A stretch of 64,000 nucleotides of DNA from Alphaproteobacteria bacterium (GCA_024742485.1 JANSYK010000002.1:1850885-1914884), one strand, 5' to 3'; numbered from the stretch's first letter, positions 1 to 64,000 are shown. The notes: a model not told the origin generated them from the sequence alone. Numbers and translations: made by a program.

Positions 1-574
1 GTGTGTCCACATAGCCGGGCGAAATCGCATTGATCGCAATGCCCTTGTCCGCATATTCCAGCGCCAGAGACCGAGTCAGGCCCAGCAAGCCATGCTTGGC
101 AACGGGATAGGGGAAGGTGGATTTAATCACCGAGAAGGCGTGATTGGAGATGATGTTGACGATGGCGCCGTGTTGCTTGTCAAGCATGTCGGGCAGAAAC
201 GTCCGGCAACAATGCCAGACGCCTTCAAGATCGACCGACATGCATTTGTGCCAGTCATCCATGGAGATCGACAGAGGTTCGTCAAACACCGCGATCCCAG
301 CATTGTTGACCAGGATATCGACTGATCCGTGGGTGCGGCGGACCTGTTCATGCAAGGTTTGAACACTCTTGGGGTCTGCAACATCCGTCCTGACATAGAG
401 AACCGCTCCACCGGTTTCGCTGCCAATCGCTCTGGTGGTCTCACGGCCCTGGTCCTCGTTGATTTCCGCAATGACGACGGTTGCGCCTTCCTGCGAATAG
501 CGCCGCGCGATGGCCGCGCCGATTCCCTGTCCAGCCCCGGTTACGACCGCCACCTTGCCCTCAAGCCGCCTCAT
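1..574 (-). CDS. SDR family oxidoreductase, 3' end cut by window edge
   Basis: Short-chain dehydrogenase/reductase with its first 191 codons in the window. The Rossmann glycine motif TGAGQGIG lies at residues 12-19, NNAG at 90-93, and the catalytic residues are Ser143, Tyr156 and Lys160 (YPVAK); the downstream SPGYVDT segment is also typical. The ATG at 574 follows a GGAGG box. The gene diverges from a sugar ABC transporter and dgoD/dgoK, so it could be a galactose-, arabinose- or sugar-acid dehydrogenase feeding that pathway. The substrate is inference; the family is certain. Confidence 0.9.
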   Translation of the reverse strand, partial: MRRLEGKVAVVTGAGQGIGAAIARRYSQEGATVVIAEINEDQGRETTRAIGSETGGAVLYVRTDVADPKSVQTLHEQVRRTHGSVDILVNNAGIAVFDEPLSISMDDWHKCMSVDLEGVWHCCRTFLPDMLDKQHGAIVNIISNHAFSVIKSTFPYPVAKHGLLGLTRSLALEYADKGIAINAISPGYVDT

Positions 575-597
575 TTTTCCACATCCTCCCGATCATA

Positions 598-625
598 TTG
601 ACTTTATAAGATAAACAGATAATAA
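598..625 (+). promoter_or_regulatory. Putative promoter of the sugar ABC/dgo operon
   Basis: The 92-bp gap between the divergent SDR and sugar-binding-protein genes is A/T-rich. It holds TTGACT (598-603), a 16-nt spacer and TAATAA (620-625) as possible -35/-10 boxes, followed by about 40 nt to the ATG at 667. The -35 is good and the -10 is weak. No clear operator dyad is visible. Confidence 0.35.
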
Positions 626-666
626 CTTAAAACACACACACTTTTCAATTTATGTGGGAGGATAAT

Positions 667-1638
667 ATGAAATTCACAAAAAGGCTGATCTCGTTTGCAG
701 CTGCCGCCGGTGTCGTTGCCTCGTCCGGAGCCGCGTGGGCTGCCGACAAGGAAATCGTTGCGATCTACAAGAGTGGCACCCAGCAATACTTCATCGACCA
801 GGGTGACGGCTTCAAGGCCGCTGCCGAAGAACTCGGCTACAACGCCAAGATCATCAATGTGGAACTGGATTCCAACCTCGCGATCAGTGCTGTTTCGGAT
901 GCAATTGCCTCCGGGGCCAAAGGCATTGCGATAACGGCGCCGGACCAGGCCCTTGGCCCGGCCGTTTCGACCGCGGCCGCGGACGCTGGTGTGTTGATGG
1001 TTGCCACCGATGATCCGCTCAAGGACAAGGATGGAAATCCTGTTCCATTCGTGGGATTTGATGGCGTGGCCATGGGGACGAAAGTCGGTGAAAAAGCCGG
1101 TGAATTGCTGAAAGCGTCCGGCTGGCTCGAAGCCGGCAATTACGGCATTCTGAGTGTCGAAGTTCAAACCCTGTCCGTCTGCAATGACCGTACCAACGCG
1201 TCGCGAGAACAGGTGACCGCAGCCGGAGCGGATGCCGGCAAGATCAAGGCTGTGTCCTATGATGGCACCGCGGATGCTTCGCTTGCGGCTTCCGGTCCCG
1301 TCATCACAGCCAACCCGGCTGTCGACAAATGGGTGGTTTTCGCCTGCAATGACGAAGGCGTCCTTGGTGCCACGAACGCGCTGAAGAATGCCGGATTTGC
1401 AGCTGGTGACGTGATCGCAGTCGGCCTTGGTGCCTATGAAGCCTGTCGTCCGTGGAAGGCCGGTATCGATACCGGATTCAAGGCGGCGCTTTACATCAGT
1501 GGCGTCGACGTTGGTGACGCAGCGGCGCGCGCGCTGATCAAGTCCATCGAATCGGGCGACGCTCTGCCATTGAAAACGGTGGCGAACACGACGATTGTCG
1601 ATCCGACGACCTACGCAGACATCATGCCCTGCAGCTGA
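667..1638 (+). CDS. Sugar ABC transporter substrate-binding protein (arabinose/galactose type)
   Basis: Periplasmic binding protein of the pentose/hexose family, 323 residues. It has a Sec signal peptide of about 25 residues ending AWA, and its body resembles E. coli AraF, including the ASGAKGIAI.APD segment and CNDEGVLGA near the hinge. An upstream in-frame ATG at 652 exists, but a GGGAGGA box at 656-662 sits just in front of the ATG at 667, so that start is preferred. It is the first gene of the rightward operon, ahead of the ATPase and permease. AraF-like proteins bind L-arabinose, D-galactose or D-fucose; galactose fits the dgo genes downstream, but this is inference. Confidence 0.9.
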   Translation: MKFTKRLISFAAAAGVVASSGAAWAADKEIVAIYKSGTQQYFIDQGDGFKAAAEELGYNAKIINVELDSNLAISAVSDAIASGAKGIAITAPDQALGPAVSTAAADAGVLMVATDDPLKDKDGNPVPFVGFDGVAMGTKVGEKAGELLKASGWLEAGNYGILSVEVQTLSVCNDRTNASREQVTAAGADAGKIKAVSYDGTADASLAASGPVITANPAVDKWVVFACNDEGVLGATNALKNAGFAAGDVIAVGLGAYEACRPWKAGIDTGFKAALYISGVDVGDAAARALIKSIESGDALPLKTVANTTIVDPTTYADIMPCS

Positions 1639-1647
1639 CCCTCCCGG

Positions 1648-1680
1648 CGGGTGGGGTCCAACGTGACCCCGCCCGTTTTT
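1648..1680 (+). terminator. Hairpin plus T-run after the binding-protein gene
   Basis: An 11-bp stem (arms 1648-1658 and 1665-1675, one G-T wobble) with a 6-nt loop is followed by TTTTT. It lies between the binding-protein and ATPase genes of one operon. Such partial terminators commonly let the binding protein be made in excess over the membrane components. Confidence 0.7.
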
Positions 1681-1694
1681 GGAAGGACAAACCT

Positions 1695-3194
1695 ATGAAA
1701 AGCGCGATACTGGAAGTCCGGGGCGTCGGAAAATCCTTTCCGGGTGTCAAGGCGCTGTCTGGCCTGAGCATGACGGTTCACCGTGGAGAAATCGTCGCCT
1801 TTGTTGGTGAGAACGGTGCCGGCAAGTCCACACTGCTGAAAATTCTGAGCGGTGACTACGATCTCGATGAGGGCAGTGTGTTGCTGGATGGCGTCGAAGT
1901 CGCCCACGCGACACCGCTGGATGCCCGAAGAGGCGGCTTTCGCCTGGTGCGTCAGGAACCGGAAATCGTCCCACATATCAGCGTTGCGGAAAACATCTTT
2001 ATCGGCGAGTACCCGACACTGGGTGGCGGCCGTGTGGATTTCACGGCCATGCGCAATACGGTCAACGACCTGCTCGAGCGTTATGGATTTGCCGGCCTTG
2101 TCGATATTGAAGCTCTGGGACGGACGCTGTCGCCGGCGCAGATGCATATCGTGGAAATACTGCGGGCCCTGAAAGATGGGGTGAAAGTCATCGCGTTTGA
2201 TGAACCAACCTCGTCCCTGACCAAGGAAGAGACCGACAGGCTGTTTGATCTCATTCGATTGCTGCGGGATGAAGGACTCGGCGTCATCTATGTTTCGCAT
2301 CGCCTGCATGAGGTCATGGAAATCTCGGAGCGTGTGGTGGTACTCAAGGACGGCGTTCCGACCGGGGATCTGATGACCGCCGAAACCACAGAACAGGAAA
2401 TCGTACAACTGATGGTCGGCCGGGAACTGGCCCATGGCTTTCAGCGTGAAGAAACCACCACAGACGAAGTTGTGCTGGAAGTCGAACATCTATCAAGCCG
2501 CTGGCACCGGGATATCAGTTTTCGCATCCGCGCCGGGGAAATTGTCGGTTTTGCCGGTCTCGTCGGCGCCGGACGCACCGAACTCGCCAAGGTTCTGTTC
2601 GGTGAATTCGAGCGCACCGGCGGAACGGTCAGCATTTGCGGCGAGGAAAAGAACATCAAGAGCCCTGCGGATGCCATTGCCGCCAATATCGGTTTTGCAC
2701 CCGAGAACAGGAAGGCTGAAGGCCTGATCCTGGTGCGTTCCGTGATCGAAAACGTTTCCATGGCGATCTATTCGGTGCTTGCCCGCTTCGGCGTACTGCG
2801 CAATCGCGAAATGTATGATGCGGTCTCGCCCTATGTGCGCGATCTCGACATCAAGACGCCGTCCCTCGATCAGGAAGTTGGCAAATTGTCGGGCGGCAAT
2901 CAGCAGAAGGTCGTTCTGGCCCGCTGGTTGGCCGCAAAGCCGAAGCTGCTGATCCTCGATGAACCGACACGCGCGGTCGATGTGGGCGCCAAGGCGGAGA
3001 TCTATCGTCTGATGGACGATCTGGCCCGCCGCGGAATGGCGATCATGATGATTTCCTCCGAATTGCCGGAACTGCTGTCCATGTCGGATCGCATTATCGT
3101 CATGAGCGACGGCGCCATCTCACGGCCGGTCGAAAAGGCCGACGCAACTGAAGAAGCCATCGTCAATCTTGCCCTCGGCAAGGGCATGGCATGA
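1695..3194 (+). CDS. Sugar ABC transporter ATP-binding protein (RbsA/AraG/XylG type)
   Basis: Double-nucleotide-binding-domain ATPase of 499 residues, the usual length for this family. The N-terminal domain has Walker A GENGAGKST at 38-46, a degenerate signature (LSPAQ) and Walker B VIAFDEPTSSL. The C-terminal domain has a Walker A reduced to GLVGAGRTEL, a signature LSGGNQQK and LLILDEPTRAVD. One canonical and one degenerate Walker A is the normal pattern for sugar importers of this class. It energises import with the flanking permease and binding protein. Confidence 0.95.
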   Translation: MKSAILEVRGVGKSFPGVKALSGLSMTVHRGEIVAFVGENGAGKSTLLKILSGDYDLDEGSVLLDGVEVAHATPLDARRGGFRLVRQEPEIVPHISVAENIFIGEYPTLGGGRVDFTAMRNTVNDLLERYGFAGLVDIEALGRTLSPAQMHIVEILRALKDGVKVIAFDEPTSSLTKEETDRLFDLIRLLRDEGLGVIYVSHRLHEVMEISERVVVLKDGVPTGDLMTAETTEQEIVQLMVGRELAHGFQREETTTDEVVLEVEHLSSRWHRDISFRIRAGEIVGFAGLVGAGRTELAKVLFGEFERTGGTVSICGEEKNIKSPADAIAANIGFAPENRKAEGLILVRSVIENVSMAIYSVLARFGVLRNREMYDAVSPYVRDLDIKTPSLDQEVGKLSGGNQQKVVLARWLAAKPKLLILDEPTRAVDVGAKAEIYRLMDDLARRGMAIMMISSELPELLSMSDRIIVMSDGAISRPVEKADATEEAIVNLALGKGMA

Positions 3195-3216
3195 TGGCCG
3201 CCACAGGAGGATCCCC

Positions 3217-4278
3217 ATGGCCGCCAACGAGCAGACCGCACCACCACAAGGCATGAAAATGAACAACGGACCCCTCAAGCGTTTCACAAAGTCTGTTGGC
3301 GCGGAAAACCTGTCGCTGATGATCGCGCTGGTCGTCATGGTGGCGCTGATTGCCTCGCAGACGGAATTCTTCTTTTCAGCCCGCAACCTGCTGAACATCG
3401 GACAGAACATGGCCGTGGTGGGCCTCATCGCGGTTGGCATGACGCTGGTGATCGTCTCCGCCGGTCTCGACATCTCGGTCGGCTCGATTGCCGGTTGCGC
3501 CTCGGTGGTGTGCGCCCTCATGGTCAGCCAGGTCGGCACCGTGATCGGCGGCGTCGCTTTCGGCATCGGCATCGGCATCCTGCTCGGCTTGGTCAACGCG
3601 ACGATCATCAGCATATTGAGGGTCAATGCGGTTGTGGCGACACTGGCAACATTTTCTGCCTTTAGAGGACTTGCCTTCCTGATTGCGCCGGGCGGCCGTC
3701 CCGTTGGTGTGCTCGATCCGACCCTTGCTCAGCTCGGGTCCGGGCGGTTCTTTCAGATCGGCGAGTTTCCTGGCATCCCGATTGCCTTTGTCATTCTGGC
3801 CGTGGTCGCGGTTTGCGCCCATTTTGTCATGCGGACAACAGTGTTTGGCCGGTCGGTCTATTCCATGGGTGGCAATCCCGATGCCGCGCGGCTGGCCGGG
3901 ATCAACCTGACGAAAATGCGCTATTACATCTATGCAATATCGGGTGCACTGTCCGGGTTGGCAGGCGTCATCGTGACGGCCAGAACCAGTTCCGGCCAGC
4001 CCGCATCCGGTACGCAGGGTCTGGAACTGGAGGCGATCACCGCGGTTTTCTTGGGCGGCGCACTGCTGTCTGGCGGAAAGGGCACCATCTTCGGTTCGAT
4101 GCTTGCTGTGTTGCTGCTGGCCACGCTTTCCAATGGCATGAACCTGCTCGGCATTCCAACATTCTATCAATTGGTAGCCAAGGGTCTCCTGTTGGTTCTG
4201 GCCGTCGCCATAGGTCAATGGCGTTTGGCACGGGCTGAGCGTGAACAGGCGCGGCTGACAGCGGCCGGGGAGGGATGA
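3217..4278 (+). CDS. Sugar ABC transporter permease (RbsC/AraH type)
   Basis: Inner-membrane permease of 353 residues with about ten hydrophobic segments and the BPD_transp_2-type sequence GMTLVIVSAGLDISVGS. The frame is open from 3169, but AGGAGG at 3205-3210 is ideally placed before the ATG at 3217. It forms the channel for the sugar bound by the protein encoded at 667. Its stop overlaps the next start, suggesting translational coupling. Confidence 0.93.
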   Translation: MAANEQTAPPQGMKMNNGPLKRFTKSVGAENLSLMIALVVMVALIASQTEFFFSARNLLNIGQNMAVVGLIAVGMTLVIVSAGLDISVGSIAGCASVVCALMVSQVGTVIGGVAFGIGIGILLGLVNATIISILRVNAVVATLATFSAFRGLAFLIAPGGRPVGVLDPTLAQLGSGRFFQIGEFPGIPIAFVILAVVAVCAHFVMRTTVFGRSVYSMGGNPDAARLAGINLTKMRYYIYAISGALSGLAGVIVTARTSSGQPASGTQGLELEAITAVFLGGALLSGGKGTIFGSMLAVLLLATLSNGMNLLGIPTFYQLVAKGLLLVLAVAIGQWRLARAEREQARLTAAGEG

Positions 4279-5189
4279 TGCCTCCGCTTCACCTTGCGAA
4301 TGAGCATGTCGCGCTTTCGGTTGAACCGGAATTCGGCGCACGGATTACCAGTCTGGTGGAACGGTCAAGCGGTCGTGATTGGCTGATTGGCGGTCCTCTG
4401 GAGGGCAGCGCCGGAGACGATGCTGGCTTTGGTGCCCGGGAAGCCCGGGGTTGGGATGAATGTTTTCCGACCGTTGCGCCATGTCTGGACGAGACCCACG
4501 GGCGCCCATTGCGCGATCATGGTGATTTGTGGGGCCGGCCGTGGCACTGCGATATCGAAAACAACGCAATCCGGTCACGTTATGATGGTTCCGGATGGCG
4601 GTTTGTTCGCGACATCGAGCTGACAGGCAATCGGATCGAGACCCGTTATGCCGTCACCAACACGGGCAATGTCACATTGCCCTATCTGTGGAGCCAGCAT
4701 TGTTTGCTGGCGACGGGTCCGGGCGACCGGATCGACTTTCAGGGCATCGGTCCGATGACCGTGACCGGAGGGGGGTCGTCCGATGGACCCGTTGGGACAG
4801 GCCAATTCGATTGGCCGGAATTGTCGAGCATCATGCCTGATCTGCGGTCCGTGCGCGATGCCTCGGCGGGCTTCTGGATCAAGGCCTATGCACCGATTGA
4901 TACGGATGTTTCGGCAACGGTCGGGAGCGATGAGGGATCGATCAGCGTCTCGTGGAAACAAGCCGACATTCCCTATCTCGGACTGTGGCTTGACTATGGA
5001 GGCTGGCCGCAATCCGGCCCGGTTCATCAGATCGCCATCGAGCCGACAACGGCTCCAGCCGACGATCTCGCGACCGCACACAAGGTCAATCTGGCCCGCT
5101 GGCTGAGCCCGGGTGAAACGCACAGCTGGATGGTCACCATGCGCCTTGCTGCGGCCACCAAGCACAATGGAGAACGACATGTCGAATGA
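4275..5189 (+). CDS. Aldose 1-epimerase family protein (galactose-mutarotase fold)
   Basis: 304 residues of aldose-1-epimerase type. Recognisable segments are GWDECFPTVAPC, the RDHGDLWGRPW region with the active-site-type His, and an acidic C-terminal IAIEPTTAP segment resembling the catalytic Glu region. It would interconvert anomers of the imported sugar so that a dehydrogenase can use it. The start overlaps the permease stop; a second ATG follows directly at 4278, so the exact start is uncertain by one codon. Confidence 0.85.
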   Translation: MMPPLHLANEHVALSVEPEFGARITSLVERSSGRDWLIGGPLEGSAGDDAGFGAREARGWDECFPTVAPCLDETHGRPLRDHGDLWGRPWHCDIENNAIRSRYDGSGWRFVRDIELTGNRIETRYAVTNTGNVTLPYLWSQHCLLATGPGDRIDFQGIGPMTVTGGGSSDGPVGTGQFDWPELSSIMPDLRSVRDASAGFWIKAYAPIDTDVSATVGSDEGSISVSWKQADIPYLGLWLDYGGWPQSGPVHQIAIEPTTAPADDLATAHKVNLARWLSPGETHSWMVTMRLAAATKHNGERHVE

Positions 5190-5967
5190 CGACCACATTC
5201 TGTTCGAGGTAACCGACGGCGTTGCCCACCTGACGCTCAACAGACCGGCGAAGATGAATGCCATCACCGCAGCAATGGGCGGAGAGATCACCGAACTTGC
5301 GGGGCGAGTCGACACTGACGACACCATCAAGGTCCTGATCATTTCCGGTGCGGGTGATCGCGCCTTTTCCGCCGGCAGCGACGTCAATATGCTCGATGAT
5401 CTGGGCACACCCTGGGAAGGACGCAACCGCGCACAATACAATCGCGACTACATTGCGCCGCTTCTCGGTCTCAGGAAACCCGCGATCGCAGCCATTGACG
5501 GGTACTGCCTCGGAGGCGGGCTGGAAGTTGCGACCTGTTGTGACATCAGGCTGGCCACACCACGCTCCAGTTTCGGCGCGCCCGAAGTACAGCGTGGTTG
5601 GCACGCCGGTTCAGGCAATACGTCGATCCTGCCGCGGCTGGTCGGCTATGGAAACGCGGCATACTGGGTTCTGACCGGAGAGATTTTTCCGGCCGAGGAA
5701 GCCCACCGGGTGGGATTCGTGCAGAAACTCGTCGAGCCGGAGGACCTGATCGACGCGGCACTGAAAATTGCCGAAAGGCTGGCGCTCAATCCGCCGATTG
5801 CGGTGCAGTCGGCCAAGAACATTATCCGCCAGAGCCAGGGAACCTCGATTGCCCAGGGCCTGGCCTGGGAAAATGACGGCTACACCTTTTGCATGGCGAC
5901 CGAGGACGCGCAGGAGGGCATGCGCGCCTTTGCGGAAAAGCGTGATCCGGTTTTTCGCGGCAGATGA
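5179..5967 (+). CDS. Enoyl-CoA hydratase/isomerase (crotonase) family protein
   Basis: 262-residue crotonase-fold protein. The oxyanion-hole strands are AFSAGSDVNML and DGYCLGGGLEVATCCD; the following FGAPEVQRGWHAGSGNT segment carries the Glu of the PE motif and ends LPRLVG as in the family. The frame is open from 5113, but GGAG just before the ATG at 5179 supports that start, giving an 11-bp overlap with the epimerase. A CoA enzyme in a sugar operon is odd; together with the adjacent CoA-transferase it implies an acyl-CoA step on the substrate or on a by-product. The actual reaction cannot be told from sequence. Confidence 0.9.
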   Translation: MSNDDHILFEVTDGVAHLTLNRPAKMNAITAAMGGEITELAGRVDTDDTIKVLIISGAGDRAFSAGSDVNMLDDLGTPWEGRNRAQYNRDYIAPLLGLRKPAIAAIDGYCLGGGLEVATCCDIRLATPRSSFGAPEVQRGWHAGSGNTSILPRLVGYGNAAYWVLTGEIFPAEEAHRVGFVQKLVEPEDLIDAALKIAERLALNPPIAVQSAKNIIRQSQGTSIAQGLAWENDGYTFCMATEDAQEGMRAFAEKRDPVFRGR

Positions 5968-7262
5968 CGATCCACAACAAGACGGTAATGGCAATGGATG
6001 AAGATATGAATGACAGGGTGCAAACCGGAAAGGCGCCATTGGCGGGGCTGAAGGTGCTGGACCTGACGATTGCCATGGCCGGTCCGTTATGTACCCAGCG
6101 CCTGGGAGAGATGGGCGCGGATATCATCAAGATAGAGGCGCCGGGTGGTGGTGACTTCTCGCGTCACGCACCAATGGCCGGCGTGACCAAATTCGGTGAT
6201 GCCGTCTGTTATATGACCCTCAACCAGAACAAACGCTCTCTGGTGCTGAATTTGAAGTCGGACGAGGGCAGGGCCATTCTGTATCGGATGGTCGAACAGG
6301 CCGATGTTCTGGTGCAGAATTTCCGCCCCCGTGTCGCGGTCAAGCTCGGTATTGACTACAAGACCCTGAGCGCGATCAATCCCCGCCTCGTCTGCGGCGC
6401 CATCAGCGGCTACGGCGATGAAGGTCCGATGAAGGACAGGCCCGGGCAGGACCTGCTGCTGCAATCCTTTACCGGTCTGACCATGAATGGTGGCACGGTC
6501 GACGGGCTTCCCCATCCCTCGCCTCTTTACATGGTCGACGTAACGGCCTCCCATATGGTTTGCGAGGGTATCCTTGCGGCCTTGCTGGCGCGGGCCACCA
6601 GCGGACGCGGGCAGGAAGTGAAAGTCTCCATGATGGGCGCAATCCTGGAAATGCAGTGCCAGGAGATCACGTCCTACCTGGCAGCCGATGCGCCGCCGGT
6701 TCGCGGCGCGACACCGCAGGTTTCGGTCTATCAGGAGCCGCCATACGGGGTCTATCAGTGCAAGGACGGACATCTGGCGATAGCCCAGGCCGATCTCGAT
6801 AATCTCGCGGATGCGCTGTCATTGCCGCAATTGTCGGAACTCAAGGCGGGTCGCCCGCCACAGGCCGACAATCGTGCCGTGGCGAGATGGCGGGACGAGA
6901 TTTACGACACCCTGTCGCAATTGCTGAAGACCGAGACCGCAGCCCATTGGGATGAGGTTCTGTCGGCAATCGGCGTGTGGTGTGTTGTCGTCAATGATTA
7001 CGATGCATTTCTGCAACATCCCCAGGCCCGGGACAGCCTGGTCAAACTGCAACACCCGGTTGGAGGCGAGTATACGGCGGTGTCACCCGGCATCCGGTTT
7101 TCTGAAAATCCGGATCCTCGATTGACGGCAGCGCCGCTATACGGCGCCAATAGCGGTCAGATCCTGAAGGAATTCGGATTCTCTGCTGATGAAGTGGACG
7201 CCTTTGCCCGTGATGGTGTGATCCACTCGAGCGAGGCATCCGCCAGCGTGGTACCGGGATGA
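5964..7262 (+). CDS. CaiB/BaiF family (family III) CoA-transferase
   Basis: 432 residues of family III CoA-transferase. The N-terminus reads PLAGLKVLDLTIAMAGPL and GADIIKIEAPGGGD, and a DLLLQSFTGL segment sits where the family's conserved Asp-containing region lies. These enzymes move CoA between carboxylic acids. The start at 5964 overlaps the hydratase stop (ATGA); alternatives at 5988 or 5997 cannot be excluded because no strong ribosome-binding site is visible. Pairing with the crotonase suggests CoA activation followed by hydration of an unsaturated or hydroxy acid. Confidence 0.93.
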   Translation: MTIHNKTVMAMDEDMNDRVQTGKAPLAGLKVLDLTIAMAGPLCTQRLGEMGADIIKIEAPGGGDFSRHAPMAGVTKFGDAVCYMTLNQNKRSLVLNLKSDEGRAILYRMVEQADVLVQNFRPRVAVKLGIDYKTLSAINPRLVCGAISGYGDEGPMKDRPGQDLLLQSFTGLTMNGGTVDGLPHPSPLYMVDVTASHMVCEGILAALLARATSGRGQEVKVSMMGAILEMQCQEITSYLAADAPPVRGATPQVSVYQEPPYGVYQCKDGHLAIAQADLDNLADALSLPQLSELKAGRPPQADNRAVARWRDEIYDTLSQLLKTETAAHWDEVLSAIGVWCVVVNDYDAFLQHPQARDSLVKLQHPVGGEYTAVSPGIRFSENPDPRLTAAPLYGANSGQILKEFGFSADEVDAFARDGVIHSSEASASVVPG

Positions 7263-8407
7263 AGATAACCGCCCTCAAGACCTTTGTGGTGCCACCGCGA
7301 TGGCTTTTCCTCAAGATTGAAACGGACGAAGGCATCAGTGGTTGGGGCGAGCCGATCCTTGAAGGACACGCTGAAACGCTTGCGGCAAAAATCTCCGAAT
7401 TGGAGGATTTTCTAATTGGCCGTGACCCGCTGCCGATCGAAGACATCTGGCAGATGATCTATCGCAATGGCTGTTATCGCGGCGGACCGGTTCTGATGAG
7501 CGCGCTGGCAGGTGTCGATATGGCGTTATGGGACATCAAGGGCCAATACCATGATGCGCCGATCCACGCCCTGCTCGGCGGCCCGGTGCGCGACCGGGTG
7601 CGCAGCTATTCCTGGATTGGAGGCGACCGTCCGTCTGATCTCGTCGAAAGCGCCAAGGCGATGCGTTCCAGAGGCTTTGATGCGGTCAAACTCAATATTT
7701 GCAGCGAGTTGCAGATTGTCGACAGAGCCGAGAAAATCGACGGCATCGTGGCGCAAATGGCACAATTGCGCGATGCGGTCGGCATGGAGATGGATCTGGC
7801 CTTCGATTTTCACGGCCGTGTTCATGCGCCGATGGCGAAAATCCTACTGCATGAGTTGCAGTTCCTGCGTCCGCTTTTTGTCGAAGATCCGGTGGTGCCA
7901 ACCCAGATCGACACGATGGCGGACCTTGCGCGGTCAACCACGATTCCGCTCACCACCGGAGAGCGGCTCTATTCGCGTTATGACTTCAAATCCGTGTTTG
8001 AGTCCCGGGCAGCCAGCGTCATCAATCCGGACACGGCCCATGTCGGCGGCATCTCTGAAATGGTGCGCATCGGCAATTGGGCCGAGGCCTATGACGTGGC
8101 GCTGGCGCCCCATTGTCCGTTGGGGCCGATCGCTCTGGCGGCATCGTTGCAGGTTGATGCGGTCTGCCACAACGCTTTCATTCAGGAGCAGAGCGTTGGC
8201 ATCCACTACAACACCGGAGCGGATTTGGCCGACTATCTCATGGAAGGCCATGGATTCGAGCTGGAAGACGGGTATCTGAAGATACCAACCGGTCCGGGAC
8301 TGGGCATCCGGGTCGAGGAAGAAACCGTGATTGAAAAGGCGCGCAAAGGGCATCGATGGCGGGCCCCCGTCTGGCGGCATGAGGATGGTTCCATTGCGGA
8401 GTGGTGA
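7259..8407 (+). CDS. dgoD: D-galactonate dehydratase
   Basis: Enolase-superfamily enzyme of 382 residues, the same length as E. coli DgoD and clearly alike throughout, including RGGPVLMSALAGVDMALWDIKG, DFHGRVHAPMAK, the VEDP metal-ligand region, GERLYSRYDFK, APHCPLGPIALA and the C-terminus WRHEDGSIAEW. It dehydrates D-galactonate to 2-keto-3-deoxygalactonate. Overlapping ATGA with the CoA-transferase and overlap with the kinase gene place it inside one operon. Confidence 0.93.
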   Translation: MKITALKTFVVPPRWLFLKIETDEGISGWGEPILEGHAETLAAKISELEDFLIGRDPLPIEDIWQMIYRNGCYRGGPVLMSALAGVDMALWDIKGQYHDAPIHALLGGPVRDRVRSYSWIGGDRPSDLVESAKAMRSRGFDAVKLNICSELQIVDRAEKIDGIVAQMAQLRDAVGMEMDLAFDFHGRVHAPMAKILLHELQFLRPLFVEDPVVPTQIDTMADLARSTTIPLTTGERLYSRYDFKSVFESRAASVINPDTAHVGGISEMVRIGNWAEAYDVALAPHCPLGPIALAASLQVDAVCHNAFIQEQSVGIHYNTGADLADYLMEGHGFELEDGYLKIPTGPGLGIRVEEETVIEKARKGHRWRAPVWRHEDGSIAEW

Positions 8408-9350
8408 AAACGTCCAGATCCCCGGATTGATCGGCATTGACTGGGGAACCAGCTCATTTCGGGCCTATTTGATGACGGCGGGTGGCCAGCTGTTGGATCA
8501 GGTCAGCGATCAGACCGGCATCCTGCGTGTGCAGGATCGAGATTTTGCAAAGGTGCTGACGGATGCCTGTGGCTCCTGGCTGACCGCCTGGCCCGGCATC
8601 AAAATCCTGATGTGCGGCATGATCGGCAGCCGTGGGGGCTGGCAGGAGGCGCTATATCTTTCGGGTGCCATAGGGGTATCGGAACTCTCCGCAGACCTGA
8701 CGCGTGTGCCCGGCACCAAATACGATATCGAGGTCGTTCCCGGCCTGGCCGGGCGTGATTTTTCAGGAGGCCCCGATGTGATGCGTGGCGAGGAAACCAC
8801 GCTGGTCGGCGCCTTGGCGATGGGTGCTCCGCGAAGCGGTTGCTTTTGTCTGCCGGGAACCCATTCGAAATGGGTCGACCTCAAGGACGGCCGGATTTGC
8901 CGTTTTTCCACCTACCTGACGGGCGAAATGTTCGCATTGCTGCGCGAACAATCGATCCTGTCCCCCCTGATGGGTGAGGATGACCAGGACTGGTGCCCGG
9001 TCGCGCAATCCGCATTTCTCTCGGGTGTGGATATGGCAGCGGAGCCCTCCGGCCTCCTGCATCAGGTTTTTTCTCTGCGCGCCGGAATATTGACGCAGGA
9101 GACGCGGAACGAGGCACTGTCGGCCAAATTGTCGGGTCTGCTGATTGGTACGGAACTGGCCGTTCTGAACAATGCCGGGTCAAAACGAATTGTTCTCATT
9201 GCCGCCGGTGGCATGGCAGAGCGTTATCAAGCCGCCTTGCGGCACCAGGGATACGATCCGATCATTTTCGATTCAGAGGAATGCTGTCGTCGCGGATTGG
9301 CGGAAATAGCCGCCGCACGGTGCGCCGACATCATGGAAAACACCGGCTAG
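8379..9350 (+). CDS. dgoK: 2-dehydro-3-deoxygalactonokinase
   Basis: About 323 residues with the DgoK signature: N-terminal IGIDWGTSSFRAYL phosphate loop, CGMIGSRGGWQEA, VMRGEETTLVGA and LPGTHSKWV. It phosphorylates 2-keto-3-deoxygalactonate made by the preceding dehydratase. The frame opens at 8331; ATG 8379 or 8385, both inside the end of dgoD, give a length closer to the family, and neither has a strong ribosome-binding site. The usual next enzyme, 2-keto-3-deoxy-6-phosphogalactonate aldolase (DgoA), is not in this window. Confidence 0.9.
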   Translation: MRMVPLRSGENVQIPGLIGIDWGTSSFRAYLMTAGGQLLDQVSDQTGILRVQDRDFAKVLTDACGSWLTAWPGIKILMCGMIGSRGGWQEALYLSGAIGVSELSADLTRVPGTKYDIEVVPGLAGRDFSGGPDVMRGEETTLVGALAMGAPRSGCFCLPGTHSKWVDLKDGRICRFSTYLTGEMFALLREQSILSPLMGEDDQDWCPVAQSAFLSGVDMAAEPSGLLHQVFSLRAGILTQETRNEALSAKLSGLLIGTELAVLNNAGSKRIVLIAAGGMAERYQAALRHQGYDPIIFDSEECCRRGLAEIAAARCADIMENTG

Positions 9351-9361
9351 GAGGTACGGTT

Positions 9362-10462
9362 ATGGCGAACATCAAGAGACTGGGCGCAATGTTGGCGGAG
9401 ATGGATGCCGACTGGGCCGTTTTGACGGGGGCGGATTCCGTGTGTTTTGCGACGGGCCATGTGGTGCCGATTGAAATTGGGCAGTCTCCCTTTTCCGGTG
9501 GGCCGACGGTCGCATTTGTCGGGCGGGATGGTAGCGCTGGCGTGGTTTGCCCCAACACGGATGGCGGGCAAGGCGGCGACTATGAGGAAATCGCATATGC
9601 CGGATTTGCCAATGCAGTGACCGATCAGGTCGGAAACTACCGCGCTTCCGTGTCCGAATTGATCACGCGCATCGGGCTCTCTGGTTCCGTGGCGATCGAG
9701 ACATCGAGTTTTCCACGCGCGCTGAGCGACTTGTTGCCGGACGACATGCGGCCGATGGATGTGCCGCTGGCCCGGCTGCGGGCGGTCAAGAATGAGGACG
9801 AAGTCACGCACATGGCCTTTGCGGCCAAGGTAGCGGCAGCCGGACAGAACGAGGCTCGCCGCCTGTCGGTGCCGGGCGCGTGCGAGATGGATAATTTCGG
9901 TCGCATCCGCAGCAAGATGGAGGTGATGTCGAATGCCAGGTGCGCCTTGGCGGGGGAGTATATCACCGGGGTCGACAGAACCAGCCAGCTGGGGCTGCCG
10001 ATTTCGGACCGGATTATTGAGGCCGGTGATCCGGTGGTCTGTGATCTTGCTCCGCGTGTCGCGGGCTATTGGGGTGACAGTTGCAGTGCCTTTGTTGTCG
10101 GCGGCGAACCGACCGCGGAATATGAGCGCATGTACGACGCTGCCAAGAACACTCTTGAACTTGCCATAGCCGAATTGCGACCGGGGCTTCGAGTGTGTGA
10201 TTTCGATGCGAAATTGCGGGCCCACATGAAAGGGCTTGGCTACGAATATCCGCATCATTCCGGCCACGGGATCGGCACGTCGGTTCACGAATTCCCGCGC
10301 CTTGTTCCCGATGAGACGGCGTTGTTCGAGGAAAACATGTTCATCATGGTCGAGCCGGGCAGCTACGTTCGGGGCCTCGGAGGACTCCGCTGTGAATTCA
10401 TGCTGCGCGTTACGGCAACCGGAGCGGAAGTGACGGCACCGTTTGAAATGACGTGCAAATGA
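9362..10462 (+). CDS. M24 family (Xaa-Pro aminopeptidase/creatinase-like) protein
   Basis: 366 residues with a creatinase N-terminal domain followed by a pita-bread M24 domain. The metal ligands are visible: Asp in VVCDLAPR, Asp in GDSCSAF, His in HHSGHGIG, Glu in MVEPGSY and Glu in RCEFMLRV. The frame is open far upstream through dgoK, but the ATG at 9362 has GGAGG at 9350-9354 and is clearly the start. The family includes dipeptidases, creatinase and DMSP lyase (DddP); the substrate here is unknown. Confidence 0.9.
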   Translation: MANIKRLGAMLAEMDADWAVLTGADSVCFATGHVVPIEIGQSPFSGGPTVAFVGRDGSAGVVCPNTDGGQGGDYEEIAYAGFANAVTDQVGNYRASVSELITRIGLSGSVAIETSSFPRALSDLLPDDMRPMDVPLARLRAVKNEDEVTHMAFAAKVAAAGQNEARRLSVPGACEMDNFGRIRSKMEVMSNARCALAGEYITGVDRTSQLGLPISDRIIEAGDPVVCDLAPRVAGYWGDSCSAFVVGGEPTAEYERMYDAAKNTLELAIAELRPGLRVCDFDAKLRAHMKGLGYEYPHHSGHGIGTSVHEFPRLVPDETALFEENMFIMVEPGSYVRGLGGLRCEFMLRVTATGAEVTAPFEMTCK

Positions 10463-10606
10463 TCCGTCGGCGATGAGAACGGTCGCCATCCAAACCGAAT
10501 GATTTTGACTGGGCAGGAAGGAAAGGAGCGCGAATGAGATTGACGGCCTCTCGGTGCCTGAACCCGAGTCCCGATACTGTGTAATCAATTACGGAAGGAA
10601 ATTACG

Positions 10607-11623
10607 ATGTCATTCATACGAAACGCTCTGTTTGCCGGTCTGGCCACATTGGCGCTTGCCGGCACGTCCGTTGCGCAGGAATTCAATTTCAAGTTTCAAT
10701 CCAGTGACCCGGCCGGTAACCCGACTTTCATAATTGAGGAAGCATGGGCAAAACAGCTTTCGGAAGCCTCGGGTGGAAGACTCAATATCACGATGCTGCC
10801 GGTCAATGCCGTCGTCAGTTACTCCGAGACCCATGACACAGTCGCAGCTGGAATTCTGGATGGGCACATTACGTCGACCGCCTATATTTCAGGCAAGGAC
10901 CCCGCATTTGCGCTGATTGGCAGCACAACGGGAGCCTGGTCATCGCCCTATGAAATGCTGCGCTACATGAACTACGGTGGCGGCAATGAGCTGTTACGGG
11001 AGCTTTTGGGCGAATACGGTCTGTATTTCGTGGGCGCAACTTCCGGCGGGCTCGAGGCGTTTGTCTCGACGGTTCCCCTCAATGGCGTAGACGATTTGGC
11101 TGGACTGAAGATGCGCGCGCCTGAAGGTCTCGTCCAGGAGATATTCGCGGCAGCCGGAGCCTCTCCGGTCAATCTGCCGGCCTCCGAGGTGTTCACTTCC
11201 CTGGACAAGAAGGTCATTGATGCCGCTGACTATTCGGTGTTTTCAGCCAATCAGGATCAGGGCTTGAACGAGATTGCCCGGCACCCCGTCTATCCTGGAT
11301 TTCACTCGCTGCCGCTCATTGAAGTCTCGATGAACCAGGCGAAATGGGATGCCTTGCCCGATGACCTGAAGGCATTGATGACTATGTCGGTCAATGCGCT
11401 GGCCCTGGAAATGACGTCTCAGCTGTTCATCAAGGATCTCGAGGCGGTCGCCGAAGCACGCGCACAGGGCATCGAAATCCATGACTGGTCGCAGGAAGAA
11501 CGCGGCAAGTTCCGTGAAATCGCTCAAAATCAATGGGCCGTGGTCGCGGCCAGGAGCGAGAACGCACAGCGGGTCTACGATTCTCTGATTTCGTTCATGA
11601 ACAGCCAAGGTCTGCTAAAGTAG
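10607..11623 (+). CDS. TRAP transporter substrate-binding protein (DctP family)
   Basis: 338 residues with a Sec signal peptide of about 22 residues ending SVAQ, then a DctP/TAXI-like extracytoplasmic solute receptor. The conserved LAGLKMRAPEGLVQEIFAA region carries the Arg that normally binds the substrate carboxylate. GGAAGGA lies before the ATG at 10607. It delivers a carboxylate, probably a sugar acid or keto acid given the neighbours, to the two membrane subunits downstream. Confidence 0.92.
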   Translation: MSFIRNALFAGLATLALAGTSVAQEFNFKFQSSDPAGNPTFIIEEAWAKQLSEASGGRLNITMLPVNAVVSYSETHDTVAAGILDGHITSTAYISGKDPAFALIGSTTGAWSSPYEMLRYMNYGGGNELLRELLGEYGLYFVGATSGGLEAFVSTVPLNGVDDLAGLKMRAPEGLVQEIFAAAGASPVNLPASEVFTSLDKKVIDAADYSVFSANQDQGLNEIARHPVYPGFHSLPLIEVSMNQAKWDALPDDLKALMTMSVNALALEMTSQLFIKDLEAVAEARAQGIEIHDWSQEERGKFREIAQNQWAVVAARSENAQRVYDSLISFMNSQGLLK

Positions 11624-11631
11624 ATGTGTGT

Positions 11632-11656
11632 GCGGGGCCGGAACAGCCGGCCCCGC
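11632..11656 (+). terminator. Perfect 10-bp hairpin between TRAP receptor and membrane subunit
   Basis: GCGGGGCCGG at 11632-11641 is mirrored exactly at 11647-11656 with a 5-nt loop. No T-run follows, so it is more likely an mRNA-stabilising or attenuating hairpin than a full terminator. It separates the highly needed receptor from the DctQ/DctM subunits. Confidence 0.6.
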
Positions 11657-11689
11657 CACGAAGGCTCATCGAACGGGGACAGCACACGC

Positions 11690-12247
11690 ATGCATCAACA
11701 GTCCGAACCGGAAAACGGCGCAAAGACCGCAGAGACCGGTAATGTCCCTGATCGCAGCTGGATGAGAAAGGCGGTGGCCGCAACAGGACTGCCGTTTTCG
11801 ATGATCTACGTCCTGGCAATGGTCATTCTGATCTATGAAATCGTGATGCGCTATGTGTTTCACGCACCGACGCTTTGGGTCCACGAAACGACAACATTTC
11901 TCAGCGCGGTCGGGTTCATATTTGGTGGACTTTATTGCGTTTCCCTCGACCGGCATATTCGCATCGTGGTGCTGTATGATGCCGTCGGCCCGCGGGTAAA
12001 GCGAATTCTCGACCTGTTCATCTACAGTGCTTGCGCCATTTCCGCAGCTGCATTTGCCTATGCCGCGTGGAAGATGGCAGAAAAATCCCTGTTCACCCCG
12101 TCCGGTTCGTTTCGAATGGAAACCAGCGGTACCGCTTTTAACGCGCCGTATCCGGCGCTGCTGAAGTTATTCCTGTTTATCGTGTTGATACTCATCTCCC
12201 TCCAGTTTCTGTTTCTTTTCATCGACAAATTGCGCCGGAGAGGCTGA
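11690..12247 (+). CDS. TRAP transporter small permease (DctQ family)
   Basis: 185 residues with four predicted membrane segments (about 35-55, 70-90, 110-130, 155-175) and the family sequence YEIVMRYVFHAPTLWVHE. The frame opens at 11624, but that start would place the intergenic hairpin inside the gene; the ATG at 11690 with GGGGA upstream gives a normal DctQ length. It forms the transporter with the DctM-type subunit. Confidence 0.88.
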   Translation: MHQQSEPENGAKTAETGNVPDRSWMRKAVAATGLPFSMIYVLAMVILIYEIVMRYVFHAPTLWVHETTTFLSAVGFIFGGLYCVSLDRHIRIVVLYDAVGPRVKRILDLFIYSACAISAAAFAYAAWKMAEKSLFTPSGSFRMETSGTAFNAPYPALLKLFLFIVLILISLQFLFLFIDKLRRRG

Positions 12248-12251
12248 AACC

Positions 12252-13559
12252 ATGCTGGAACTCCAGAGCCTGGGGATCGAGTACGGAACCCTCCTGATGC
12301 TCGCAATGCTGCTGGTCTTGCTGGTTACGGGCATGCCGTTGGCATTCGTCACATTGCTGGTTGCGTTGTTCTTCACCGTCGGCTGGTTCGGCCCGTCCGC
12401 CATTCCGCTGATAACCAGCCGCGTTTACACATTCGTGTCGTCCTTTGTCTTCGTGTCGGTGCCGATGTTCGTGTTGATGGCCTCGATTCTTGATCGTTCC
12501 GGCATTGCGCGTGATCTTTTTGATGCGATGAAGCTTGTCGGCGGGCGCCTGCGCGGATCGGTCGCCATTCAGACCATATTTGTTGCTGTGATTCTTGCGG
12601 CGATGAGTGGAATCATCGGGGGAGAAATCGTCCTGTTGGGGCTGCTCGCGTTACCGCAGATGCTTCGCCTCGGTTACAATCGAGGCCTGGCCATTGGTGT
12701 TGTCTGCGCTGGCGGTTCGCTGGGCACGATGGTGCCACCATCGATTGTTCTGATCATCTATGGTCTCACAGCCAATGTTTCGATTGGTGATTTGTTCGTT
12801 GCCGCGGTCATCCCGGGCCTGATGCTGGCTGCCTTTTACGTGCTGTACGTTCTCGTGCGGGTCTATTTTGATCCCGATGCCGCCCCCATTGTCGAACCGG
12901 ATGAAATCTCCCGAGCCGACAAGATCCGCCTGTTGCGCGGGCTGATTGTTCCACTCCTGGTGGTGGTCATGGTTCTCGGGTCGATCTATGGCGGCATTGC
13001 GTCGGTCACCGAAGCTTCCGCCGTCGGCGTTGCCGGTGTTCTGTTGTCCACAATTGTCCGCGGGGAATTCACGCTCGAATTGCTGCGGTCAGCCGCCCTG
13101 CAGACACTGAGTACCTGCGGAATGATCGTCTGGATCGGGGTCGGCGCCAGCGCGCTGGTGGGTGTTTTCAATTTGATGGGCGGTGTCGATTTTGTTTCGA
13201 CGTTGATCGTGGGCGTGTCGGAAAATCCTGTCGTGGTGATCGGCTTTATGATGGTGATCCTGTTCCTGCTCGGCATGTTTCTCGATTGGGTCGGGATCGC
13301 TCTGCTGACCATGCCGATCTTCGTCCCGATCGTCATATCGCTGGGATATAATCCAGTGTGGTTTGGTGTCGTGTTCGCCATGAACATGCAGGTGTCGTAC
13401 CTGTCGCCGCCGTTTGGACCCGCTGTATTCTATTTGAAAAGCGTTGCACCGGCCGACATTTCCCTTGGTGAAATGTTCCGGGCCGTCATCCCGTTCATAG
13501 GATTGCAGGTGATGGCGCTCATTTTGCTCATTGCCTTTCCCTGGCTGGCCTACCACTGA
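12252..13559 (+). CDS. TRAP transporter large permease (DctM family)
   Basis: 435 residues, strongly hydrophobic, with 11-12 membrane segments. Family landmarks include GMPLAFVTLLVA, the GGEIVLLGLLALPQML segment, GGSLGTMVPPSIVLIIYG and the C-terminal SPPFGPAVFYLKSVAP. It begins four bases after the DctQ stop. It is the ion-coupled translocation subunit. Confidence 0.95.
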   Translation: MLELQSLGIEYGTLLMLAMLLVLLVTGMPLAFVTLLVALFFTVGWFGPSAIPLITSRVYTFVSSFVFVSVPMFVLMASILDRSGIARDLFDAMKLVGGRLRGSVAIQTIFVAVILAAMSGIIGGEIVLLGLLALPQMLRLGYNRGLAIGVVCAGGSLGTMVPPSIVLIIYGLTANVSIGDLFVAAVIPGLMLAAFYVLYVLVRVYFDPDAAPIVEPDEISRADKIRLLRGLIVPLLVVVMVLGSIYGGIASVTEASAVGVAGVLLSTIVRGEFTLELLRSAALQTLSTCGMIVWIGVGASALVGVFNLMGGVDFVSTLIVGVSENPVVVIGFMMVILFLLGMFLDWVGIALLTMPIFVPIVISLGYNPVWFGVVFAMNMQVSYLSPPFGPAVFYLKSVAPADISLGEMFRAVIPFIGLQVMALILLIAFPWLAYH

Positions 13560-13887
13560 GCAGCGTGTTTCGGAAAATACGGAAGTGATCCACTGAAACA
13601 ACGCCCTTCAGGCACCAGTGTTGCCGAATGTGAACAAGGGCAATTGGTGCTGATGTCCTGCCAGGCGCGATCCACTGGCTTGACCACGCAACACCGGTGG
13701 CCTCGGCTTTTTCAGCGCCGAAAACGATCCCTCCGGTGGCCTATTGTCTATTCTCTCCCGAAGCTTATACAAAAGTGCAATCTTAATTTGTATTTGCACT
13801 CCCAAATTGTCGTGTTACGAATGTAAAAAAAATAAATAAGTGAGGGAGTGTGCCGCTGCATGCGCGTGTTTGTGTACGGTGTAATTG
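13560..13887. promoter_or_regulatory. Intergenic region with promoter and overlapping dyad operator for the peptide ABC operon
   Basis: No gene is supported in these 328 bases. TTGTCT (13744-13749), a 16-nt spacer and TATACA (13766-13771) form a good sigma-70-type promoter. Over the expected start site lie two nested inverted pairs: TACAAA (13768-13773) with TTTGTA (13787-13792), and AGTGCAA (13774-13780) with TTGCACT (13794-13800). This reads as a repressor operator. No regulator gene is adjacent, so the protein is unknown. Confidence 0.55.
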
Positions 13888-14892
13888 ATGTCTGACGGAG
13901 CGGCGACCGTACTGGACGTTAAAGACCTGAGAACCGTGTTTCAGACCGGTCAGGGAGAAATTCACGCAGTCAATTCCGTCAGTTTCGATCTCAAGCCGGG
14001 CGAACTGCTCGGGGTGGTCGGGGAAAGCGGGTCCGGCAAATCAGTGACCATGATGTCGCTGATTGGTCTGTTGCCGTCGCCACCGGCGGACATACAGGGC
14101 GGACATGTCAATTTCGACGGCCTGGACCTTCTCAATATCGATGAGGACGACCTGCGTGCCATTCGCGGCGCCCGGATAGGGTTCATTTTCCAGGACCCGA
14201 TGACGTCGCTCAATCCCGTGTTCACCATCGGTTTCCAGTTGATGGAGCCCTTGCGGATGCATATGGGCCTGTCGAAAGCCGCCGCTCGCAAGCGGGCGGC
14301 GGAGCTGTTGGATCTGGTCGGCATTGCCGATCCCCACAAACGCCTGTCCGATTATCCGCACCAGTTTTCCGGCGGAATGCGCCAGAGGGTGATGATTGCC
14401 ATCGCGCTTGCCTGCGATCCCAAGGTTCTGATTGCCGATGAGCCGACCACGGCGCTGGATGTCACCATCCAGGCGCAGATCATCGACCTGATGAAGGACC
14501 TGCGCCGCAAGCTTGATATGGCCATCGTCTGGATCACCCATGACCTTGGTGTGATTGCGGGCATAGCCGACCGTGTCATCGTCATGTATGGCGGCCAGAT
14601 AGTCGAACATGCGCCGGTTGAGGAGTTGTTCGCCAATCCTCAACACCCCTATACTCGTGCTCTGCTGCAAACGGTTCCCAGTATACGCGGCGGGCGTTCC
14701 GATCGATTGAGGGTGATTGACGGACAGCCGCCAATCCTGCTCGAAGCACCGAGCCAATGTTCCTTTCAGGCCCGCTGCAGTCACGCATTCGACCGTTGCC
14801 GGCGCCACGATCCGGCACGGCTGACGATCAGTCCGGGCCATGATGTCGCCTGTTTCTGGGATCCGGCAACGGGGGAACCGCGCGATGAGTGA
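13888..14892 (+). CDS. Peptide-type ABC transporter ATP-binding protein (DppD/OppD)
   Basis: 334 residues. Walker A GESGSGKS near residue 48, signature [12 protein letters not shown], Walker [14 protein letters not shown]-loop WITHDLG, and a C-terminal oligopeptide-transporter extension with cysteines ([14 protein letters not shown]) that may hold an Fe-S cluster as seen in this family. ATG 13888 is preceded by an in-frame TTG at 13885. It is the first gene of a five-gene import system. Confidence 0.94.
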
Positions 14893-15922
14893 TACGGCTC
14901 AGGCTCCGCTTGTTCAGGTGCGTGGTCTCAAGATGCATTTTCCAATCCATGCGGGTCTGTTTCGTCGGCATGTTGGAGATATCAAGGCGGTGGACGACAT
15001 ATCGCTTGATATATTTGAAAGCGAAACACTGGGGCTGGTGGGTGAATCCGGCTGTGGCAAATCGACGGCCGGTCGGGCGATCATCAGCCTTTACACGATC
15101 ACCGACGGGTCCGTGGAGATCGACGGCGTGGACCTGGCCCAGTTGGACAGCAACAGCCTGCGCGCCATGCGCCCCAAGATGCAGATGATTTTCCAGGATC
15201 CGCAGGCCAGCCTAAATCCCAGAATGTCGGTCGCCAGCATCATCGCCGAACCGCTGGTTGAACACATGTCGCTCTCTTCATCGGAACGGCTGGCCCGCGT
15301 GTATGAGTTGATGGATGCAGTCGGGTTGAATCGCGCTTTTGCTGAACGCTTTCCACATGAATTTTCAGGCGGACAAAGACAGCGTATCGGCATTGCACGT
15401 GCGTTGGCATTGAACCCGAAATTCATTGTCTGCGATGAGCCCATTGCAGCACTTGACGTTTCGATCCAGGCACAGGTCGTCAACCTGTTGGAAGATCTGC
15501 AGAAACAATTCGGCCTGACCTATCTATTCATCAGCCATGACTTGTCGATGGTGCGCCACATCGCCGACAGGGTGGCCGTCATGTATCTTGGAAAGATCGT
15601 CGAACTGGCGCCGCGCGATACGCTTTATTCACAGCCGCTGCACCCCTATACCCAGGCGCTTCTTTCGGCTGTTCCAGAACCGGATCCGGTCAGTGAGAAA
15701 GATCGCAGGCACATCATTTTGAAGGGGGATGTTCCGTCTCCCGCGAACACGCCCACCGGCTGCAATTTTTGCACAAGGTGTCCGATCGCCGAGGATATCT
15801 GCCGGCAAATCGATCCGGAATTCCGGGAAATCACCCCGGGTCAGTTCGTGGCTTGCCACTTTGTCGGGGAAACAACCAAATCGACCGGGGAAAATACCAC
15901 CGGCACAATCGCTCAACATTAA
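14885..15922 (+). CDS. Peptide-type ABC transporter ATP-binding protein (DppF/OppF)
   Basis: 345 residues. Walker [10 protein letters not shown], signature [15 protein letters not shown], Walker [13 protein letters not shown], and the C-terminal cysteine cluster [14 protein letters not shown] typical of OppF/DppF. The start at 14885 overlaps the previous stop by 8 bp and follows GGGGAA. It partners the preceding ATPase. Confidence 0.94.
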
Positions 15923-15939
15923 TCAAAACGGAGGTAAAA

Positions 15940-17643
15940 ATGTTAAAAAAATCAATCTTGCTGGGGACAATCGCTGCCCTGGCCGTCGTCCCGGCCGCAT
16001 GGGCCGAACGCGGCTCTGACGGTCATGTCAACATCATTTACTGGCAGGCGCCTTCGACCATGAACCCCTATCTGTCGGGTGGCACGAAGGAACTTGAAGC
16101 TGCCTCGCTCGTTCTGGAGCCGATGGCTCGCTACGACGAAGCCGGCAATATGGTGCCCTATCTGGCGGAAAGCATTCCGACCGTGGACAATGGCGGCGTT
16201 TCGGACGATCTGACCAGCATTACCTGGAAACTGAAAGAGGGCATGATGTGGGCAGACGGAACACCCGTCACCTCCGCCGACCTCGTCTTCACGTGGAAAT
16301 ATTGTACGGACCCGGCGGGCGGTTGCGCCCAAAGCGAGAAATACAATGATGTGACGGACGTCAAAGCGGTCGATGACCGTACGGTCACGGTCACATTCGG
16401 CGTATCCAAGCCGTTTCCCTATGGACCATTCGTCGGTGCACAGGCACCCGTGATTCAGGCAGCACAGTTTGCAGATTGTCTCGGTGCCAAGGCCCCCGAA
16501 TGCACGGACGCCAACTTCATGCCCATCGGCACCGGTCCGTTCAAGGTGACGGATTTCCGCCCGAATGACGTGATCTCCTTCGATGCCAACCCCAACTATC
16601 GCGATCCGGCCAAACCGGCCTTTGCGACGGCAACGCTCAAGGGTGGCGGCGACGCTGCGGCCGCTGGCCGTGCGGTGCTTGAAACCGGCGAATTCGACTA
16701 TGCGTGGAACCTCCAGTTGGCACCGGATGTGCTGGCCAATATGGAAGCCGCCGGCAAAGGCAAGGTTGTCTCGTCCTTCGGCACACTTGTCGAGCGGATC
16801 ATGATCAACCTGACCAATCCGGATCCGGCATTGGGTGACGAGCGGGCAACCGCCAAGCATCCGCATCCGTTCCTGACCGACATTAATGTGCGCAAGGCGC
16901 TTTCAATGGCCATCGATCGCAACCTGCTGGTTGAGATCGGATATGGTGATGCCGGGCGTCCGACCTGTAACGTTCTGCCCGCACCGGAAATCTACAAATC
17001 CAGTGCCAATGACGCCTGTCTTGTTCAGGATGTTGAAGGCGCCAAGAAGCTGCTCGATGATGCAGGTTGGGTGCCTGGAGCCGACGGTGTTCGCGCCAAG
17101 GATGGTGTTCGCCTATCCATGCTGTATCAGACGTCCACCAATGCTGTTCGCCAGGACTTCCAGGCACTGATCAAGCAGTGGTGGGCTGACATCGGCGTCG
17201 AGACCGAACTGCGCAATATCGATGCGTCGGTCTTCTTCGGTGGAGACCCTGCAAGCCCGGATACATTCCAGAAATTCTACGCGGACGTTGAAATGTACGC
17301 CAACAATTTCGATGGAACGGATCCGGAATCCTACATGGCCAACTGGGAGTGCAAACAGGCACCGCGTCCCGAAACACAGTGGCAGGGCAACAACATGCCG
17401 CGCTATTGCTCTGAGGAGTATGACGCACTTGTTGCAAAAATGGCCCAGACCGGTGCGCTTGAAGAGCGGGCCAAACTGGCCAAGGAAATGAACGACAAGC
17501 TGATGCAGGACTACATCATCCTGCCGCTCGTCGATCGTGGCCGCGTATCGGCCCATTCCAACACACTCGGCGGAGTCATCATGAACACATGGGACTCCGA
17601 GCTTTGGAACGCTGCAGACTGGCGCCGCACGCGCACGCAGTAG
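15940..17643 (+). CDS. Peptide-type ABC transporter substrate-binding protein (family 5)
   Basis: 567 residues with a signal peptide of about 21 residues (MLKKSILL...AAWA) and an SBP_bac_5 body: PYLAESIP, TWKLKEGMMWADGTPVTSAD, PIGTGPFKV and NVRKALSMAIDR. The frame is open from 15769 inside the preceding gene, but CGGAGGT sits just before the ATG at 15940. It binds the substrate, a peptide or a sugar-like compound; the exact ligand is not predictable. Confidence 0.93.
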   Translation: MLKKSILLGTIAALAVVPAAWAERGSDGHVNIIYWQAPSTMNPYLSGGTKELEAASLVLEPMARYDEAGNMVPYLAESIPTVDNGGVSDDLTSITWKLKEGMMWADGTPVTSADLVFTWKYCTDPAGGCAQSEKYNDVTDVKAVDDRTVTVTFGVSKPFPYGPFVGAQAPVIQAAQFADCLGAKAPECTDANFMPIGTGPFKVTDFRPNDVISFDANPNYRDPAKPAFATATLKGGGDAAAAGRAVLETGEFDYAWNLQLAPDVLANMEAAGKGKVVSSFGTLVERIMINLTNPDPALGDERATAKHPHPFLTDINVRKALSMAIDRNLLVEIGYGDAGRPTCNVLPAPEIYKSSANDACLVQDVEGAKKLLDDAGWVPGADGVRAKDGVRLSMLYQTSTNAVRQDFQALIKQWWADIGVETELRNIDASVFFGGDPASPDTFQKFYADVEMYANNFDGTDPESYMANWECKQAPRPETQWQGNNMPRYCSEEYDALVAKMAQTGALEERAKLAKEMNDKLMQDYIILPLVDRGRVSAHSNTLGGVIMNTWDSELWNAADWRRTRTQ

Positions 17644-17649
17644 CAAAAC

Positions 17650-17679
17650 AGGCCGTTCCGGGAAACCGGGACGGCCTTT
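17650..17679 (+). terminator. 12-bp hairpin after the binding-protein gene
   Basis: The arms at 17650-17661 and 17666-17677 pair with one G-T wobble around a GAAA tetraloop, followed by only a short T stretch. As at 1648, it lies directly after a binding-protein gene inside an operon and probably lowers expression of the permease genes or protects the upstream mRNA. Confidence 0.6.
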
Positions 17680-17709
17680 CCAGACGCGTGGATCCGAGTC
17701 GTTGAAACG

Positions 17710-18717
17710 ATGCTGAATTACACAATACGCCGATTGCTGCTGGCAATCCCCACGCTGATCGCCATCAGTCTGATCATCTTTCTGCTGCTTGATCTTGCGC
17801 CCAGCGATCCCACGGCCAACCTGCCGCTGACGATACCGCCCGAAGTTCGCGAGAAAATCCGGCAGTCTCTGGGCATTGGCGATCCGATCTACATTCGCTA
17901 TCTCTTGTGGTGCAAACAGTTTTTCGTCAACGAGCCACTCAACATCCTCGAACAGGTCTTTGGCTGGGACTTTGGCGGTGACCGATTGCGGGTTCTCAGC
18001 TGGCAGACCCGGTCCCCGGTTGTCGATCTGATCGTTCAGCGCATGCCGCAAACCCTCTGGGTCGTGGGAATGTCCTACATCGTCGGGGTGCTGATCGCTG
18101 TGCCGATCGGCATTTACTCAGCCTACAAACAATATAGCTGGTTCGACCAGGCCGGCACCTTTGTCTCGATGGTGGGCTTTTCGGTCCCGACCTTTTTCAC
18201 CGGCGTTCTGATGATCGTCATCTTTTCCGTCTGGCTTGGCTGGTTTCCCTCCATTTACGACACCACGCATGTGGTGACGGACTGGCAGAGTTTCGTCTTT
18301 CAGGTGAGGCAGATGGCCATGCCGGTCTTTGTCCTTGCACTGTTCAACGCCGCGCAGATCAGCCGGTTCATGCGCGCGTCCATGTTGGACAATCTCAATC
18401 TCGATTACGTGCGAACGGCGCGGGCCAAGGGCATGAAGGAACGCACGGTCCTGCTCGTTCACGTTTTGCGCAATTCGCTCATTCCCGTCGTTACGGTGAT
18501 TGCACTTGGTGTGCCCCAGGTCTTTGGCGGCGCGATCATCACCGAACAGGTCTTCAAGGTAAATGGTCTCGGTCAGCTCCTCATCATTGCGATCCAGGGC
18601 GGTGACCTGCCGACCGTTCAAACCCTGACGTTCATCTTTGCGGTGCTGATCATTCTGTTCAATCTGATTGCCGATGTTCTTTACGGCATTCTCGATCCGA
18701 GGATCCGCTATGACTGA
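17710..18717 (+). CDS. Peptide-type ABC transporter permease (DppB/OppB)
   Basis: 335 residues with six membrane segments. The N-terminus is typical (YTIRRLLLAIPTLIAISLIIF), and the EAA loop reads YVRTARAKGMKERTVLLVHVLRNSLIPV. It pairs with the DppC-like subunit whose start overlaps this stop. Confidence 0.94.
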   Translation: MLNYTIRRLLLAIPTLIAISLIIFLLLDLAPSDPTANLPLTIPPEVREKIRQSLGIGDPIYIRYLLWCKQFFVNEPLNILEQVFGWDFGGDRLRVLSWQTRSPVVDLIVQRMPQTLWVVGMSYIVGVLIAVPIGIYSAYKQYSWFDQAGTFVSMVGFSVPTFFTGVLMIVIFSVWLGWFPSIYDTTHVVTDWQSFVFQVRQMAMPVFVLALFNAAQISRFMRASMLDNLNLDYVRTARAKGMKERTVLLVHVLRNSLIPVVTVIALGVPQVFGGAIITEQVFKVNGLGQLLIIAIQGGDLPTVQTLTFIFAVLIILFNLIADVLYGILDPRIRYD

Positions 18718-19627
18718 CACCGTTCCAGATTCCCTGGCGGCCGCCCGTCCGCCGCAATCACAGTGGCGCAATGTCTGGGATCAATACAAGACCCATCGCG
18801 GCGCGCTTTGGGGCATGGGTTTTTTCCTCTTTGTCGTCCTGGCCGTGCTGCTCGGTCCCTATTTATGGACCATCGATGCCCAGTATATCGACATTCGCGC
18901 CCGCAATCAGGGGCCAAGTCTTTCTCATCCGTTCGGAACAGATCAATTGGGGCGAGACACGCTGGCACGCATGCTGTCGGGTGGGCGCGTCTCCATGTTC
19001 GTCGGGATGACAGCCATGCTTCTGGCTCTGTTGCTGGGAACGCTCGTCGGCGTCGTGGCCGGCTATTTCAAGCGCCTGGACGGGCCGTTGATGCGGTTGA
19101 CGGACCTGTTCCTGGCACTGCCGCTTCTGCCGCTGCTGCTCGTCATCATCATGCTGTTCCGCGACACATTGCGCTCCGCATTCGGTCCGGAAACCGGCAT
19201 CTTCATCCTTATCGTCTTTGTTATCGGCATCACGTCCTGGATGCAGACCGCCCGCATCGTGCGCGGCGACGTGCTGGCGCTGAAAGAACGGGAATTCGTG
19301 ATTGCTTCGCGTTCGATCGGAACCCCGTCGCGGCGAATGATCTCAAGGCATATTCTGCCCAATGTTTTGTCACCGATCACGGTTTCGGCGACACTCGGGA
19401 TCGCCAACGCCATCATTACTGAATCCGCTTTGTCGTTCCTTGGGCTGGGATTTCCATCGGATTTTCCCACCTGGGGTCGTCTGCTGTTCGATTCCACCGA
19501 CTATCTGCAGCAATATCCCGAGCGCGTATTGTGGCCCGGTCTTGCCATTTCACTGACGGTGCTCAGCGTGAACTATATCGGCGACGGCCTACGCGATGCG
19601 CTGGACCCGCGGATCAGGGGCCGTTGA
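18710..19627 (+). CDS. Peptide-type ABC transporter permease (DppC/OppC)
   Basis: 305 residues with an N-terminal membrane anchor, HPFGTDQLGRDTLARMLSG and the EAA loop around FVIASRSIGTPSRRMISRHILPN. The ATG at 18710 overlaps the previous stop by 8 bp. It is the last gene of the operon that starts at 13888. Confidence 0.94.
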   Translation: MTDTVPDSLAAARPPQSQWRNVWDQYKTHRGALWGMGFFLFVVLAVLLGPYLWTIDAQYIDIRARNQGPSLSHPFGTDQLGRDTLARMLSGGRVSMFVGMTAMLLALLLGTLVGVVAGYFKRLDGPLMRLTDLFLALPLLPLLLVIIMLFRDTLRSAFGPETGIFILIVFVIGITSWMQTARIVRGDVLALKEREFVIASRSIGTPSRRMISRHILPNVLSPITVSATLGIANAIITESALSFLGLGFPSDFPTWGRLLFDSTDYLQQYPERVLWPGLAISLTVLSVNYIGDGLRDALDPRIRGR

Positions 19628-19645
19628 ATCGGGCGGCCGGTTGGC

Positions 19646-20125
19646 CTATGCAGCGCTGCTTTCGGTGACCGAGACAAACGCCCTTGTCTCAAGCTTGTCC
19701 GGTGGGGTGGTTGCTGGGTCATTGACGTAAATCTCCCAGCTTGGAGCAACGGGTTTGAGCCCTTTGGTGTCCATATGGCCCATCATCTTCCCATAGCTTT
19801 TTCGCAGCTCGGAATAGGGTCCGATATGGGTGAAGGTTAGAACCCGCCCGGCCGGCGTTGCGGCAGCCATGATTCCCGCGTCCGCCTTGGCCGCATCTTC
19901 CGGCGATACCGAAAAACCTGCTCGGAAAGACATCACCTCCGGATCATAGGTGGTGTAAACCGACAGAGCAGCGCCAGGCGTGATCTGCCTGTCCTGCATG
20001 AAGCTGATCACGTCATCAAACGCGCCACCCATGGCTGCGCTGATATCCGACGGATCCATACTGCAGCTACGCTCCACATAAAGATAAGGCAATTCCTCGA
20101 CATCGGTCATTTCAAAATTGAGCAT
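19646..20125 (-). CDS. GyrI-like (effector-binding) domain protein
   Basis: 159-residue stand-alone GyrI/AraC effector-binding-type domain. Supporting segments are the start MLNFEMTDVEELPYLYVERSC, an FRAGFSVSP strand, GRVLTFTHIGPYSELRKSY and SWEIYVNDP. Such domains bind small molecules and occur alone or behind DNA-binding domains; no helix-turn-helix is present here. It converges with the peptide ABC operon. Confidence 0.8.
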   Translation of the reverse strand: MLNFEMTDVEELPYLYVERSCSMDPSDISAAMGGAFDDVISFMQDRQITPGAALSVYTTYDPEVMSFRAGFSVSPEDAAKADAGIMAAATPAGRVLTFTHIGPYSELRKSYGKMMGHMDTKGLKPVAPSWEIYVNDPATTPPDKLETRAFVSVTESSAA

Positions 20126-20465
20126 ACTGCGATCTCCGTGTTTCGTGTCCGCTCAACATGGCGGCGGCGCGCAGATCCCAATTGAGCAGGGTCAAATATG
20201 GGAACATCACCACCACGTCTTGCTCCCGGGAAATCTTTGCACCGGCAAACTCAATCGGTGCGCATCCGAGGCGGGAATTTTGGCCACAACACCCGCAATC
20301 GCTCTGATTCTGACGGGCCAACAACGCCATTCCCCGAAAATTTAAAACATCGAATGGCGCTTTACGCGTGACATCAAAACTGCGCTAATGTGGTCGAGGA
20401 CAAGGTGCTGGCGGATACCTTGATTATCGCAACATCTGGATGGCTCGGGGCCGGAAACGTAACAA
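20126..20465. other. Intergenic region, no supported gene
   Basis: 340 bases between the GyrI-like gene and the methyltransferase gene. Open frames of 72-75 codons exist on both strands but have no recognisable domain or good ribosome-binding site. Base composition becomes more A/T-rich towards the right, where the modification cluster begins; promoters for both flanking genes should lie here. Confidence 0.5.
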
Positions 20466-21113
20466 ATGACCCTTCATGAATTGGGACAGAAGCATGAGAC
20501 GGATAAATGGGACCACAGTCATACGTTTATGGGCGAGAGCTATCTGCATATTTATGAGCGTTATCTGGAGCCGTTGCGGGGGATGCGTTTAAACTTCCTT
20601 GAACTCGGCGTTCGCAACGGCAATTCGCTGCGCATGTGGAAGGAGTATTTTCCACATGCCCGGATATTTGGTGTGGATTTCAACGCACAGTGTAAACAGC
20701 ATGAAGAAGATCGTATCGAGATTCTGATTGCGTCCCAGGACGATGAGAGTCAGCTCGGCTCACTTGCTGACAGCGCAGGCGGGTTTGACATCATTCTGGA
20801 TGATGCAAGTCACATAAATCACCTGACACATGCATCGTTCCAGATTCTGTTTCCTCGATTGAAATCCCATGGATTTTACATCATGGAGGACCTGGGGATG
20901 TCGTGGGTCGATTACTCTGAGCATGCCGATGATCCGGCATACATGGAAGGTGTTCTCAAAACACATCAGGAAAGAGGCATCTCGATCCACAACGATCGGG
21001 AAGATTTGGAGAAACTGTTCCGCAAATTACTGTTCGACATGGACATGAACAGGGGAGATGTTCATTATTTGCACTTCTGGTCAAAAATCGCGGTCATGAA
21101 AAAAGGGGCGTGA
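20466..21113 (+). CDS. Class I SAM-dependent methyltransferase (CmcI/macrocin O-methyltransferase type)
   Basis: 215 residues. LNFLELGVRNGNSLRMWKEYFP is motif I with the preceding strand, IFGVDFNAQ carries the acidic SAM-ribose residue, and FDIILDDASHINHLT resembles the metal-binding aspartates of sugar O-methyltransferases in this family. Those enzymes methylate hydroxyls of sugars on natural products. Standing at the edge of a glycosylation cluster, it may cap a glycan by O-methylation; the target is inference. Confidence 0.8.
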   Translation: MTLHELGQKHETDKWDHSHTFMGESYLHIYERYLEPLRGMRLNFLELGVRNGNSLRMWKEYFPHARIFGVDFNAQCKQHEEDRIEILIASQDDESQLGSLADSAGGFDIILDDASHINHLTHASFQILFPRLKSHGFYIMEDLGMSWVDYSEHADDPAYMEGVLKTHQERGISIHNDREDLEKLFRKLLFDMDMNRGDVHYLHFWSKIAVMKKGA

Positions 21114-21134
21114 TTTGAGCGGGATTGCATCGCA

Positions 21135-22292
21135 ATGGATCGCACCAAATCCAGGCAACCGCAGGGACGCATGAAGCGAATTATTCAAAAGACGAGGCAT
21201 GGGGTCCGCACAGACGCATTTCGATCCGTGTGCGAGATCTTGTCACTCGACCCGTGCGATGCCGATTTCAGTCAATACGATACCTCACATCCCTTTTGGG
21301 TCGACTTGATGGATGTTGCGATGGATCACCTCGCGGTACCAGCACTTGCCTGCGCCGTGGAACAGAAGAGCTTGGGCGATCAGTTGCCATCGCTCGTCAA
21401 CCGCCATCTGGACGCAATGCTCCGCCTCAACCGAAGCCGAAATCAGCAATTGCGCGAGGAGGCATTGGAAATTGCAGACGCGTTGAATGAAATCGACATA
21501 GTTCCGATTTTTATGAAGGGGAGCGCGGGCCTGTTAACCGGATTCTATGATGAGCCTGGCATCCGCATCATGAGCGATTTGGATGTTCTGGTGCCACTGG
21601 ATACTGCAGATGATTGCCGTCACCATTTGACTGGCCTGGGATTTAAATCTGTTCCAATGATCCGGCACCCGCGCAACAAAGCTATTGAGACTTTTGAGCG
21701 GTCCTCATCCATTGCTCCAATAGACTTGCACCATCAGGTCTTCGACTATGAATATCAAAAGATACTGTCTGCCCAAGACGTCATGCGCGATTGTGTCACG
21801 CACAATTGTCACCATGCTGAGTTTGCGGTTCCCAGCGCGACCCATCAGGTGATGATCAATGTCGGCCATGCTCAGCTCAATGATCGCGGCTATTGGTACG
21901 GGAACTTGCCAATTCGACTGTTGCATGATCTCGCATGGTTGCAGAGAAAAGCTTCGGACGAGATCGATTGGCAAGAAATCAAAAGAGCGTTCACGACAAC
22001 TCAAAATACACGCGCCTTGGAATTTCACCTCCATGCAGCCAGGAAGTTGCTCGGAGTTGAGAGCGACGGCAACGTGGAACCTCAACTGGTGACGAGACTT
22101 CTGTTTTGGCGGTCGATTTCGCTCATGGGTTACCCCACCTTGCAGAGGATCAGTTTCCGCTTCATTCGGATATTCTTGCTGCTGTCGCGCGAGCTCTCCG
22201 CGGCCGAACTTCGTGCACGTCTGCGTCGCAACATGATCGATCCAGTTTGGTGGCAGCGCCACATAACGATTTTCTGGAAGGGCACACGCTGA
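21135..22292 (+). CDS. Nucleotidyltransferase family 5 (NTP_transf_5-like) protein
   Basis: 385 residues. The stretch IFMKGSAGLLTGFYDEPGIRIMSDLDVLV has the G-S plus D-x-D pattern of the uncharacterised nucleotidyltransferase family often found with PqqD-like and HprK-like proteins in peptide-modification (HPr-rel-A-like) clusters. The D-x-D near residue 148 would bind metal. It probably transfers a nucleotide or uses an NTP on a small molecule or peptide; the function of the family is unknown. It lies 21 bp after the methyltransferase gene and converges with the glycosyltransferase operon. Confidence 0.75.
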   Translation: MDRTKSRQPQGRMKRIIQKTRHGVRTDAFRSVCEILSLDPCDADFSQYDTSHPFWVDLMDVAMDHLAVPALACAVEQKSLGDQLPSLVNRHLDAMLRLNRSRNQQLREEALEIADALNEIDIVPIFMKGSAGLLTGFYDEPGIRIMSDLDVLVPLDTADDCRHHLTGLGFKSVPMIRHPRNKAIETFERSSSIAPIDLHHQVFDYEYQKILSAQDVMRDCVTHNCHHAEFAVPSATHQVMINVGHAQLNDRGYWYGNLPIRLLHDLAWLQRKASDEIDWQEIKRAFTTTQNTRALEFHLHAARKLLGVESDGNVEPQLVTRLLFWRSISLMGYPTLQRISFRFIRIFLLLSRELSAAELRARLRRNMIDPVWWQRHITIFWKGTR

Positions 22293-22336
22293 CAAGTGTT
22301 CGTGAATGTGTCTTCGCGACCCGTACGCGCTGTTGA

Positions 22337-23482
22337 TTATCGTAAATCGAGAAAACCAATTGCCCGCAGTTGGCCCACTGTGGCCCGAACTTCGGGAATG
22401 AGTGTCAGCTCATCGACTTCAAATTGCTTGCCCAATTGCGAGACTATTTCTTCCAGATTTCGTGAGCCATCACAAAGCTCCCAGATTGCCTTTCCCGAAT
22501 GGTTGAGCCACAGACTTTTTTCCTCCCTCTGGATTTCGAGCAGGATTTGGTCGTGAACCCGTCCCTCTTTCACCTCCGCTCGCCACAAGGGGCGACTGGT
22601 AATGGCCGGTGGCCGAATAGTGCCAGTCAATTCATCGATGTGATCGTTCAGTATTCTGATGAAATCACGGTCATAGTCCTCCCGCATTTCGATCGTCTCG
22701 TCGATACGTGTCCAGGGCTCATATTGGTGTTTGTGAAACAATGTTGTGCCGTCCTTGGCGCAGATGGTTTGACAGTAATGAATAATCGGCGCGTCCGGCA
22801 CATCTTTTGGATCCCAATTGGTGCAGATTCCAAGTGAGATTGGCTCGTGCTGTAAGCCATATTCTGCGCAGGCGGCCAGATAGGCGAACATATCGGCCTC
22901 CCACATTTTATGCCCGTCGGCATTGCGGTAATTGTCGCGAACGACACCACAAAGCTCCAACCAACGAGCACAGATTTTCCTCAAATCCTGTGTGTGGATG
23001 AGTGTCGGGATCATGACCGGGTTGATGCTCTCACCCACACGTGTGCAGTGGTCACCTAGAAATGAGAGCCCGGTTCCCAAACCAAACGGGTTGTCGGTTG
23101 ACGGATTGCCCGTGGGAAGGTCCACCCAGGCCTGAGAGGCAGGAAAACCTGGCGCAACGCGCCGTGTCACTGGGCTACGAAAGACACAATCGGGATCAAG
23201 AAAAAGCACAGTCCCTTCAGGCTTTTCCCTGAATACCCATTCGAGAAGGGAAGCCGGTTTGTTGTAGATCGGATAGGAATCCCCAGTGGTGTGATGAACA
23301 TCCCAAAGGCTGGTTGCAACACTATGGGCGTATTTCTGTGGTGGTAGCCTTTCAGGTGTGTTGGTCGCGACCAATCGTATCAGAGCGCCTTCTTGTCCAA
23401 CGCTCTTCCATGAGTGTTCCAGCAATTCGGATTGCCACTGCATCGCCGGATTGTCGTTGGTACTGAAAACCGTATAAAACAT
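22337..23482 (-). CDS. HPAT/SERGT-like glycosyltransferase fused to a C-terminal PqqD domain
   Basis: 381 residues in two parts. Residues 1-295 resemble plant hydroxyproline O-arabinosyltransferases and peptidyl-serine galactosyltransferases: an N-terminal strand followed by MQWQSELLEHSW, YNKPASLLEWVF, the D-x-D motif at 96-98 (FLDPDCVF), GLGTGLSFLG, MWEADMFAYLAACAEYGL near 193-210 and WDPKD...IIHY near 223-235. Residues 308-381 are a PqqD domain (LNHSGKAIWELCDGSRNLEEIV...LRAIGFL). PqqD domains bind leader peptides in RiPP pathways, so this enzyme probably glycosylates a peptide held by its own recognition domain. It is the last gene of the leftward operon from 30078. The HPAT resemblance is by motif order read by eye. 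Confidence 0.8.
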   Translation of the reverse strand: MFYTVFSTNDNPAMQWQSELLEHSWKSVGQEGALIRLVATNTPERLPPQKYAHSVATSLWDVHHTTGDSYPIYNKPASLLEWVFREKPEGTVLFLDPDCVFRSPVTRRVAPGFPASQAWVDLPTGNPSTDNPFGLGTGLSFLGDHCTRVGESINPVMIPTLIHTQDLRKICARWLELCGVVRDNYRNADGHKMWEADMFAYLAACAEYGLQHEPISLGICTNWDPKDVPDAPIIHYCQTICAKDGTTLFHKHQYEPWTRIDETIEMREDYDRDFIRILNDHIDELTGTIRPPAITSRPLWRAEVKEGRVHDQILLEIQREEKSLWLNHSGKAIWELCDGSRNLEEIVSQLGKQFEVDELTLIPEVRATVGQLRAIGFLDLR

Positions 23483-23550
23483 TCTCGTATTTCTCTCTGT
23501 TCAGTACTCTGGCCCGATATGAATTGGCCCGAGATCTGGTTCGTTCTCTA

Positions 23551-24567
23551 TCACGCAATCGCCCCTGAAGAGGCTTTCATTGTAATACAATCGGCCCAAT
23601 CTTCTTCGGTCTTTATCGTCAGGGGATCAGGACTGCGACCGATGTAAACGTCCGGATGGGCCCGCTTGTTCTTAAGGTCCATACCAGCGAACCGCTCGTA
23701 GTCCTCTAGTGTGCGCTTGTGACCCAGTGAATAACGACCAAGCGTCTCCTGGTCCGTTGGATCATCACTGTAGGCAAGCTTGTGCAACCGGTCGAAAGCC
23801 GTGGCATTTTTGGAGGATATCACGTGATCGCCGTGCTCCCAATGGCGTCTGGGTGGTGCCGCAGTATGCAGCATGTGCCAGATGATCATTTCATCGGGCA
23901 AAAAGAAATCGTACCCGTGGGTGTAGGAGCGCAGGCTCAGTGCAAATTCCTCACCCCAATAATAGTGATCAGGGTCCTGTCGGACATCGTCGGTCCAGCA
24001 GCCAAGCGTGAAGATGAACTGCCCGGAAAGAAAACGGTTGCGGCTTTGGCTGTGCCTTATTCGCATCCCCCAGTCGAACCAGGGCGACCAGCCCATCGCG
24101 CCCTGCCACTCAACCATTTTTGTCGCTCTAATTCCCTGGTCAGTGTGTCTGTGTATTCGATGGTGTTCGTCACTTTGAAATAGGGGAGCTATCATGGTGA
24201 TCAGGGGCTGGTCGGAGGGGAAGGTTTGCATCATGCGGATAAGACTGGCATCCCATCCCGGTGCAAAGACCATGTGCGAGTCGATCTGCATTGAATAGGT
24301 CTCGCCGTCCCAAAGCTCTTGTGCCTTGCATCGGGCCCATGAGCCGCCTCCGCTTTCTTGCACGGGATGTTCGACAAACCGGAAGCGCTTGTCCCCCTTG
24401 AAGCGGCTTAGGTCTATTGGTTGATTGTCATCAAACTGCCAGCAAATACCGAAGCGCAGGTTTTGTGGCGCGCGGGCTGTTGCCAAACAACTATCCAGGG
24501 TCTGAGGCAACTCGGGATCACTATAGGCGGCGATCGCAATGAAGATTTTGGGCTGTGAAGTGTTCAT
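23551..24567 (-). CDS. GlcNAc-transferase family protein (Skp1 hydroxyproline GlcNAc-transferase-like)
   Basis: 338 residues of the GlcNAc glycosyltransferase family (PF11397 type). Diagnostic segments are IFIAIAAYSDPELPQTLDSC at 8-27, LRFGICWQFDD at 37-47, the D-x-H motif in YSMQIDSHMVFAPGWD (D96, H98), and GQFIFTLGCW followed by YYWGEEFALSLR. The characterised relative adds GlcNAc to hydroxyproline of Skp1 in Dictyostelium. Together with the prolyl-hydroxylase-like gene immediately upstream (33-bp gap) it suggests O-glycosylation of hydroxyproline here; acceptor and donor are inference. Confidence 0.85.
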   Translation of the reverse strand: MNTSQPKIFIAIAAYSDPELPQTLDSCLATARAPQNLRFGICWQFDDNQPIDLSRFKGDKRFRFVEHPVQESGGGSWARCKAQELWDGETYSMQIDSHMVFAPGWDASLIRMMQTFPSDQPLITMIAPLFQSDEHHRIHRHTDQGIRATKMVEWQGAMGWSPWFDWGMRIRHSQSRNRFLSGQFIFTLGCWTDDVRQDPDHYYWGEEFALSLRSYTHGYDFFLPDEMIIWHMLHTAAPPRRHWEHGDHVISSKNATAFDRLHKLAYSDDPTDQETLGRYSLGHKRTLEDYERFAGMDLKNKRAHPDVYIGRSPDPLTIKTEEDWADCITMKASSGAIA

Positions 24568-24600
24568 CGCGCATGAACCTCATCTTGCTCCGCAGGCGCA

Positions 24601-25500
24601 TCAGGCGCTCTTGCGACGCAGCCACCCATTGATCGTAAAGCGGCTATCGGCAAATTCTCCCGAGGGGCAATGCACGATGTCCACCTCGTGCCATTGATGA
24701 CTGGCGAATGCCACGAGGCAGTTGTTTTTGGGCGGCAGCGCAGTTGCAAAACTACCGCGGTCATGGGCCGATTGTCCGACATCGCTTCCGTAAAGCAAAA
24801 GATCGCCGCCTGAATAGGGCTTCGGTAATTTGTGAAAATAGTACACGAACGTGACCGTCCGGCCTGCTACCGCGGCCTCATTGCGATCAGAATCAGCGTG
24901 CCGCTTGAAAAAATCACCATCATTGCTCGCCGTCAGTTGGATCTCCTCTTCGTCAGACTTGAAATCAGCGACACCAAGGGCCGGCGCAATATGTGCCATG
25001 TGCAGTTTTATCCGATTGATAAAAACACTGCTCCATTTCGAATCCTTGACAGCGAAGAGGACTCTTGATTTTCGAGTCGTGTCATCCGCGTGCTTTTTCG
25101 AATCCGTCAAGACAGTGCTGCCCTCGAAATCATCCTCATTCTCCAGCGCATATTTCAGCAATTCGGCGTTCTCGCCGGGTGTCAGAAAATCATCAATCTG
25201 GACGTGGGCCGGAACGCCGCTCAATTGTGGGCTGGATGCTGTTGGATGTCCCTGGTCGGCGGGTTGGATCAAAACAGCAGGCCGGGTGATGACCGAAACC
25301 AATGTATTCGACATGAAAGTGCAGGCGGCTTTGCCATCATCCAGGGGCAATTGCATGATTGATCCGGTCTGTTGTGCGCCGGTCTGCTGCGCTGCCGCCA
25401 GGGAGACATAAAGGTCATGGAGCAATTCTGAATTGGAAGGCAAGACACAGGAGTGGCTCTGTCCTCCCTTGAGTGTCACCTCGACTTCAATATTTCGCAT
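24601..25500 (-). CDS. 2-oxoglutarate/Fe(II) oxygenase, prolyl 4-hydroxylase type
   Basis: 299 residues. The C-terminal double-stranded beta-helix has iron ligands H201 and D203 (FKRHADSD), the distal His at 271 (FASHQWHEV) and the 2-oxoglutarate-binding Arg at 287 (DSRFTINGWL), matching the prolyl 4-hydroxylase family. Residues 1-95 are a separate N-terminal region without a recognised domain. It would hydroxylate proline (or another residue) in the Pro-rich product encoded at 29722, creating a hydroxyl for glycosylation. It sits between the GlcNAc-transferase and the fucosyltransferase/kinase genes. Confidence 0.85.
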   Translation of the reverse strand: MRNIEVEVTLKGGQSHSCVLPSNSELLHDLYVSLAAAQQTGAQQTGSIMQLPLDDGKAACTFMSNTLVSVITRPAVLIQPADQGHPTASSPQLSGVPAHVQIDDFLTPGENAELLKYALENEDDFEGSTVLTDSKKHADDTTRKSRVLFAVKDSKWSSVFINRIKLHMAHIAPALGVADFKSDEEEIQLTASNDGDFFKRHADSDRNEAAVAGRTVTFVYYFHKLPKPYSGGDLLLYGSDVGQSAHDRGSFATALPPKNNCLVAFASHQWHEVDIVHCPSGEFADSRFTINGWLRRKSA

Positions 25501-25521
25501 ATCGATCCGATCTTCCCAAGT

Positions 25522-27603
25522 CTATTGCTCAGCTCTATTTTCGGCATGTTCCAAAACGCCGACCGTGCCGGCATCATTTGCCTCAATTACAAGACGCGCT
25601 GCCTCCGCAATATTGCCAAAACGCAAACTGAATACTGGCAAATTTTCAACCATGTCACAAAGTGCTTGTATCGTTGCATCGTCATTCTTTGGAAAACTCA
25701 AACAGTTTTCCAGCAGTTCTCCAACAGCCTGCGCCGGTGAAATTGGCGACAATGACGCTTCTGCATTTGAAACGAAATTTGGAAATACCACCATGGAAAC
25801 CGGTTGCAGGCTCTCAGCGACCCTACCAGCTTCAAGCGGGACAGCGCGTTTCGAAAGCGCACCAAGCTCGTCGCGCGAAAGAGCTTTCTTTGTGCCAGGT
25901 CGAACCTGTGGGGTGCAGGGAAACGGCAATGCCCGTCTGACAATTGGTTCAATTGGAACAATATCATCGGACAAAAAGGACCAACCCTGGTCGCATAGTT
26001 CAAGGACCAATGAGCTTTTCCCACGACCCCACGACCCCGGTAGGACCACCGCACCCCTGTCACTGGATGCACAGGCTGCATGAATCCAAATCAAATCAGG
26101 ATGCTGGTGGATGAATAGTCGGACCACTTCCCGATAACCCTTGCGCAGCAGTTTGGCGCCGTTGGTACCACTGCTCACAGATTTGCCATCTACCAGAAGC
26201 TTTGCCGGATCATGAGCTGTTTCGATACGCACCTCTCCGAGGGGGGCTGCATTCGAATTTTCAGACATCATCGCGAACAGATTGGCCATGGACTTCGTGA
26301 TCTCGACGTCATCGCTACTTACCGTGACAGCGCTCCCAAGAAACAAGGCCATGTGCGCGCCAGGCAGAGGTTGAACTGCACGTGATGAATTGGCGGGTTC
26401 TGGCTCAACAGCATCGCATTCAAGCTCGCGGCCGCTTGCGCGTTCAAGCATCTTGGCTTTGTCAAGGAAGCTTTCTGGCCACTCTCGCATCCACAGTTGG
26501 TTCAGCCGTTGGTTGACCCGGTTCCAGGAGTAGGGTCCCTCACCATCCTCCACCATTGTGCCCTTGTCGAGCAGGATGTCATCTCCGATGGCATGTCGGC
26601 CGCGCTCCAGCTTTGCGCCAGGGGGTGGCAATTCATTCCACAGATATTTGAACAATTCTTCTTTGCCCAAATTACCCCGCATACGCTGAATCGCACCGGA
26701 AAAGGTGCTCGTCATGGTGCCGATGAAATCTTGCGATTGTGCAGCGACAAGCTGGGAAATATATGCCAGTGCGATGCTGTCATGCGCCGGAAGATCCTGA
26801 AATTCGGAGTGGTGATTTTGAAGTATGTGATGGTCGATGAAGATGTGCTGCGGGAACGCTGATTTGATTTCATCAAAAAAGGGGTCATCAGCTTCATCCG
26901 TCACAATGACGAGTGTCTCTGATCTGCTGAAATGAGGATCAAGAGCCTCAATGACTTCGGACGGTTGTCGCTCCAGAGTCGTGACACCAAGCGTTTTCTT
27001 GAAATCACCCCGTCGGATGTGAACCGCGTTGAATGATCCGATATCTTGGGCCACAGTTTCAGAAAACAAGGATATCTCGGGCTTCGGCTTCATCCCGCGC
27101 AGAGCATCATAAGCCTGCAATTGTGCTGATTGGCCGAGATAGAAAAACGAAGAATAGTATCCCAGCGTCAGCGATTCTTTCCCGCCGGAGATAGACAGGG
27201 CAGGAATGTGCTCGAGTTTGTCATCAATGGTAACGAGGCGCTTGCGGCCTTTGGCAAAGGACCTGAAATCGTCACTGTCCACAGACATATGAGACGGAAA
27301 ATAGAAGACTGCATCCCACGGTGGAACATCACAGATGTCCTGGGCAGCGTATTTCTGTTCGATGCTTTCGTCCCAATTGATCCAGGGTATGCCCAAATCA
27401 ATCAGATCCGTTACCCGGCTGGGATACGCATTGCTGACGAGACCGTTATATTGCACAACGTTGGCAACGGGAGTTTTGTTGCCTTTCAGAATCAATAGTC
27501 GATCGGTCAGGCTGGCGACAACAACCCCCAGTTCAACGGACATGACCAGATTGCTAAGACCGGCAGCACCGCCTCGATAAACGCTGTGGATGATGGACTT
27601 CAT
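25522..27603 (-). CDS. O-fucosyltransferase-like protein fused to a C-terminal HprK-like kinase domain
   Basis: 693 residues from the ATG at 27603. The frame opens at 27729, but that would run into the upstream gene. Residues 1-330 look like protein O-fucosyltransferases: an early glycine-rich YRGGAAGLSN, HIRRGDF at 195-201 and STFS at 299-302, where the family binds GDP-fucose. Residues about 500-690 resemble HPr kinase-related proteins: LIWIHAACAS, P-loop GSWGRGKSS at 523-531 and the acidic LSDDIVPI at 544-551. A low-complexity acidic linker separates them. The fusion of a glycosyltransferase with an HprK-like phosphotransferase is very unusual; the second half may phosphorylate a peptide, sugar or carrier. 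Confidence 0.78.
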   Translation of the reverse strand: MKSIIHSVYRGGAAGLSNLVMSVELGVVVASLTDRLLILKGNKTPVANVVQYNGLVSNAYPSRVTDLIDLGIPWINWDESIEQKYAAQDICDVPPWDAVFYFPSHMSVDSDDFRSFAKGRKRLVTIDDKLEHIPALSISGGKESLTLGYYSSFFYLGQSAQLQAYDALRGMKPKPEISLFSETVAQDIGSFNAVHIRRGDFKKTLGVTTLERQPSEVIEALDPHFSRSETLVIVTDEADDPFFDEIKSAFPQHIFIDHHILQNHHSEFQDLPAHDSIALAYISQLVAAQSQDFIGTMTSTFSGAIQRMRGNLGKEELFKYLWNELPPPGAKLERGRHAIGDDILLDKGTMVEDGEGPYSWNRVNQRLNQLWMREWPESFLDKAKMLERASGRELECDAVEPEPANSSRAVQPLPGAHMALFLGSAVTVSSDDVEITKSMANLFAMMSENSNAAPLGEVRIETAHDPAKLLVDGKSVSSGTNGAKLLRKGYREVVRLFIHQHPDLIWIHAACASSDRGAVVLPGSWGRGKSSLVLELCDQGWSFLSDDIVPIEPIVRRALPFPCTPQVRPGTKKALSRDELGALSKRAVPLEAGRVAESLQPVSMVVFPNFVSNAEASLSPISPAQAVGELLENCLSFPKNDDATIQALCDMVENLPVFSLRFGNIAEAARLVIEANDAGTVGVLEHAENRAEQ

Positions 27604-27640
27604 GCGTGTTGCGATTGGCTGGGGAGAGTTGTGGGTGTCG

Positions 27641-28240
27641 TCAATTTGCGTCCAGATCCCAGTCCAGAGGAGTATAGTGGATAAAAATGTTGGCGTAGTA
27701 TTCGCCGTCAAGAGCATAAGGACGGCCATGCTTCAGTTTTGCCCCCTCAAAGAACACCATTTCGCCAGGTTCAATGGAGATTTCGTGCGCCACGCCATCG
27801 TGATCCTCAATATAGAGGGGCCAGGCACTGTTGAGGCGATGATCGACGCAAATCGTTGCACTTACCGCATGTGTTCGCGAGCGGTCCACATGGTTGTAGA
27901 GGTAACTTCCCGGTTGATAGACCCGAATACCGTAACAAGCTGCTTTGCGAAGCGTCCGACCACTCCATTCTTCGTGGGCCGGCTGTAGGTCGGTCAAAAG
28001 TTGCTGATTGAATGTTTCGTCCTGATAGACCAGGGAAGGGTAAGCCCTTTCATTCTCGGTTTCGATGAATCCGTCGCTCGCCTCATAGTGAAATTTGTGA
28101 ATATTTGACAGGAAGTGCGTGCGCAGTCGTTCGAACAGCACCGCATCCAGTTTTGATTTGGCAAACCCCAGGCCAAGATTCGGAACCCGCTCCAATTCGT
28201 CGCGTTGAGCTTCGATCAGGCGACTTGGTGTTTCATACAT
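27641..28240 (-). CDS. Second 2-oxoglutarate/Fe(II) oxygenase (prolyl-hydroxylase-like)
   Basis: 199 residues from the ATG at 28240, which overlaps the upstream stop as ATGTATGA; ATG 28288 (with AAGGAGG further upstream) would add 16 residues. The iron ligands are H117 and D119 (LYNHVDRSRTH) and the distal His is H171 (LKHGRPYALDGEYY). The usual Arg/Lys for 2-oxoglutarate is not obvious after H171, though R173 is close, so cofactor binding may be non-standard. WPLYIED and EPGEMVFFEG are typical core strands. It is probably a second hydroxylase with different residue specificity from the one at 24601. Confidence 0.78.
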   Translation of the reverse strand: MYETPSRLIEAQRDELERVPNLGLGFAKSKLDAVLFERLRTHFLSNIHKFHYEASDGFIETENERAYPSLVYQDETFNQQLLTDLQPAHEEWSGRTLRKAACYGIRVYQPGSYLYNHVDRSRTHAVSATICVDHRLNSAWPLYIEDHDGVAHEISIEPGEMVFFEGAKLKHGRPYALDGEYYANIFIHYTPLDWDLDAN

Positions 28241-29501
28241 CAAGCCGGTCCCGCGCAGCTTTTGCGAGCTGGAAGAAGTATCTTTCATGATCCGTCCTTG
28301 CCTCCTTTGACAATTGCCTGAGGTCAGAGCGCAAAAAGTCAACGTCTCTATAGGCCTGTTTGTGCCATTTTGAATCGCGAAACGCTGCCCTACCGAAATC
28401 ACCTGGATCGCTGTAATAGTGATAGAGGGTTCCTGCAGGAATTGATTCCTCATCGCAATCCGAAACCAGGAGTTCTTTTTCCTCGCGCAATTCGTATTTG
28501 ATATTATTGGCCGTCAGGGCCAGGGCAAAACAGGGCATTTCCGCAATCCACGCCAATTCAACGTCCGCTGCTCGTGCCAACAGAAAAAGTGCGTGGGCAA
28601 ACCGGAAACAGTCCGCGATGACTTTTTCGTTCTGTGCAACTTCGCCTGTCATGAAAACATTGACGCCTCCAGGCAGGAATTGTTGCTCGCATCCCATGGC
28701 ATCAAGCAATTTGTGAAGATCTATTCCCTTGCCTTTGTTAATGTCGACGGTGGAAAAAAAGATATCCTTTTCTATGTGCCAGTTGCGTGGCATGGCACAG
28801 CCGTTTGGCATGATATCGAGATTAAGGTCGCCATATAGAAAGATGTCGCTGTCGAGCAAAGCGATCAGCTCTGATTTTCCGACAGTTTGTCCGGCAACGG
28901 CCAGCGCCTCAACCCTGTTGAGTGCGGCGTGGCACTCACCGCCTTTGTTTCCGACATCAATGAGATTAGTCTGTGCATGATTTGTCGCAACGTCGAAATC
29001 GGTCTCATATGCGTCGAAAATAGCTTGAAGCTCGTGTGATATCGGGTGACGGTTGTTGCAGACCACCACATAGGTTTTCCAACCCAACGGTAGTTTGCCC
29101 CGGAAGGATTCCAGAAATATTGCGGTTTGCCACCAGAAATAGGGCTTGTCTTCAATGCCAATAACGAAGGTCGTCGGCACATGCGCAGTCAGGTCTGCCT
29201 CGCGCCTCTCCAAAAAACCCAATCGAGACAATTCGGATAGAACCTGCCCAACTTGCGGGACCAGAAAATCGCGTTCAACGGGAAACTGTGCCAGTAACGC
29301 GTCGACAACTTCATCAGTGGAGCGCTTACCATCGCAAAGGCTCCAGATTATGCTGCTGGAAGAATTGAGCGTAACCGCCTGATTGATGGATTCATCGCCT
29401 TCTGCACCGTCAGAGTGATCCGGCGCAACCAATACGATTTCGTTTCCAACTGAAAATTGTCTGACCTGGGAACGACGTTGCGGACGATCCACCGTAGTCA
29501 T
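28233..29501 (-). CDS. N-terminal PqqD domain fused to a GT-A-type glycosyltransferase
   Basis: 422 residues. Residues 15-97 form a PqqD-like domain (AVTLNSSSSIIWSLCDGKRSTDEVV...LSRLGFL). From about 108 on comes a glycosyltransferase-like domain with a D-x-D motif at 217-219 (IALLDSDIFLYGDL) and WIAEMPCFALAL, which recalls the W.xEM.AYA segment of hydroxyproline arabinosyltransferases, so it may be a diverged relative of the gene at 22337 with the domains in reverse order. It is the first enzyme gene after the Pro-rich protein gene. A leader-guided peptide glycosyltransferase is the likely role. Confidence 0.75.
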   Translation of the reverse strand: MTTVDRPQRRSQVRQFSVGNEIVLVAPDHSDGAEGDESINQAVTLNSSSSIIWSLCDGKRSTDEVVDALLAQFPVERDFLVPQVGQVLSELSRLGFLERREADLTAHVPTTFVIGIEDKPYFWWQTAIFLESFRGKLPLGWKTYVVVCNNRHPISHELQAIFDAYETDFDVATNHAQTNLIDVGNKGGECHAALNRVEALAVAGQTVGKSELIALLDSDIFLYGDLNLDIMPNGCAMPRNWHIEKDIFFSTVDINKGKGIDLHKLLDAMGCEQQFLPGGVNVFMTGEVAQNEKVIADCFRFAHALFLLARAADVELAWIAEMPCFALALTANNIKYELREEKELLVSDCDEESIPAGTLYHYYSDPGDFGRAAFRDSKWHKQAYRDVDFLRSDLRQLSKEARTDHERYFFQLAKAARDRLDV

Positions 29502-29721
29502 GAAGTGGTCCCACCTTGCAATACATCTAAGGCCGAAGAACCATCATTTAAGCCGTGAGCCAAATACAAGAATGTCACTGAAATAGGCAAGAAACTCCAA
29601 CTGCTAACTGCTCGTAATGTACCGCACAGCTCCCATTGGAGAATCTGTGCTACACGATGCACCATTTGGCAATGAGCATTTCGGTTCCGACAACCAACAT
29701 CGGCCGCAAATGATAATAGCG
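29502..29721 (-). terminator. Operon gap with a hairpin between the Pro-rich protein gene and the enzyme genes
   Basis: 220 bases without a supported gene. CACAG-CTCC (29625-29633), loop CATT, then GGAG and CTGTG (29638-29649, with an AAT bulge) can fold into a stem of nine pairs. There is no T-run on the transcribed strand. Its place right after the short first gene of the operon fits attenuation, so that substrate is made in excess over enzymes. Confidence 0.35.
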
Positions 29722-30078
29722 CTACGTTACAGGAACAGAAGGGAGCGGAGTCGGCGAAGCTGTCGGCGTATTTGTCGGCGGAGCCGTCGGTGCACCGGTT
29801 GGCGAACGGGTCGGCGCCGCCGTAGTGCCGGGCGCCAGTGTCGGCATGGGAACACTGCCGGGACTCATGGCCGGTTGGGCGAATACAGCATTGGGAAGAT
29901 TGACTGACATGATCACCGGTGCCGCCCAAGCAGCCTTGACCAAACCACGCTTGGTGATGCCATCATCATCCTGCTCAGCAGCATCCGCTGCCTGCTCAAG
30001 CTCGTTGACCCTCTTGCGCAGGGCCTCAAGTTCATCATTGCTGTCATTAGACACTGAATCGGGGTCTTTTTTCGTCAT
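29722..30078 (-). CDS. Pro/Thr-rich secreted-type protein, candidate substrate (precursor) of the modification cluster
   Basis: 118 residues in three parts. Residues 1-40 are charged and mostly acidic, with a heptad-like DELEALRKRVNELEQAAD. Residues 41-67 form a signal-like segment (KRGLVKAAW...NLPNAVFA) with a plausible signal-peptidase site after A67. Residues 68-118 form a tail with 15 Pro, 11 Thr and 5 Ser in 51 positions, mostly P-T and A-P-T units, with no aromatic or acidic residue. It is the first gene of the leftward operon of hydroxylases and glycosyltransferases, where RiPP precursors usually sit. The ribosome-binding site is weak (AGGGCGAC). I infer that the tail is hydroxylated and O-glycosylated and that the N-terminus is recognised by PqqD domains. 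It has no known homologue that I can name. Confidence 0.8.
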   Translation of the reverse strand: MTKKDPDSVSNDSNDELEALRKRVNELEQAADAAEQDDDGITKRGLVKAAWAAPVIMSVNLPNAVFAQPAMSPGSVPMPTLAPGTTAAPTRSPTGAPTAPPTNTPTASPTPLPSVPVT

Positions 30079-30371
30079 GAATTATGTCGCCCTATTGTCC
30101 CACTACCAATTTGCAGAGTGCCATTTGCCCATCGTAACTGACAATCTACCAAAGAACTCCATATCATTAATAATATGAAACAGGCAATTATTATTCGGTA
30201 AACTCACTGGTAAAACTCAATTGCTGGATTTATTTTGACAACTACTAATTGTCCTCTTCTGAATTTTAGTCAAATACGGGAATTTCCGTCTCTCGATCAT
30301 CTTGACCATGCGGATGAAAACTGCCAACAAAACGGCTGCTTTGAGGGGATTTAAGTCGTGAGTGTCAAATA
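30079..30371. promoter_or_regulatory. A/T-rich divergent promoter region of the modification cluster
   Basis: 293 bases separate the leftward operon from the rightward epimerase gene. The region is strongly A/T-rich and contains the palindrome CATATcATTAATaATATG at 30161-30178, a possible operator. On the minus strand TTGCCT stands about 17 nt ahead of A/T-rich hexamers, but the -10 is poor. No gene is supported. Confidence 0.4.
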
Positions 30372-31388
30372 TTGAGTTGGCGGGATCATGCCGTTTTAGT
30401 GACGGGCGGCGCATCATTTATCGGGTCGCATCTTGTGGACGCCCTTGTTAGGCGAGGTGCACGAGTTACAGTTGCAGATGATTTGAGCAGTGGGCGTCTC
30501 GCAAATTTGGAAGGCCATCTCGAAGCAGACCGGATCCGGTTCATTCAAGTTGATTTGCGGCGACAGGATGCTGCGGAAACGGCGGTGGCGGGCCATCAAA
30601 GCGTGTTTCATCTGGCTGCCGATCATGGAGGGCGAGGGTATATTGAAACACATGAGGCGGCCTGCGCAGCGAACCTTCTTCTAGACGGAATGATCTTCAA
30701 GGCGTGCGTCGAGAGCGGCGTGGAACGGGTGATCTACGCATCATCCGGATGTGTTTATCCCAAAAACTTGCAGGCCGACAAAGACAATATTGTCAGATTG
30801 AATGAGAACCATGTCGGTCCACCCTATGATGCGGACGGAATGTATGGTTGGGCAAAACTGATGGGTGAGATGGCGCTGGCCACTTATGCGCGGGAACAGG
30901 ATATCAAGGCGGTCAGTTGCCGCTATTTCACTGCCTACGGTCCTCGTGCAACAGAGAGCCATGCCGTCATTGCCATGATTGCAAGAGCATTTGTCAGGCA
31001 GGATCCGTTTGAAGTTTGGGGGACGGGTGAGCAGGTCCGCAATTGGACCTATATTTCCGATATAGTCGAGGGGACTTTAAGGGCTGCTGAACTCGCCGAT
31101 AACGGCGAAGCCTATAATATCGGGACAATGGAGGGAACCAGGGTCATGGACGCGGCCAAAATGGTCCTGAAGCGCTCAGGCCACGTTTCGAATATCCAGA
31201 CCCTTCCTGAAATGCCAACGGGCCCGTATTACCGCATTGCCGATAATTCTAAACTGGCTGACAGGACCGGCTGGCGCCCTGCAATCAAGTTCGAAGATGG
31301 GCTTGCACAAACCATGGATTGGTATCAGGCGGTACACTCGACAACGGATATCAAAACGCGCCTACCCAACCTTCTTCTGGAACGCTGA
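30372..31388 (+). CDS. NAD-dependent nucleotide-sugar epimerase/dehydratase (extended SDR)
   Basis: 338 residues. VTGGASFIGSHLV at about 10-22 is the NAD motif, SSGCVYP holds the active-site Ser region and YGWAKLMGE supplies Tyr and Lys; AEL.DNGEAYNIG is typical of the family. Its TTG start at 30372 is forced: an in-frame stop lies at 30342 and no ATG or GTG precedes the Rossmann strand. It probably makes an epimerised sugar nucleotide (GDP-mannose 3,5-epimerase-, UDP-glucose- or UDP-xylose 4-epimerase-like) for the glycosyltransferases around it. Confidence 0.88.
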   Translation: MSWRDHAVLVTGGASFIGSHLVDALVRRGARVTVADDLSSGRLANLEGHLEADRIRFIQVDLRRQDAAETAVAGHQSVFHLAADHGGRGYIETHEAACAANLLLDGMIFKACVESGVERVIYASSGCVYPKNLQADKDNIVRLNENHVGPPYDADGMYGWAKLMGEMALATYAREQDIKAVSCRYFTAYGPRATESHAVIAMIARAFVRQDPFEVWGTGEQVRNWTYISDIVEGTLRAAELADNGEAYNIGTMEGTRVMDAAKMVLKRSGHVSNIQTLPEMPTGPYYRIADNSKLADRTGWRPAIKFEDGLAQTMDWYQAVHSTTDIKTRLPNLLLER

Positions 31389-31446
31389 TGGACGGTCGCT
31401 GCTTTGCCGGCACATGTACAGCCAGGCATCCCGATAGGCGTCGAGC

Positions 31447-32649
31447 ATGATTGTAATCCTTCCGTCGGAAGAAAGGGTACCGGTTCCTGACGGCATCAGG
31501 ACGATTGGACAGCTGCATCAATTTCTCTTCGAAACTGCTGGATTTCCAACGTCAATTCTACGCCTGTTCAATAAGTCGGATGAGGTTACAACCGACAGCG
31601 AACTTGCTGCGGCTGGCGATGACGCGGTGATTGATCTTGCGTTGCAGGTTGGCGACGGATTCACGATCTGTCGCTCGGCAACAAGAGATGTGCTGGATTC
31701 TCAGCAATCGGAAACCTTTGTACCCCACAGATCTTTAAAAAAGGCCCGCAGACTGGATCACTTCGTCGGCCCACCTGGAATCAGACTGGGAAGCGAACAG
31801 GATGAAAACAAGGAACACGCTTCGCGATTTCGGGTGCCATTTGAAGAGCACCGGCGAAAGCGGGTGCGCGTTCTGCGTGAAAAGCGCGCACAGCTGGATT
31901 CGGGACCAATTGTGGTGAGCACATTCAATTGGGGCTTCCGCCAGATGTTTGAAAATTGGGCAGCATCATGCGATCACCACAAGATTGATAGTCGCAATTT
32001 CACACTATTGTTTCCCACCGATGAGCGCGCGGATGCACTTGCCCGTGACCTGGGATTTGTGACCTACTTCGACGGAAATTCCTATGGCGACCTGCCGACA
32101 GAAGCGGCTGGTGCTTTTGGCGATCGGATTTTCGGACAAATGCTTTTTGCCAAAATCGCTATGACCATGGATATGCTCGATGTTGGCGGTGATTTTTTGC
32201 GCCAGGATGTGGATCTGATCTGGGCGAAAGATCCACGAGGTGATCTTGCAACGCGCATGGATCGTCAGAGCCTGGATATGCAGTTCATGTATGATGGACC
32301 CAGCGCTATACACCAGCCGCTACATTACAATTCGGGATTCATCTTCATCCGGAGCAATTCGTTTTCCCGCCATATGTGGAAAACAGTGTTTGACAATTAC
32401 GGCCAAATTCTCGCCGAGCGTGCCGAGCAGCGGGTTATCAATGTGGTCGCCCATTGTCTGCGGGAAAGAGGATTGCGCATGGAAAGGCTACCCGAACTCC
32501 GCTACATAAACGGTCATGTTATTAGCCGGCTCCTGCGCAACAAAGCTGAGCTGCCGAAGGAATGGAGCGTTGTGCATGCCAGTTGGACGAGTGATATCGA
32601 TCGGAAGATTGTAAACATGAAGAAATTTGGGCTTTGGTATCTGGATTGA
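31447..32649 (+). CDS. Ubiquitin-like N-terminal domain fused to a GT77-type glycosyltransferase
   Basis: 400 residues. Residues 1-70 read like ubiquitin: a starting beta strand, a helix with Q-L-H-Q-F-L, then GFPTSILRLFNKSDEVTTD aligned to ubiquitin GIPPDQQRLIFAGKQLEDG, and a last strand ending LALQVGDG against LVLRLRGG. Residues 75-150 are a basic linker. From 155 on there is a nucleotide-diphospho-sugar transferase domain (PF03407/GT77 type) with D-V-D at 254-256 (FLRQDVDLIWAKDP) and HYNSGFIFIRSN. Plant GT77 members (RRA, XEG113) extend arabinose chains on hydroxyproline of extensins. The ubiquitin-like part is probably a binding or structural module, since its end is internal. Confidence 0.78.
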   Translation: MIVILPSEERVPVPDGIRTIGQLHQFLFETAGFPTSILRLFNKSDEVTTDSELAAAGDDAVIDLALQVGDGFTICRSATRDVLDSQQSETFVPHRSLKKARRLDHFVGPPGIRLGSEQDENKEHASRFRVPFEEHRRKRVRVLREKRAQLDSGPIVVSTFNWGFRQMFENWAASCDHHKIDSRNFTLLFPTDERADALARDLGFVTYFDGNSYGDLPTEAAGAFGDRIFGQMLFAKIAMTMDMLDVGGDFLRQDVDLIWAKDPRGDLATRMDRQSLDMQFMYDGPSAIHQPLHYNSGFIFIRSNSFSRHMWKTVFDNYGQILAERAEQRVINVVAHCLRERGLRMERLPELRYINGHVISRLLRNKAELPKEWSVVHASWTSDIDRKIVNMKKFGLWYLD

Positions 32650-32682
32650 GGCCCATTTGACGACGTTGTTTTCAATATTTGA

Positions 32683-33690
32683 TCAGGCACCATTTAAATT
32701 CAGCTTCTCCCTGACCTCCGGCAGTTTGATGAACCCTTCAAAAAAGTCGCTTGAGAATCGCGCCGCACTTTCGGGTGACAGATGTGATCCGTCAGCCGTT
32801 TGCAGTCCTTCAAAGGAAGGCAGTATGTAGGGCATACCCAGCCGTTCTGACAACCAGGACAGATGATTTGTTTCTACCCGATAATATGGAGCTGTGGTCA
32901 GAACGATCAAAGTGCCGCGTGCGTCCATTTCCTGCTTGAATTCGGTTGCAAATTCCAGGGCACGCGGAAAACTGTCGCGCTCTTCGCCTCTCTCTATGTC
33001 ATATCGGTATTTGGGCTCCAGAACATTACGCCACCACCCACTTTGAGACGAACGATAGTGGATCCAATTTGAGGTCAATCTGCCGTCAAAATATTCTATT
33101 CGCGGCAAAGTTCGGTGTAATGCAATTGATAGCCACCACTTGGCCGTCCCCTCTATCACAGCCTTAACGGCATTCCAGGTGCCCATATCAACGACCTGCT
33201 GCGCCCAGCGCGAGTAATTTCCGCTGAAGATAAAGGGTCCGCCATTGACGACCACGATTTTTGGTCGCAGATCGTGCCGCCGAAACAGATCAGTTGCAAA
33301 TCGTGCTCCGTCGGCGTGACCAACTGCGAGATTGAATGTTGTAAGTCCCAGTTTTTTTGCGGCACGGGTGATAGGTTCTTCACGCAGCCCGAGTTGAGTA
33401 CGCGAGTTGCCGACAAAAATGATGTCCGCTTTTCTGGCTTGCTTTATGGAATCGCCCAAACCGTAATAGAGAATTGGATGGGACAATTCCTTTTCGCCGG
33501 AGAACACAAAAAATGCATCCTCACCGGGATCACCAAATTCGGGCATAGTCTGAATTTTGGGATGTATGCCCGGGCGCAGATTCAGCTGCGGTAAAAGCCA
33601 TACCGAGGTACCAAAGGAAGTTGCAAAGATCAAAGCGGGAACGAGCCAGTGCAGGATCAAGCGAACATCAAACTTTCCTTTCGCAGCCAT
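32683..33690 (-). CDS. SGNH/AlgJ-DltD-like protein, partner of the MBOAT acyltransferase
   Basis: 335 residues with one N-terminal membrane anchor (about 11-33) and a periplasmic domain. IIFVGNSRTQLGLRE near residue 90 is the Ser-containing block of SGNH-type acyl-transfer proteins and DGSHLSPESA near 300 gives the Asp-x-x-His. It starts 14 bp after the MBOAT stop. Such pairs move an acyl (often acetyl) group across the membrane onto a sugar or polymer; here the target could be the glycoprotein or an exopolysaccharide. Confidence 0.72.
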   Translation of the reverse strand: MAAKGKFDVRLILHWLVPALIFATSFGTSVWLLPQLNLRPGIHPKIQTMPEFGDPGEDAFFVFSGEKELSHPILYYGLGDSIKQARKADIIFVGNSRTQLGLREEPITRAAKKLGLTTFNLAVGHADGARFATDLFRRHDLRPKIVVVNGGPFIFSGNYSRWAQQVVDMGTWNAVKAVIEGTAKWWLSIALHRTLPRIEYFDGRLTSNWIHYRSSQSGWWRNVLEPKYRYDIERGEERDSFPRALEFATEFKQEMDARGTLIVLTTAPYYRVETNHLSWLSERLGMPYILPSFEGLQTADGSHLSPESAARFSSDFFEGFIKLPEVREKLNLNGA

Positions 33691-33704
33691 CCTTCGTGAA
33701 GTCC

Positions 33705-35174
33705 CTAAAACTGGAAATAGATAAATGTTTGAACGGACGAGTACATCATCAGAACTGCAGCGAGCATACCACCTGCGTAGATTGATTTTTCATAGGCCCC
33801 GGCTGGACCAATCGGGGTGCGTTCGCCAAGCAGAGCCCTTGCGTGAAACAGCCAGACCGCCATGCTCAAACACCAGCCAAAAACAAGAAGGCCGTCTATC
33901 TTGTTTTGGCCGTGAAATCCGTCGATTGCCTGCGGCAAAATCAGCAGCGCATGTTGGGCAATGTGCATGGCCTGCACAATGCTCTCTGAGCGAAACAGGC
34001 TGAGGCTGAAAATCCAGACCAGTTGAACGACGGCAAACCAGGCGAGCATTTGTGCGATGGATTTCGGCTTGTTGAGGCCCAGTGTCCGTTCGGCCAACAG
34101 AGCGAGACCCAACACACCACCCCACGCCAGAAAGGTCCAGTTTGCGCCGTGCCAAAGGCCACTCAGGATCATGACCAACAGCAGGTTCAATGCCACCCGG
34201 GCAGCTGTTGACTTGTGACCTCCTAAAGGGATGTAGACATAGTCGCGCATCCATTGGGACAGCGTGATATGCCACCGCCGCCAGAAGTCTGAAAAACTGG
34301 TGGCGATAAAGGGTGCATTGAAATTGATGGGGAGCCGGAACCCCATTTGATAGGCAAGGCCGCGAGCGATATCGGAGTATCCGGCGAAGTCGCAGAACAG
34401 CTGATAGGCAAAAAACACCATCAGCGAGAGCGCCAGCAACCCATTTGGTTCGCTGGCGGCCTGTTCCCAATGTTGATCGACGATTGTTCCCAGATTGTCG
34501 GCAATGACCAATTTCAAAAACAAGCCCCGCAGGATCAGGTAACTTCCCTCCAAAAAGACACGGATGTGAAAGCGCCGCTTGCGATCAAACTGATAGAAAA
34601 AGCTTCTGGCCCGGACAATCGGGCCAGCGACCAGCTGAGGAAAGAAAGCGATGTAGCAGGCGAACCGAAGAAAATTCCTTTCGGCCCTGATGTCACCCCG
34701 ATAAACATCGATTGTATAACTCAGAGACTGGAACGTATAAAACGAGATACCAATCGGCAGAACAATGTCAGGAAGGCTCCAACCTGTGAATGATGCGCCC
34801 TGTGCGGACGCAACGGCATGCCCCGCCTGGTTGGCCGAAGTTACAAGAAATCCGGCATATTTGAACCACGCCAGCAAACCCAGATTCAGCACGATTGAAA
34901 TCAAGACAATCTGCGTCGTTCTTCGTTTCACTGCACGCGCGGGCGTTTCGCTTGCGTCTTCGTGTAGCTGCGCATCGATCAAGCGACCAGCGATATAATC
35001 GACGGCCGTGCTGAACAGGATCAGAAAGATATACTGAGGAACGTGCCAAGCATAGAAAACCCAACTCAGTGCGAGCAGGGCAATGATTCGGAGCTGGGTT
35101 TTGCTGCCGGTCCCCCAGCGAACAATGAGCGCCAGCAAATAGAGACCGAGGAAGGATGCGGAGACAAAGCTCAA
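33705..35174 (-). CDS. MBOAT family O-acyltransferase (AlgI/DltB type)
   Basis: 489 residues, polytopic with about eleven membrane segments. The active-site His lies in MILSGLWHGANWTFLAWG, and WRRWHITLSQWMRDYVYIPLGG is the conserved MBOAT loop. It presents an activated acyl group to the SGNH partner downstream. Its start overlaps the stop of the GT61 gene (ATGA). Confidence 0.93.
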   Translation of the reverse strand: MSFVSASFLGLYLLALIVRWGTGSKTQLRIIALLALSWVFYAWHVPQYIFLILFSTAVDYIAGRLIDAQLHEDASETPARAVKRRTTQIVLISIVLNLGLLAWFKYAGFLVTSANQAGHAVASAQGASFTGWSLPDIVLPIGISFYTFQSLSYTIDVYRGDIRAERNFLRFACYIAFFPQLVAGPIVRARSFFYQFDRKRRFHIRVFLEGSYLILRGLFLKLVIADNLGTIVDQHWEQAASEPNGLLALSLMVFFAYQLFCDFAGYSDIARGLAYQMGFRLPINFNAPFIATSFSDFWRRWHITLSQWMRDYVYIPLGGHKSTAARVALNLLLVMILSGLWHGANWTFLAWGGVLGLALLAERTLGLNKPKSIAQMLAWFAVVQLVWIFSLSLFRSESIVQAMHIAQHALLILPQAIDGFHGQNKIDGLLVFGWCLSMAVWLFHARALLGERTPIGPAGAYEKSIYAGGMLAAVLMMYSSVQTFIYFQF

Positions 35175-37684
35175 TATGGCAGCTTTTCTGAGTCTGCGAG
35201 AATTTGGCTGACGAGGCTGACAACATCTTCGCCGTCAACCCGCATGTCAGGTTTTTCAAAATCAAAGTACTCCGGTTCGACAACCCAATAGTGATGTCCG
35301 GCTGCCTGTGAGAGCCCATAAAAATGGCTTCTGCGGAAATTTCCGGTGGAATAATCCGCGCTGGAAATCGGCACGAATTCGATAACGTGGGTGCCCGGTG
35401 GGCAAAAGGCCATGTTGGACAGACCGGCACCATGCGGGCCGACGACAATTCTTGCTCTGGCAAACAGGGACAGATCACTATCCCAGTCTCCGTTGCTCCG
35501 AAATATGACTAACTCAAGTCCATACTGGTCGGCGAGGTCTCTGATGGGCGCCAGGAATCGCTCTTGATCTCTGACGGACCGATTGAATCCCTGGCGGTCT
35601 GCATAAATTATCAGCTCCCGGCTGTCCCTTTTCAGCAGGCCGAGGCGTTTTTGAACCGGTCGCAGCGCGTGCCGGGGATAGATGCTGGGCGCTCCGATGC
35701 TCGGCGAAAAATGTGGAAACAGGACATGATCGCAATGAACAACATGACGTTCATGGGCACTGATTGGCTTTTGCACGATGCGGTCCTGCAAACCCAGCTT
35801 GCCCCAGAGCCAGCGTGCGAAGGGTGCATCTCGATCATGACTTACGATTTTGACCCGCTCGAACCCGGGGGATTCGATCATATCTATGACCGAAGCCAGC
35901 GGCGCCAGGGCATCAAGGATAAAGTGTTGAAAGGCATTTCCCATCCAGCCGGAAACAAGAACCCCGGCCTCGATGTGCTCGATCGTTTCGGTCTCGTTGT
36001 AAATGGCGGGGTCATCACCTGCCCACCAGCGACCGAAGCAAAAATAGCGCTTCCGATCAAATACCACATTGTCACCGATATAGGCGTCCCTCAAATACAG
36101 GACGAATGTCGTGTTGATTTGGACGGGCGATGAAAATGGATCATGGGCGGCATCCACACCCCTTGCCGGATGAAGCGGAGAAAGTACGCGGCTTTTTACG
36201 ACGTCCTCGGTGTTCACCTCGGCAAGAGTATTAATCACCTGTTTGTATGGATCGCGAATGTGAGCCAGGTGAAAATCAAAGTCGAAGCTGGCCCCGTCAT
36301 TTGATCCGGTGTTCGACGATCTTGTGGCGCCAATAGCACGTGCGATATCTGTCGTTCTTGGCCCCGACAGCACCGGGCCCTGGGAATGATGATCTGGTTC
36401 AACGTCTCGAGGCAGCGCACTGGCACCCGGCGAGATTTGAGATGAGAAACGTTGTGGAGCTGTGCCTTCAAGATGGGAGGATGCCGCGTCTGCCGGTTCT
36501 TCAAGGATACGGTGTATCAGTGAGAGAACTTCAGTCGCATCGACCTGCATGCCGTAGTCATCAAAGTCGAATACCTCTGGTTCAACCACCCAGAAATGAT
36601 GGCCCGCAGCCTGAGAGAGACCATAAAATGGCGTCCACCTTGATGTCTCTGCGGTAAAGTCAGCCTCGGAAATCGGAACAAACTCGATGACATGGGTTCC
36701 GGGTGCGCAAAATGCGATATTGGCAAGCCCGGCGCCGTGCGGCCCCAATACGATTTTTGCCCGCCGGAACAGCGCCAGATCTTCGTCCCAGTTTCCCTTG
36801 CCGCCAAATATTCTCAACTCAAGACCATAACTGGCTGCGAGGGTTTCCAGTGGTTTCAGGAACATGTCCGGGTTTTCCACAGAACGGAACAGCCCGGATC
36901 GGTCCGCGTAGACAATCAAATCCTGCGTCTGGCCGTCCATAAGCCCCAACCGCTTTTGGATGGGTGCCAGCACACGGCGTGGATAAATACTCTTTGCCCC
37001 CATGCCGGGTGAGTAATGCGGAAACAGGAGCTGATCACAGTGAACGACATGTCGCTCCTGAGCGTTCAGTGGCTTTTCGATCACTCTTTCCGATAGTCCC
37101 AGTCTTTTCCAAAGCCAGCGCGCAAAGGCCGCATCCTTATTGTGGCTGATGATCTTTATGTGTTCGAAACCTGGCGTTTCCAGCAATTCAATAACAGCGG
37201 CAAGGGGTGGCAATGCATCCAAAATGAAAAGTTGAAACGCCGAGCCACCCCAGGCCGAGATAAGGACACCGGCTTCAATGTGCTCGATCGTTTCAGTTTG
37301 GCTGTAAAGCCCCGGGTCATCGCCTGCCCACCACCGGCCAAACGAAAAGTACCGCTCTTGATCGAACACCACATTGTCGCCCGCATAGGCGTTTTCCAGA
37401 TGCAGCAAAAAGGCCGTGTCGATCTGGACTGGAGGCGAAAACGGATCCTTTCCGGCAATCAACCCTCTTGCGGGGCGAAGAGGTGTGAGGAGGCGCTTCT
37501 TGATGAGATTTTGAGAGTCCACCTCGCCCAGGGTGTCTACGACCCGCTTGTTCGGATTTTTTACAACGGCAAGATGATGGTCGAGATCAAATCCACATTT
37601 TGAAGCGGAACCGGGCAACATCTCAGATTTGAGATTTCCGGCATCGCATTCGGAAAACCATGGATCCGACCTGCCACCCGTCAT
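35171..37684 (-). CDS. Two tandem GT61 glycosyltransferase domains in one polypeptide
   Basis: 837 residues made of two homologous copies, about 32-394 and 468-837, joined by a 70-residue low-complexity linker. Each has the GT61 (DUF563) signature: NVVFD.ERY...GRWWAGDDP near the start, ADR.G..RSV, then GPHGAGLANIAFC (314-326) and GPHGAGLSNMAFC, followed by THVIEFVPIS. GT61 includes plant xylan arabinosyl- and xylosyltransferases and animal EOGT, which puts GlcNAc on Ser/Thr. No membrane segment is visible. The duplication suggests two sequential sugar additions. Confidence 0.88.
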   Translation of the reverse strand: MTGGRSDPWFSECDAGNLKSEMLPGSASKCGFDLDHHLAVVKNPNKRVVDTLGEVDSQNLIKKRLLTPLRPARGLIAGKDPFSPPVQIDTAFLLHLENAYAGDNVVFDQERYFSFGRWWAGDDPGLYSQTETIEHIEAGVLISAWGGSAFQLFILDALPPLAAVIELLETPGFEHIKIISHNKDAAFARWLWKRLGLSERVIEKPLNAQERHVVHCDQLLFPHYSPGMGAKSIYPRRVLAPIQKRLGLMDGQTQDLIVYADRSGLFRSVENPDMFLKPLETLAASYGLELRIFGGKGNWDEDLALFRRAKIVLGPHGAGLANIAFCAPGTHVIEFVPISEADFTAETSRWTPFYGLSQAAGHHFWVVEPEVFDFDDYGMQVDATEVLSLIHRILEEPADAASSHLEGTAPQRFSSQISPGASALPRDVEPDHHSQGPVLSGPRTTDIARAIGATRSSNTGSNDGASFDFDFHLAHIRDPYKQVINTLAEVNTEDVVKSRVLSPLHPARGVDAAHDPFSSPVQINTTFVLYLRDAYIGDNVVFDRKRYFCFGRWWAGDDPAIYNETETIEHIEAGVLVSGWMGNAFQHFILDALAPLASVIDMIESPGFERVKIVSHDRDAPFARWLWGKLGLQDRIVQKPISAHERHVVHCDHVLFPHFSPSIGAPSIYPRHALRPVQKRLGLLKRDSRELIIYADRQGFNRSVRDQERFLAPIRDLADQYGLELVIFRSNGDWDSDLSLFARARIVVGPHGAGLSNMAFCPPGTHVIEFVPISSADYSTGNFRRSHFYGLSQAAGHHYWVVEPEYFDFEKPDMRVDGEDVVSLVSQILADSEKLPY

Positions 37685-37871
37685 TTCAAGGAACTGCCGT
37701 CTACTACTGCTACCATTGATCTCTCCCCCGGAAACCCAGTGCCGATTTCAGCTATTCCAGACCGCTGTATCATCCTGACAAGCGAAGTAGAAGGTCTCGA
37801 TCATCTCACTGTTTCCGGTCAGGAATTCCATGATTTCCAACGACGAATAGCTAAGAACTTGGATTCGAACC

Positions 37872-39089
37872 TCAAAATGCGGGGACCGGAGCGTCCGATA
37901 GAATCTTTTCAACAAGGCCAACAATCTCATCGGCGTCGACCCGCATGTCAGGCTGATCGAAATCGAAATTCTCCGGCTCGACAACCCAGTGCTGATGTCC
38001 GGCCGATTGGGCAAGACCGTAGAAATGAGTCACTTTGTAATAGGGCCTGGTTCGCGTGGCTCTGGATATTGGAACGAATTCAACAACATGTGTGCCGGGC
38101 GGAGAATAAACCATGTTGGCCAACCCAGCACCATGAGGCCCGATGATGACTTTGGCTCGTCGAAACAGAGAAAGATCTGCGTCCCAGTCCCCGACACTGT
38201 TAAAAATGACAAATTTCATACCACGGGACGCTACAAGAGATTTCAATCGCGGCAGAACCTTCTGTTGGTTCTCCACCGATCGTTTCAAACCAGTTCTGTC
38301 AGCATAGATCACCAGGTCTTGCTTGGAGTTGCCCGTTAGACCGAGACGCCTCTGGATTGGACGAAGAACGTTGCGCGGATATCTGCTCAGCACGTTGAAA
38401 CCGGGAGAAAAATGGGGAAACAGGACATGATCACAATGCACGATGTGTTGTTCAAACACGTTAGTCGGCTTTTCGACAATCCGATCCTGCAATCCCAACT
38501 TGCGCCAGAACCAACGTGCGTATTCAGCGCCTTCCCGATGGCTGACTATTTTCACATGCTCGAAGCCCGGAGCTTCCAATAGATCGATAACGGCAGAAAG
38601 GGGCGCCAGAGCATCCAGTATGAAATGTTGGAAATGAGCGCCGGCCCAGGCTGAAATGAGCACGCCGGTATCGATGTGTTCTATTGTCGTTGTCTGCCCA
38701 TAATGTGCTGGATTGTTACCGGCCCACCAGCGATCGAATGAGTAGTAACATTCTCGGTCAAACACCACGTTGTCGCCCATATAGGCATCGTGCAAATGCA
38801 ACAGGAAGACGCGGTCGAATTGTACGGGCGGAGAATACTTGTTTACTGCCGGATTGAGCCCGCGAGCCGGATGCAAGCGTGATGAAAATCCTTTTGAGAG
38901 ATATTTTTCCGGATCGACCTCTGACAGGTTTTTCACCACCCTTTTGTCTGGGGCTCGGATGCGAGCGAGGTGGCGGTCAAGACTGAAGGGTGCATCACCC
39001 ATCCCGGTCAATCTTTGTCGACCCATCAATTGTGAAACGTTCTCCGCATCCGCTAAGCCGAACCATGGACCTGTTTCCCGCTCAACCAT
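37872..39089 (-). CDS. GT61 glycosyltransferase, third copy of the tandem module
   Basis: 405 residues, homologous along its length to both halves of the upstream-numbered neighbour at 35171: FSLDRHLARIRAPDKRVVKNLSEVD, NVVFDRECYYSFDRWWAGNNP, ADRTGLKRSVEN and GPHGAGLANMVYSPPGTHVVEFVPIS. The 187-bp gap to the next gene is unlike the tight spacing elsewhere and may be a remnant of the duplication. The same class of donor sugar is likely, acceptor unknown. Confidence 0.88.
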   Translation of the reverse strand: MVERETGPWFGLADAENVSQLMGRQRLTGMGDAPFSLDRHLARIRAPDKRVVKNLSEVDPEKYLSKGFSSRLHPARGLNPAVNKYSPPVQFDRVFLLHLHDAYMGDNVVFDRECYYSFDRWWAGNNPAHYGQTTTIEHIDTGVLISAWAGAHFQHFILDALAPLSAVIDLLEAPGFEHVKIVSHREGAEYARWFWRKLGLQDRIVEKPTNVFEQHIVHCDHVLFPHFSPGFNVLSRYPRNVLRPIQRRLGLTGNSKQDLVIYADRTGLKRSVENQQKVLPRLKSLVASRGMKFVIFNSVGDWDADLSLFRRAKVIIGPHGAGLANMVYSPPGTHVVEFVPISRATRTRPYYKVTHFYGLAQSAGHQHWVVEPENFDFDQPDMRVDADEIVGLVEKILSDAPVPAF

Positions 39090-39145
39090 GCGATGCGACT
39101 TTCATCTGGGTAGTCAAAGACGGTCTTGAGTCAGGTTCGCCAAAT

Positions 39146-40042
39146 TCAGCGTATCCCATGAGAATATTCCAATTCTCGAAGAAGGCGAATGTCGGCTTCG
39201 TAAACGCGCTCAATGAACGACAACGAACTCTGATCAAGGTCATCGGGTTTAATCATATACCGCCGATATCCCAGGTCCTCTGCGCGAGCCCCGCGCGATC
39301 TGCTGACAGGAAGGGTGGGGCACTTTCCCATATTCAATCGCTCGAAAACGTTGCTCATCCCGTCCTGAATTCTCTCCACATGAAAAAACTGGTCGACGCG
39401 GACACCCGATAGTAGCCTTGCCTGGGGGAGCAAGTGGATGTCCCAGCAAGCACTGCCGAGTTCGCTCAAAAACCTTTTAAATCTTGCAGGCGTATCCTTC
39501 ATTGTAAAAAAATCGCGCCCGGATTGCCCCATCGAGGTTAACTCAAATCGATAAGAGACTTCTTGATAGGCGGACAAAAGGCGTGAAATTGGCTCCCGCA
39601 AAGCTGCAAATGTGTAGTACCGATTTCGGATCTCCGGACTTATGGTTGTGTATCTATGCTCGCGACTTTCATAGATGTCGCGTCTCAATTCTTCGCGCAG
39701 GGTGCTCGATGCATTTTTCGGAAGAAGCAAGCAGATGAACTCGAATCGGTCTGAAACAACGCAGACAACATCAAAGGGGTCAATGGCCCCGATTGCAGCA
39801 AGGATTTCAACGCAGTGGTCTACGTCCCGGCTGATTGATCCAACTTGAATCCCGTAATTTTCAGCAAGTTGTTTTGCGATGTCGCTTACAACATTCTTGC
39901 CATTGCAAAGCCTCAATATGTCTAGTGCGGATTGATTGAGTTCGATTGTGTCCGATAGCCCGTCTATAGACACCGCGATATTGCCACGGTTGCTCTCGAT
40001 CAGATGATATTCTCTTGCTCTAGGCCTGCTGTCCGGATCCAT
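39146..40042 (-). CDS. N-terminal PqqD domain fused to a sulfotransferase
   Basis: 298 residues from the ATG at 40042 (an ATG at 40078 would add 12). Residues about 12-92 are PqqD-like (IELNQSALDILRLCNGKNVVSDIAKQL). The rest is a Sulfotransfer_2-type enzyme: the PAPS 5'-phosphosulfate loop LPKNASSTLREEL (near 107-119), then FAALREPISRLLSAYQ as the 3'-phosphate region, and QFFHVERIQD. Animal relatives sulfate glycans such as HNK-1. A leader-guided sulfation of the glycopeptide is the likely role. This is the third PqqD fusion in the cluster. Confidence 0.82.
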   Translation of the reverse strand: MDPDSRPRAREYHLIESNRGNIAVSIDGLSDTIELNQSALDILRLCNGKNVVSDIAKQLAENYGIQVGSISRDVDHCVEILAAIGAIDPFDVVCVVSDRFEFICLLLPKNASSTLREELRRDIYESREHRYTTISPEIRNRYYTFAALREPISRLLSAYQEVSYRFELTSMGQSGRDFFTMKDTPARFKRFLSELGSACWDIHLLPQARLLSGVRVDQFFHVERIQDGMSNVFERLNMGKCPTLPVSRSRGARAEDLGYRRYMIKPDDLDQSSLSFIERVYEADIRLLRELEYSHGIR

Positions 40043-40167
40043 ATTGTCAGGTCGCTGGTTAGCGCAGAAATGTATCACGTTTCACATTACCGATATCTTC
40101 CAGATCTCATTTTCAGTCTATGTGTAAGTGAGGAACGCTGTGCGCCCAGAATTTCTTCCTCAAATTG

Positions 40168-41094
40168 TCAGCGCAAGGGCGTGTTAAGCCGCTGACCTGA
40201 CCCGGAGCTGTCTTTTGGGGCCAGGAACATCCACTCTCCTGCGAAACCTCGTCCCTCACTGAATACAAGCATCCTGTCATTATCGTTGAAATACTCCAGC
40301 TCTCGATACTTGCTGATTTGGATATCCGCCCGCTTCAAGAACTCGACATCAAAATACTGTGATGCCCGGTCCACCAATTTGGATTTTAGCTTCTCTCCAT
40401 CTTTGAGATATCGAGCGTGAATCTCAACGATAACATGCATATGTCGTATTTTTTGGAGGAGTTTGCCAGTGAGCAGCTGAAACTCACCCCCTTCAATATC
40501 GCAGAGTATCACTCCGGATGGATATTCGCTGATCGATGAAACTATAGACTTCAGATCAACTTCTCCAAAGATTGTTACCCTGTCAGCAATACCATTATTT
40601 GCAGCACTGTCCCTGAGGACATCTCTGCCTTTTTCCGACATTTCAAAACAGATTGCGTGCTCGAATAACCCGGCCTTTACTGCTCCAACAGCGAAATACC
40701 CGTCAGCCGATCCAATATCGACAAAAACAGAAGCAGGCGCCGCCAATTCAGCAATTTTTTCCTGGACGTGACGCTCATAGGTTCCCAGAATTTGACCACC
40801 AACATCAAGTTGCCCCCACCAGTTGTTTTCCGGCAAAGTCATACCTTTGAATGGCCCGTATGCGACTGTGTTATTATGGGTTGCCGCAAGGTACTCAGAC
40901 ATTTTCAGTCTTGCGGCATTGATTTCACCATCATGTGCCTGCGTGTTGGCAACAACCACTTCGCTCACGCCGATCTTCTTTCGCAACACATAAACCAGCC
41001 CGGTCAAGCCATAGGTTCTAAACACTGAATTCGCAGTTCTGATCTTTCTCACCAGGTGACCGAAAGAACCTTTTGTGTCTAGGTTTGATGCCAT
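40168..41094 (-). CDS. FkbM-like SAM-dependent methyltransferase
   Basis: 308 residues from the ATG at 41094; the frame is open to 41289 but the extra residues look non-coding. Motif I is SVFVDIGSADGYFAVGA, followed by CFEMSEKGRDVL and GVILCDIEGGEFQLL, typical of FkbM/methyltransferase-31-type enzymes that O-methylate sugars. It is the right-hand end of the modification cluster and mirrors the methyltransferase at the left end (20466). Confidence 0.75.
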   Translation of the reverse strand: MASNLDTKGSFGHLVRKIRTANSVFRTYGLTGLVYVLRKKIGVSEVVVANTQAHDGEINAARLKMSEYLAATHNNTVAYGPFKGMTLPENNWWGQLDVGGQILGTYERHVQEKIAELAAPASVFVDIGSADGYFAVGAVKAGLFEHAICFEMSEKGRDVLRDSAANNGIADRVTIFGEVDLKSIVSSISEYPSGVILCDIEGGEFQLLTGKLLQKIRHMHVIVEIHARYLKDGEKLKSKLVDRASQYFDVEFLKRADIQISKYRELEYFNDNDRMLVFSEGRGFAGEWMFLAPKDSSGSGQRLNTPLR

Positions 41095-41943
41095 GTTGGT
41101 CCGTCTATCTGATTGCTGGGCCAGCAGCAATTCGTGTTTTGCGTCCAAACAAAAGAGAAAAAATCTGGGAAGTAGTTCGGCCAGCCGCCATTCGTAAGGG
41201 GTTTGCGCCTGACAAGACGATATAATTTCGATGCACCTGTGACTAGGTGTTGGGTTGCAATTTACCGGTACGGCCGGGGCCGGCAACAATCACTCCATAT
41301 TGACAGCTCTCACGTGAACAGGACGCCGTCAGGTTCGCGCGCCCTTCAGTCGCAACCGAACGTGGCTCACGATCACAAAACGCGCCAAACTGTGCATCGG
41401 TTGCGGCTTTCAAAGCCGCGTGAATTATCGGCTATTGAACCCTCAGATGGCAGATTCCTACTGGTATCAGATATCCGGAATCGGGCCTCTGGAAACGGAT
41501 AATGATCTGGAATGAAGGTCAGTGCCATTACGGAAGAAAACCCACGCACCGGGTTGTGTCCAGCCGTCTCCTGATCCGAACGTGAGCAACACTCGATTAG
41601 CATCCTCTGCCAGCTGGTGGGAAGAAAAGAGAGACATTGCTGCTGTCGGAGCTAACTTCGGGACAGCCAGAGCAAGTGGCGGGAGATGCCGTAAAAAGAA
41701 CCTTTCGAATCTGTGATCTTTCCGCTTTTGAACTGGGAAGGGAACCGGGTTACGGCGGACTTGGCCAATAAACCAGGGCCCCGATTCACTGCTCACCATG
41801 ACATTGCGTGTTGGGCTGAAGCGGGTGATACTGATGATAGACAGCCGTTTTCGGTTTCTTGTTTCCCATGTGCACACGGAAAGAAGTGCGGAGAGCTATC
41901 CCCGAACCGACCGTACGAGTTTTTGTTGGTCTTCGGAAGGCGA
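41095..41943. other. 849-bp low-coding gap with decayed-looking sequence
   Basis: No gene is supported. Open frames of 113 codons (41713-42054, plus) and 136 codons (41467-41877, minus) overlap each other, have no recognisable domain and lack good starts. The minus-strand frame contains LAEDANRVLLTF...WVFFRNGTDLHS, which resembles a second decayed stretch at 43100-43250 (see repeats). The region probably holds the promoter of the gene at 41094 and remnants of a duplicated small gene. Confidence 0.5.
41433..41458 (-). repeat. 26-bp imperfect direct repeat, copy 1
   Basis: TATTGAACCCTCAGATGGCA plus GATTCC matches 43039-43064 at 24 of 26 positions. On the minus strand upstream of each copy lies a frame fragment with similar residues, so each repeat may mark the 3' end of a duplicated, decayed gene. 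Confidence 0.55.
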
Positions 41944-42708
41944 CTATCCGCGAAACCCGAGCCCCGTTGGACCGGAAGCGCTTTGATAGGTGTGAACTGG
42001 TTGGGCCTGCCGGCTGGCCAGCAATGCTGCCAGGGCGCCGGCACACCCAACTGAACCGACGATCATTTCGCCGCCATCCTCCGCGATGGTAATCAGGCCG
42101 GTCAGGCTATTGTTCAACGCTGTTTCGGCATCCAGGCCGTCCCATGCATTGAGCATATCGAAACCCATTCCCGTCACCACGAGACCACACAGGATCGCCA
42201 CAAAGAAGTAGCCATAACGATAGAATTCTCTGGGGCTTTTCAGGAAGCCAATGGCAAGAGCCGCCAGTGCAACGGTCCCAAGCATCGCCCAGACCGTCAG
42301 TTCTCCAAAATCCTGTGCGCGCAGTCCGAAGGCAGGATTGAAACCGAGTGTATTGACCGCGAATGCCCCACCTCGTTCGTGGATTTGGAACGAATCATCA
42401 GCAAAAACGAGCGCGAAGACAAGTGACAAACTTGCAAATAGTGCCACCCGGGTCCGATAGAACACGACCGCGAGCGAACCGCACATAAAGATCCATTTCA
42501 TGTAGTTGAAAATCTCACCGGCACTGAAATCTTCCGAAATGGTCCAGAACACAGGCATCTTGTCGAACCCCAGAAAGATGTCCGCCATGCCGAGCGCCAC
42601 GTAAATCCCGATCAAAAGCATATCGATTAGCAACAGCGCGATCAGCACCTTCCAGACCGTCGGTCCGCCGTTCTTCAATATCCCTATGGTTTCCTGCAGA
42701 ATTTTCAT
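41944..42708 (-). CDS. Hypothetical multi-pass membrane protein
   Basis: 254 residues from the ATG at 42708; the open frame to 42939 has no supported start. About six hydrophobic segments are visible (near 18-40, 60-80, 83-103, 130-150, 160-180, 215-235), with charged loops such as ADDSFQIHERGG and TIAEDGGEMIVG. No family is recognised. It lies between the two decayed repeat areas and next to polysaccharide genes. Confidence 0.6.
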   Translation of the reverse strand: MKILQETIGILKNGGPTVWKVLIALLLIDMLLIGIYVALGMADIFLGFDKMPVFWTISEDFSAGEIFNYMKWIFMCGSLAVVFYRTRVALFASLSLVFALVFADDSFQIHERGGAFAVNTLGFNPAFGLRAQDFGELTVWAMLGTVALAALAIGFLKSPREFYRYGYFFVAILCGLVVTGMGFDMLNAWDGLDAETALNNSLTGLITIAEDGGEMIVGSVGCAGALAALLASRQAQPVHTYQSASGPTGLGFRG

Positions 42709-43279
42709 GTTCGGATGTTCCGATTGCGGATGTGCGGCGATGCGGCGATAACCATCGGCATCAGCCGGGTGGATAGCACCGAAATCGCGACAAATGTGAT
42801 TGAGATGATCCCGCCTTGCAAGCGTCGGGGTCGGATATGTCGGAATATGGTGAACGCCGGCCCCTGTGGCGGAAGCCGTCGACGCGTCCGATGATGGACA
42901 CGGTCGCAACCTGTTCGCCGGCATCCACCCTCGGATCATTCCGCACGAAGGGAGAAGGTCCTGCTGGTCTCTTGGCCTGAGCAGCCTCGATGCATTCGGT
43001 CCGTTTGATGCCCGTCAACACGGCGCAAATTAACGGTTTATTGAACCCTCAAATGGCAGAATCCATCTGATTTGCTCATCGGTGACGGGCGTCAAGTTCC
43101 CGTGGTGATGCATTGGACCACTGCCTGCATGCCGTCGCGATTGCGGAACACAACTGTAATTGTTCCATGCGGCGGCACCATGGTCCGGACAATGACAGGT
43201 CTGTTGGCGTCATCTGCCAGCCGATGCAAACAAGAAATTGCTCCACTGGTGGATCAATAGACAGGACAACCAGCATACG
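42709..43279. other. 571-bp gap before the polysaccharide operon
   Basis: No gene is supported. The minus strand at 43090-43250 carries a short frame without an ATG reading LADDANRPVIVRTMVPPHG and VVFRNRDGM, similar to LAEDANR...WVFFRNGTDL in the other gap, and ends at a stop ahead of repeat copy 2. The rest has no feature that I can identify; the polysaccharide operon promoter should lie near its right end. Confidence 0.45.
43039..43064 (-). repeat. 26-bp imperfect direct repeat, copy 2
   Basis: Matches 41433-41458 at 24 of 26 positions, about 1.6 kb away and in the same orientation. The two copies enclose the unknown membrane-protein gene at 41944. Confidence 0.55.
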
Positions 43280-44674
43280 ATGTGGAGACAGGTAGCAAAC
43301 GGACCACCGGGCTATGTCACACTTCCATTCTTGAATTGGGAGGTCGGCCGCATCGTCGCGATCATGGCCTGTCTGACGCCAGTCCTGTTGCCTGTCATAT
43401 GGATTACGGGGACCACTCTGTTTTGGGTTCTGATTGTCGCGCTTGCCAATTGTTTTTGCTGGCGACGACCCTCAGCTGTTGAATGGGCGCTGGTGGCGAC
43501 CGCATTGTTGCTGGTCCTGGGGCTCCTTGCCGGTCAGATGATCGGCGTTCCCTCGGACCGCGCCACCAGTTCCATCTATCATCTCAGCCACTGGTTCGTA
43601 TTGCTGGCATTTGCAAACATTGGCCGCTTCGTCATGGCAGATGAACGCAACCACGATCTTTTCGCATTGATGTCGAAGGGGGCAGCCCTTTGTCTGTGCC
43701 TGATGGTTGCCTACCTGCTGATCGTCGCCTGGTACGTGTCCAAGAATCCACTGGTCCCTGTGCAGTTTCCATCTCTCATCGTCGGCAGGTTCGCCTCCGA
43801 AATCTCCGTATTGAGCGGCTATGTGATGATCGCCGTCAACAAGGTCAACACGATCAGTTCCGGCTTCGAATGGCGACTGATCGGATTCGGTCTTTGGACA
43901 TCGGAGGGCGCGTATCTTGCCAGCATCGTCGGCCTGTTCGCGATGATTTACGCCCATTCGCGTTTTGGAATCATTGGACTCATCGTCGTGGAGATCGCGG
44001 TTCTCATTGCCCTGCACCTGGCCGGCAGCCGGACGAGCTCCGCCGCCTATACTCTGTCGATGGGGGTATGGCTGGTTTTGCTGGGACGTTATTGGCGGTT
44101 CGCGGTCGTGCTGGCCATACCGTTGGCAATCGGCGCAGTCGCATTGTTTATCGGTTATGGAATGGAGTTCCTGCGCGCCGAAATCGCCGAGGCGTATGAG
44201 TGGCGCCAGGCGTCATCGGGTGCCAGGCTCGTTTCGTATCTTGTCGGCATCGAAATGGTGTTGGACCGCAATCCATTGACCGGTCTCGGCTATTTGCCGA
44301 TGATTCCGGAACTCGTTCATATACCGATCGGCTCTCATTCATCCTGGACGTCCATTCTCGTGCGCGGCGGATTTGCAGCGCTTGCCGTATTTGCCCTGGC
44401 GCAAATTCTCCTGCTCGGCAAAATGTGGACGACGCTGCAACGGGTAAAATCCGGTGCACCAACCGCAAGGCTCGCAACCCTGCTGCCCGACATCATTCTG
44501 GTGCGGTGCCTCATTGTAACACTGCTGAGCTGGCTGACGGAGGACCTGGACGGTCCAGCGGCCGGCGTTGCGTTTGCTGGCATGGCGATTGGCCTTTTCC
44601 TCGGATTGCACAATCAGGACAAAGTTGCCGGGCCGGCGGTTGCGGAAACACACGAGCGGATGCGTTGGCGATGA
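43280..44674 (+). CDS. O-antigen polymerase/ligase-like (Wzy/WaaL) membrane protein
   Basis: 464 residues with about eleven membrane segments and a large periplasmic loop (YEWRQASSGARLVSYLVGIEMV to PIGSHSSWTSILVRGG), where the R...G.E...R.P..G.G......H pattern of Wzy/ligase proteins is visible (VLDRNPLTGLGYL, then HSSW). ATG 43280 is preferred over 43238 on the basis of a weak AGGAC upstream. It likely polymerises or attaches a polysaccharide made with the downstream genes. Confidence 0.78.
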   Translation: MWRQVANGPPGYVTLPFLNWEVGRIVAIMACLTPVLLPVIWITGTTLFWVLIVALANCFCWRRPSAVEWALVATALLLVLGLLAGQMIGVPSDRATSSIYHLSHWFVLLAFANIGRFVMADERNHDLFALMSKGAALCLCLMVAYLLIVAWYVSKNPLVPVQFPSLIVGRFASEISVLSGYVMIAVNKVNTISSGFEWRLIGFGLWTSEGAYLASIVGLFAMIYAHSRFGIIGLIVVEIAVLIALHLAGSRTSSAAYTLSMGVWLVLLGRYWRFAVVLAIPLAIGAVALFIGYGMEFLRAEIAEAYEWRQASSGARLVSYLVGIEMVLDRNPLTGLGYLPMIPELVHIPIGSHSSWTSILVRGGFAALAVFALAQILLLGKMWTTLQRVKSGAPTARLATLLPDIILVRCLIVTLLSWLTEDLDGPAAGVAFAGMAIGLFLGLHNQDKVAGPAVAETHERMRWR

Positions 44675-44738
44675 TGTCACGATTATCCAGACACAGACAC
44701 CTGAATGAACGCCTCAGCGATTGAAGAGCTTGAACGAC

Positions 44739-47030
44739 ATGGACAAAGACAACGAAAACCGAAATTCAGGTGCCAGCAGCGCTGAGGCAGCGGCCAAAGC
44801 CGGCACGAATACGATCCGTGACATCGTGTCGATCATCTGGCAGCGCCGCCGATATGTGATTGCCGGAGCGGTCCTTGGGCTTGTCATCACCATATTGATG
44901 ACCGCATCGATGGCGCCGAAATATGTGTCGAAAGCGACCTTGCTGGTCGACCTGCGCGAGCTGGAGGTCTCCCAGAACGGGTTGATGCCAACAGTGCCGG
45001 CGACCGTGCTGGAAACACTGGCGAATTCGGAAAAGAGCATTCTCTATTCAAATCGTGTTCTTGACAGGGTTGTGATCGAGAACGACCTCGAAAACAATCC
45101 GGAATTTGTTGGCGGCAGCGCACTCGGCAAGATCAAGGCATCGATCAAGGGGTTGTTTGGACTGGGACAGACAACGTCGGACCTTCGGGCAGTTGCCGCA
45201 AAAGCCCTGCTCGAAAAACTTGATGTCCAGCGCAAGAAAGACACCGTCATATTGACGATTGCAGTTTCGACCCAGGATCCGCAACTGTCACAGCGCATCA
45301 ACCAATCCATCTTGAACAATTATCTGATCATCCGCGATCAAAGCGCTCAACAGTCGTCGGTGCGTGTTGTCTCCGCATTGGAAAACCAACTGGATGAGCA
45401 GGTGAAGCGCGTAACCCAGGCGGAAGGCGCCGTAGAACAGTACAAGATCGAGAACAATATCATCGATGCCGACGGGCGTTTGAACAATGAGCAGCAGATC
45501 AACACGATCACTGATCAGTTGAGCTCTGCACAGTTGGAAACCGCCCGGCTTCAATCCCGCTATGACCAGTATCGCAACATTATCCGGTCCGGTTCCGCAG
45601 GGGGAGCCGACAGCGGCGTTTTTCAGTCACCTGTGATGGCGACCCTGAGAACCCGATTGCTCGAAACACAGGACGAACAGGCTGCACTTGCCGTATCCCT
45701 CGGGCGCAATCATCCGCGCATGGTCGAGATCAATCAGCGGATCGCCTCGCTGAAGAACGCCATTCGAGGGGAGGCCGACAAGGATCTCAACGCGGTTCAA
45801 CAGGAACTGAACCGCGCGACCGAATTGGAAAATGCACTGCAGCAGGAATTGGCGGCGCTTCAACAGAAAACCGGCAATATCAATCAAACGCTGGTGCCTC
45901 TTCGCGACCTCGAGCGAAAGGCCGAAGCCGCGCGGTCCGTCTATGTGGCAACGTTGACGAGGATCAGGGAAATCAGCGCGCAGCAGAATGTGGACAGCTC
46001 CAATGTTCGTGTCGTTTCCGATCCGACCTTGCCCACGAAGAACGAGCGGATCTCCAAGAGCCTTCTTGCGATGCTTGGCGGGCTGTTTGGGATGAGTTTC
46101 GGCGCCTTTGTCGGGCTTGTCACACAGCCAGGCGGCACGCGGGTGGCGCCCCCGCAAAACGACATTTCGGCAACCGGATTGCCTGTCCTGGCGCGTTTCC
46201 CTGTCGGGAGCGCTGACATAACGCCACCGCACCGGGCCGGTGGTGTATGGGCCGGGCCCAGATTGTTTGACTTGCCCAGAAATTCGGCGGTTTCTGCCTT
46301 CTCGCTCGAACCCGTATATGACGGAATCGTCAACGCCGGTCGGGTCCCTGCCAATGATGATCACTACGCCAAAACCATTCTGTTTCTGGGAATCGACAGT
46401 AGTGTTTCGACATCCGTCTACGCAGCCAATTTCGCCGCATGCAGCGTGTTTGACCGTCGCAGCGTCCTGCTTGTCGATGGCGTTGCCACCTTGAAACAGC
46501 TCAACCGGACGGAGCGCTGGAACAGCGACAATGGCGGAGAAGCTCCACCCGGCACGGAATCAATGCTGACAAGACTGTCGCGCCTGAGGAATGATCCCGC
46601 CGGACATGATGCCGACGCTGCTATCGAAGTGGATTGCCTGGTGACCGCGTCCAGCAATCCGGGAAGGCCACGTTCGGATGCGAGTGTCATGAACCGTCTC
46701 GCGAACCTGTCGCCGGACTACAACATGATTGTTCTCGATGGCGGTCAACTCAATGAGCAGGCCCACCTCAAACCGTTTTCACAACTGGCGAGTGATATCG
46801 TTCTGGTCGTGCAGGAGCGTGCCTCGATGCTGGATGCGCTCGATGAAGCCCATGATTTGCTGAACGGTGCAAGGGATAAAGTCATCGGCTGTATCGTCCT
46901 GTCATCGCAATCGCAGGACGCGCGTTATGCCGATCTGTTGGAAAATCGCGATTTGCAGCTCCGCCTTTCGACACCGGTGAAGCATAGAATGCACAACAGA
47001 GCGGAGCGGGTGGCAAATGTCTATCGCTGA
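44739..47030 (+). CDS. Wzz/GumC-Wzc-like polysaccharide co-polymerase with degenerate kinase domain
   Basis: 763 residues. A first membrane segment near 44-64, a long periplasmic coiled-coil region (QLDEQVKRVTQAEGAVEQY, LENALQQELAALQQK), a GNVR-type segment before the second membrane segment near 450-470, and a cytoplasmic C-terminal domain. That domain looks like a BY-kinase (VLLVDG for Walker A', NMIVLDGG), but where Walker A should be it has FLGIDSSVSTSVYAANFA with no G-K-S/T, and no C-terminal tyrosine cluster is present. It should control chain length without being an active kinase. It overlaps the deacetylase gene. Confidence 0.85.
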   Translation: MDKDNENRNSGASSAEAAAKAGTNTIRDIVSIIWQRRRYVIAGAVLGLVITILMTASMAPKYVSKATLLVDLRELEVSQNGLMPTVPATVLETLANSEKSILYSNRVLDRVVIENDLENNPEFVGGSALGKIKASIKGLFGLGQTTSDLRAVAAKALLEKLDVQRKKDTVILTIAVSTQDPQLSQRINQSILNNYLIIRDQSAQQSSVRVVSALENQLDEQVKRVTQAEGAVEQYKIENNIIDADGRLNNEQQINTITDQLSSAQLETARLQSRYDQYRNIIRSGSAGGADSGVFQSPVMATLRTRLLETQDEQAALAVSLGRNHPRMVEINQRIASLKNAIRGEADKDLNAVQQELNRATELENALQQELAALQQKTGNINQTLVPLRDLERKAEAARSVYVATLTRIREISAQQNVDSSNVRVVSDPTLPTKNERISKSLLAMLGGLFGMSFGAFVGLVTQPGGTRVAPPQNDISATGLPVLARFPVGSADITPPHRAGGVWAGPRLFDLPRNSAVSAFSLEPVYDGIVNAGRVPANDDHYAKTILFLGIDSSVSTSVYAANFAACSVFDRRSVLLVDGVATLKQLNRTERWNSDNGGEAPPGTESMLTRLSRLRNDPAGHDADAAIEVDCLVTASSNPGRPRSDASVMNRLANLSPDYNMIVLDGGQLNEQAHLKPFSQLASDIVLVVQERASMLDALDEAHDLLNGARDKVIGCIVLSSQSQDARYADLLENRDLQLRLSTPVKHRMHNRAERVANVYR

Positions 47031-47838
47031 ACAGAGTTCAGAATCTCCTGAACCCATCGTCATCGCGCATGGCTCGCGCCGTGGTTTTTTCCCGCGGCTG
47101 GATCGGTTCCTTGCCCGGTATCACCGGCCGTCCACCGTCAAAATGACGCTCGATCATCCAAGGGTCACGTTCAGTTTTGACGACATTCCGGACAACGCGG
47201 CCACAAACGGCGCGGGCATTCTTGAGGCCCACGGTAAACGCGGCACGTTCTACGTTGCCGGGGAGCTTTGCGGTCGGCGATTTCGGCATGATGTCTTTGC
47301 CAGTGGTGCGGCTGTGGCTGAGCTGGCCGCGCGCGGACATGAAATCGGCTGTCACACCTATTCCCACGCGGATGTCCAGCTGCTCAATCCTGCCGGATAC
47401 GACGCTGAAATCGCCGCCAGCCGCGACTTTCGGGGCAAGCTTTGCGCCCTGCCGGAGATTGAAACCCATGCCTACCCCTATGGAAGTGTCGGCCTGGTGC
47501 AGAAAACAGTCGCCAGTCGCCGCTTTTCGGCGTGCCGCGGTGTCCGGCCAGGCCTGAATCACGGAGTCATCGATCTGGGGCAGCTTCGTGCCGTTCCGCT
47601 TTATGATTCAGATTATAGCGACGAGCAGATCGTGACATTTATCGATGAGGCCGTGGCCCGCAGTGGTTGGTTGATTTTCTATACCCATGATGTCGCGGAT
47701 GACGCGAGTTATCAGGGAACGTCCACACGATTGATGAATTTTGCCGTCGAAAAGGCGATCGAAGCAGGTTGTGAAATCGCGCCGGTGGCCACGACCCTCG
47801 ACATCATCAGAAGAAAGTCCGATGCAGCTCGCCCATGA
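47017..47838 (+). CDS. Polysaccharide deacetylase family protein (NodB homology)
   Basis: 273 residues. The catalytic and metal residues appear in VTFSFDDIPD (Asp-Asp) and GCHTYSHADVQ (His-x-x-x-His), with YPYGS downstream matching the third NodB motif. No signal peptide is evident, suggesting cytoplasmic action. It would remove N- or O-acetyl groups from a polysaccharide or its precursor. Confidence 0.9.
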   Translation: MSIAEQSSESPEPIVIAHGSRRGFFPRLDRFLARYHRPSTVKMTLDHPRVTFSFDDIPDNAATNGAGILEAHGKRGTFYVAGELCGRRFRHDVFASGAAVAELAARGHEIGCHTYSHADVQLLNPAGYDAEIAASRDFRGKLCALPEIETHAYPYGSVGLVQKTVASRRFSACRGVRPGLNHGVIDLGQLRAVPLYDSDYSDEQIVTFIDEAVARSGWLIFYTHDVADDASYQGTSTRLMNFAVEKAIEAGCEIAPVATTLDIIRRKSDAARP

Positions 47839-49067
47839 ACAGCGCTTCACGTCCGAATGAGTTATTCAAGGACACAAATTCCATGATGCAATCAGAACCA
47901 GCGACAAGGGCAGGCGCCGGTCAGACCGTCCGCGTCATCCGGACGATTGCCGAAATGGAACTGATCAAGGATCAATGGCTCTCGCTGGAACAGGATCTTG
48001 CAACCGGAACAAATGTCTTTCAGACCTACTCCTGGTGTCGGCATTGGGCTGAGGTTTTTGTCGGTCGTCCCAATACACCGTGGTCGTTATGCGTCATCAC
48101 GGTGTGGCAAAGTCGCGATCTTGCATTGCTGTGCCCTCTGGCGGTAACGCGCCACGGTCCCTTCAAAATTGCCAGGTGGCTGGGAGATCCTTTGACACAG
48201 TATGGGAATGTGCTTGTTTCGCCGGACGCCCGAGGTGAGCCTGTCGTCGACCTTTTCTGGCGGGAATTGAAAGCAACGGGCGAGTTTGATCTGGCGCTGC
48301 TGCGGTTCGTCCGGGAGGATTCCACCATTGCAGCAATGCTTGAAAGGCATGCCGTGGAAATGTCACGGGAACAGGCGGCTTCCGTTGATTTGACGCAATT
48401 TGAAAACTTTCAGGGATTCGAGGACTGGTTCAAAAGCCGGCACAAGAAGAACAGTATCCGAAACTGGAGGCGCAAGCGTCGCCGGCTGGAAGAACAGGGA
48501 AAAATCGAACTCAAACGGATTGAGCCGGGCCAGGACGCCAGGCGGTCCATCCCTGAAGTTCTGGAATTGAAGGCGCAATGGGTCAAAAAGAGCGGCCTTG
48601 TGGATTCAACGTTTTCCCGCCCGGAATGCACCGCGCTGCTGAGCAATCTCGCCGATGATGCAGCATCCAACTCCGAATGTATGCTCTTTGCTCTGACCCT
48701 TGATGGCCGCCCGATTGCCTATGATTTGGGTTTTGTTTCGTTCGGTCGGTATGTGTCTCATGTCGGCGCCTTTCACCCGGATTTCGGGCAGTTCAACCCC
48801 GGGCACGTGCTGACTCATGAAATACTCGCGCAGCTGATCAAGGACGGATACAGCAGCTATGACATGATGACCCCGGCATCCGGTTACAAACTGGACTGGG
48901 CGAACAAACTGGACGAAGTGCTCGATTTCGCATTGCCGATCAATCGCACCGGATCGCTTTATATCAACGCCTATTTGCGCAAGATCAGGCCTGGCATCAA
49001 GGCGTCACTCGACGCGCTTCCATATGGTGTGAGAAACGTCGTTCAGTCGTTGCGCGGATTGCGCTGA
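47835..49067 (+). CDS. GNAT/FemAB-like acyltransferase (CelD/BcsL, Acetyltransf_6 type)
   Basis: 410 residues. An N-terminal region with QTYSWCRHWAEVF and GDPLTQYGNVLVSP, then HKKNSIRNWRRKRRRLEEQG as in CelD/BcsL proteins, and a C-terminal GNAT-like half with GRPIAYDLGFVSFGRYVSHVGAF and YSSYDMMTPASGYK. The start at 47835 overlaps the deacetylase stop (ATGA). It probably acylates a sugar of the exopolysaccharide, possibly re-acylating amino groups freed by the deacetylase. Confidence 0.82.
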   Translation: MNSASRPNELFKDTNSMMQSEPATRAGAGQTVRVIRTIAEMELIKDQWLSLEQDLATGTNVFQTYSWCRHWAEVFVGRPNTPWSLCVITVWQSRDLALLCPLAVTRHGPFKIARWLGDPLTQYGNVLVSPDARGEPVVDLFWRELKATGEFDLALLRFVREDSTIAAMLERHAVEMSREQAASVDLTQFENFQGFEDWFKSRHKKNSIRNWRRKRRRLEEQGKIELKRIEPGQDARRSIPEVLELKAQWVKKSGLVDSTFSRPECTALLSNLADDAASNSECMLFALTLDGRPIAYDLGFVSFGRYVSHVGAFHPDFGQFNPGHVLTHEILAQLIKDGYSSYDMMTPASGYKLDWANKLDEVLDFALPINRTGSLYINAYLRKIRPGIKASLDALPYGVRNVVQSLRGLR

Positions 49068-49072
49068 AGATC

Positions 49073-50338
49073 CTATCCGGTCCCCGAGACACCCGCCGGC
49101 AGTTTTCGCTCGACGCCCCAGCTCCATGTCAATCCGAGCGATTGCAGGTACAGCAGCAAGAACAGCAGATTGAGCGGAATCAGCCAGCCGCTCTCGAATG
49201 GCAGACTGCTGGCAATCCATGCGATCAATGCACATTTCGTAATCGTAAGCGAAGCCGTGATCGCAACAGCGCGGTGCAGGCGCTTCGCCCCATACATGAC
49301 CGTCTTGTGATACTCGGGAAGAATCTTGAGCGCGAAGACGAGGGGCAGCATCGAGAAGAAGTGAAAGCCCGCCTCGACATTGGCGCCGAGTAGATCAGGA
49401 CGAATGCTCAAGACCACGATAAGTGTCCCATACGCCGCAAGGGACGCCGAGATAAGGCCTGCTTCGAACAGGACCTGATTGCGAACGGAGCTGATCTTGT
49501 TCGGATCGCCGATAAAGAATTTTGCGATCAGCGGGAAGACGCTCCTCACGGGCTCGTTGACGACATAGATGATGCGCATTGTCAGCCCGTAAATGCCGGC
49601 GGCCGCCGGGCCGGTCAAAACCAGGACAAGCACCTTGTCGAGTTCCATTTGAACCGACTGGATGAAATTGACCGCCTCCAGAGAGAACGCCTCCTTCAGA
49701 CCGTGCCGCAAGGCGAAAAGGGAAAAAACCGGGCGGATCGGCGGGTAAAGGCAAAGCGCACAAAGCAATGCGGCCAATGTACCAAGGAAAAAATAGGTCA
49801 CCCAATTGTCCAGCGACTGGTCTGCGGCAAATGAAAACAGCAGGACGGCGACAACACGTGGCAGGATGGAAAAGAGATTGACGGTCGCCGCCGCCGCATA
49901 GCGACCCTTGGCAATATTGAGATTGTAAACCGCATCGATGATCCGGATGAAGATCGCGTCGGCGACGACAATGGCAAGAAACGGCTCAAGCCCGATATAT
50001 TCGTGAAACAGAAAGATATGCAGCAGGATCCCGGTGATCAGAGTGATGGGAATCCAGGCAATGATGTAGATAAACAACGCTCCGACATAGGCGCCGGCGT
50101 GTTCGGAATCTTCCGTTTGCGCCCGGAAGGTGGGAGCCAGAAATCCATAGGTTCCGCTGTTGCCAATCATAAGGGCCGTGGCGATCATCGACACGAAAAG
50201 CCCGTAGTCCGACAGGGACAGAATATTGACGAGCAACAAGAAATAGATGAGCGCAGAGACCATCCTGGCGCCGGTACCGCCGAGAATGAACACGTAGCTT
50301 CGAGCGTGTTTCCATGTTTTTCGTAGGGTGTCTGTCAT
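49073..50338 (-). CDS. Wzx-type polysaccharide flippase/transport protein
   Basis: 421 residues with about twelve membrane segments and the MATE/Wzx N-terminus (YVFILGGTGARMVSALIYFLLLVNILSLSDYGLF). It would move lipid-linked oligosaccharide across the inner membrane for the polymerase at 43280. It runs opposite to the flanking genes, converging with the acyltransferase gene. Confidence 0.85.
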   Translation of the reverse strand: MTDTLRKTWKHARSYVFILGGTGARMVSALIYFLLLVNILSLSDYGLFVSMIATALMIGNSGTYGFLAPTFRAQTEDSEHAGAYVGALFIYIIAWIPITLITGILLHIFLFHEYIGLEPFLAIVVADAIFIRIIDAVYNLNIAKGRYAAAATVNLFSILPRVVAVLLFSFAADQSLDNWVTYFFLGTLAALLCALCLYPPIRPVFSLFALRHGLKEAFSLEAVNFIQSVQMELDKVLVLVLTGPAAAGIYGLTMRIIYVVNEPVRSVFPLIAKFFIGDPNKISSVRNQVLFEAGLISASLAAYGTLIVVLSIRPDLLGANVEAGFHFFSMLPLVFALKILPEYHKTVMYGAKRLHRAVAITASLTITKCALIAWIASSLPFESGWLIPLNLLFLLLYLQSLGLTWSWGVERKLPAGVSGTG

Positions 50339-50605
50339 GTTCCGGACTGGTGACTGCGCGTTCTGGACACAACACTGTGTCGTTTTCTGAATTGCTCGAA
50401 AACACAGGCTAGTGGAAAGAAGAGAACATATCCTTAGCGTGGCACGGAATAGTCCGGTTTTGTCGCCATTTTGTGCCGCTCATCCGGATAATGTGTCTTA
50501 GCGTTAACTTAAAAACGCATCTCTGCACAGCGATCATGGAATTGTGAACACGCCTCGGATATCTTCGTCTCTTCGGAAAACCATCCATTAACCAGAAAAA
50601 TAAAC
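50339..50605. promoter_or_regulatory. Divergent promoter region between flippase and GT2 genes
   Basis: 267 bases with no gene. The middle is A/T-rich (around 50500-50600) and should hold promoters for both genes; I see no clear pair of -35/-10 boxes or dyad. Confidence 0.3.
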
Positions 50606-51499
50606 ATGTCTGTAAGTGCCGTCATACCCGTCAAGGATGGAGCCGATTTCATAACCGGAGCACTTGATAGCCTGTGCAGACCCGGTCAGGCTGTTGCCGA
50701 AATTTTTGTGGTGAACAACGGGTCAACAGACCGCACGGCGGAAATCGTGCAGGCATATCGCGACCCGCGGGTGCAGCTCCTGCACAGTCCGATACCCAAT
50801 TTGCCACTGAGCCGGAACATAGGGGCTGAAAAGGCGACATCTCCATGGCTCTATTTTCTGGATGCGGATGACCGCCTTCTGCCCGGTGCCCTGGAACGAT
50901 TGCTTGAAGTTGGAGAACAATCAGCCGAAACGGCGGTGGTTTACGGCGACTATTGCCGATTGGACGAGGCCGGAAACCGCATTGGTAACCGGGAAATTCT
51001 GCCAAAGGGGCGCAAACCCTCCGGAAACGTGCTTGATGCATTCCTGACAGGCAACAAAACGGTTGTCGGCGCACAGATCGTGCGGACTGAATGGTTCCGC
51101 CGCATCGGTTGCTTCAATCCGGATATTCCGTTCTCCGAGGACTGGGAGTTCTGGTGTCGCATGGCATGCCATGCGGATTTTGAATTTGTGCCGGACCTGA
51201 TCGTTCTCGGCTATACGATGAATTCCAGAAGCATGTCCCACTATGAGCCCATTCCTTTCAGCCGGTTCGATCCCGTGCTGGACGCGATATTTTCCAACCC
51301 GATAATCGCCGAACGACCCGACCGCAAACGTCTTCGCCAGCGAGCGGAGGCCAGTTGCCTGACCTATATTTGCACGGAGGCAGTCCGGATGGGGGTTCAT
51401 CACAAGGCCGGAGAGGCCTATGTCAGGGCCTTCACACGTGACCCGAAGCGGGTGGTACAAAACACCGCCAAATATGTTGGCGCGTATTTTAATCTCTAG
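50606..51499 (+). CDS. Glycosyltransferase family 2
   Basis: 297 residues with the GT2 start VSAVIPVKDGADFITGALDSL, VNNGSTDRTAEIV, the D-x-D-like FLDADDRLLPGALE and FSEDWEFWCRMA with the catalytic acidic residues. It adds a sugar to the lipid-linked repeat unit or, less likely, to the glycoprotein of the neighbouring cluster. Confidence 0.9.
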   Translation: MSVSAVIPVKDGADFITGALDSLCRPGQAVAEIFVVNNGSTDRTAEIVQAYRDPRVQLLHSPIPNLPLSRNIGAEKATSPWLYFLDADDRLLPGALERLLEVGEQSAETAVVYGDYCRLDEAGNRIGNREILPKGRKPSGNVLDAFLTGNKTVVGAQIVRTEWFRRIGCFNPDIPFSEDWEFWCRMACHADFEFVPDLIVLGYTMNSRSMSHYEPIPFSRFDPVLDAIFSNPIIAERPDRKRLRQRAEASCLTYICTEAVRMGVHHKAGEAYVRAFTRDPKRVVQNTAKYVGAYFNL

Positions 51500-51631
51500 G
51501 AAGCCACTCCTGTTGCGACCGAAGATCGCGTGCTGGCAGCATACCGTCGACTGAGGAAACCGCAATTCTCGTGTCCGCGCCGCCAAGTGCCTCGACACAC
51601 GAGGCCGACAGAAACCTGAAAGACCCCGCAT

Positions 51632-52435
51632 ATGCCGGAAATCCTGATCGCAGAGGAACATGATCAGCTCTACGAAATCTGGGTAGAGCGCGGCGAACGC
51701 AATCTTGCGGTGACCCATGTTGATTTTCACTGCGACATGCGTGGCCTGATGGTGGACCGCACGCACCGCCGGGCCCATTGGATCAGCCGGCATGAAGCCA
51801 GTTTTGTCGACCCCGGCAATTTCCTGGGACATGCGATCATGCAAGGAATGGTCAGGTCCGTGAAATGGATCCACGATCCCCATGGTGGGCGGCTCCATGA
51901 TGACGGCGGGGTGGTCAAATATGAAAGCGATGTGCTGGCACAGCCACGCCAATGGGCACATCGACTGTCGCGGGGCGATGAAGCCACTGTTGAACTCGAA
52001 GAACTGTATTTCGAGCATTGGGACAATCAGCTGGAACCGGGCGAGGTGCTTGATATTGACTGGGATGCCATCGCATCGAAGGAATATGATGCGGCAAAGA
52101 TCCGCCATCTGATCGATAGTTTTCTGGCGAGGCAGTTTTCGGTTATTCCGGATACCACATTCCTTGTGTTTTCGCCCGATTATTCGATCCCCGATCGTCA
52201 GCTGTTCGAAACCTTCGCACAGCGTCTGGCAGACAAATTCTCCGCCGAGATCGTCAGGTTGCCGCGACCAACCATGGCGCCGGCTTCCAAAATGCCGCCC
52301 CGGTCGCTTCCCATGCGCGTCGCGGGTACGGTGCGCCGTCACATCCCCCAATCGCTCAAGCGGGCAAAGCGCGGCGTCTCATTCAGATTGCGGGCCATCG
52401 CCACGCGTCATGATGTGCAATCCGATGTCAGGTGA
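51632..52435 (+). CDS. UPF0489-like (arginase-fold) protein
   Basis: 267 residues. THVDFHCDMRGL near 32-43, DPGNFLGHAI and VKWIHDPHGG, and later DIDWDAIAS resemble UPF0489 proteins, which share the ureohydrolase/arginase metal-binding layout (Asp-x-His and Asp-x-Asp pairs). The C-terminus is basic. UPF0489 proteins are often near glycosyltransferases, but their function is not known. Confidence 0.65.
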   Translation: MPEILIAEEHDQLYEIWVERGERNLAVTHVDFHCDMRGLMVDRTHRRAHWISRHEASFVDPGNFLGHAIMQGMVRSVKWIHDPHGGRLHDDGGVVKYESDVLAQPRQWAHRLSRGDEATVELEELYFEHWDNQLEPGEVLDIDWDAIASKEYDAAKIRHLIDSFLARQFSVIPDTTFLVFSPDYSIPDRQLFETFAQRLADKFSAEIVRLPRPTMAPASKMPPRSLPMRVAGTVRRHIPQSLKRAKRGVSFRLRAIATRHDVQSDVR

Positions 52436-52694
52436 GCCAACAAATCTCGGTCAATATTTTTCCAACTGTTCATGATCTTGCATGGTCGGTGGGTGGTTCA
52501 AGCCGATCGGCGTCTTTCATCGTCCACCGGCTTTGTCATGATGGGATGTTGAAGCGATATTCCCTGGATCAGTATAGGTCGAATTAAAACCTGATCTTGT
52601 TGCAAAAATTTTGCCGAGTTGGGTGCATGTGATAGTATCTCGCCACAACAATGATGACGTTACAATTTCCAAATATTTCATTGGGGGCTGTAGA
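52436..52694. other. Intergenic region, no supported gene
   Basis: 259 bases, A/T-rich towards the right, where the promoter of the next gene should lie. A frame open from 52611 continues into that gene but lacks a ribosome-binding site. Confidence 0.4.
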
Positions 52695-53558
52695 ATGTCG
52701 ACATTATGGCAAGCGATAAGAGGTATTTCGCTGTTTATTGTTGCTTCGTTAGCATCCAATGCGCGCGCTGATGAACTCGATCCTCGCACATTTGAAAATA
52801 TTCATAGCAGTCAGTATGCCCAATTCTCCCATTGGTCAGCGGTCATCGAATATCCCGATCGTTTGCAGGTTGAGTATGCTGTATGTAACCTCTCTCACAA
52901 TGATGGCCTCATTTTTGAGTGGGTAGAACCCAATATTACTGTTGGTGACGGCGGCAGACTTCCGGGTGGGAAATGCTATATTCTGAAGAGGGAAATTACG
53001 TCCGTCGAACATGGCCGCAATTCGACTATCAGATTTACACAGGCAAGTCGTCGCCACACGGCGCCCGCTCACCTGCCGAGTCTTCCTCTGTCTCTGGGAA
53101 ATCTGCCATCATTTATCTCTAATCAACTCAGGACGTTCATCAAGCCGCCTGCGTCAGGGGCGACACTGGCGGATTTCAACAACATTGAAATACGCAGGGA
53201 CGGTTCGGTCGAGTACAGGATCACGTGGTATCCGCCGACCGTTACCGTTGCCCTTTCGGGTGGTGTGTTTTCAGAGGAAGCAAGGGCGCCGGCGGTGGAA
53301 GGCCTGCAGGAAGCGGGCCTGAGCACCCAGATTTCAACGTTGGGTGACTATCTTGCTGATTCTGACACAAGCTACCTCGATGAAGAAAGACTGGCTGCCG
53401 ATGCAGTGTTCTTGACCAACAGTGACCGCCTCAACAGATCTTTCCGTGTCACTGTACCGCGAGAAACTTTCGGGATCGGAAACGCCAGCGTGACGCTTAT
53501 CGACGGTGAAACCAGGACAATGATTACCGACTTCCAGATCAGCACCTACACACCATGA
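52695..53558 (+). CDS. Hypothetical secreted protein
   Basis: 287 residues from the ATG at 52695 (GGGGG upstream). A Sec signal peptide of about 24 residues ends SNARA. The mature part is beta-rich in appearance with two cysteines (VCNLS and GKCYI) that could pair. No family is recognised. It overlaps the next gene (ATGA), so the two probably work together in the envelope. Confidence 0.65.
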   Translation: MSTLWQAIRGISLFIVASLASNARADELDPRTFENIHSSQYAQFSHWSAVIEYPDRLQVEYAVCNLSHNDGLIFEWVEPNITVGDGGRLPGGKCYILKREITSVEHGRNSTIRFTQASRRHTAPAHLPSLPLSLGNLPSFISNQLRTFIKPPASGATLADFNNIEIRRDGSVEYRITWYPPTVTVALSGGVFSEEARAPAVEGLQEAGLSTQISTLGDYLADSDTSYLDEERLAADAVFLTNSDRLNRSFRVTVPRETFGIGNASVTLIDGETRTMITDFQISTYTP

Positions 53559-54001
53559 CGAGCCCAGGTTCCAGTGAAGACCGCGGTAAGGGCGGGCTTG
53601 CAAGATGGTTCGGGCGGATTGGATGGACTGTCGGTTTTTTGTTTTCCCTGGTGCTCCCGCAGATGTTTGCCCCTCTCAATCCTACGCTCCCGTTTCGATT
53701 TGGTGCGGTTTTTTCGGCAATCGCTGGCTTCACCATCATGTATGAAATTGTTCGCAGGACAGGAATGATCACACGGACGCTATCAATCGTCTGCGCGCTC
53801 TTCGTCACCATCATAGCCGGAGGTTGGTATAGAACCCTTCTGTTTGCCGTCGAAAACACAACGCCTTCAAAACCGGTCGAATGGTTCGAACTCTTGCTGT
53901 TTTGCACTACATTCTTCTGCGCAGCAGCAGTGCTGGCTTACGCGTATTTTGGAGGTGCCCGCTGGTTGCTTCAGCGGTTTGGAAAATTCACGGTTTCCTG
54001 A
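53555..54001 (+). CDS. Hypothetical membrane protein
   Basis: 148 residues with about four hydrophobic segments (near 23-42, 46-66, 72-92, 108-132) and a short polar N-terminus. No family is recognised. It is translationally coupled to the secreted protein upstream. Confidence 0.65.
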   Translation: MTSPGSSEDRGKGGLARWFGRIGWTVGFLFSLVLPQMFAPLNPTLPFRFGAVFSAIAGFTIMYEIVRRTGMITRTLSIVCALFVTIIAGGWYRTLLFAVENTTPSKPVEWFELLLFCTTFFCAAAVLAYAYFGGARWLLQRFGKFTVS

Positions 54002-54146
54002 AACATAATCTGACAGGCGACGATCACCATAAAGGCCGATCAGGAGCATGGGTCGGATATCCATGGTGGCGTCCGACTCTCGTCACCTCAAATGCGCTGT
54101 ACGCCAAGGGGCTTTGCTCTTGAGAATGAATGAAACATGGAAAGTT

Positions 54147-54220
54147 TGGCTGGGGAACCTGGATTCGAACCAGGACTAACGGAGTCAGAGTCCGTGGGTC
54201 TACCGTTAACCTATTCCCCA
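54147..54220 (-). tRNA. tRNA-Gln (anticodon CTG), CCA encoded
   Basis: The minus strand begins TGGGGAATAGG and ends with CCA at 54147-54149. The acceptor stem TGGGGAA pairs with TTCCCCA, the T-arm reads GGTTCGAATCC, and the anticodon stem ACGGA/TCCGT holds the loop CTCTGAC with anticodon CTG. Its 3' end faces the polysaccharide and modification regions. Confidence 0.95.
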
Positions 54221-54425
54221 GCAACACCGTGTCGGCGCGGCGGCGTTATAGTCAATATCATAGCGTGATGCAAACACCGTTGCAAAAATAATCTGGTGGC
54301 CGCAATCGCCGCCCCGAAAAACAGTTTGTCGATTGACAACACCGCTGTTACTGTTTCTGCAACCTAGGTTCGAGAAGTGCCAGCAGCGGCCCCCGAGGGC
54401 AAGCGCGGCACCGCAGGATACTAAA

Positions 54426-56069
54426 GTGACTGACCCCGCAGATGGCGCGAAAGCGACCGATAACGGGGCGCCGCAAACTGGCAGTTCGGCATTGCAAAGA
54501 CCGCATGACGGTCGGCCGGCCGAAAGCGCAAAGGGGCAGAAGGCTTCCGGCGCAAATGGTTTTGATGGGTCCGAACGCCCAATAGGGACGCAGGACCGGC
54601 GCTCTGATACCAGCAAGACACCGGTCGCGCCTGCGTCGGGCGCAGATGATGATGTGCCGCACCGCCATGCAGGGAAAAAGCGCCGCCGCCGCCGGTCCAG
54701 GCGGGGCAAGAAGCGGTCAGCCGATCACTATTTCGGCCAGAAAACCGCCACGGGGTCCGGACAAGCGGGTGGCGAGCCGCAAGGATCAAATCCAGATACC
54801 CGGCCAGATACCCGGTCAGATACCAGGCCAGATACCAGGATTGACGCTCCAGCATCGCTCAATGGCAGCACCGGACCAGCCGAGGCGCGCGGCAGCAAAC
54901 CTGCGGATGGTCGCCAGCCCGACCGAGGCCGCGCGGGAAAACCGAAAGGTCGAAAAAACTGGAAACAGCGCCGCGACCGGGCGAATGCACCACTTTACGC
55001 AGCCCTTGATCTGGGCACGAACAATTGCCGCCTGCTGATCGCACTGCCGACGCGCCCGGGCCAGTTTCGGGTCATCGATGCGTTTTCACGGATCGTTCGG
55101 CTGGGAGAGGGTCTCGGCGCAACAGGGCGCCTGTCAGACGGCGCGATGGATCGCGCGGTGGATGCGCTGAAAGTCTGCGCCGCAAAGCTTGAAAACCGCA
55201 CAGTTCGCCGCCACCGCCTGATTGCGACGGAAGCTTGCCGGTCAGCCGGCAATGGCGCGGAATTCCTGGACCGCGTAAAAAACGAGACCGGTCTCGACCT
55301 CGAGATCGTCGACCGGGAAACGGAAGCCCGGCTGGCCGTGTCTGGCTGTTCTTCGCTTGTCGGACGCGAAACAACCGGTGTCGTTCTCTTTGATATTGGC
55401 GGGGGATCGTCGGAAATCGCGGCAATTGATCTCTCCGGCAGCCGTTCCAACCGCCTGGCCAATCATATCAGCGCCTGGACCTCGCTTCCCGTCGGTGTCG
55501 TTACCTTGTCCGAACGCCATGGCGGGCGTGAGGTGTCGCAGCGGATCTTTGCCGACATGGTGGATGAGGTCGCCGGTCTGCTTGACCAGTTTGCCTGTCC
55601 CGATATCCCGGGGTGCGGCGATCCAGCCGCCGAGGGAAGCTTCCATCTTCTCGGTACATCGGGGACCGTCACCACGCTGGCGGGCGTTCATCTTGAACTC
55701 CCCCGATACGACCGCCGGCAAGTGGACGGGCTGTGGCTGAGCAGCAGTGAAGTCGACCGTATGACGGAAAAAATCCTGTCCTGGGACTTTCACGCCCGAT
55801 CCTCCAATCCCTGCATCGGCGCCGACCGTGCGGACCTGGTGCTGGCGGGCTGCGCAATCCTCGAGGCCATTCGCCGCCGTTGGCCCTCGGAACGATTGAG
55901 GGTTGCCGACCGCGGTCTGCGCGAGGGTCTGTTGACCGAGATGATGGCGGCTGATGGCATCTGGCGCCGGGGCCGCGGCCGCCGGCCCTTTGCAAAACGC
56001 AAGCCGGGCTTCAACAACCCGTCGCCACAAGGCAACACGCCGACTGGTCACAAAGGAAGCGGACAATGA
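54426..56069 (+). CDS. Ppx/GppA phosphatase family protein with long basic N-terminal extension
   Basis: 547 residues from a GTG at 54426 with AGGA upstream; the frame is open from 54333 but with no ribosome-binding site. The Ppx/GppA core begins near [16 protein letters not shown] and contains [13 protein letters not shown] and [15 protein letters not shown]; it hydrolyses polyphosphate or pppGpp. The first 190 residues are low-complexity: a very basic [20 protein letters not shown] stretch and four PDTR-type repeats. The basic region may bind RNA or polyphosphate. It overlaps rlmE (ATGA), as in related alphaproteobacteria. Confidence 0.88.
54792..54839 (+). repeat. 12-bp tandem repeat, four copies, coding for PDTR units
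   Basis: Four 12-bp units of the type CCAGATACCCGG run head to tail inside the phosphatase gene and encode Pro/Ser-Asp-Thr-Arg. Copy number may vary by slippage without a frameshift. Confidence 0.85.
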
Positions 56070-56773
56070 ACCGTCCAACCGGCGGCAACAGGACCGGGCG
56101 CAAGCTCGGCCAACGGGTCCGCAAGCGCGGCAAGATCAAGGCCTCGTCCCGCCGTTGGCTCGAGCGGCATCTGAACGACCCCTATGTGCAGCGCGCCCAA
56201 CTCGAAGGCTACCGGTCCCGGGCCGCATTCAAGCTCCTTGAAATCGATGAAAAGCATCGCATTCTGAAAGGCGCCAAACGCATAGTGGATCTGGGATCGG
56301 CCCCGGGCAGCTGGTCGCAGATTGCAGCCAAGGTCACCGGATCGACCGATGATGCGCCCACGGTCTCGGCCATCGATTTTCTCGAAATGGATCCGTTGCC
56401 GGGCGTCGCGTTTCTGCAGATGGATTTCCTTGATGATGCGGCACCGGATGCGTTGATCGAAGCCTGTGGCGGCGCGCCGGATGTGGTGCTGTCGGATATG
56501 GCCGCGCCGACAACCGGACACAAGCGAACCGACCATCTGCGCACCATGCATCTTTGCGAGGTCGCCGCCTGGTTTGCGGTCGACGTGCTCAACCCCGGCG
56601 GCCACTTTCTGGCAAAGACCTTCCAGGGCGGTGCGGAAGCGGATCTGCTGACCATGCTGAAGAAAAACTTCAGCTCGATCATCCATATCAAACCACCGGC
56701 ATCGCGGGCCGAATCGGTCGAAATGTATCTGCTTGCCAAGGGCTTCAAGGGGAAGTCGGAAAAGGTGGATTGA
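56066..56773 (+). CDS. rlmE: 23S rRNA (uridine-2'-O-)-methyltransferase RlmE (FtsJ)
   Basis: 235 residues. The RlmE K-D-K-E tetrad is visible: Lys in [11 protein letters not shown], Asp in VVLSDMAAP, Lys in [12 protein letters not shown] and Glu in [16 protein letters not shown]; motif I is [12 protein letters not shown]. It methylates U2552 of 23S rRNA late in 50S assembly. The basic N-terminus ([15 protein letters not shown]) is normal for the alphaproteobacterial form. Confidence 0.95.
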
Positions 56774-56962
56774 TCGCCGAATGGACTGATACAGAGGCGA
56801 AATTCGGCATTCACAGCCATTGTGAACACTGCAGCGTTTTTTTATTTTCCTTCCTGCCACATCCATGTTACCTGCCGATGCCAACTTCTGAATCAGCACG
56901 TGATTTGCAACGGAACCGTCCAGCAACGGCCCGTCGCAATCCTTATCCGACGGAGATTGGCA
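56774..56962 (+). promoter_or_regulatory. Promoter region of guaB
   Basis: 189 bases between rlmE and guaB. A frame is open through it from 56822 but the sequence has no homology to IMPDH. An A/T-rich stretch near 56835-56855 may be the promoter; no distinct boxes or operator are clear. Confidence 0.3.
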
Positions 56963-58465
56963 ATGGCGCACATAATTGAATCGGCAACGGGGCAGGAAGC
57001 CCTGACCTTCGACGATGTTTTGCTGCAGCCGGGCCATTCGACCGTATTGCCCGGACAAACCAAAATAACCACGCGCATCGCCGACGGCATCGATCTGAAT
57101 TTGCCGATCATCTCGTCGGCCATGGATACTGTGACCGAGGGGCGGCTGGCCATCGCCATGGCGCAGGCCGGCGGCATTGGCGTGATCCACCGAAACCTGT
57201 CACCCGAAGAACAGGCTGAAGAGGTCCGTCAGGTCAAGAAGTTCGAATCGGGCATGGTCGTCAATCCGGTGACGATCGGGCCCGAGGCGACGCTGGCCGA
57301 TGCTCATAATTTGATGAAAACGCACGGCATTTCCGGAATACCCGTGGTCGAAAACGGTGGGTCCGGTGGTTTCAACACCGGTCGCCTGATCGGCATTCTG
57401 ACCAATCGTGACGTGCGCTTTGCCTCCGATCCGCAACAGAAAATCCACGAGTTGATGACCGCCGAGGGCCTTGTCACGGTCAATGAAAATGTCGAGCAGC
57501 ACGAAGCCAAGAAACTGCTGCACCGCCACCGGATCGAAAAACTGCTGGTGGTCGATCCCGAAGGTCAGTGCGTTGGTCTGATAACGGTCAAGGACATTGA
57601 AAAGTCACAGCTCAATCCGCACGCCGCGAAAGACCTTCAGGGCCGCTTGCGGGTCGCTGCGGCAACCAGTGTCGGCGATGATGGCTTTGAGCGCGCCGAG
57701 CGGCTGATCGATGCGGGCATTGACATGCTGGTCGTCGATACTGCGCATGGCCATTCGCAGGGGGTTCTCGACGCTGTGGCAAGGGTCAAGAAACTGTCCA
57801 ACTCCGTGCGCATCATGGCCGGCAATGTCGCCACGGCCGATGGTACCAAGGCACTGATCGATGCAGGCGCCGATGCCATCAAGGTCGGCATCGGTCCGGG
57901 CTCCATCTGTACGACGCGCATTGTTGCCGGTGTCGGCGTGCCGCAGCTCTCGGCGATCATGAGCGCCGTCGAGGCCGCCCAGGCGCACGATGTTCCGGTG
58001 ATTGCCGATGGTGGCATCAAGTTTTCGGGTGATGTGGCCAAGGCAATCGCCGCCGGCGCCTCGGCAGTGATGGTCGGATCCCTGCTTGCCGGTACGGATG
58101 AAAGCCCTGGCGAGGTCTATCTCTATCAGGGTCGCTCATTCAAGGCCTATCGCGGCATGGGGTCGGTCGGCGCCATGGCGCGCGGTTCGGCGGACCGCTA
58201 TTTCCAGGCGGAAGTACGCGATACGCTGAAACTTGTGCCGGAAGGCATTGAAGGGCAGGTCCCCTACAAGGGCCCTGTCGCCGCAGTCCTCCATCAGCTG
58301 GGCGGTGGCCTTCGGGCGGCGATGGGCTATGTCGGCGCGGCCAATCTGGATGAAATGCATGAGCGCGCCCGTTTCGTGCGGATTTCCGGCGCAGGATTGC
58401 GCGAAAGTCACACTCATGATGTGACGATCACCCGTGAAAGCCCGAATTATCCGGGCGCCGTTTAG
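56963..58465 (+). CDS. guaB: IMP dehydrogenase
   Basis: 500 residues, the usual length. [13 protein letters not shown] at the start, two CBS domains around 95-210, the catalytic loop GPGSICTTR with its Cys, and [13 protein letters not shown]. It oxidises IMP to XMP, the first step of GMP synthesis, finished by guaA at the right end of the window. The ATG at 56963 has GGAGA six bases upstream. Confidence 0.97.
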
Positions 58466-58587
58466 CGTTGTTCCTGCAATCGGGGCTTGAAAGTCAAAGA
58501 TCGCCGTGTCACTTTCGGGGCGGAATTCGCAAAGAGGAGCACTCCAGCAGTGATCAAGGGTCACCGGTAAGACCGGCAACGGACACG

Positions 58588-58605
58588 GCTTCCGATATCG
58601 GAAGC
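58588..58605. promoter_or_regulatory. Perfect 18-bp palindrome, candidate operator
   Basis: GCTTCCGATATCGGAAGC reads the same on both strands and lies 28 bp before the start of the RibD-like reductase gene. Just upstream CCGGTAAGACCGG forms a second small dyad. This suggests a dimeric repressor or activator site; no regulator is adjacent. Confidence 0.5.
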
Positions 58606-58633
58606 ACCCAAAAACCCTTGCTATGGAGTTCCC

Positions 58634-59170
58634 ATGCGAACCATTCACTACGACGTTGCGACGTCGCTCAACGGCTATATTGCCGGCCCCGATGAAGACA
58701 TCTCCGGATTTCCGGCGGAAGGCGACCATGTCGAGGCCTATCTCGGGCGTCTGGCAGGCTTTGACACTGTGCTCATGGGGCGCAGAACCTACGAATTCGG
58801 ATTTCGTTTCGGTCTGCAACCTGGCCAGCGGGCCTATCCCCACATGCAGCATTTTGTCTTTTCCCGGACTCTGGAATTGCCAACCGACAGCGATGTCGAC
58901 ATCGTTCGGGACGATTGGATAAATCGGATCAAGCAGCTGAAGATGGCCGCCGGTGGCGACATCTATCTGTGTGGCGGTGGCCAATTCGCCGGCCTATTGC
59001 TGTCCAATGGTCTTGTCGATCGGCTGCACCTGAAGGTGGCGCCCATTCTGCTGCCTGGTGGGGTCAAACTGTGCGAACACCTGGATTGCAGGTTGGAGCT
59101 GGTGGCTGTCTCGACAGTGCCACACGGTTCCGGCGTCGTCACGATGGAATATGCGTTGAAGGCGGCGTAG
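58634..59170 (+). CDS. Dihydrofolate reductase family (RibD C-terminal-like) protein
   Basis: 178 residues with the start IHYDVATSLNGYIAGPDEDI, VLMGRRTYEFG and IYLCGGGQFAGLLLSNGLVDRL, typical of the stand-alone RibD-C/DHFR-fold reductases. These use NADPH; substrates are mostly unknown. It stands alone between guaB and the MAPEG gene. Confidence 0.88.
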   Translation: MRTIHYDVATSLNGYIAGPDEDISGFPAEGDHVEAYLGRLAGFDTVLMGRRTYEFGFRFGLQPGQRAYPHMQHFVFSRTLELPTDSDVDIVRDDWINRIKQLKMAAGGDIYLCGGGQFAGLLLSNGLVDRLHLKVAPILLPGGVKLCEHLDCRLELVAVSTVPHGSGVVTMEYALKAA

Positions 59171-59325
59171 TTCCAGACTTCATCGAACGGTCCGCCGCCG
59201 GAACTTGATCCGGCGGCAGGCAGGCCGGCGGACCGACATCAGGAAATTGCCGCCGATGAGATCGCATCCGGTTCCAACCGTCGCAAACTTGCATTAACGT
59301 CGCTGCCAAAACCACGGGGTATCTC

Positions 59326-59736
59326 ATGAGCAACACTGCAATTTTCTGGCCTTTGATCGTCCAGACCGCTCTGGTCTACACAATCTATGTCATCATGTCC
59401 CGGCGCCGATTTGCCTCCATCCGCAGCGGTGAGGCGCAGGCCTCGGATTTCCGGGTCCCGCAAATCGAACCGGAAGGAAGTTCAACGGTTGTCCGCAATC
59501 TCGTCAACCAGTTCGAATTGCCCTTTTTGTTCTATGCGGTCTGCCTTGCCCTCTACATGGTCAATGGTGTGAATGATGCGACCATACTCCTGGCTTGGGC
59601 TTTTGTGATCAGTCGGATTCTGCATTCCTGGGTCCACATTACCAGCAACCGGATCCGTCATCGGCGCCCGCTCTTCATCGTTGGTTTCCTGATCAACGGG
59701 ATCCTCTGGCTGTGGCTTGCCTGGAAACTGATCTGA
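59326..59736 (+). CDS. MAPEG family membrane protein
   Basis: 136 residues with four membrane segments and the bacterial MAPEG pattern: NQFELPFLFYAVCLALY after the first loop and AWAFVISRILHSWVHIT. Relatives conjugate glutathione or act on lipid peroxides. Its place near guaB, rsmB and guaA is common in Hyphomicrobiales. Confidence 0.88.
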   Translation: MSNTAIFWPLIVQTALVYTIYVIMSRRRFASIRSGEAQASDFRVPQIEPEGSSTVVRNLVNQFELPFLFYAVCLALYMVNGVNDATILLAWAFVISRILHSWVHITSNRIRHRRPLFIVGFLINGILWLWLAWKLI

Positions 59737-59859
59737 CTGCTTCGGATCGACAAAGCTGCAACCGGCTTTCCTTTGTGGCCCAGCCGCGATATGGCTCGCG
59801 CGGCGCATGACGCCGGGGGCGAGATCGAAACGGCCTCGCCACATTGGGAGGAAAACAGC

Positions 59860-61155
59860 ATGCGGCTTGGCGGTCGAATGGCAGCAGCAATCGAAGTGCT
59901 CGAGACGATCGGTCGGCAAAAACGGCCCGTCAACGAAGTCCTGAAAGACTGGGGATCGTCGCACCGCTTTGCCGGATCGGGCGACCGGGCAGCGATTGGC
60001 GGACTGGTCTACGACGCGCTGCGCAAGAAACTGTCCCATGCCTATCTGATGGATGATGACAGCCCGGCATCGCTGGTCCATGCCACGCTGTTTCGCCAGT
60101 GGGGTATGGATGCTAACCGGCTTCAGGAACAGCTGAGCGGCGACAGGTTCGCACCTGAAGCTTTGCCCCCATCAAACTTGAAAGCCTTTCAGACACGACG
60201 GCTCAAGGACGCCCCGCAGCACGTGCAGGCGGACATTCCGGAGTGGATCGAGTTCGCATTTGAGGAAAATTTTGGCGATGACTGGATCGACGAGGCGCGC
60301 GGCTTCGCGGAACGGCCGCCGCTGGACCTGCGCGTCAACACGTTGAAGGCTGATCGCGGCAAGGTGCGGAAGGCACTCGCCCGCAACGGTGCGGTGCCAA
60401 CAACGATTGCCAATTTCGGGTTGCGGATCGCGCCGGGTGATGGTCCCGCGCGGCTCCCCAACATCACCAGTGAGCCCGCCTTCGCGAAAGGCTGGTTCGA
60501 GATTCAGGATGAGGGCAGCCAGATTGCGTCCGAACTGATTTATGCCCGTCCCGGCGAGCAGGTTCTGGACTATTGCGCCGGTGGTGGCGGCAAGACCCTG
60601 GCACTGTGCGCCATGATGGAAAACAAGGGGCAGGTTCATGCCTGGGACATCGATCGCACGCGACTGTCACCCATATTTGAGCGTCTCAAACGCGCCGGAA
60701 CCCGCAATGTTCAGGTCCACGAAGCCGATGCGGATCTCGGCCCGTTGATCGGCCGGATGGACCGGGTGGTAATCGATGCACCGTGCTCCGGCACCGGAAC
60801 CTGGCGGCGTCGCCCGGAGACCAAGTGGAAGCTCACCCAGAAAAACCTGGAGGAACGGCTGACCCAGCAGCAGGAGGTGCTGGCCTCTGCTGCGGCCTAT
60901 GTGCGCCCGGGCGGATTTCTGATCTACATCACCTGTTCCGTACTGCCGCAGGAAAATGAGGCACAGATTTACGGCTTCTGCGAAGACGATGGCGATTTCG
61001 AATTGGTTTCTGCCGGAGAGGTCTGGCAGGATCTGTTCGGCGCCGACAAACCACAGCCATGGTCGGCCGACATGAAGACCATCACCATGACGCCGGCCTC
61101 CACCGGCACCGATGGCTTCTTTTTTGCGGTCATGCAACGCCGGCCGGAAGGATAG
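59860..61155 (+). CDS. RsmB/NOL1/NOP2/sun family rRNA cytosine-C5-methyltransferase
   Basis: 431 residues from the ATG at 59860 (GGGAGGAAA upstream). The SAM site reads VLDYCAGGGGKTLALCA, VIDAPCSGTGTWRRRPETKW has one conserved Cys and YITCSVLPQENE the nucleophilic Cys. An N-terminal NusB-like helical region precedes it (RPVNEVLKDWGSSHRFAGSGDRAAI). It probably forms m5C in 16S rRNA. Confidence 0.92.
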   Translation: MRLGGRMAAAIEVLETIGRQKRPVNEVLKDWGSSHRFAGSGDRAAIGGLVYDALRKKLSHAYLMDDDSPASLVHATLFRQWGMDANRLQEQLSGDRFAPEALPPSNLKAFQTRRLKDAPQHVQADIPEWIEFAFEENFGDDWIDEARGFAERPPLDLRVNTLKADRGKVRKALARNGAVPTTIANFGLRIAPGDGPARLPNITSEPAFAKGWFEIQDEGSQIASELIYARPGEQVLDYCAGGGGKTLALCAMMENKGQVHAWDIDRTRLSPIFERLKRAGTRNVQVHEADADLGPLIGRMDRVVIDAPCSGTGTWRRRPETKWKLTQKNLEERLTQQQEVLASAAAYVRPGGFLIYITCSVLPQENEAQIYGFCEDDGDFELVSAGEVWQDLFGADKPQPWSADMKTITMTPASTGTDGFFFAVMQRRPEG

Positions 61156-61158
61156 GCC

Positions 61159-61617
61159 ATGACGAAACTGATTCCCCAGGATCCGGATTTCGAAGCGCGA
61201 ACAATCGGCAGTTTTGATCGCCAGGCGGTGATGGCCACGCTTGGAGTTCGCATGATCAGCGTTGCTGCCGGACATGTCGAGATGGAAATGGACTATCGGT
61301 CTGATCTGACCCAGCAGCACGGGTTCCTGCATGCCGGTATCGTGTCGACGGCGCTCGACTCGGCCTGTGGTTACGCAGCCTATTCTCTCATGCCGGCAGA
61401 GGCGAGCATCCTGACCATTGAATTCAAGATCAATCTCCTGGCGCCGGCAAGCGGTGAGCGTTTCATTTTTCGTGCCGAGGTAACCAAGCCTGGACGCACC
61501 ATTTCCGTCGCCGATGGCCGCGCCTATGCAATCGGACCCGACGGTGAAGAAAAACTGATCGCGACCATGACCGGCACCTTGATGTCCATGCTTGACCGGA
61601 AGGGAATTGAAGGATGA
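61159..61617 (+). CDS. PaaI family hotdog thioesterase
   Basis: 152 residues of hotdog fold; QQHGFLHAGIVSTALDSACGYAA carries the HGG-like and Asp catalytic region, and a strand LTIEFKINLLAPA follows. It hydrolyses small acyl-CoA thioesters. It starts three bases after the methyltransferase stop and overlaps the nucleosidase gene. Confidence 0.9.
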   Translation: MTKLIPQDPDFEARTIGSFDRQAVMATLGVRMISVAAGHVEMEMDYRSDLTQQHGFLHAGIVSTALDSACGYAAYSLMPAEASILTIEFKINLLAPASGERFIFRAEVTKPGRTISVADGRAYAIGPDGEEKLIATMTGTLMSMLDRKGIEG

Positions 61618-62246
61618 AAAACCTCCTGAAACAGATGGGAGGACGGCAGGTTCTCTTTGTCATGGCTGCCGATCAGGAATACGGCGCTGCCCTGCAATCC
61701 CGGTTCAAACCGCTCATCACCGGGGTCGGCCCGGTCGAAGCCGCGGTCCAATTGGCCGCTGCGCTCGGCGCGTTGGACGCGGATCGACCCGATCTCATTG
61801 TTTCGCTGGGTTCCGCCGGCTCGCGCGATCTGGAACAGACCAAAATCTACCAGGTCGCGTCCGTGTCCTATCGTGACATGGATGCCTCCGCGCTTGGTTT
61901 CGAAAAAGGCGCAACCCCCTTCCTCGATATGCCCGTGACCCTCGATATGCCCTTTCGGATCGACGGCCTGCCGGCGGCGTCGCTCTCGACGGGGGCAAAC
62001 ATCGTGTCGGGCAACAGCTATGACGACATCGATGCCGACATGGTGGACATGGAGACCTTCGCGGTGATGCGGGTCTGCCAGCATTACAATATTCCGCTCG
62101 TGGGTCTGCGGGGCATTTCAGATGGGCGCGATGAATTGCGCCGTATCGGTGACTGGACGGAGTACCTTCACGTCATCGATGAAAACCTGGCTGAAGCGGT
62201 CGATCGGCTCGACCAGGCGATAATTGATGGTGAGATCATGCGGTGA
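61614..62246 (+). CDS. 5'-methylthioadenosine/S-adenosylhomocysteine nucleosidase-type protein
   Basis: 210 residues of nucleoside-phosphorylase fold: ITGVGPVEAAVQLAAALG, VSLGSAGSRDL, VDMETFAVMRVC (purine/ribose-binding Glu) and LRGISDGRDEL (catalytic Asp). It releases adenine from SAH/MTA, recycling the by-product of methyltransferases. It overlaps the thioesterase gene (ATGA). Confidence 0.87.
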   Translation: MKNLLKQMGGRQVLFVMAADQEYGAALQSRFKPLITGVGPVEAAVQLAAALGALDADRPDLIVSLGSAGSRDLEQTKIYQVASVSYRDMDASALGFEKGATPFLDMPVTLDMPFRIDGLPAASLSTGANIVSGNSYDDIDADMVDMETFAVMRVCQHYNIPLVGLRGISDGRDELRRIGDWTEYLHVIDENLAEAVDRLDQAIIDGEIMR

Positions 62247-62295
62247 GCGCCTGACGGTGCTTGCGTGACGGCAAAGGAATCACTAAAGCCTTTTC

Positions 62296-63858
<1,563 letters not shown>

Positions 63859-63859
63859 G

Positions 63860-64000
63860 GAGCATTGGTGCGAAGCACCAAAAAACACCAACGATTTGGT
63901 GTTTTTAGCGACGAACGCGCGGAGCCATAGCGAAGCGCTTGAGCATTGGTGCGAAGCACCAAAAAACACCAACGATTTGGTGTTTTTAGCGACGAACGCG
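63860..64000. repeat. 81-bp-period tandem repeat with hairpins, continuing past the window
   Basis: A 60-bp unit at 63860-63919 recurs unchanged at 63941-64000, separated by 21 bp. Each unit holds two dyads: TTGGTGC-GAA-GCACCAA and AAAAACACCAA-CGAT-TTGGTGTTTTT. The latter is a bidirectional terminator-like hairpin with flanking A and T runs and would serve guaA. The spacer carries AGCGAAGCGCT. Confidence 0.85.

Follow-up and report, generated by a model that had tools for sequence, protein, structure and literature searches.

A putative RiPP-type locus pairing a Pro/Thr-rich precursor with prolyl-hydroxylase-like and glycosyltransferase-like enzymes in an alphaproteobacterium

We analysed a 64,000-nucleotide stretch of an Alphaproteobacteria bacterium genome (hereafter, the window) and found a gene cluster that probably represents a new RiPP-type class. 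Enzymes tethered through RREs are predicted to hydroxylate and glycosylate the Pro/Thr-rich tail of a small precursor before its likely export via Tat. This reading draws on gene content, synteny, domain fusions in relatives, the leader/tail pattern, predicted folds and catalytic residues. The cluster consists of a minimal cassette of eight genes (21135-30078) and an accessory part (30372 to about 41100; Table 1). Genes for Wzy_C, Wzz, a polysaccharide deacetylase and GT2 lie past the accessory part, at 43238-51499.

Table 1. Features of the locus in window coordinates. Pfam cut-offs (bits): PqqD (PF05402) 23.4, PF23452 23.9, PF11397 21, PF13640 27, PF03407 22, PF10250 31.5.
Feature	Position	Strand	Basis
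Methyltransferase-like protein, accessory	20466..21113	+	PF13578 21.1 bits, under cut-off
NTP5, PF14907 (NTP_transf_5) nucleotidyltransferase	21135..22292	+	123.9 bits
HPAT_PqqD, hydroxyproline O-arabinosyltransferase-like GT + PqqD	22337..23482	-	PF23452 45.5 bits, PF05402 46.6 bits
PqqD domain of HPAT_PqqD, residues 321-378	22349..22522	-	Pfam profile
GT_PF11397 glycosyltransferase	23551..24567	-	PF11397 142.6 bits
2OG_A, prolyl-4-hydroxylase-like oxygenase, extra N-terminal region	24601..25500	-	PF13640 55.9 bits
FucT_HprK, O-FucT-like domain + HprK-related kinase	25522..27603	-	PF10250 29.4 bits, TIGR04352 E 8.7e-20, both under cut-off
HprK-related kinase domain of FucT_HprK	25591..26109	-	TIGR04352
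2OG_B, prolyl-4-hydroxylase-fold oxygenase	27641..28288	-	Predicted structure
PqqD_GT, PqqD/RRE domain + GT-A-fold GT nearest GT8	28233..29501	-	PF05402 46.1 bits, model
PqqD domain of PqqD_GT, residues 21-97	29211..29441	-	Pfam profile
PREC, precursor, 118 aa, leader + Pro/Thr-rich tail	29722..30078	-	Family alignment
PREC residues 1-67, charged N-terminus + signal-like segment (leader)	29878..30078	-	Conserved in alignment
PREC Tat-like signal segment T42-K43-R44...V65-F66-A67 (KR/RR + hydrophobic + xFA)	29878..29955	-	Inferred Tat use
PREC candidate RRE-recognition motif W51-A-A-P54-V-I56	29911..29928	-	[Y/W]xxPx[L/V/I/F/A] type
PREC residues 68-118, putative core (variable tail rich in Pro/Thr)	29725..29877	-	Composition, variability
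NDP-sugar epimerase, accessory	30372..31388	+	Epimerase; near GDP-mannose 3,5-epimerase, UDP-glucose 4-epimerase
PF03407 (GT77-type) GT + unassigned N-terminal region, accessory	31447..32649	+	56.8 bits
Possible SGNH-type partner of MBOAT protein (weak)	32683..33690	-	Operon position only
MBOAT O-acyltransferase, accessory	33705..35174	-	PF03062 105.6 bits
Tandem GT61 glycosyltransferase, accessory	35171..37684	-	PF04577 114.7 bits, 2 stretches
GT61 glycosyltransferase, accessory	37872..39089	-	PF04577 72 bits
PqqD_ST, PqqD domain + sulfotransferase (Sulfotransfer_2)	39146..40078	-	PF05402 37.7 bits, PF03567 38.4 bits
PqqD domain of PqqD_ST, residues 42-99	39782..39955	-	Pfam profile
FkbM-like methyltransferase, accessory (weak)	40168..41289	-	Matches under cut-off

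An initial annotation of the window had placed a small Pro/Thr-rich secreted-type protein at the head of an operon, and this gene was recovered as described. The sulfotransferase and NDP-sugar epimerase it named also exceeded their cut-offs, as did the HPAT-like, PF11397, PF03407 and GT61 (two ORFs) members of its glycosyltransferase set, although its POFUT-like label did not hold at the PF10250 cut-off. In the acylation pair it proposed, the MBOAT half stands and the SGNH-like half drew no Pfam support (DUF1574, E 0.26); both proteins it listed as sugar-type methyltransferases scored below cut-off. It did not mention the HprK-related kinase half, the PF14907 nucleotidyltransferase or the GT8-like GT-A fold.

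Precursor and PqqD domains

Profile search and alignment placed PREC in a family of 23 members (itself included) with a conserved leader and a variable [A/S/T]-P-T tail; one copy was found in its own genome. The tails contain 32% Thr+Ser and 27% Pro, Thr directly follows 49% of prolines, and [AST]P and PT pairs are enriched relative to shuffled sequences. Between two loci from the same genus as the host (L002 and L003), 73 of 81 aligned leader residues are identical and the enzymes are 87-96% identical, whereas the tails, 43 and 26 residues long, have 18 identities. By these comparisons the gene encodes a conserved leader and a putative variable core, as RiPP precursors do.

A WxxPx[V/I/L] motif was counted in 27 of 28 precursors, with TKR, TRR or SKR preceding the tryptophan in 26 of the 28. 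This candidate RRE-binding motif belongs to the type [Y/W]xxPx[L/V/I/F/A], to which RREs of the PqqD type bind in lasso and LPP systems (PMC13381572; see also PMC12710340). Since it lies within a signal-like hydrophobic stretch, its conservation may reflect export and not RRE binding. When two short leader patterns were searched, 115 stretches matched one of them and only 5 were confirmed relatives. PREC itself has a Tat-like KR/RR segment and a VFA site, a chromosomal TatC is encoded in its own genome, and Tat export of the product appears likely. A profile scan of the 20 cluster proteins picked out neither a dedicated leader peptidase nor a dedicated exporter.

Three PqqD domains were found in the 6.87-Mb genome (E <= 0.001), all of them at this locus, above the Pfam cut-off and fused to a transferase. 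In the predicted structure of PqqD_GT (pLDDT 90.6) the domain has an RRE fold like that of TbiB1, which was solved with its leader (TMt 0.82-0.84). The PqqD profile matches PqqD, TbiB1 and TfuB1 at E 2.4e-7 to 1.3e-4. Its matches to LppB (E 0.078) and PbaB1 (E 0.24), the proteins from whose leader complexes the motif is defined, are weaker. Together, fold and profile identify the three domains as predicted RREs of a RiPP cluster. Fusions recur in relatives: all 13 PqqD_GT relatives longer than 600 aa among the matches listed carry PqqD, GT and 2OG_B in one chain, another relative (P0226) joins PqqD to 2OG_B, and the L004 locus has two further PqqD-fused GTs, of GT10 and GT25 type.

Predicted hydroxylases, glycosyltransferases and kinase

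Both oxygenases look like prolyl 4-hydroxylases by similarity and fold, as the initial annotation had it, and are predicted to act as such. 2OG_A, recognised by PF13640 (2OG-FeII_Oxy_3) and by a profile match to the Dictyostelium P4H 6t8m (E 2.1e-6), keeps the metal ligands H201/D203/H271 in 4/4 sequences. The 2OG_B sequence matched nothing in Pfam or among PDB sequences; its model (pLDDT 92.9) resembles P. putida P4H 4j25 (E 2.3e-8) and PHD2, with ligands H133/D135/H187 invariant in 48/48 sequences, and fits the non-prolyl oxygenases BesD and HalB too, within one Z unit. Its start was placed at ATG 28288, preceded by an AAGGAGG-like site.

The glycosyltransferase half of PqqD_GT is predicted to adopt a GT-A fold nearest GT8, similar to those of glycogenin, LgtC and Skp1-GalT, with a conserved DxD (D217 in 66/69, D219 in 69/69). 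Candidate hydroxyproline-acting enzymes are HPAT_PqqD, whose PF23452 match covers positions 1-215 of 307, and GT_PF11397, from the family that includes Skp1-GlcNAcT; the latter had no meaningful match in the PDB. Alternatively, the precursor could be an RRE-guided substrate with sugars on tail Thr/Ser, as in mucins, and the 2OG enzymes could act elsewhere, e.g., on another residue or on a sugar. The tails do hold somewhat more Thr+Ser than Pro, with Thr so often next to proline, the substrate of 2OG_B does not follow from its fold, and some members of the PF11397 and O-FucT families modify Thr/Ser. We nevertheless consider this unlikely: the two oxygenases are nearest to prolyl 4-hydroxylases, one of them is fused to the RRE-GT in every long relative listed, and the HPAT domain exceeds its cut-off, all of which point to hydroxyproline.

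In FucT_HprK, the O-FucT match falls short of its cut-off and the HprK-related half reaches 71 bits against an NCBI equivalog cut-off of 200, with Walker A residues (GSWGRGKS) conserved in 4/4 sequences. This HprK-like kinase and the PF14907 protein suggest a likely phosphorylation/phosphoglycosylation branch; pseudomycoidin (PMC8498205) provides a precedent for such a pair. It is conceivable, if improbable, that the product, a relative of LPP and paeninodin, owes its main character to phosphorylation and phosphoglycosylation by these two proteins, the remaining enzymes being decoration. LPP has the same set of kinase, nucleotidyltransferase and RRE (PMC13381572), and the likeness to LPP and paeninodin/pseudomycoidin extends to PqqD-type RREs, the [Y/W]xxPx[L/V/I] motif, a conserved N-terminus with a variable C-terminus and a patchy distribution. 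Here, however, the three RREs are fused, and a discrete RRE, SipW-like peptidase, MsbA-like transporter or other ABC exporter, macrolactam synthetase and B2 protease were not found among the 20 cluster proteins. Two prolyl-hydroxylase-like enzymes and three or more GTs would also be left over, and neither LPP nor lasso systems share the Pro/Thr tail or a leader doubling as a signal-like segment.

Conservation and accessory genes

The window was compared with four other cassettes (L002-L005), which, like L001, were fetched with the precursor profile. PREC, PqqD_GT, 2OG_B, FucT_HprK and the PF11397 enzyme occur in 5/5, at identities down to 41%. 2OG_A and HPAT occur in 4/5, the L005 contig ending in FucT_HprK, and NTP5 in 3/5, where it is a neighbour in L002 and L003 too, the L004 contig ending in HPAT. 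Gene order is shared by three of the other loci and partly rearranged in the fourth. A Pro-rich gene thus stands beside the enzymes in 4/4 other cassettes, yet because these were fetched with the precursor its presence is no unbiased test; L002 and L003 were reached also via HPAT_PqqD without a precursor query, giving an unbiased count of 2/2 from one genus. At L001 the precursor gene stands alone, none of the cassette genes having been found within 10 kb; the MAG to which it belongs has the cassette at L003. Among the matches listed, 36/120 PqqD_GT-bearing contigs (29/70 of at least 8 kb) equal a listed 2OG_B contig in size, a comparison by size alone that includes our own window. The cassette is rare, samples of 397, 398 and 385 genomes yielding only its own genome.

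The accessory part is absent beside the L002 and L003 cassettes, which are bare eight-gene units, and for this reason we regard sulfation, acylation, the epimerase and GT61 as accessory, a correction to the initial annotation. L004 and L005 have partly other accessory enzymes: the L004 precursor neighbours an epimerase 68% identical to that of the window, and the L005 precursor adjoins a sulfotransferase 37% identical to PqqD_ST. The first methyltransferase-like protein of Table 1 had no homologue among L001-L005.

That the GTs, epimerase, MBOAT and GT61 proteins make an exopolysaccharide or surface glycan, with the Pro/Thr protein an incidental secreted neighbour, is very hard to credit: the accessory GT types are common in such loci and polysaccharide genes lie past the accessory part, but the nearest recognised neighbours of the L003 cassette are unrelated (DHDPS, IclR, cNMP-binding), the precursor adjoins the enzymes in 5/5 cassettes (four of them fetched with it), and we know of no role for PqqD domains or prolyl hydroxylases in polysaccharide synthesis.

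Proposed pathway and known systems

In the RiPP-type pathway that we favour, the N-terminus and T-K/R-R-x5-W-A-A-P-V-I would form the leader, with the PqqD domain of PqqD_GT binding W51/P54/I56 in the way that [Y/W]xxPx[L/V/I] is held by the RREs of lasso and LPP systems. 2OG_B and 2OG_A would then turn prolines of the [A/S/T]-P-T units into hydroxyproline, on which, and possibly on Thr/Ser, PqqD_GT, the PF11397 enzyme and HPAT_PqqD would assemble short glycans. FucT_HprK and the PF14907 protein may attach a further sugar and phosphate or phosphosugar (cf. pseudomycoidin), and the accessory PqqD-sulfotransferase, GT61, GT77-type GT, MBOAT and methyltransferases may cap the glycans. Hydroxylation and glycosylation would occur inside the cell, before the glycopeptide exits via Tat, the same hydrophobic segment serving as a signal cut after VFA. 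We infer these reactions, the binding, the export and the sugar identities. The central idea of the initial annotation, a substrate hydroxylated and glycosylated under PqqD steering, survives the sequence and fold tests, with the sugar site on hydroxyproline suggested by the enzyme families.

We tentatively suggest, further, that one WxxP handle, doubling as the Tat signal, is common to several RRE-armed enzymes, so that the substrate would stay cytoplasmic while hydroxylated, glycosylated and phosphorylated, and be exported on release of the handle. Enzymes armed in this way are two GTs and the sulfotransferase here and, in relatives, also a prolyl hydroxylase. If true, the locus would be an independent or ancestral bacterial form of plant-extensin-like chemistry, its product reprogrammed by a change of tail.

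In plant extensins and AGPs, P4H acts first, followed by HPAT and GT77 enzymes. Our locus shares P4H-like enzymes, an HPAT-domain GT, a PF03407 GT and an AP/SP/TP-rich substrate, but it is bacterial, clustered, putatively RRE-guided and likely cytoplasmic before export, with one small precursor. Dictyostelium Skp1, a folded protein with a single modified proline, is processed by a prolyl hydroxylase, then a PF11397-type GlcNAcT and then a GT8-like galactosyltransferase. The P4H similarity (6t8m), the PF11397 GT and the fold that PqqD_GT shares with Skp1 galactosyltransferase 6mw5 recall this pathway, whereas the repetitive tail and RRE fusions differ. RREs joined to glycosyltransferases are also listed by the updated RRE-Finder (PF00535; PMC12710340), whose main text lacks the words hydroxylase, sulfotransferase and kinase and, in the sections covered, describes no such pathway or substrate. 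By titles and abstract openings among the matches listed, searches of open-access literature yielded no paper on a bacterial hydroxyproline glycosylation pathway. To our knowledge, such pathways are otherwise known from plants, algae and amoebae. If our reading is correct, RiPPs would gain a class in which prolyl hydroxylases and glycosyltransferases are brought in by the leader, and bacteria would have a pathway dedicated to glycosylating hydroxyproline, the counterpart of plant cell-wall glycoprotein building. As the minimal unit has eight genes, it should be possible to rebuild it in E. coli, where it could be a programmable system for extensin- or mucin-like glycopeptides.

A conserved operon and its distribution

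The initial annotation had described a RiPP-like gene cluster for a bacterial hydroxyproline/Ser-Thr glycopeptide, and its account of the genes was borne out by the operon, the domains and the synteny in all five cassettes analysed (the window and four other loci). The minus-strand operon (30078 to 22337) runs in the order precursor, PqqD_GT (a PqqD-type recognition domain, or RRE, with a GT-A-fold glycosyltransferase, GT), 2OG_B (a prolyl-4-hydroxylase-like oxygenase), FucT_HprK (O-FucT-like, with an HprK-related kinase), 2OG_A (a second such oxygenase), a PF11397 GT and HPAT_PqqD (an HPAT-like GT with PqqD). In the second half of the cluster, between 30372 and about 41100, lie genes for an epimerase and for two kinds of GT, PF03407 and GT61 (the latter with domains in two ORFs), as well as an MBOAT gene that may have an SGNH partner, and genes for a PqqD-sulfotransferase and an FkbM-like methyltransferase. 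A promoter scan returned 4 promoter-like sites where 0.9 would be expected; all are consensus matches only, and two lie upstream of the precursor on the minus strand. RNA folding of the gap after the precursor gave no signal (z -1.1), and searches against the PDB gave no useful match for 2OG_B (phmmer and profile searches) or for the PF11397 GT.

Coordinates of features in the window and in locus L001
Feature	Position	Strand	Remark
NTP5 (PF14907 nucleotidyltransferase)	21135-22292		convergent with the operon
2OG_A	24601-25500		long N-terminal region without a Pfam name, kept in L002-L004
FucT_HprK			start taken as 27603
2OG_B	27641-28288	-	likely ATG at 28288
Precursor (118 aa)	29722-30078	-	leader and Pro/Thr tail
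PF03407 GT	31447-32649		long N-terminal region without a Pfam name
GT61 tandem	35171-39089		two-stretch ORF and single-domain ORF; duplicates judging by eye
Exopolysaccharide-type locus	43238-51499		adjoins the cluster
L001, prolyl-oligopeptidase-family gene	6644-8734		~1.3 kb upstream of the lone precursor
L001, lone second precursor	10013-10375		in the MAG of L003

A precursor-profile scan of a one-genome-per-species collection returned five loci, four of which carry the cassette: L002 and L003 (Rhizobiaceae MAGs), L004 (a Hyphomicrobiales MAG) and L005 (an uncultured bacterium, partly rearranged). Counting the window, the precursor, PqqD_GT, 2OG_B, FucT_HprK and the PF11397 GT were found in 5/5 cassettes (2OG_B of L002 and L003 being identified in the 2OG_B alignment), 2OG_A and HPAT in 4/5 (the L005 contig stops within FucT_HprK) and NTP5 in 3/5 (the L004 contig stops within HPAT). 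Identity in these proteins is only 41-50% for L005, where the block PqqD_GT, 2OG_B, FucT_HprK is nonetheless retained. We reject a chance neighbourhood on this synteny. The expectation that the Pro-rich protein accompanies these enzymes elsewhere thus held in every cassette, but L002-L005 were fetched with the precursor, whose presence there is therefore expected; a search with HPAT_PqqD in the window's own genome and 60 relatives found it in the own genome, in 2/7 same-genus genomes and in 0/53 others, and the two same-genus positives, which correspond to L002 and L003, both carry the precursor. The fifth locus, L001, contained no PqqD gene within its 20 kb.

In sampled genomes of the order (397), phylum (398) and class (385), PqqD_GT was found in the own genome only, with misses possible as the first pass scored at most 4 candidates per genome among the matches listed; PF23452, sampled in 398 phylum genomes, was likewise found in the own genome only. 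As this wider sampling added no further cassettes, the system appears to be rare, or patchily distributed, in the species sequenced so far. At least 144 relatives of PqqD_GT and at least 326 of 2OG_B are nonetheless present in the protein database; 120 of each were listed, and 69 and 48, respectively, entered the folding alignments. The few named sources among those listed include Acidobacteriota and Nitrospirales as well as Devosia sp., Oricola sp. and Tepidamorphus sp. 3E244. Among the listed relatives, 36 of PqqD_GT lie on contigs equal in size to 2OG_B ones (29/70 for contigs of at least 8 kb); this suggests, short of proof, that the two are usually linked.

A constant leader and a changing tail

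Database searches placed the precursor in a family of 23 proteins, its own included. Their N-terminal two thirds are conserved, with a charged stretch followed by T-K/R-R-x-V-x-x-A-A-W-A-A-P-V-I-x-S-V-N-L-P-N-x-V-F-A, and the C-terminal remainder is a variable Pro/Thr/Ala/Ser tail. The 25 distinct tails total 1050 residues (Pro 27%, Thr 19%, Ala 18%, Ser 13%). A, S or T stands directly before 77% of the prolines, against 52% in shuffles (s.d. 2.5; maximum of 2000, 62%), and T directly after 49%, against 20% (maximum 28%); Pro-Pro is infrequent (14/280). The tails have a common ancestry, so these enrichments characterise the family and are no proof of selection. Between L002 and L003, of the same genus, the enzymes are 87-96% identical and the leaders match at 73/81 positions, whereas the tails, of 43 and 26 residues, share 18 identities. 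Judged by sequence, a constant leader with a changing tail is the usual pattern of a RiPP precursor.

WAAPVI or a near variant occurs in 27/28 precursors (the 23 database members, window included, and those of the five loci), which are not independent sequences since P0016 and the L003 precursor look like one gene. The motif segment is absent from P0020, and P0014 reads GKR at the twin-residue site, outside the twin-residue pattern used. Two paralogues with nearly alike tails, P0022 and P0023, lie on contigs of equal size (28,600) and may represent a single locus with two substrates. A leader scan of the one-genome-per-species collection gave 115 stretches fitting one of two short patterns, of which 5 proved to be relatives; among the remaining 110 there may be distant precursors or signal peptides with no relation to the family.

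Recognition domains and predicted chemistry

Three PqqD domains were found in the genome, all fused to enzymes of this cluster. In 13/13 listed PqqD_GT relatives longer than 600 residues, 2OG_B forms a third domain, and in P0226 PqqD is joined directly to 2OG_B; given these fusions, RRE, GT and hydroxylase likely share one substrate in the organisms that carry them. Crystal structures described in PMC13381572 have the RREs of LPP (linear polyphosphorylated peptides) and paeninodin gripping [Y/W]xxPx[L/V/I/F/A], with the LPP complex weakened by Y-to-A or P-to-A changes, and according to PMC12710340 many RRE groups, those of FusE, McjB, PqqD and StsC included, recognise W/Y/LxxP/L/I. Two hydrophobic pockets are seen in the PbaB1/LppB complexes (9x90, 9x8z). 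Profile comparison gives good matches of the cluster's PqqD domains to PqqC/D, TbiB1 and TfuB1, whereas LppB and PbaB1 are reached only with E values of 0.078 and 0.24. Lasso or LPP membership was rejected, as the defining genes were not seen among the 20 cluster proteins scanned. The candidate RRE motif, WxxPx[V/I/L], falls within a Tat-like signal segment, and the genome encodes TatC; on our own reading, one stretch could act first as the handle for the RRE and later as the signal for export.

An RRE-guided glycopeptide pathway, likely based on hydroxyproline, is the best available reading of these sequences, and of the earlier proposal this core stands, with chemistry, acceptor residues and export as predictions. 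We regard the cluster as a putative new RiPP class. A phosphate branch may be added: the Walker A motif is preserved in the HprK-related domain, the PF14907 gene adjoins the operon and, as the pseudomycoidin report describes (PMC8498205), a kinase there phosphorylates the peptide and a nucleotidyltransferase then puts hexoses on the phosphate. By this analogy, the tail or its glycan may plausibly carry a phosphosugar.

Accessory genes and possible origin of the DNA

Genes for sulfation, acylation, epimerase and GT61, which the initial annotation had counted as part of the pathway, are present in the window, but they are accessory rather than core, because in L003 an eight-gene unit lies beside unrelated genes: a DHDPS-like gene on one side (separated from the cassette by a 147-aa frame without assignment) and a cNMP-binding gene on the other. 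An IclR regulator is close by. The same minimal cassette led us to reject a simple polysaccharide locus. L004 has an epimerase of the same kind (68% identical) and a NodZ-like GT, together with two PqqD fusions, one to a GT10-type and one to a GT25-type enzyme. L005 carries three sulfotransferases and an enzyme of the GT11 family. It appears that different carriers decorate one shared core.

G+C is 50-54% over 20-42 kb, compared with 57-58% in the preceding stretch (14-20 kb) and 55-58% in the following one (42-48 kb), a drop that suggests acquired DNA. As to the vehicle, plasmid cargo was rejected (tblastn against 72,556 plasmid records, no match), as was phage cargo (of 226 stretches in viral contigs that fitted the pattern, none was a relative). 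Among five same-genus genomes searched, the right-flank Wzy-like gene was matched in 0/5 and the left-flank permease was found in 4/5. The neighbouring exopolysaccharide-type locus comprises Wzy_C, Wzz, polysaccharide deacetylase, GNAT acetyltransferase and GT2 genes.
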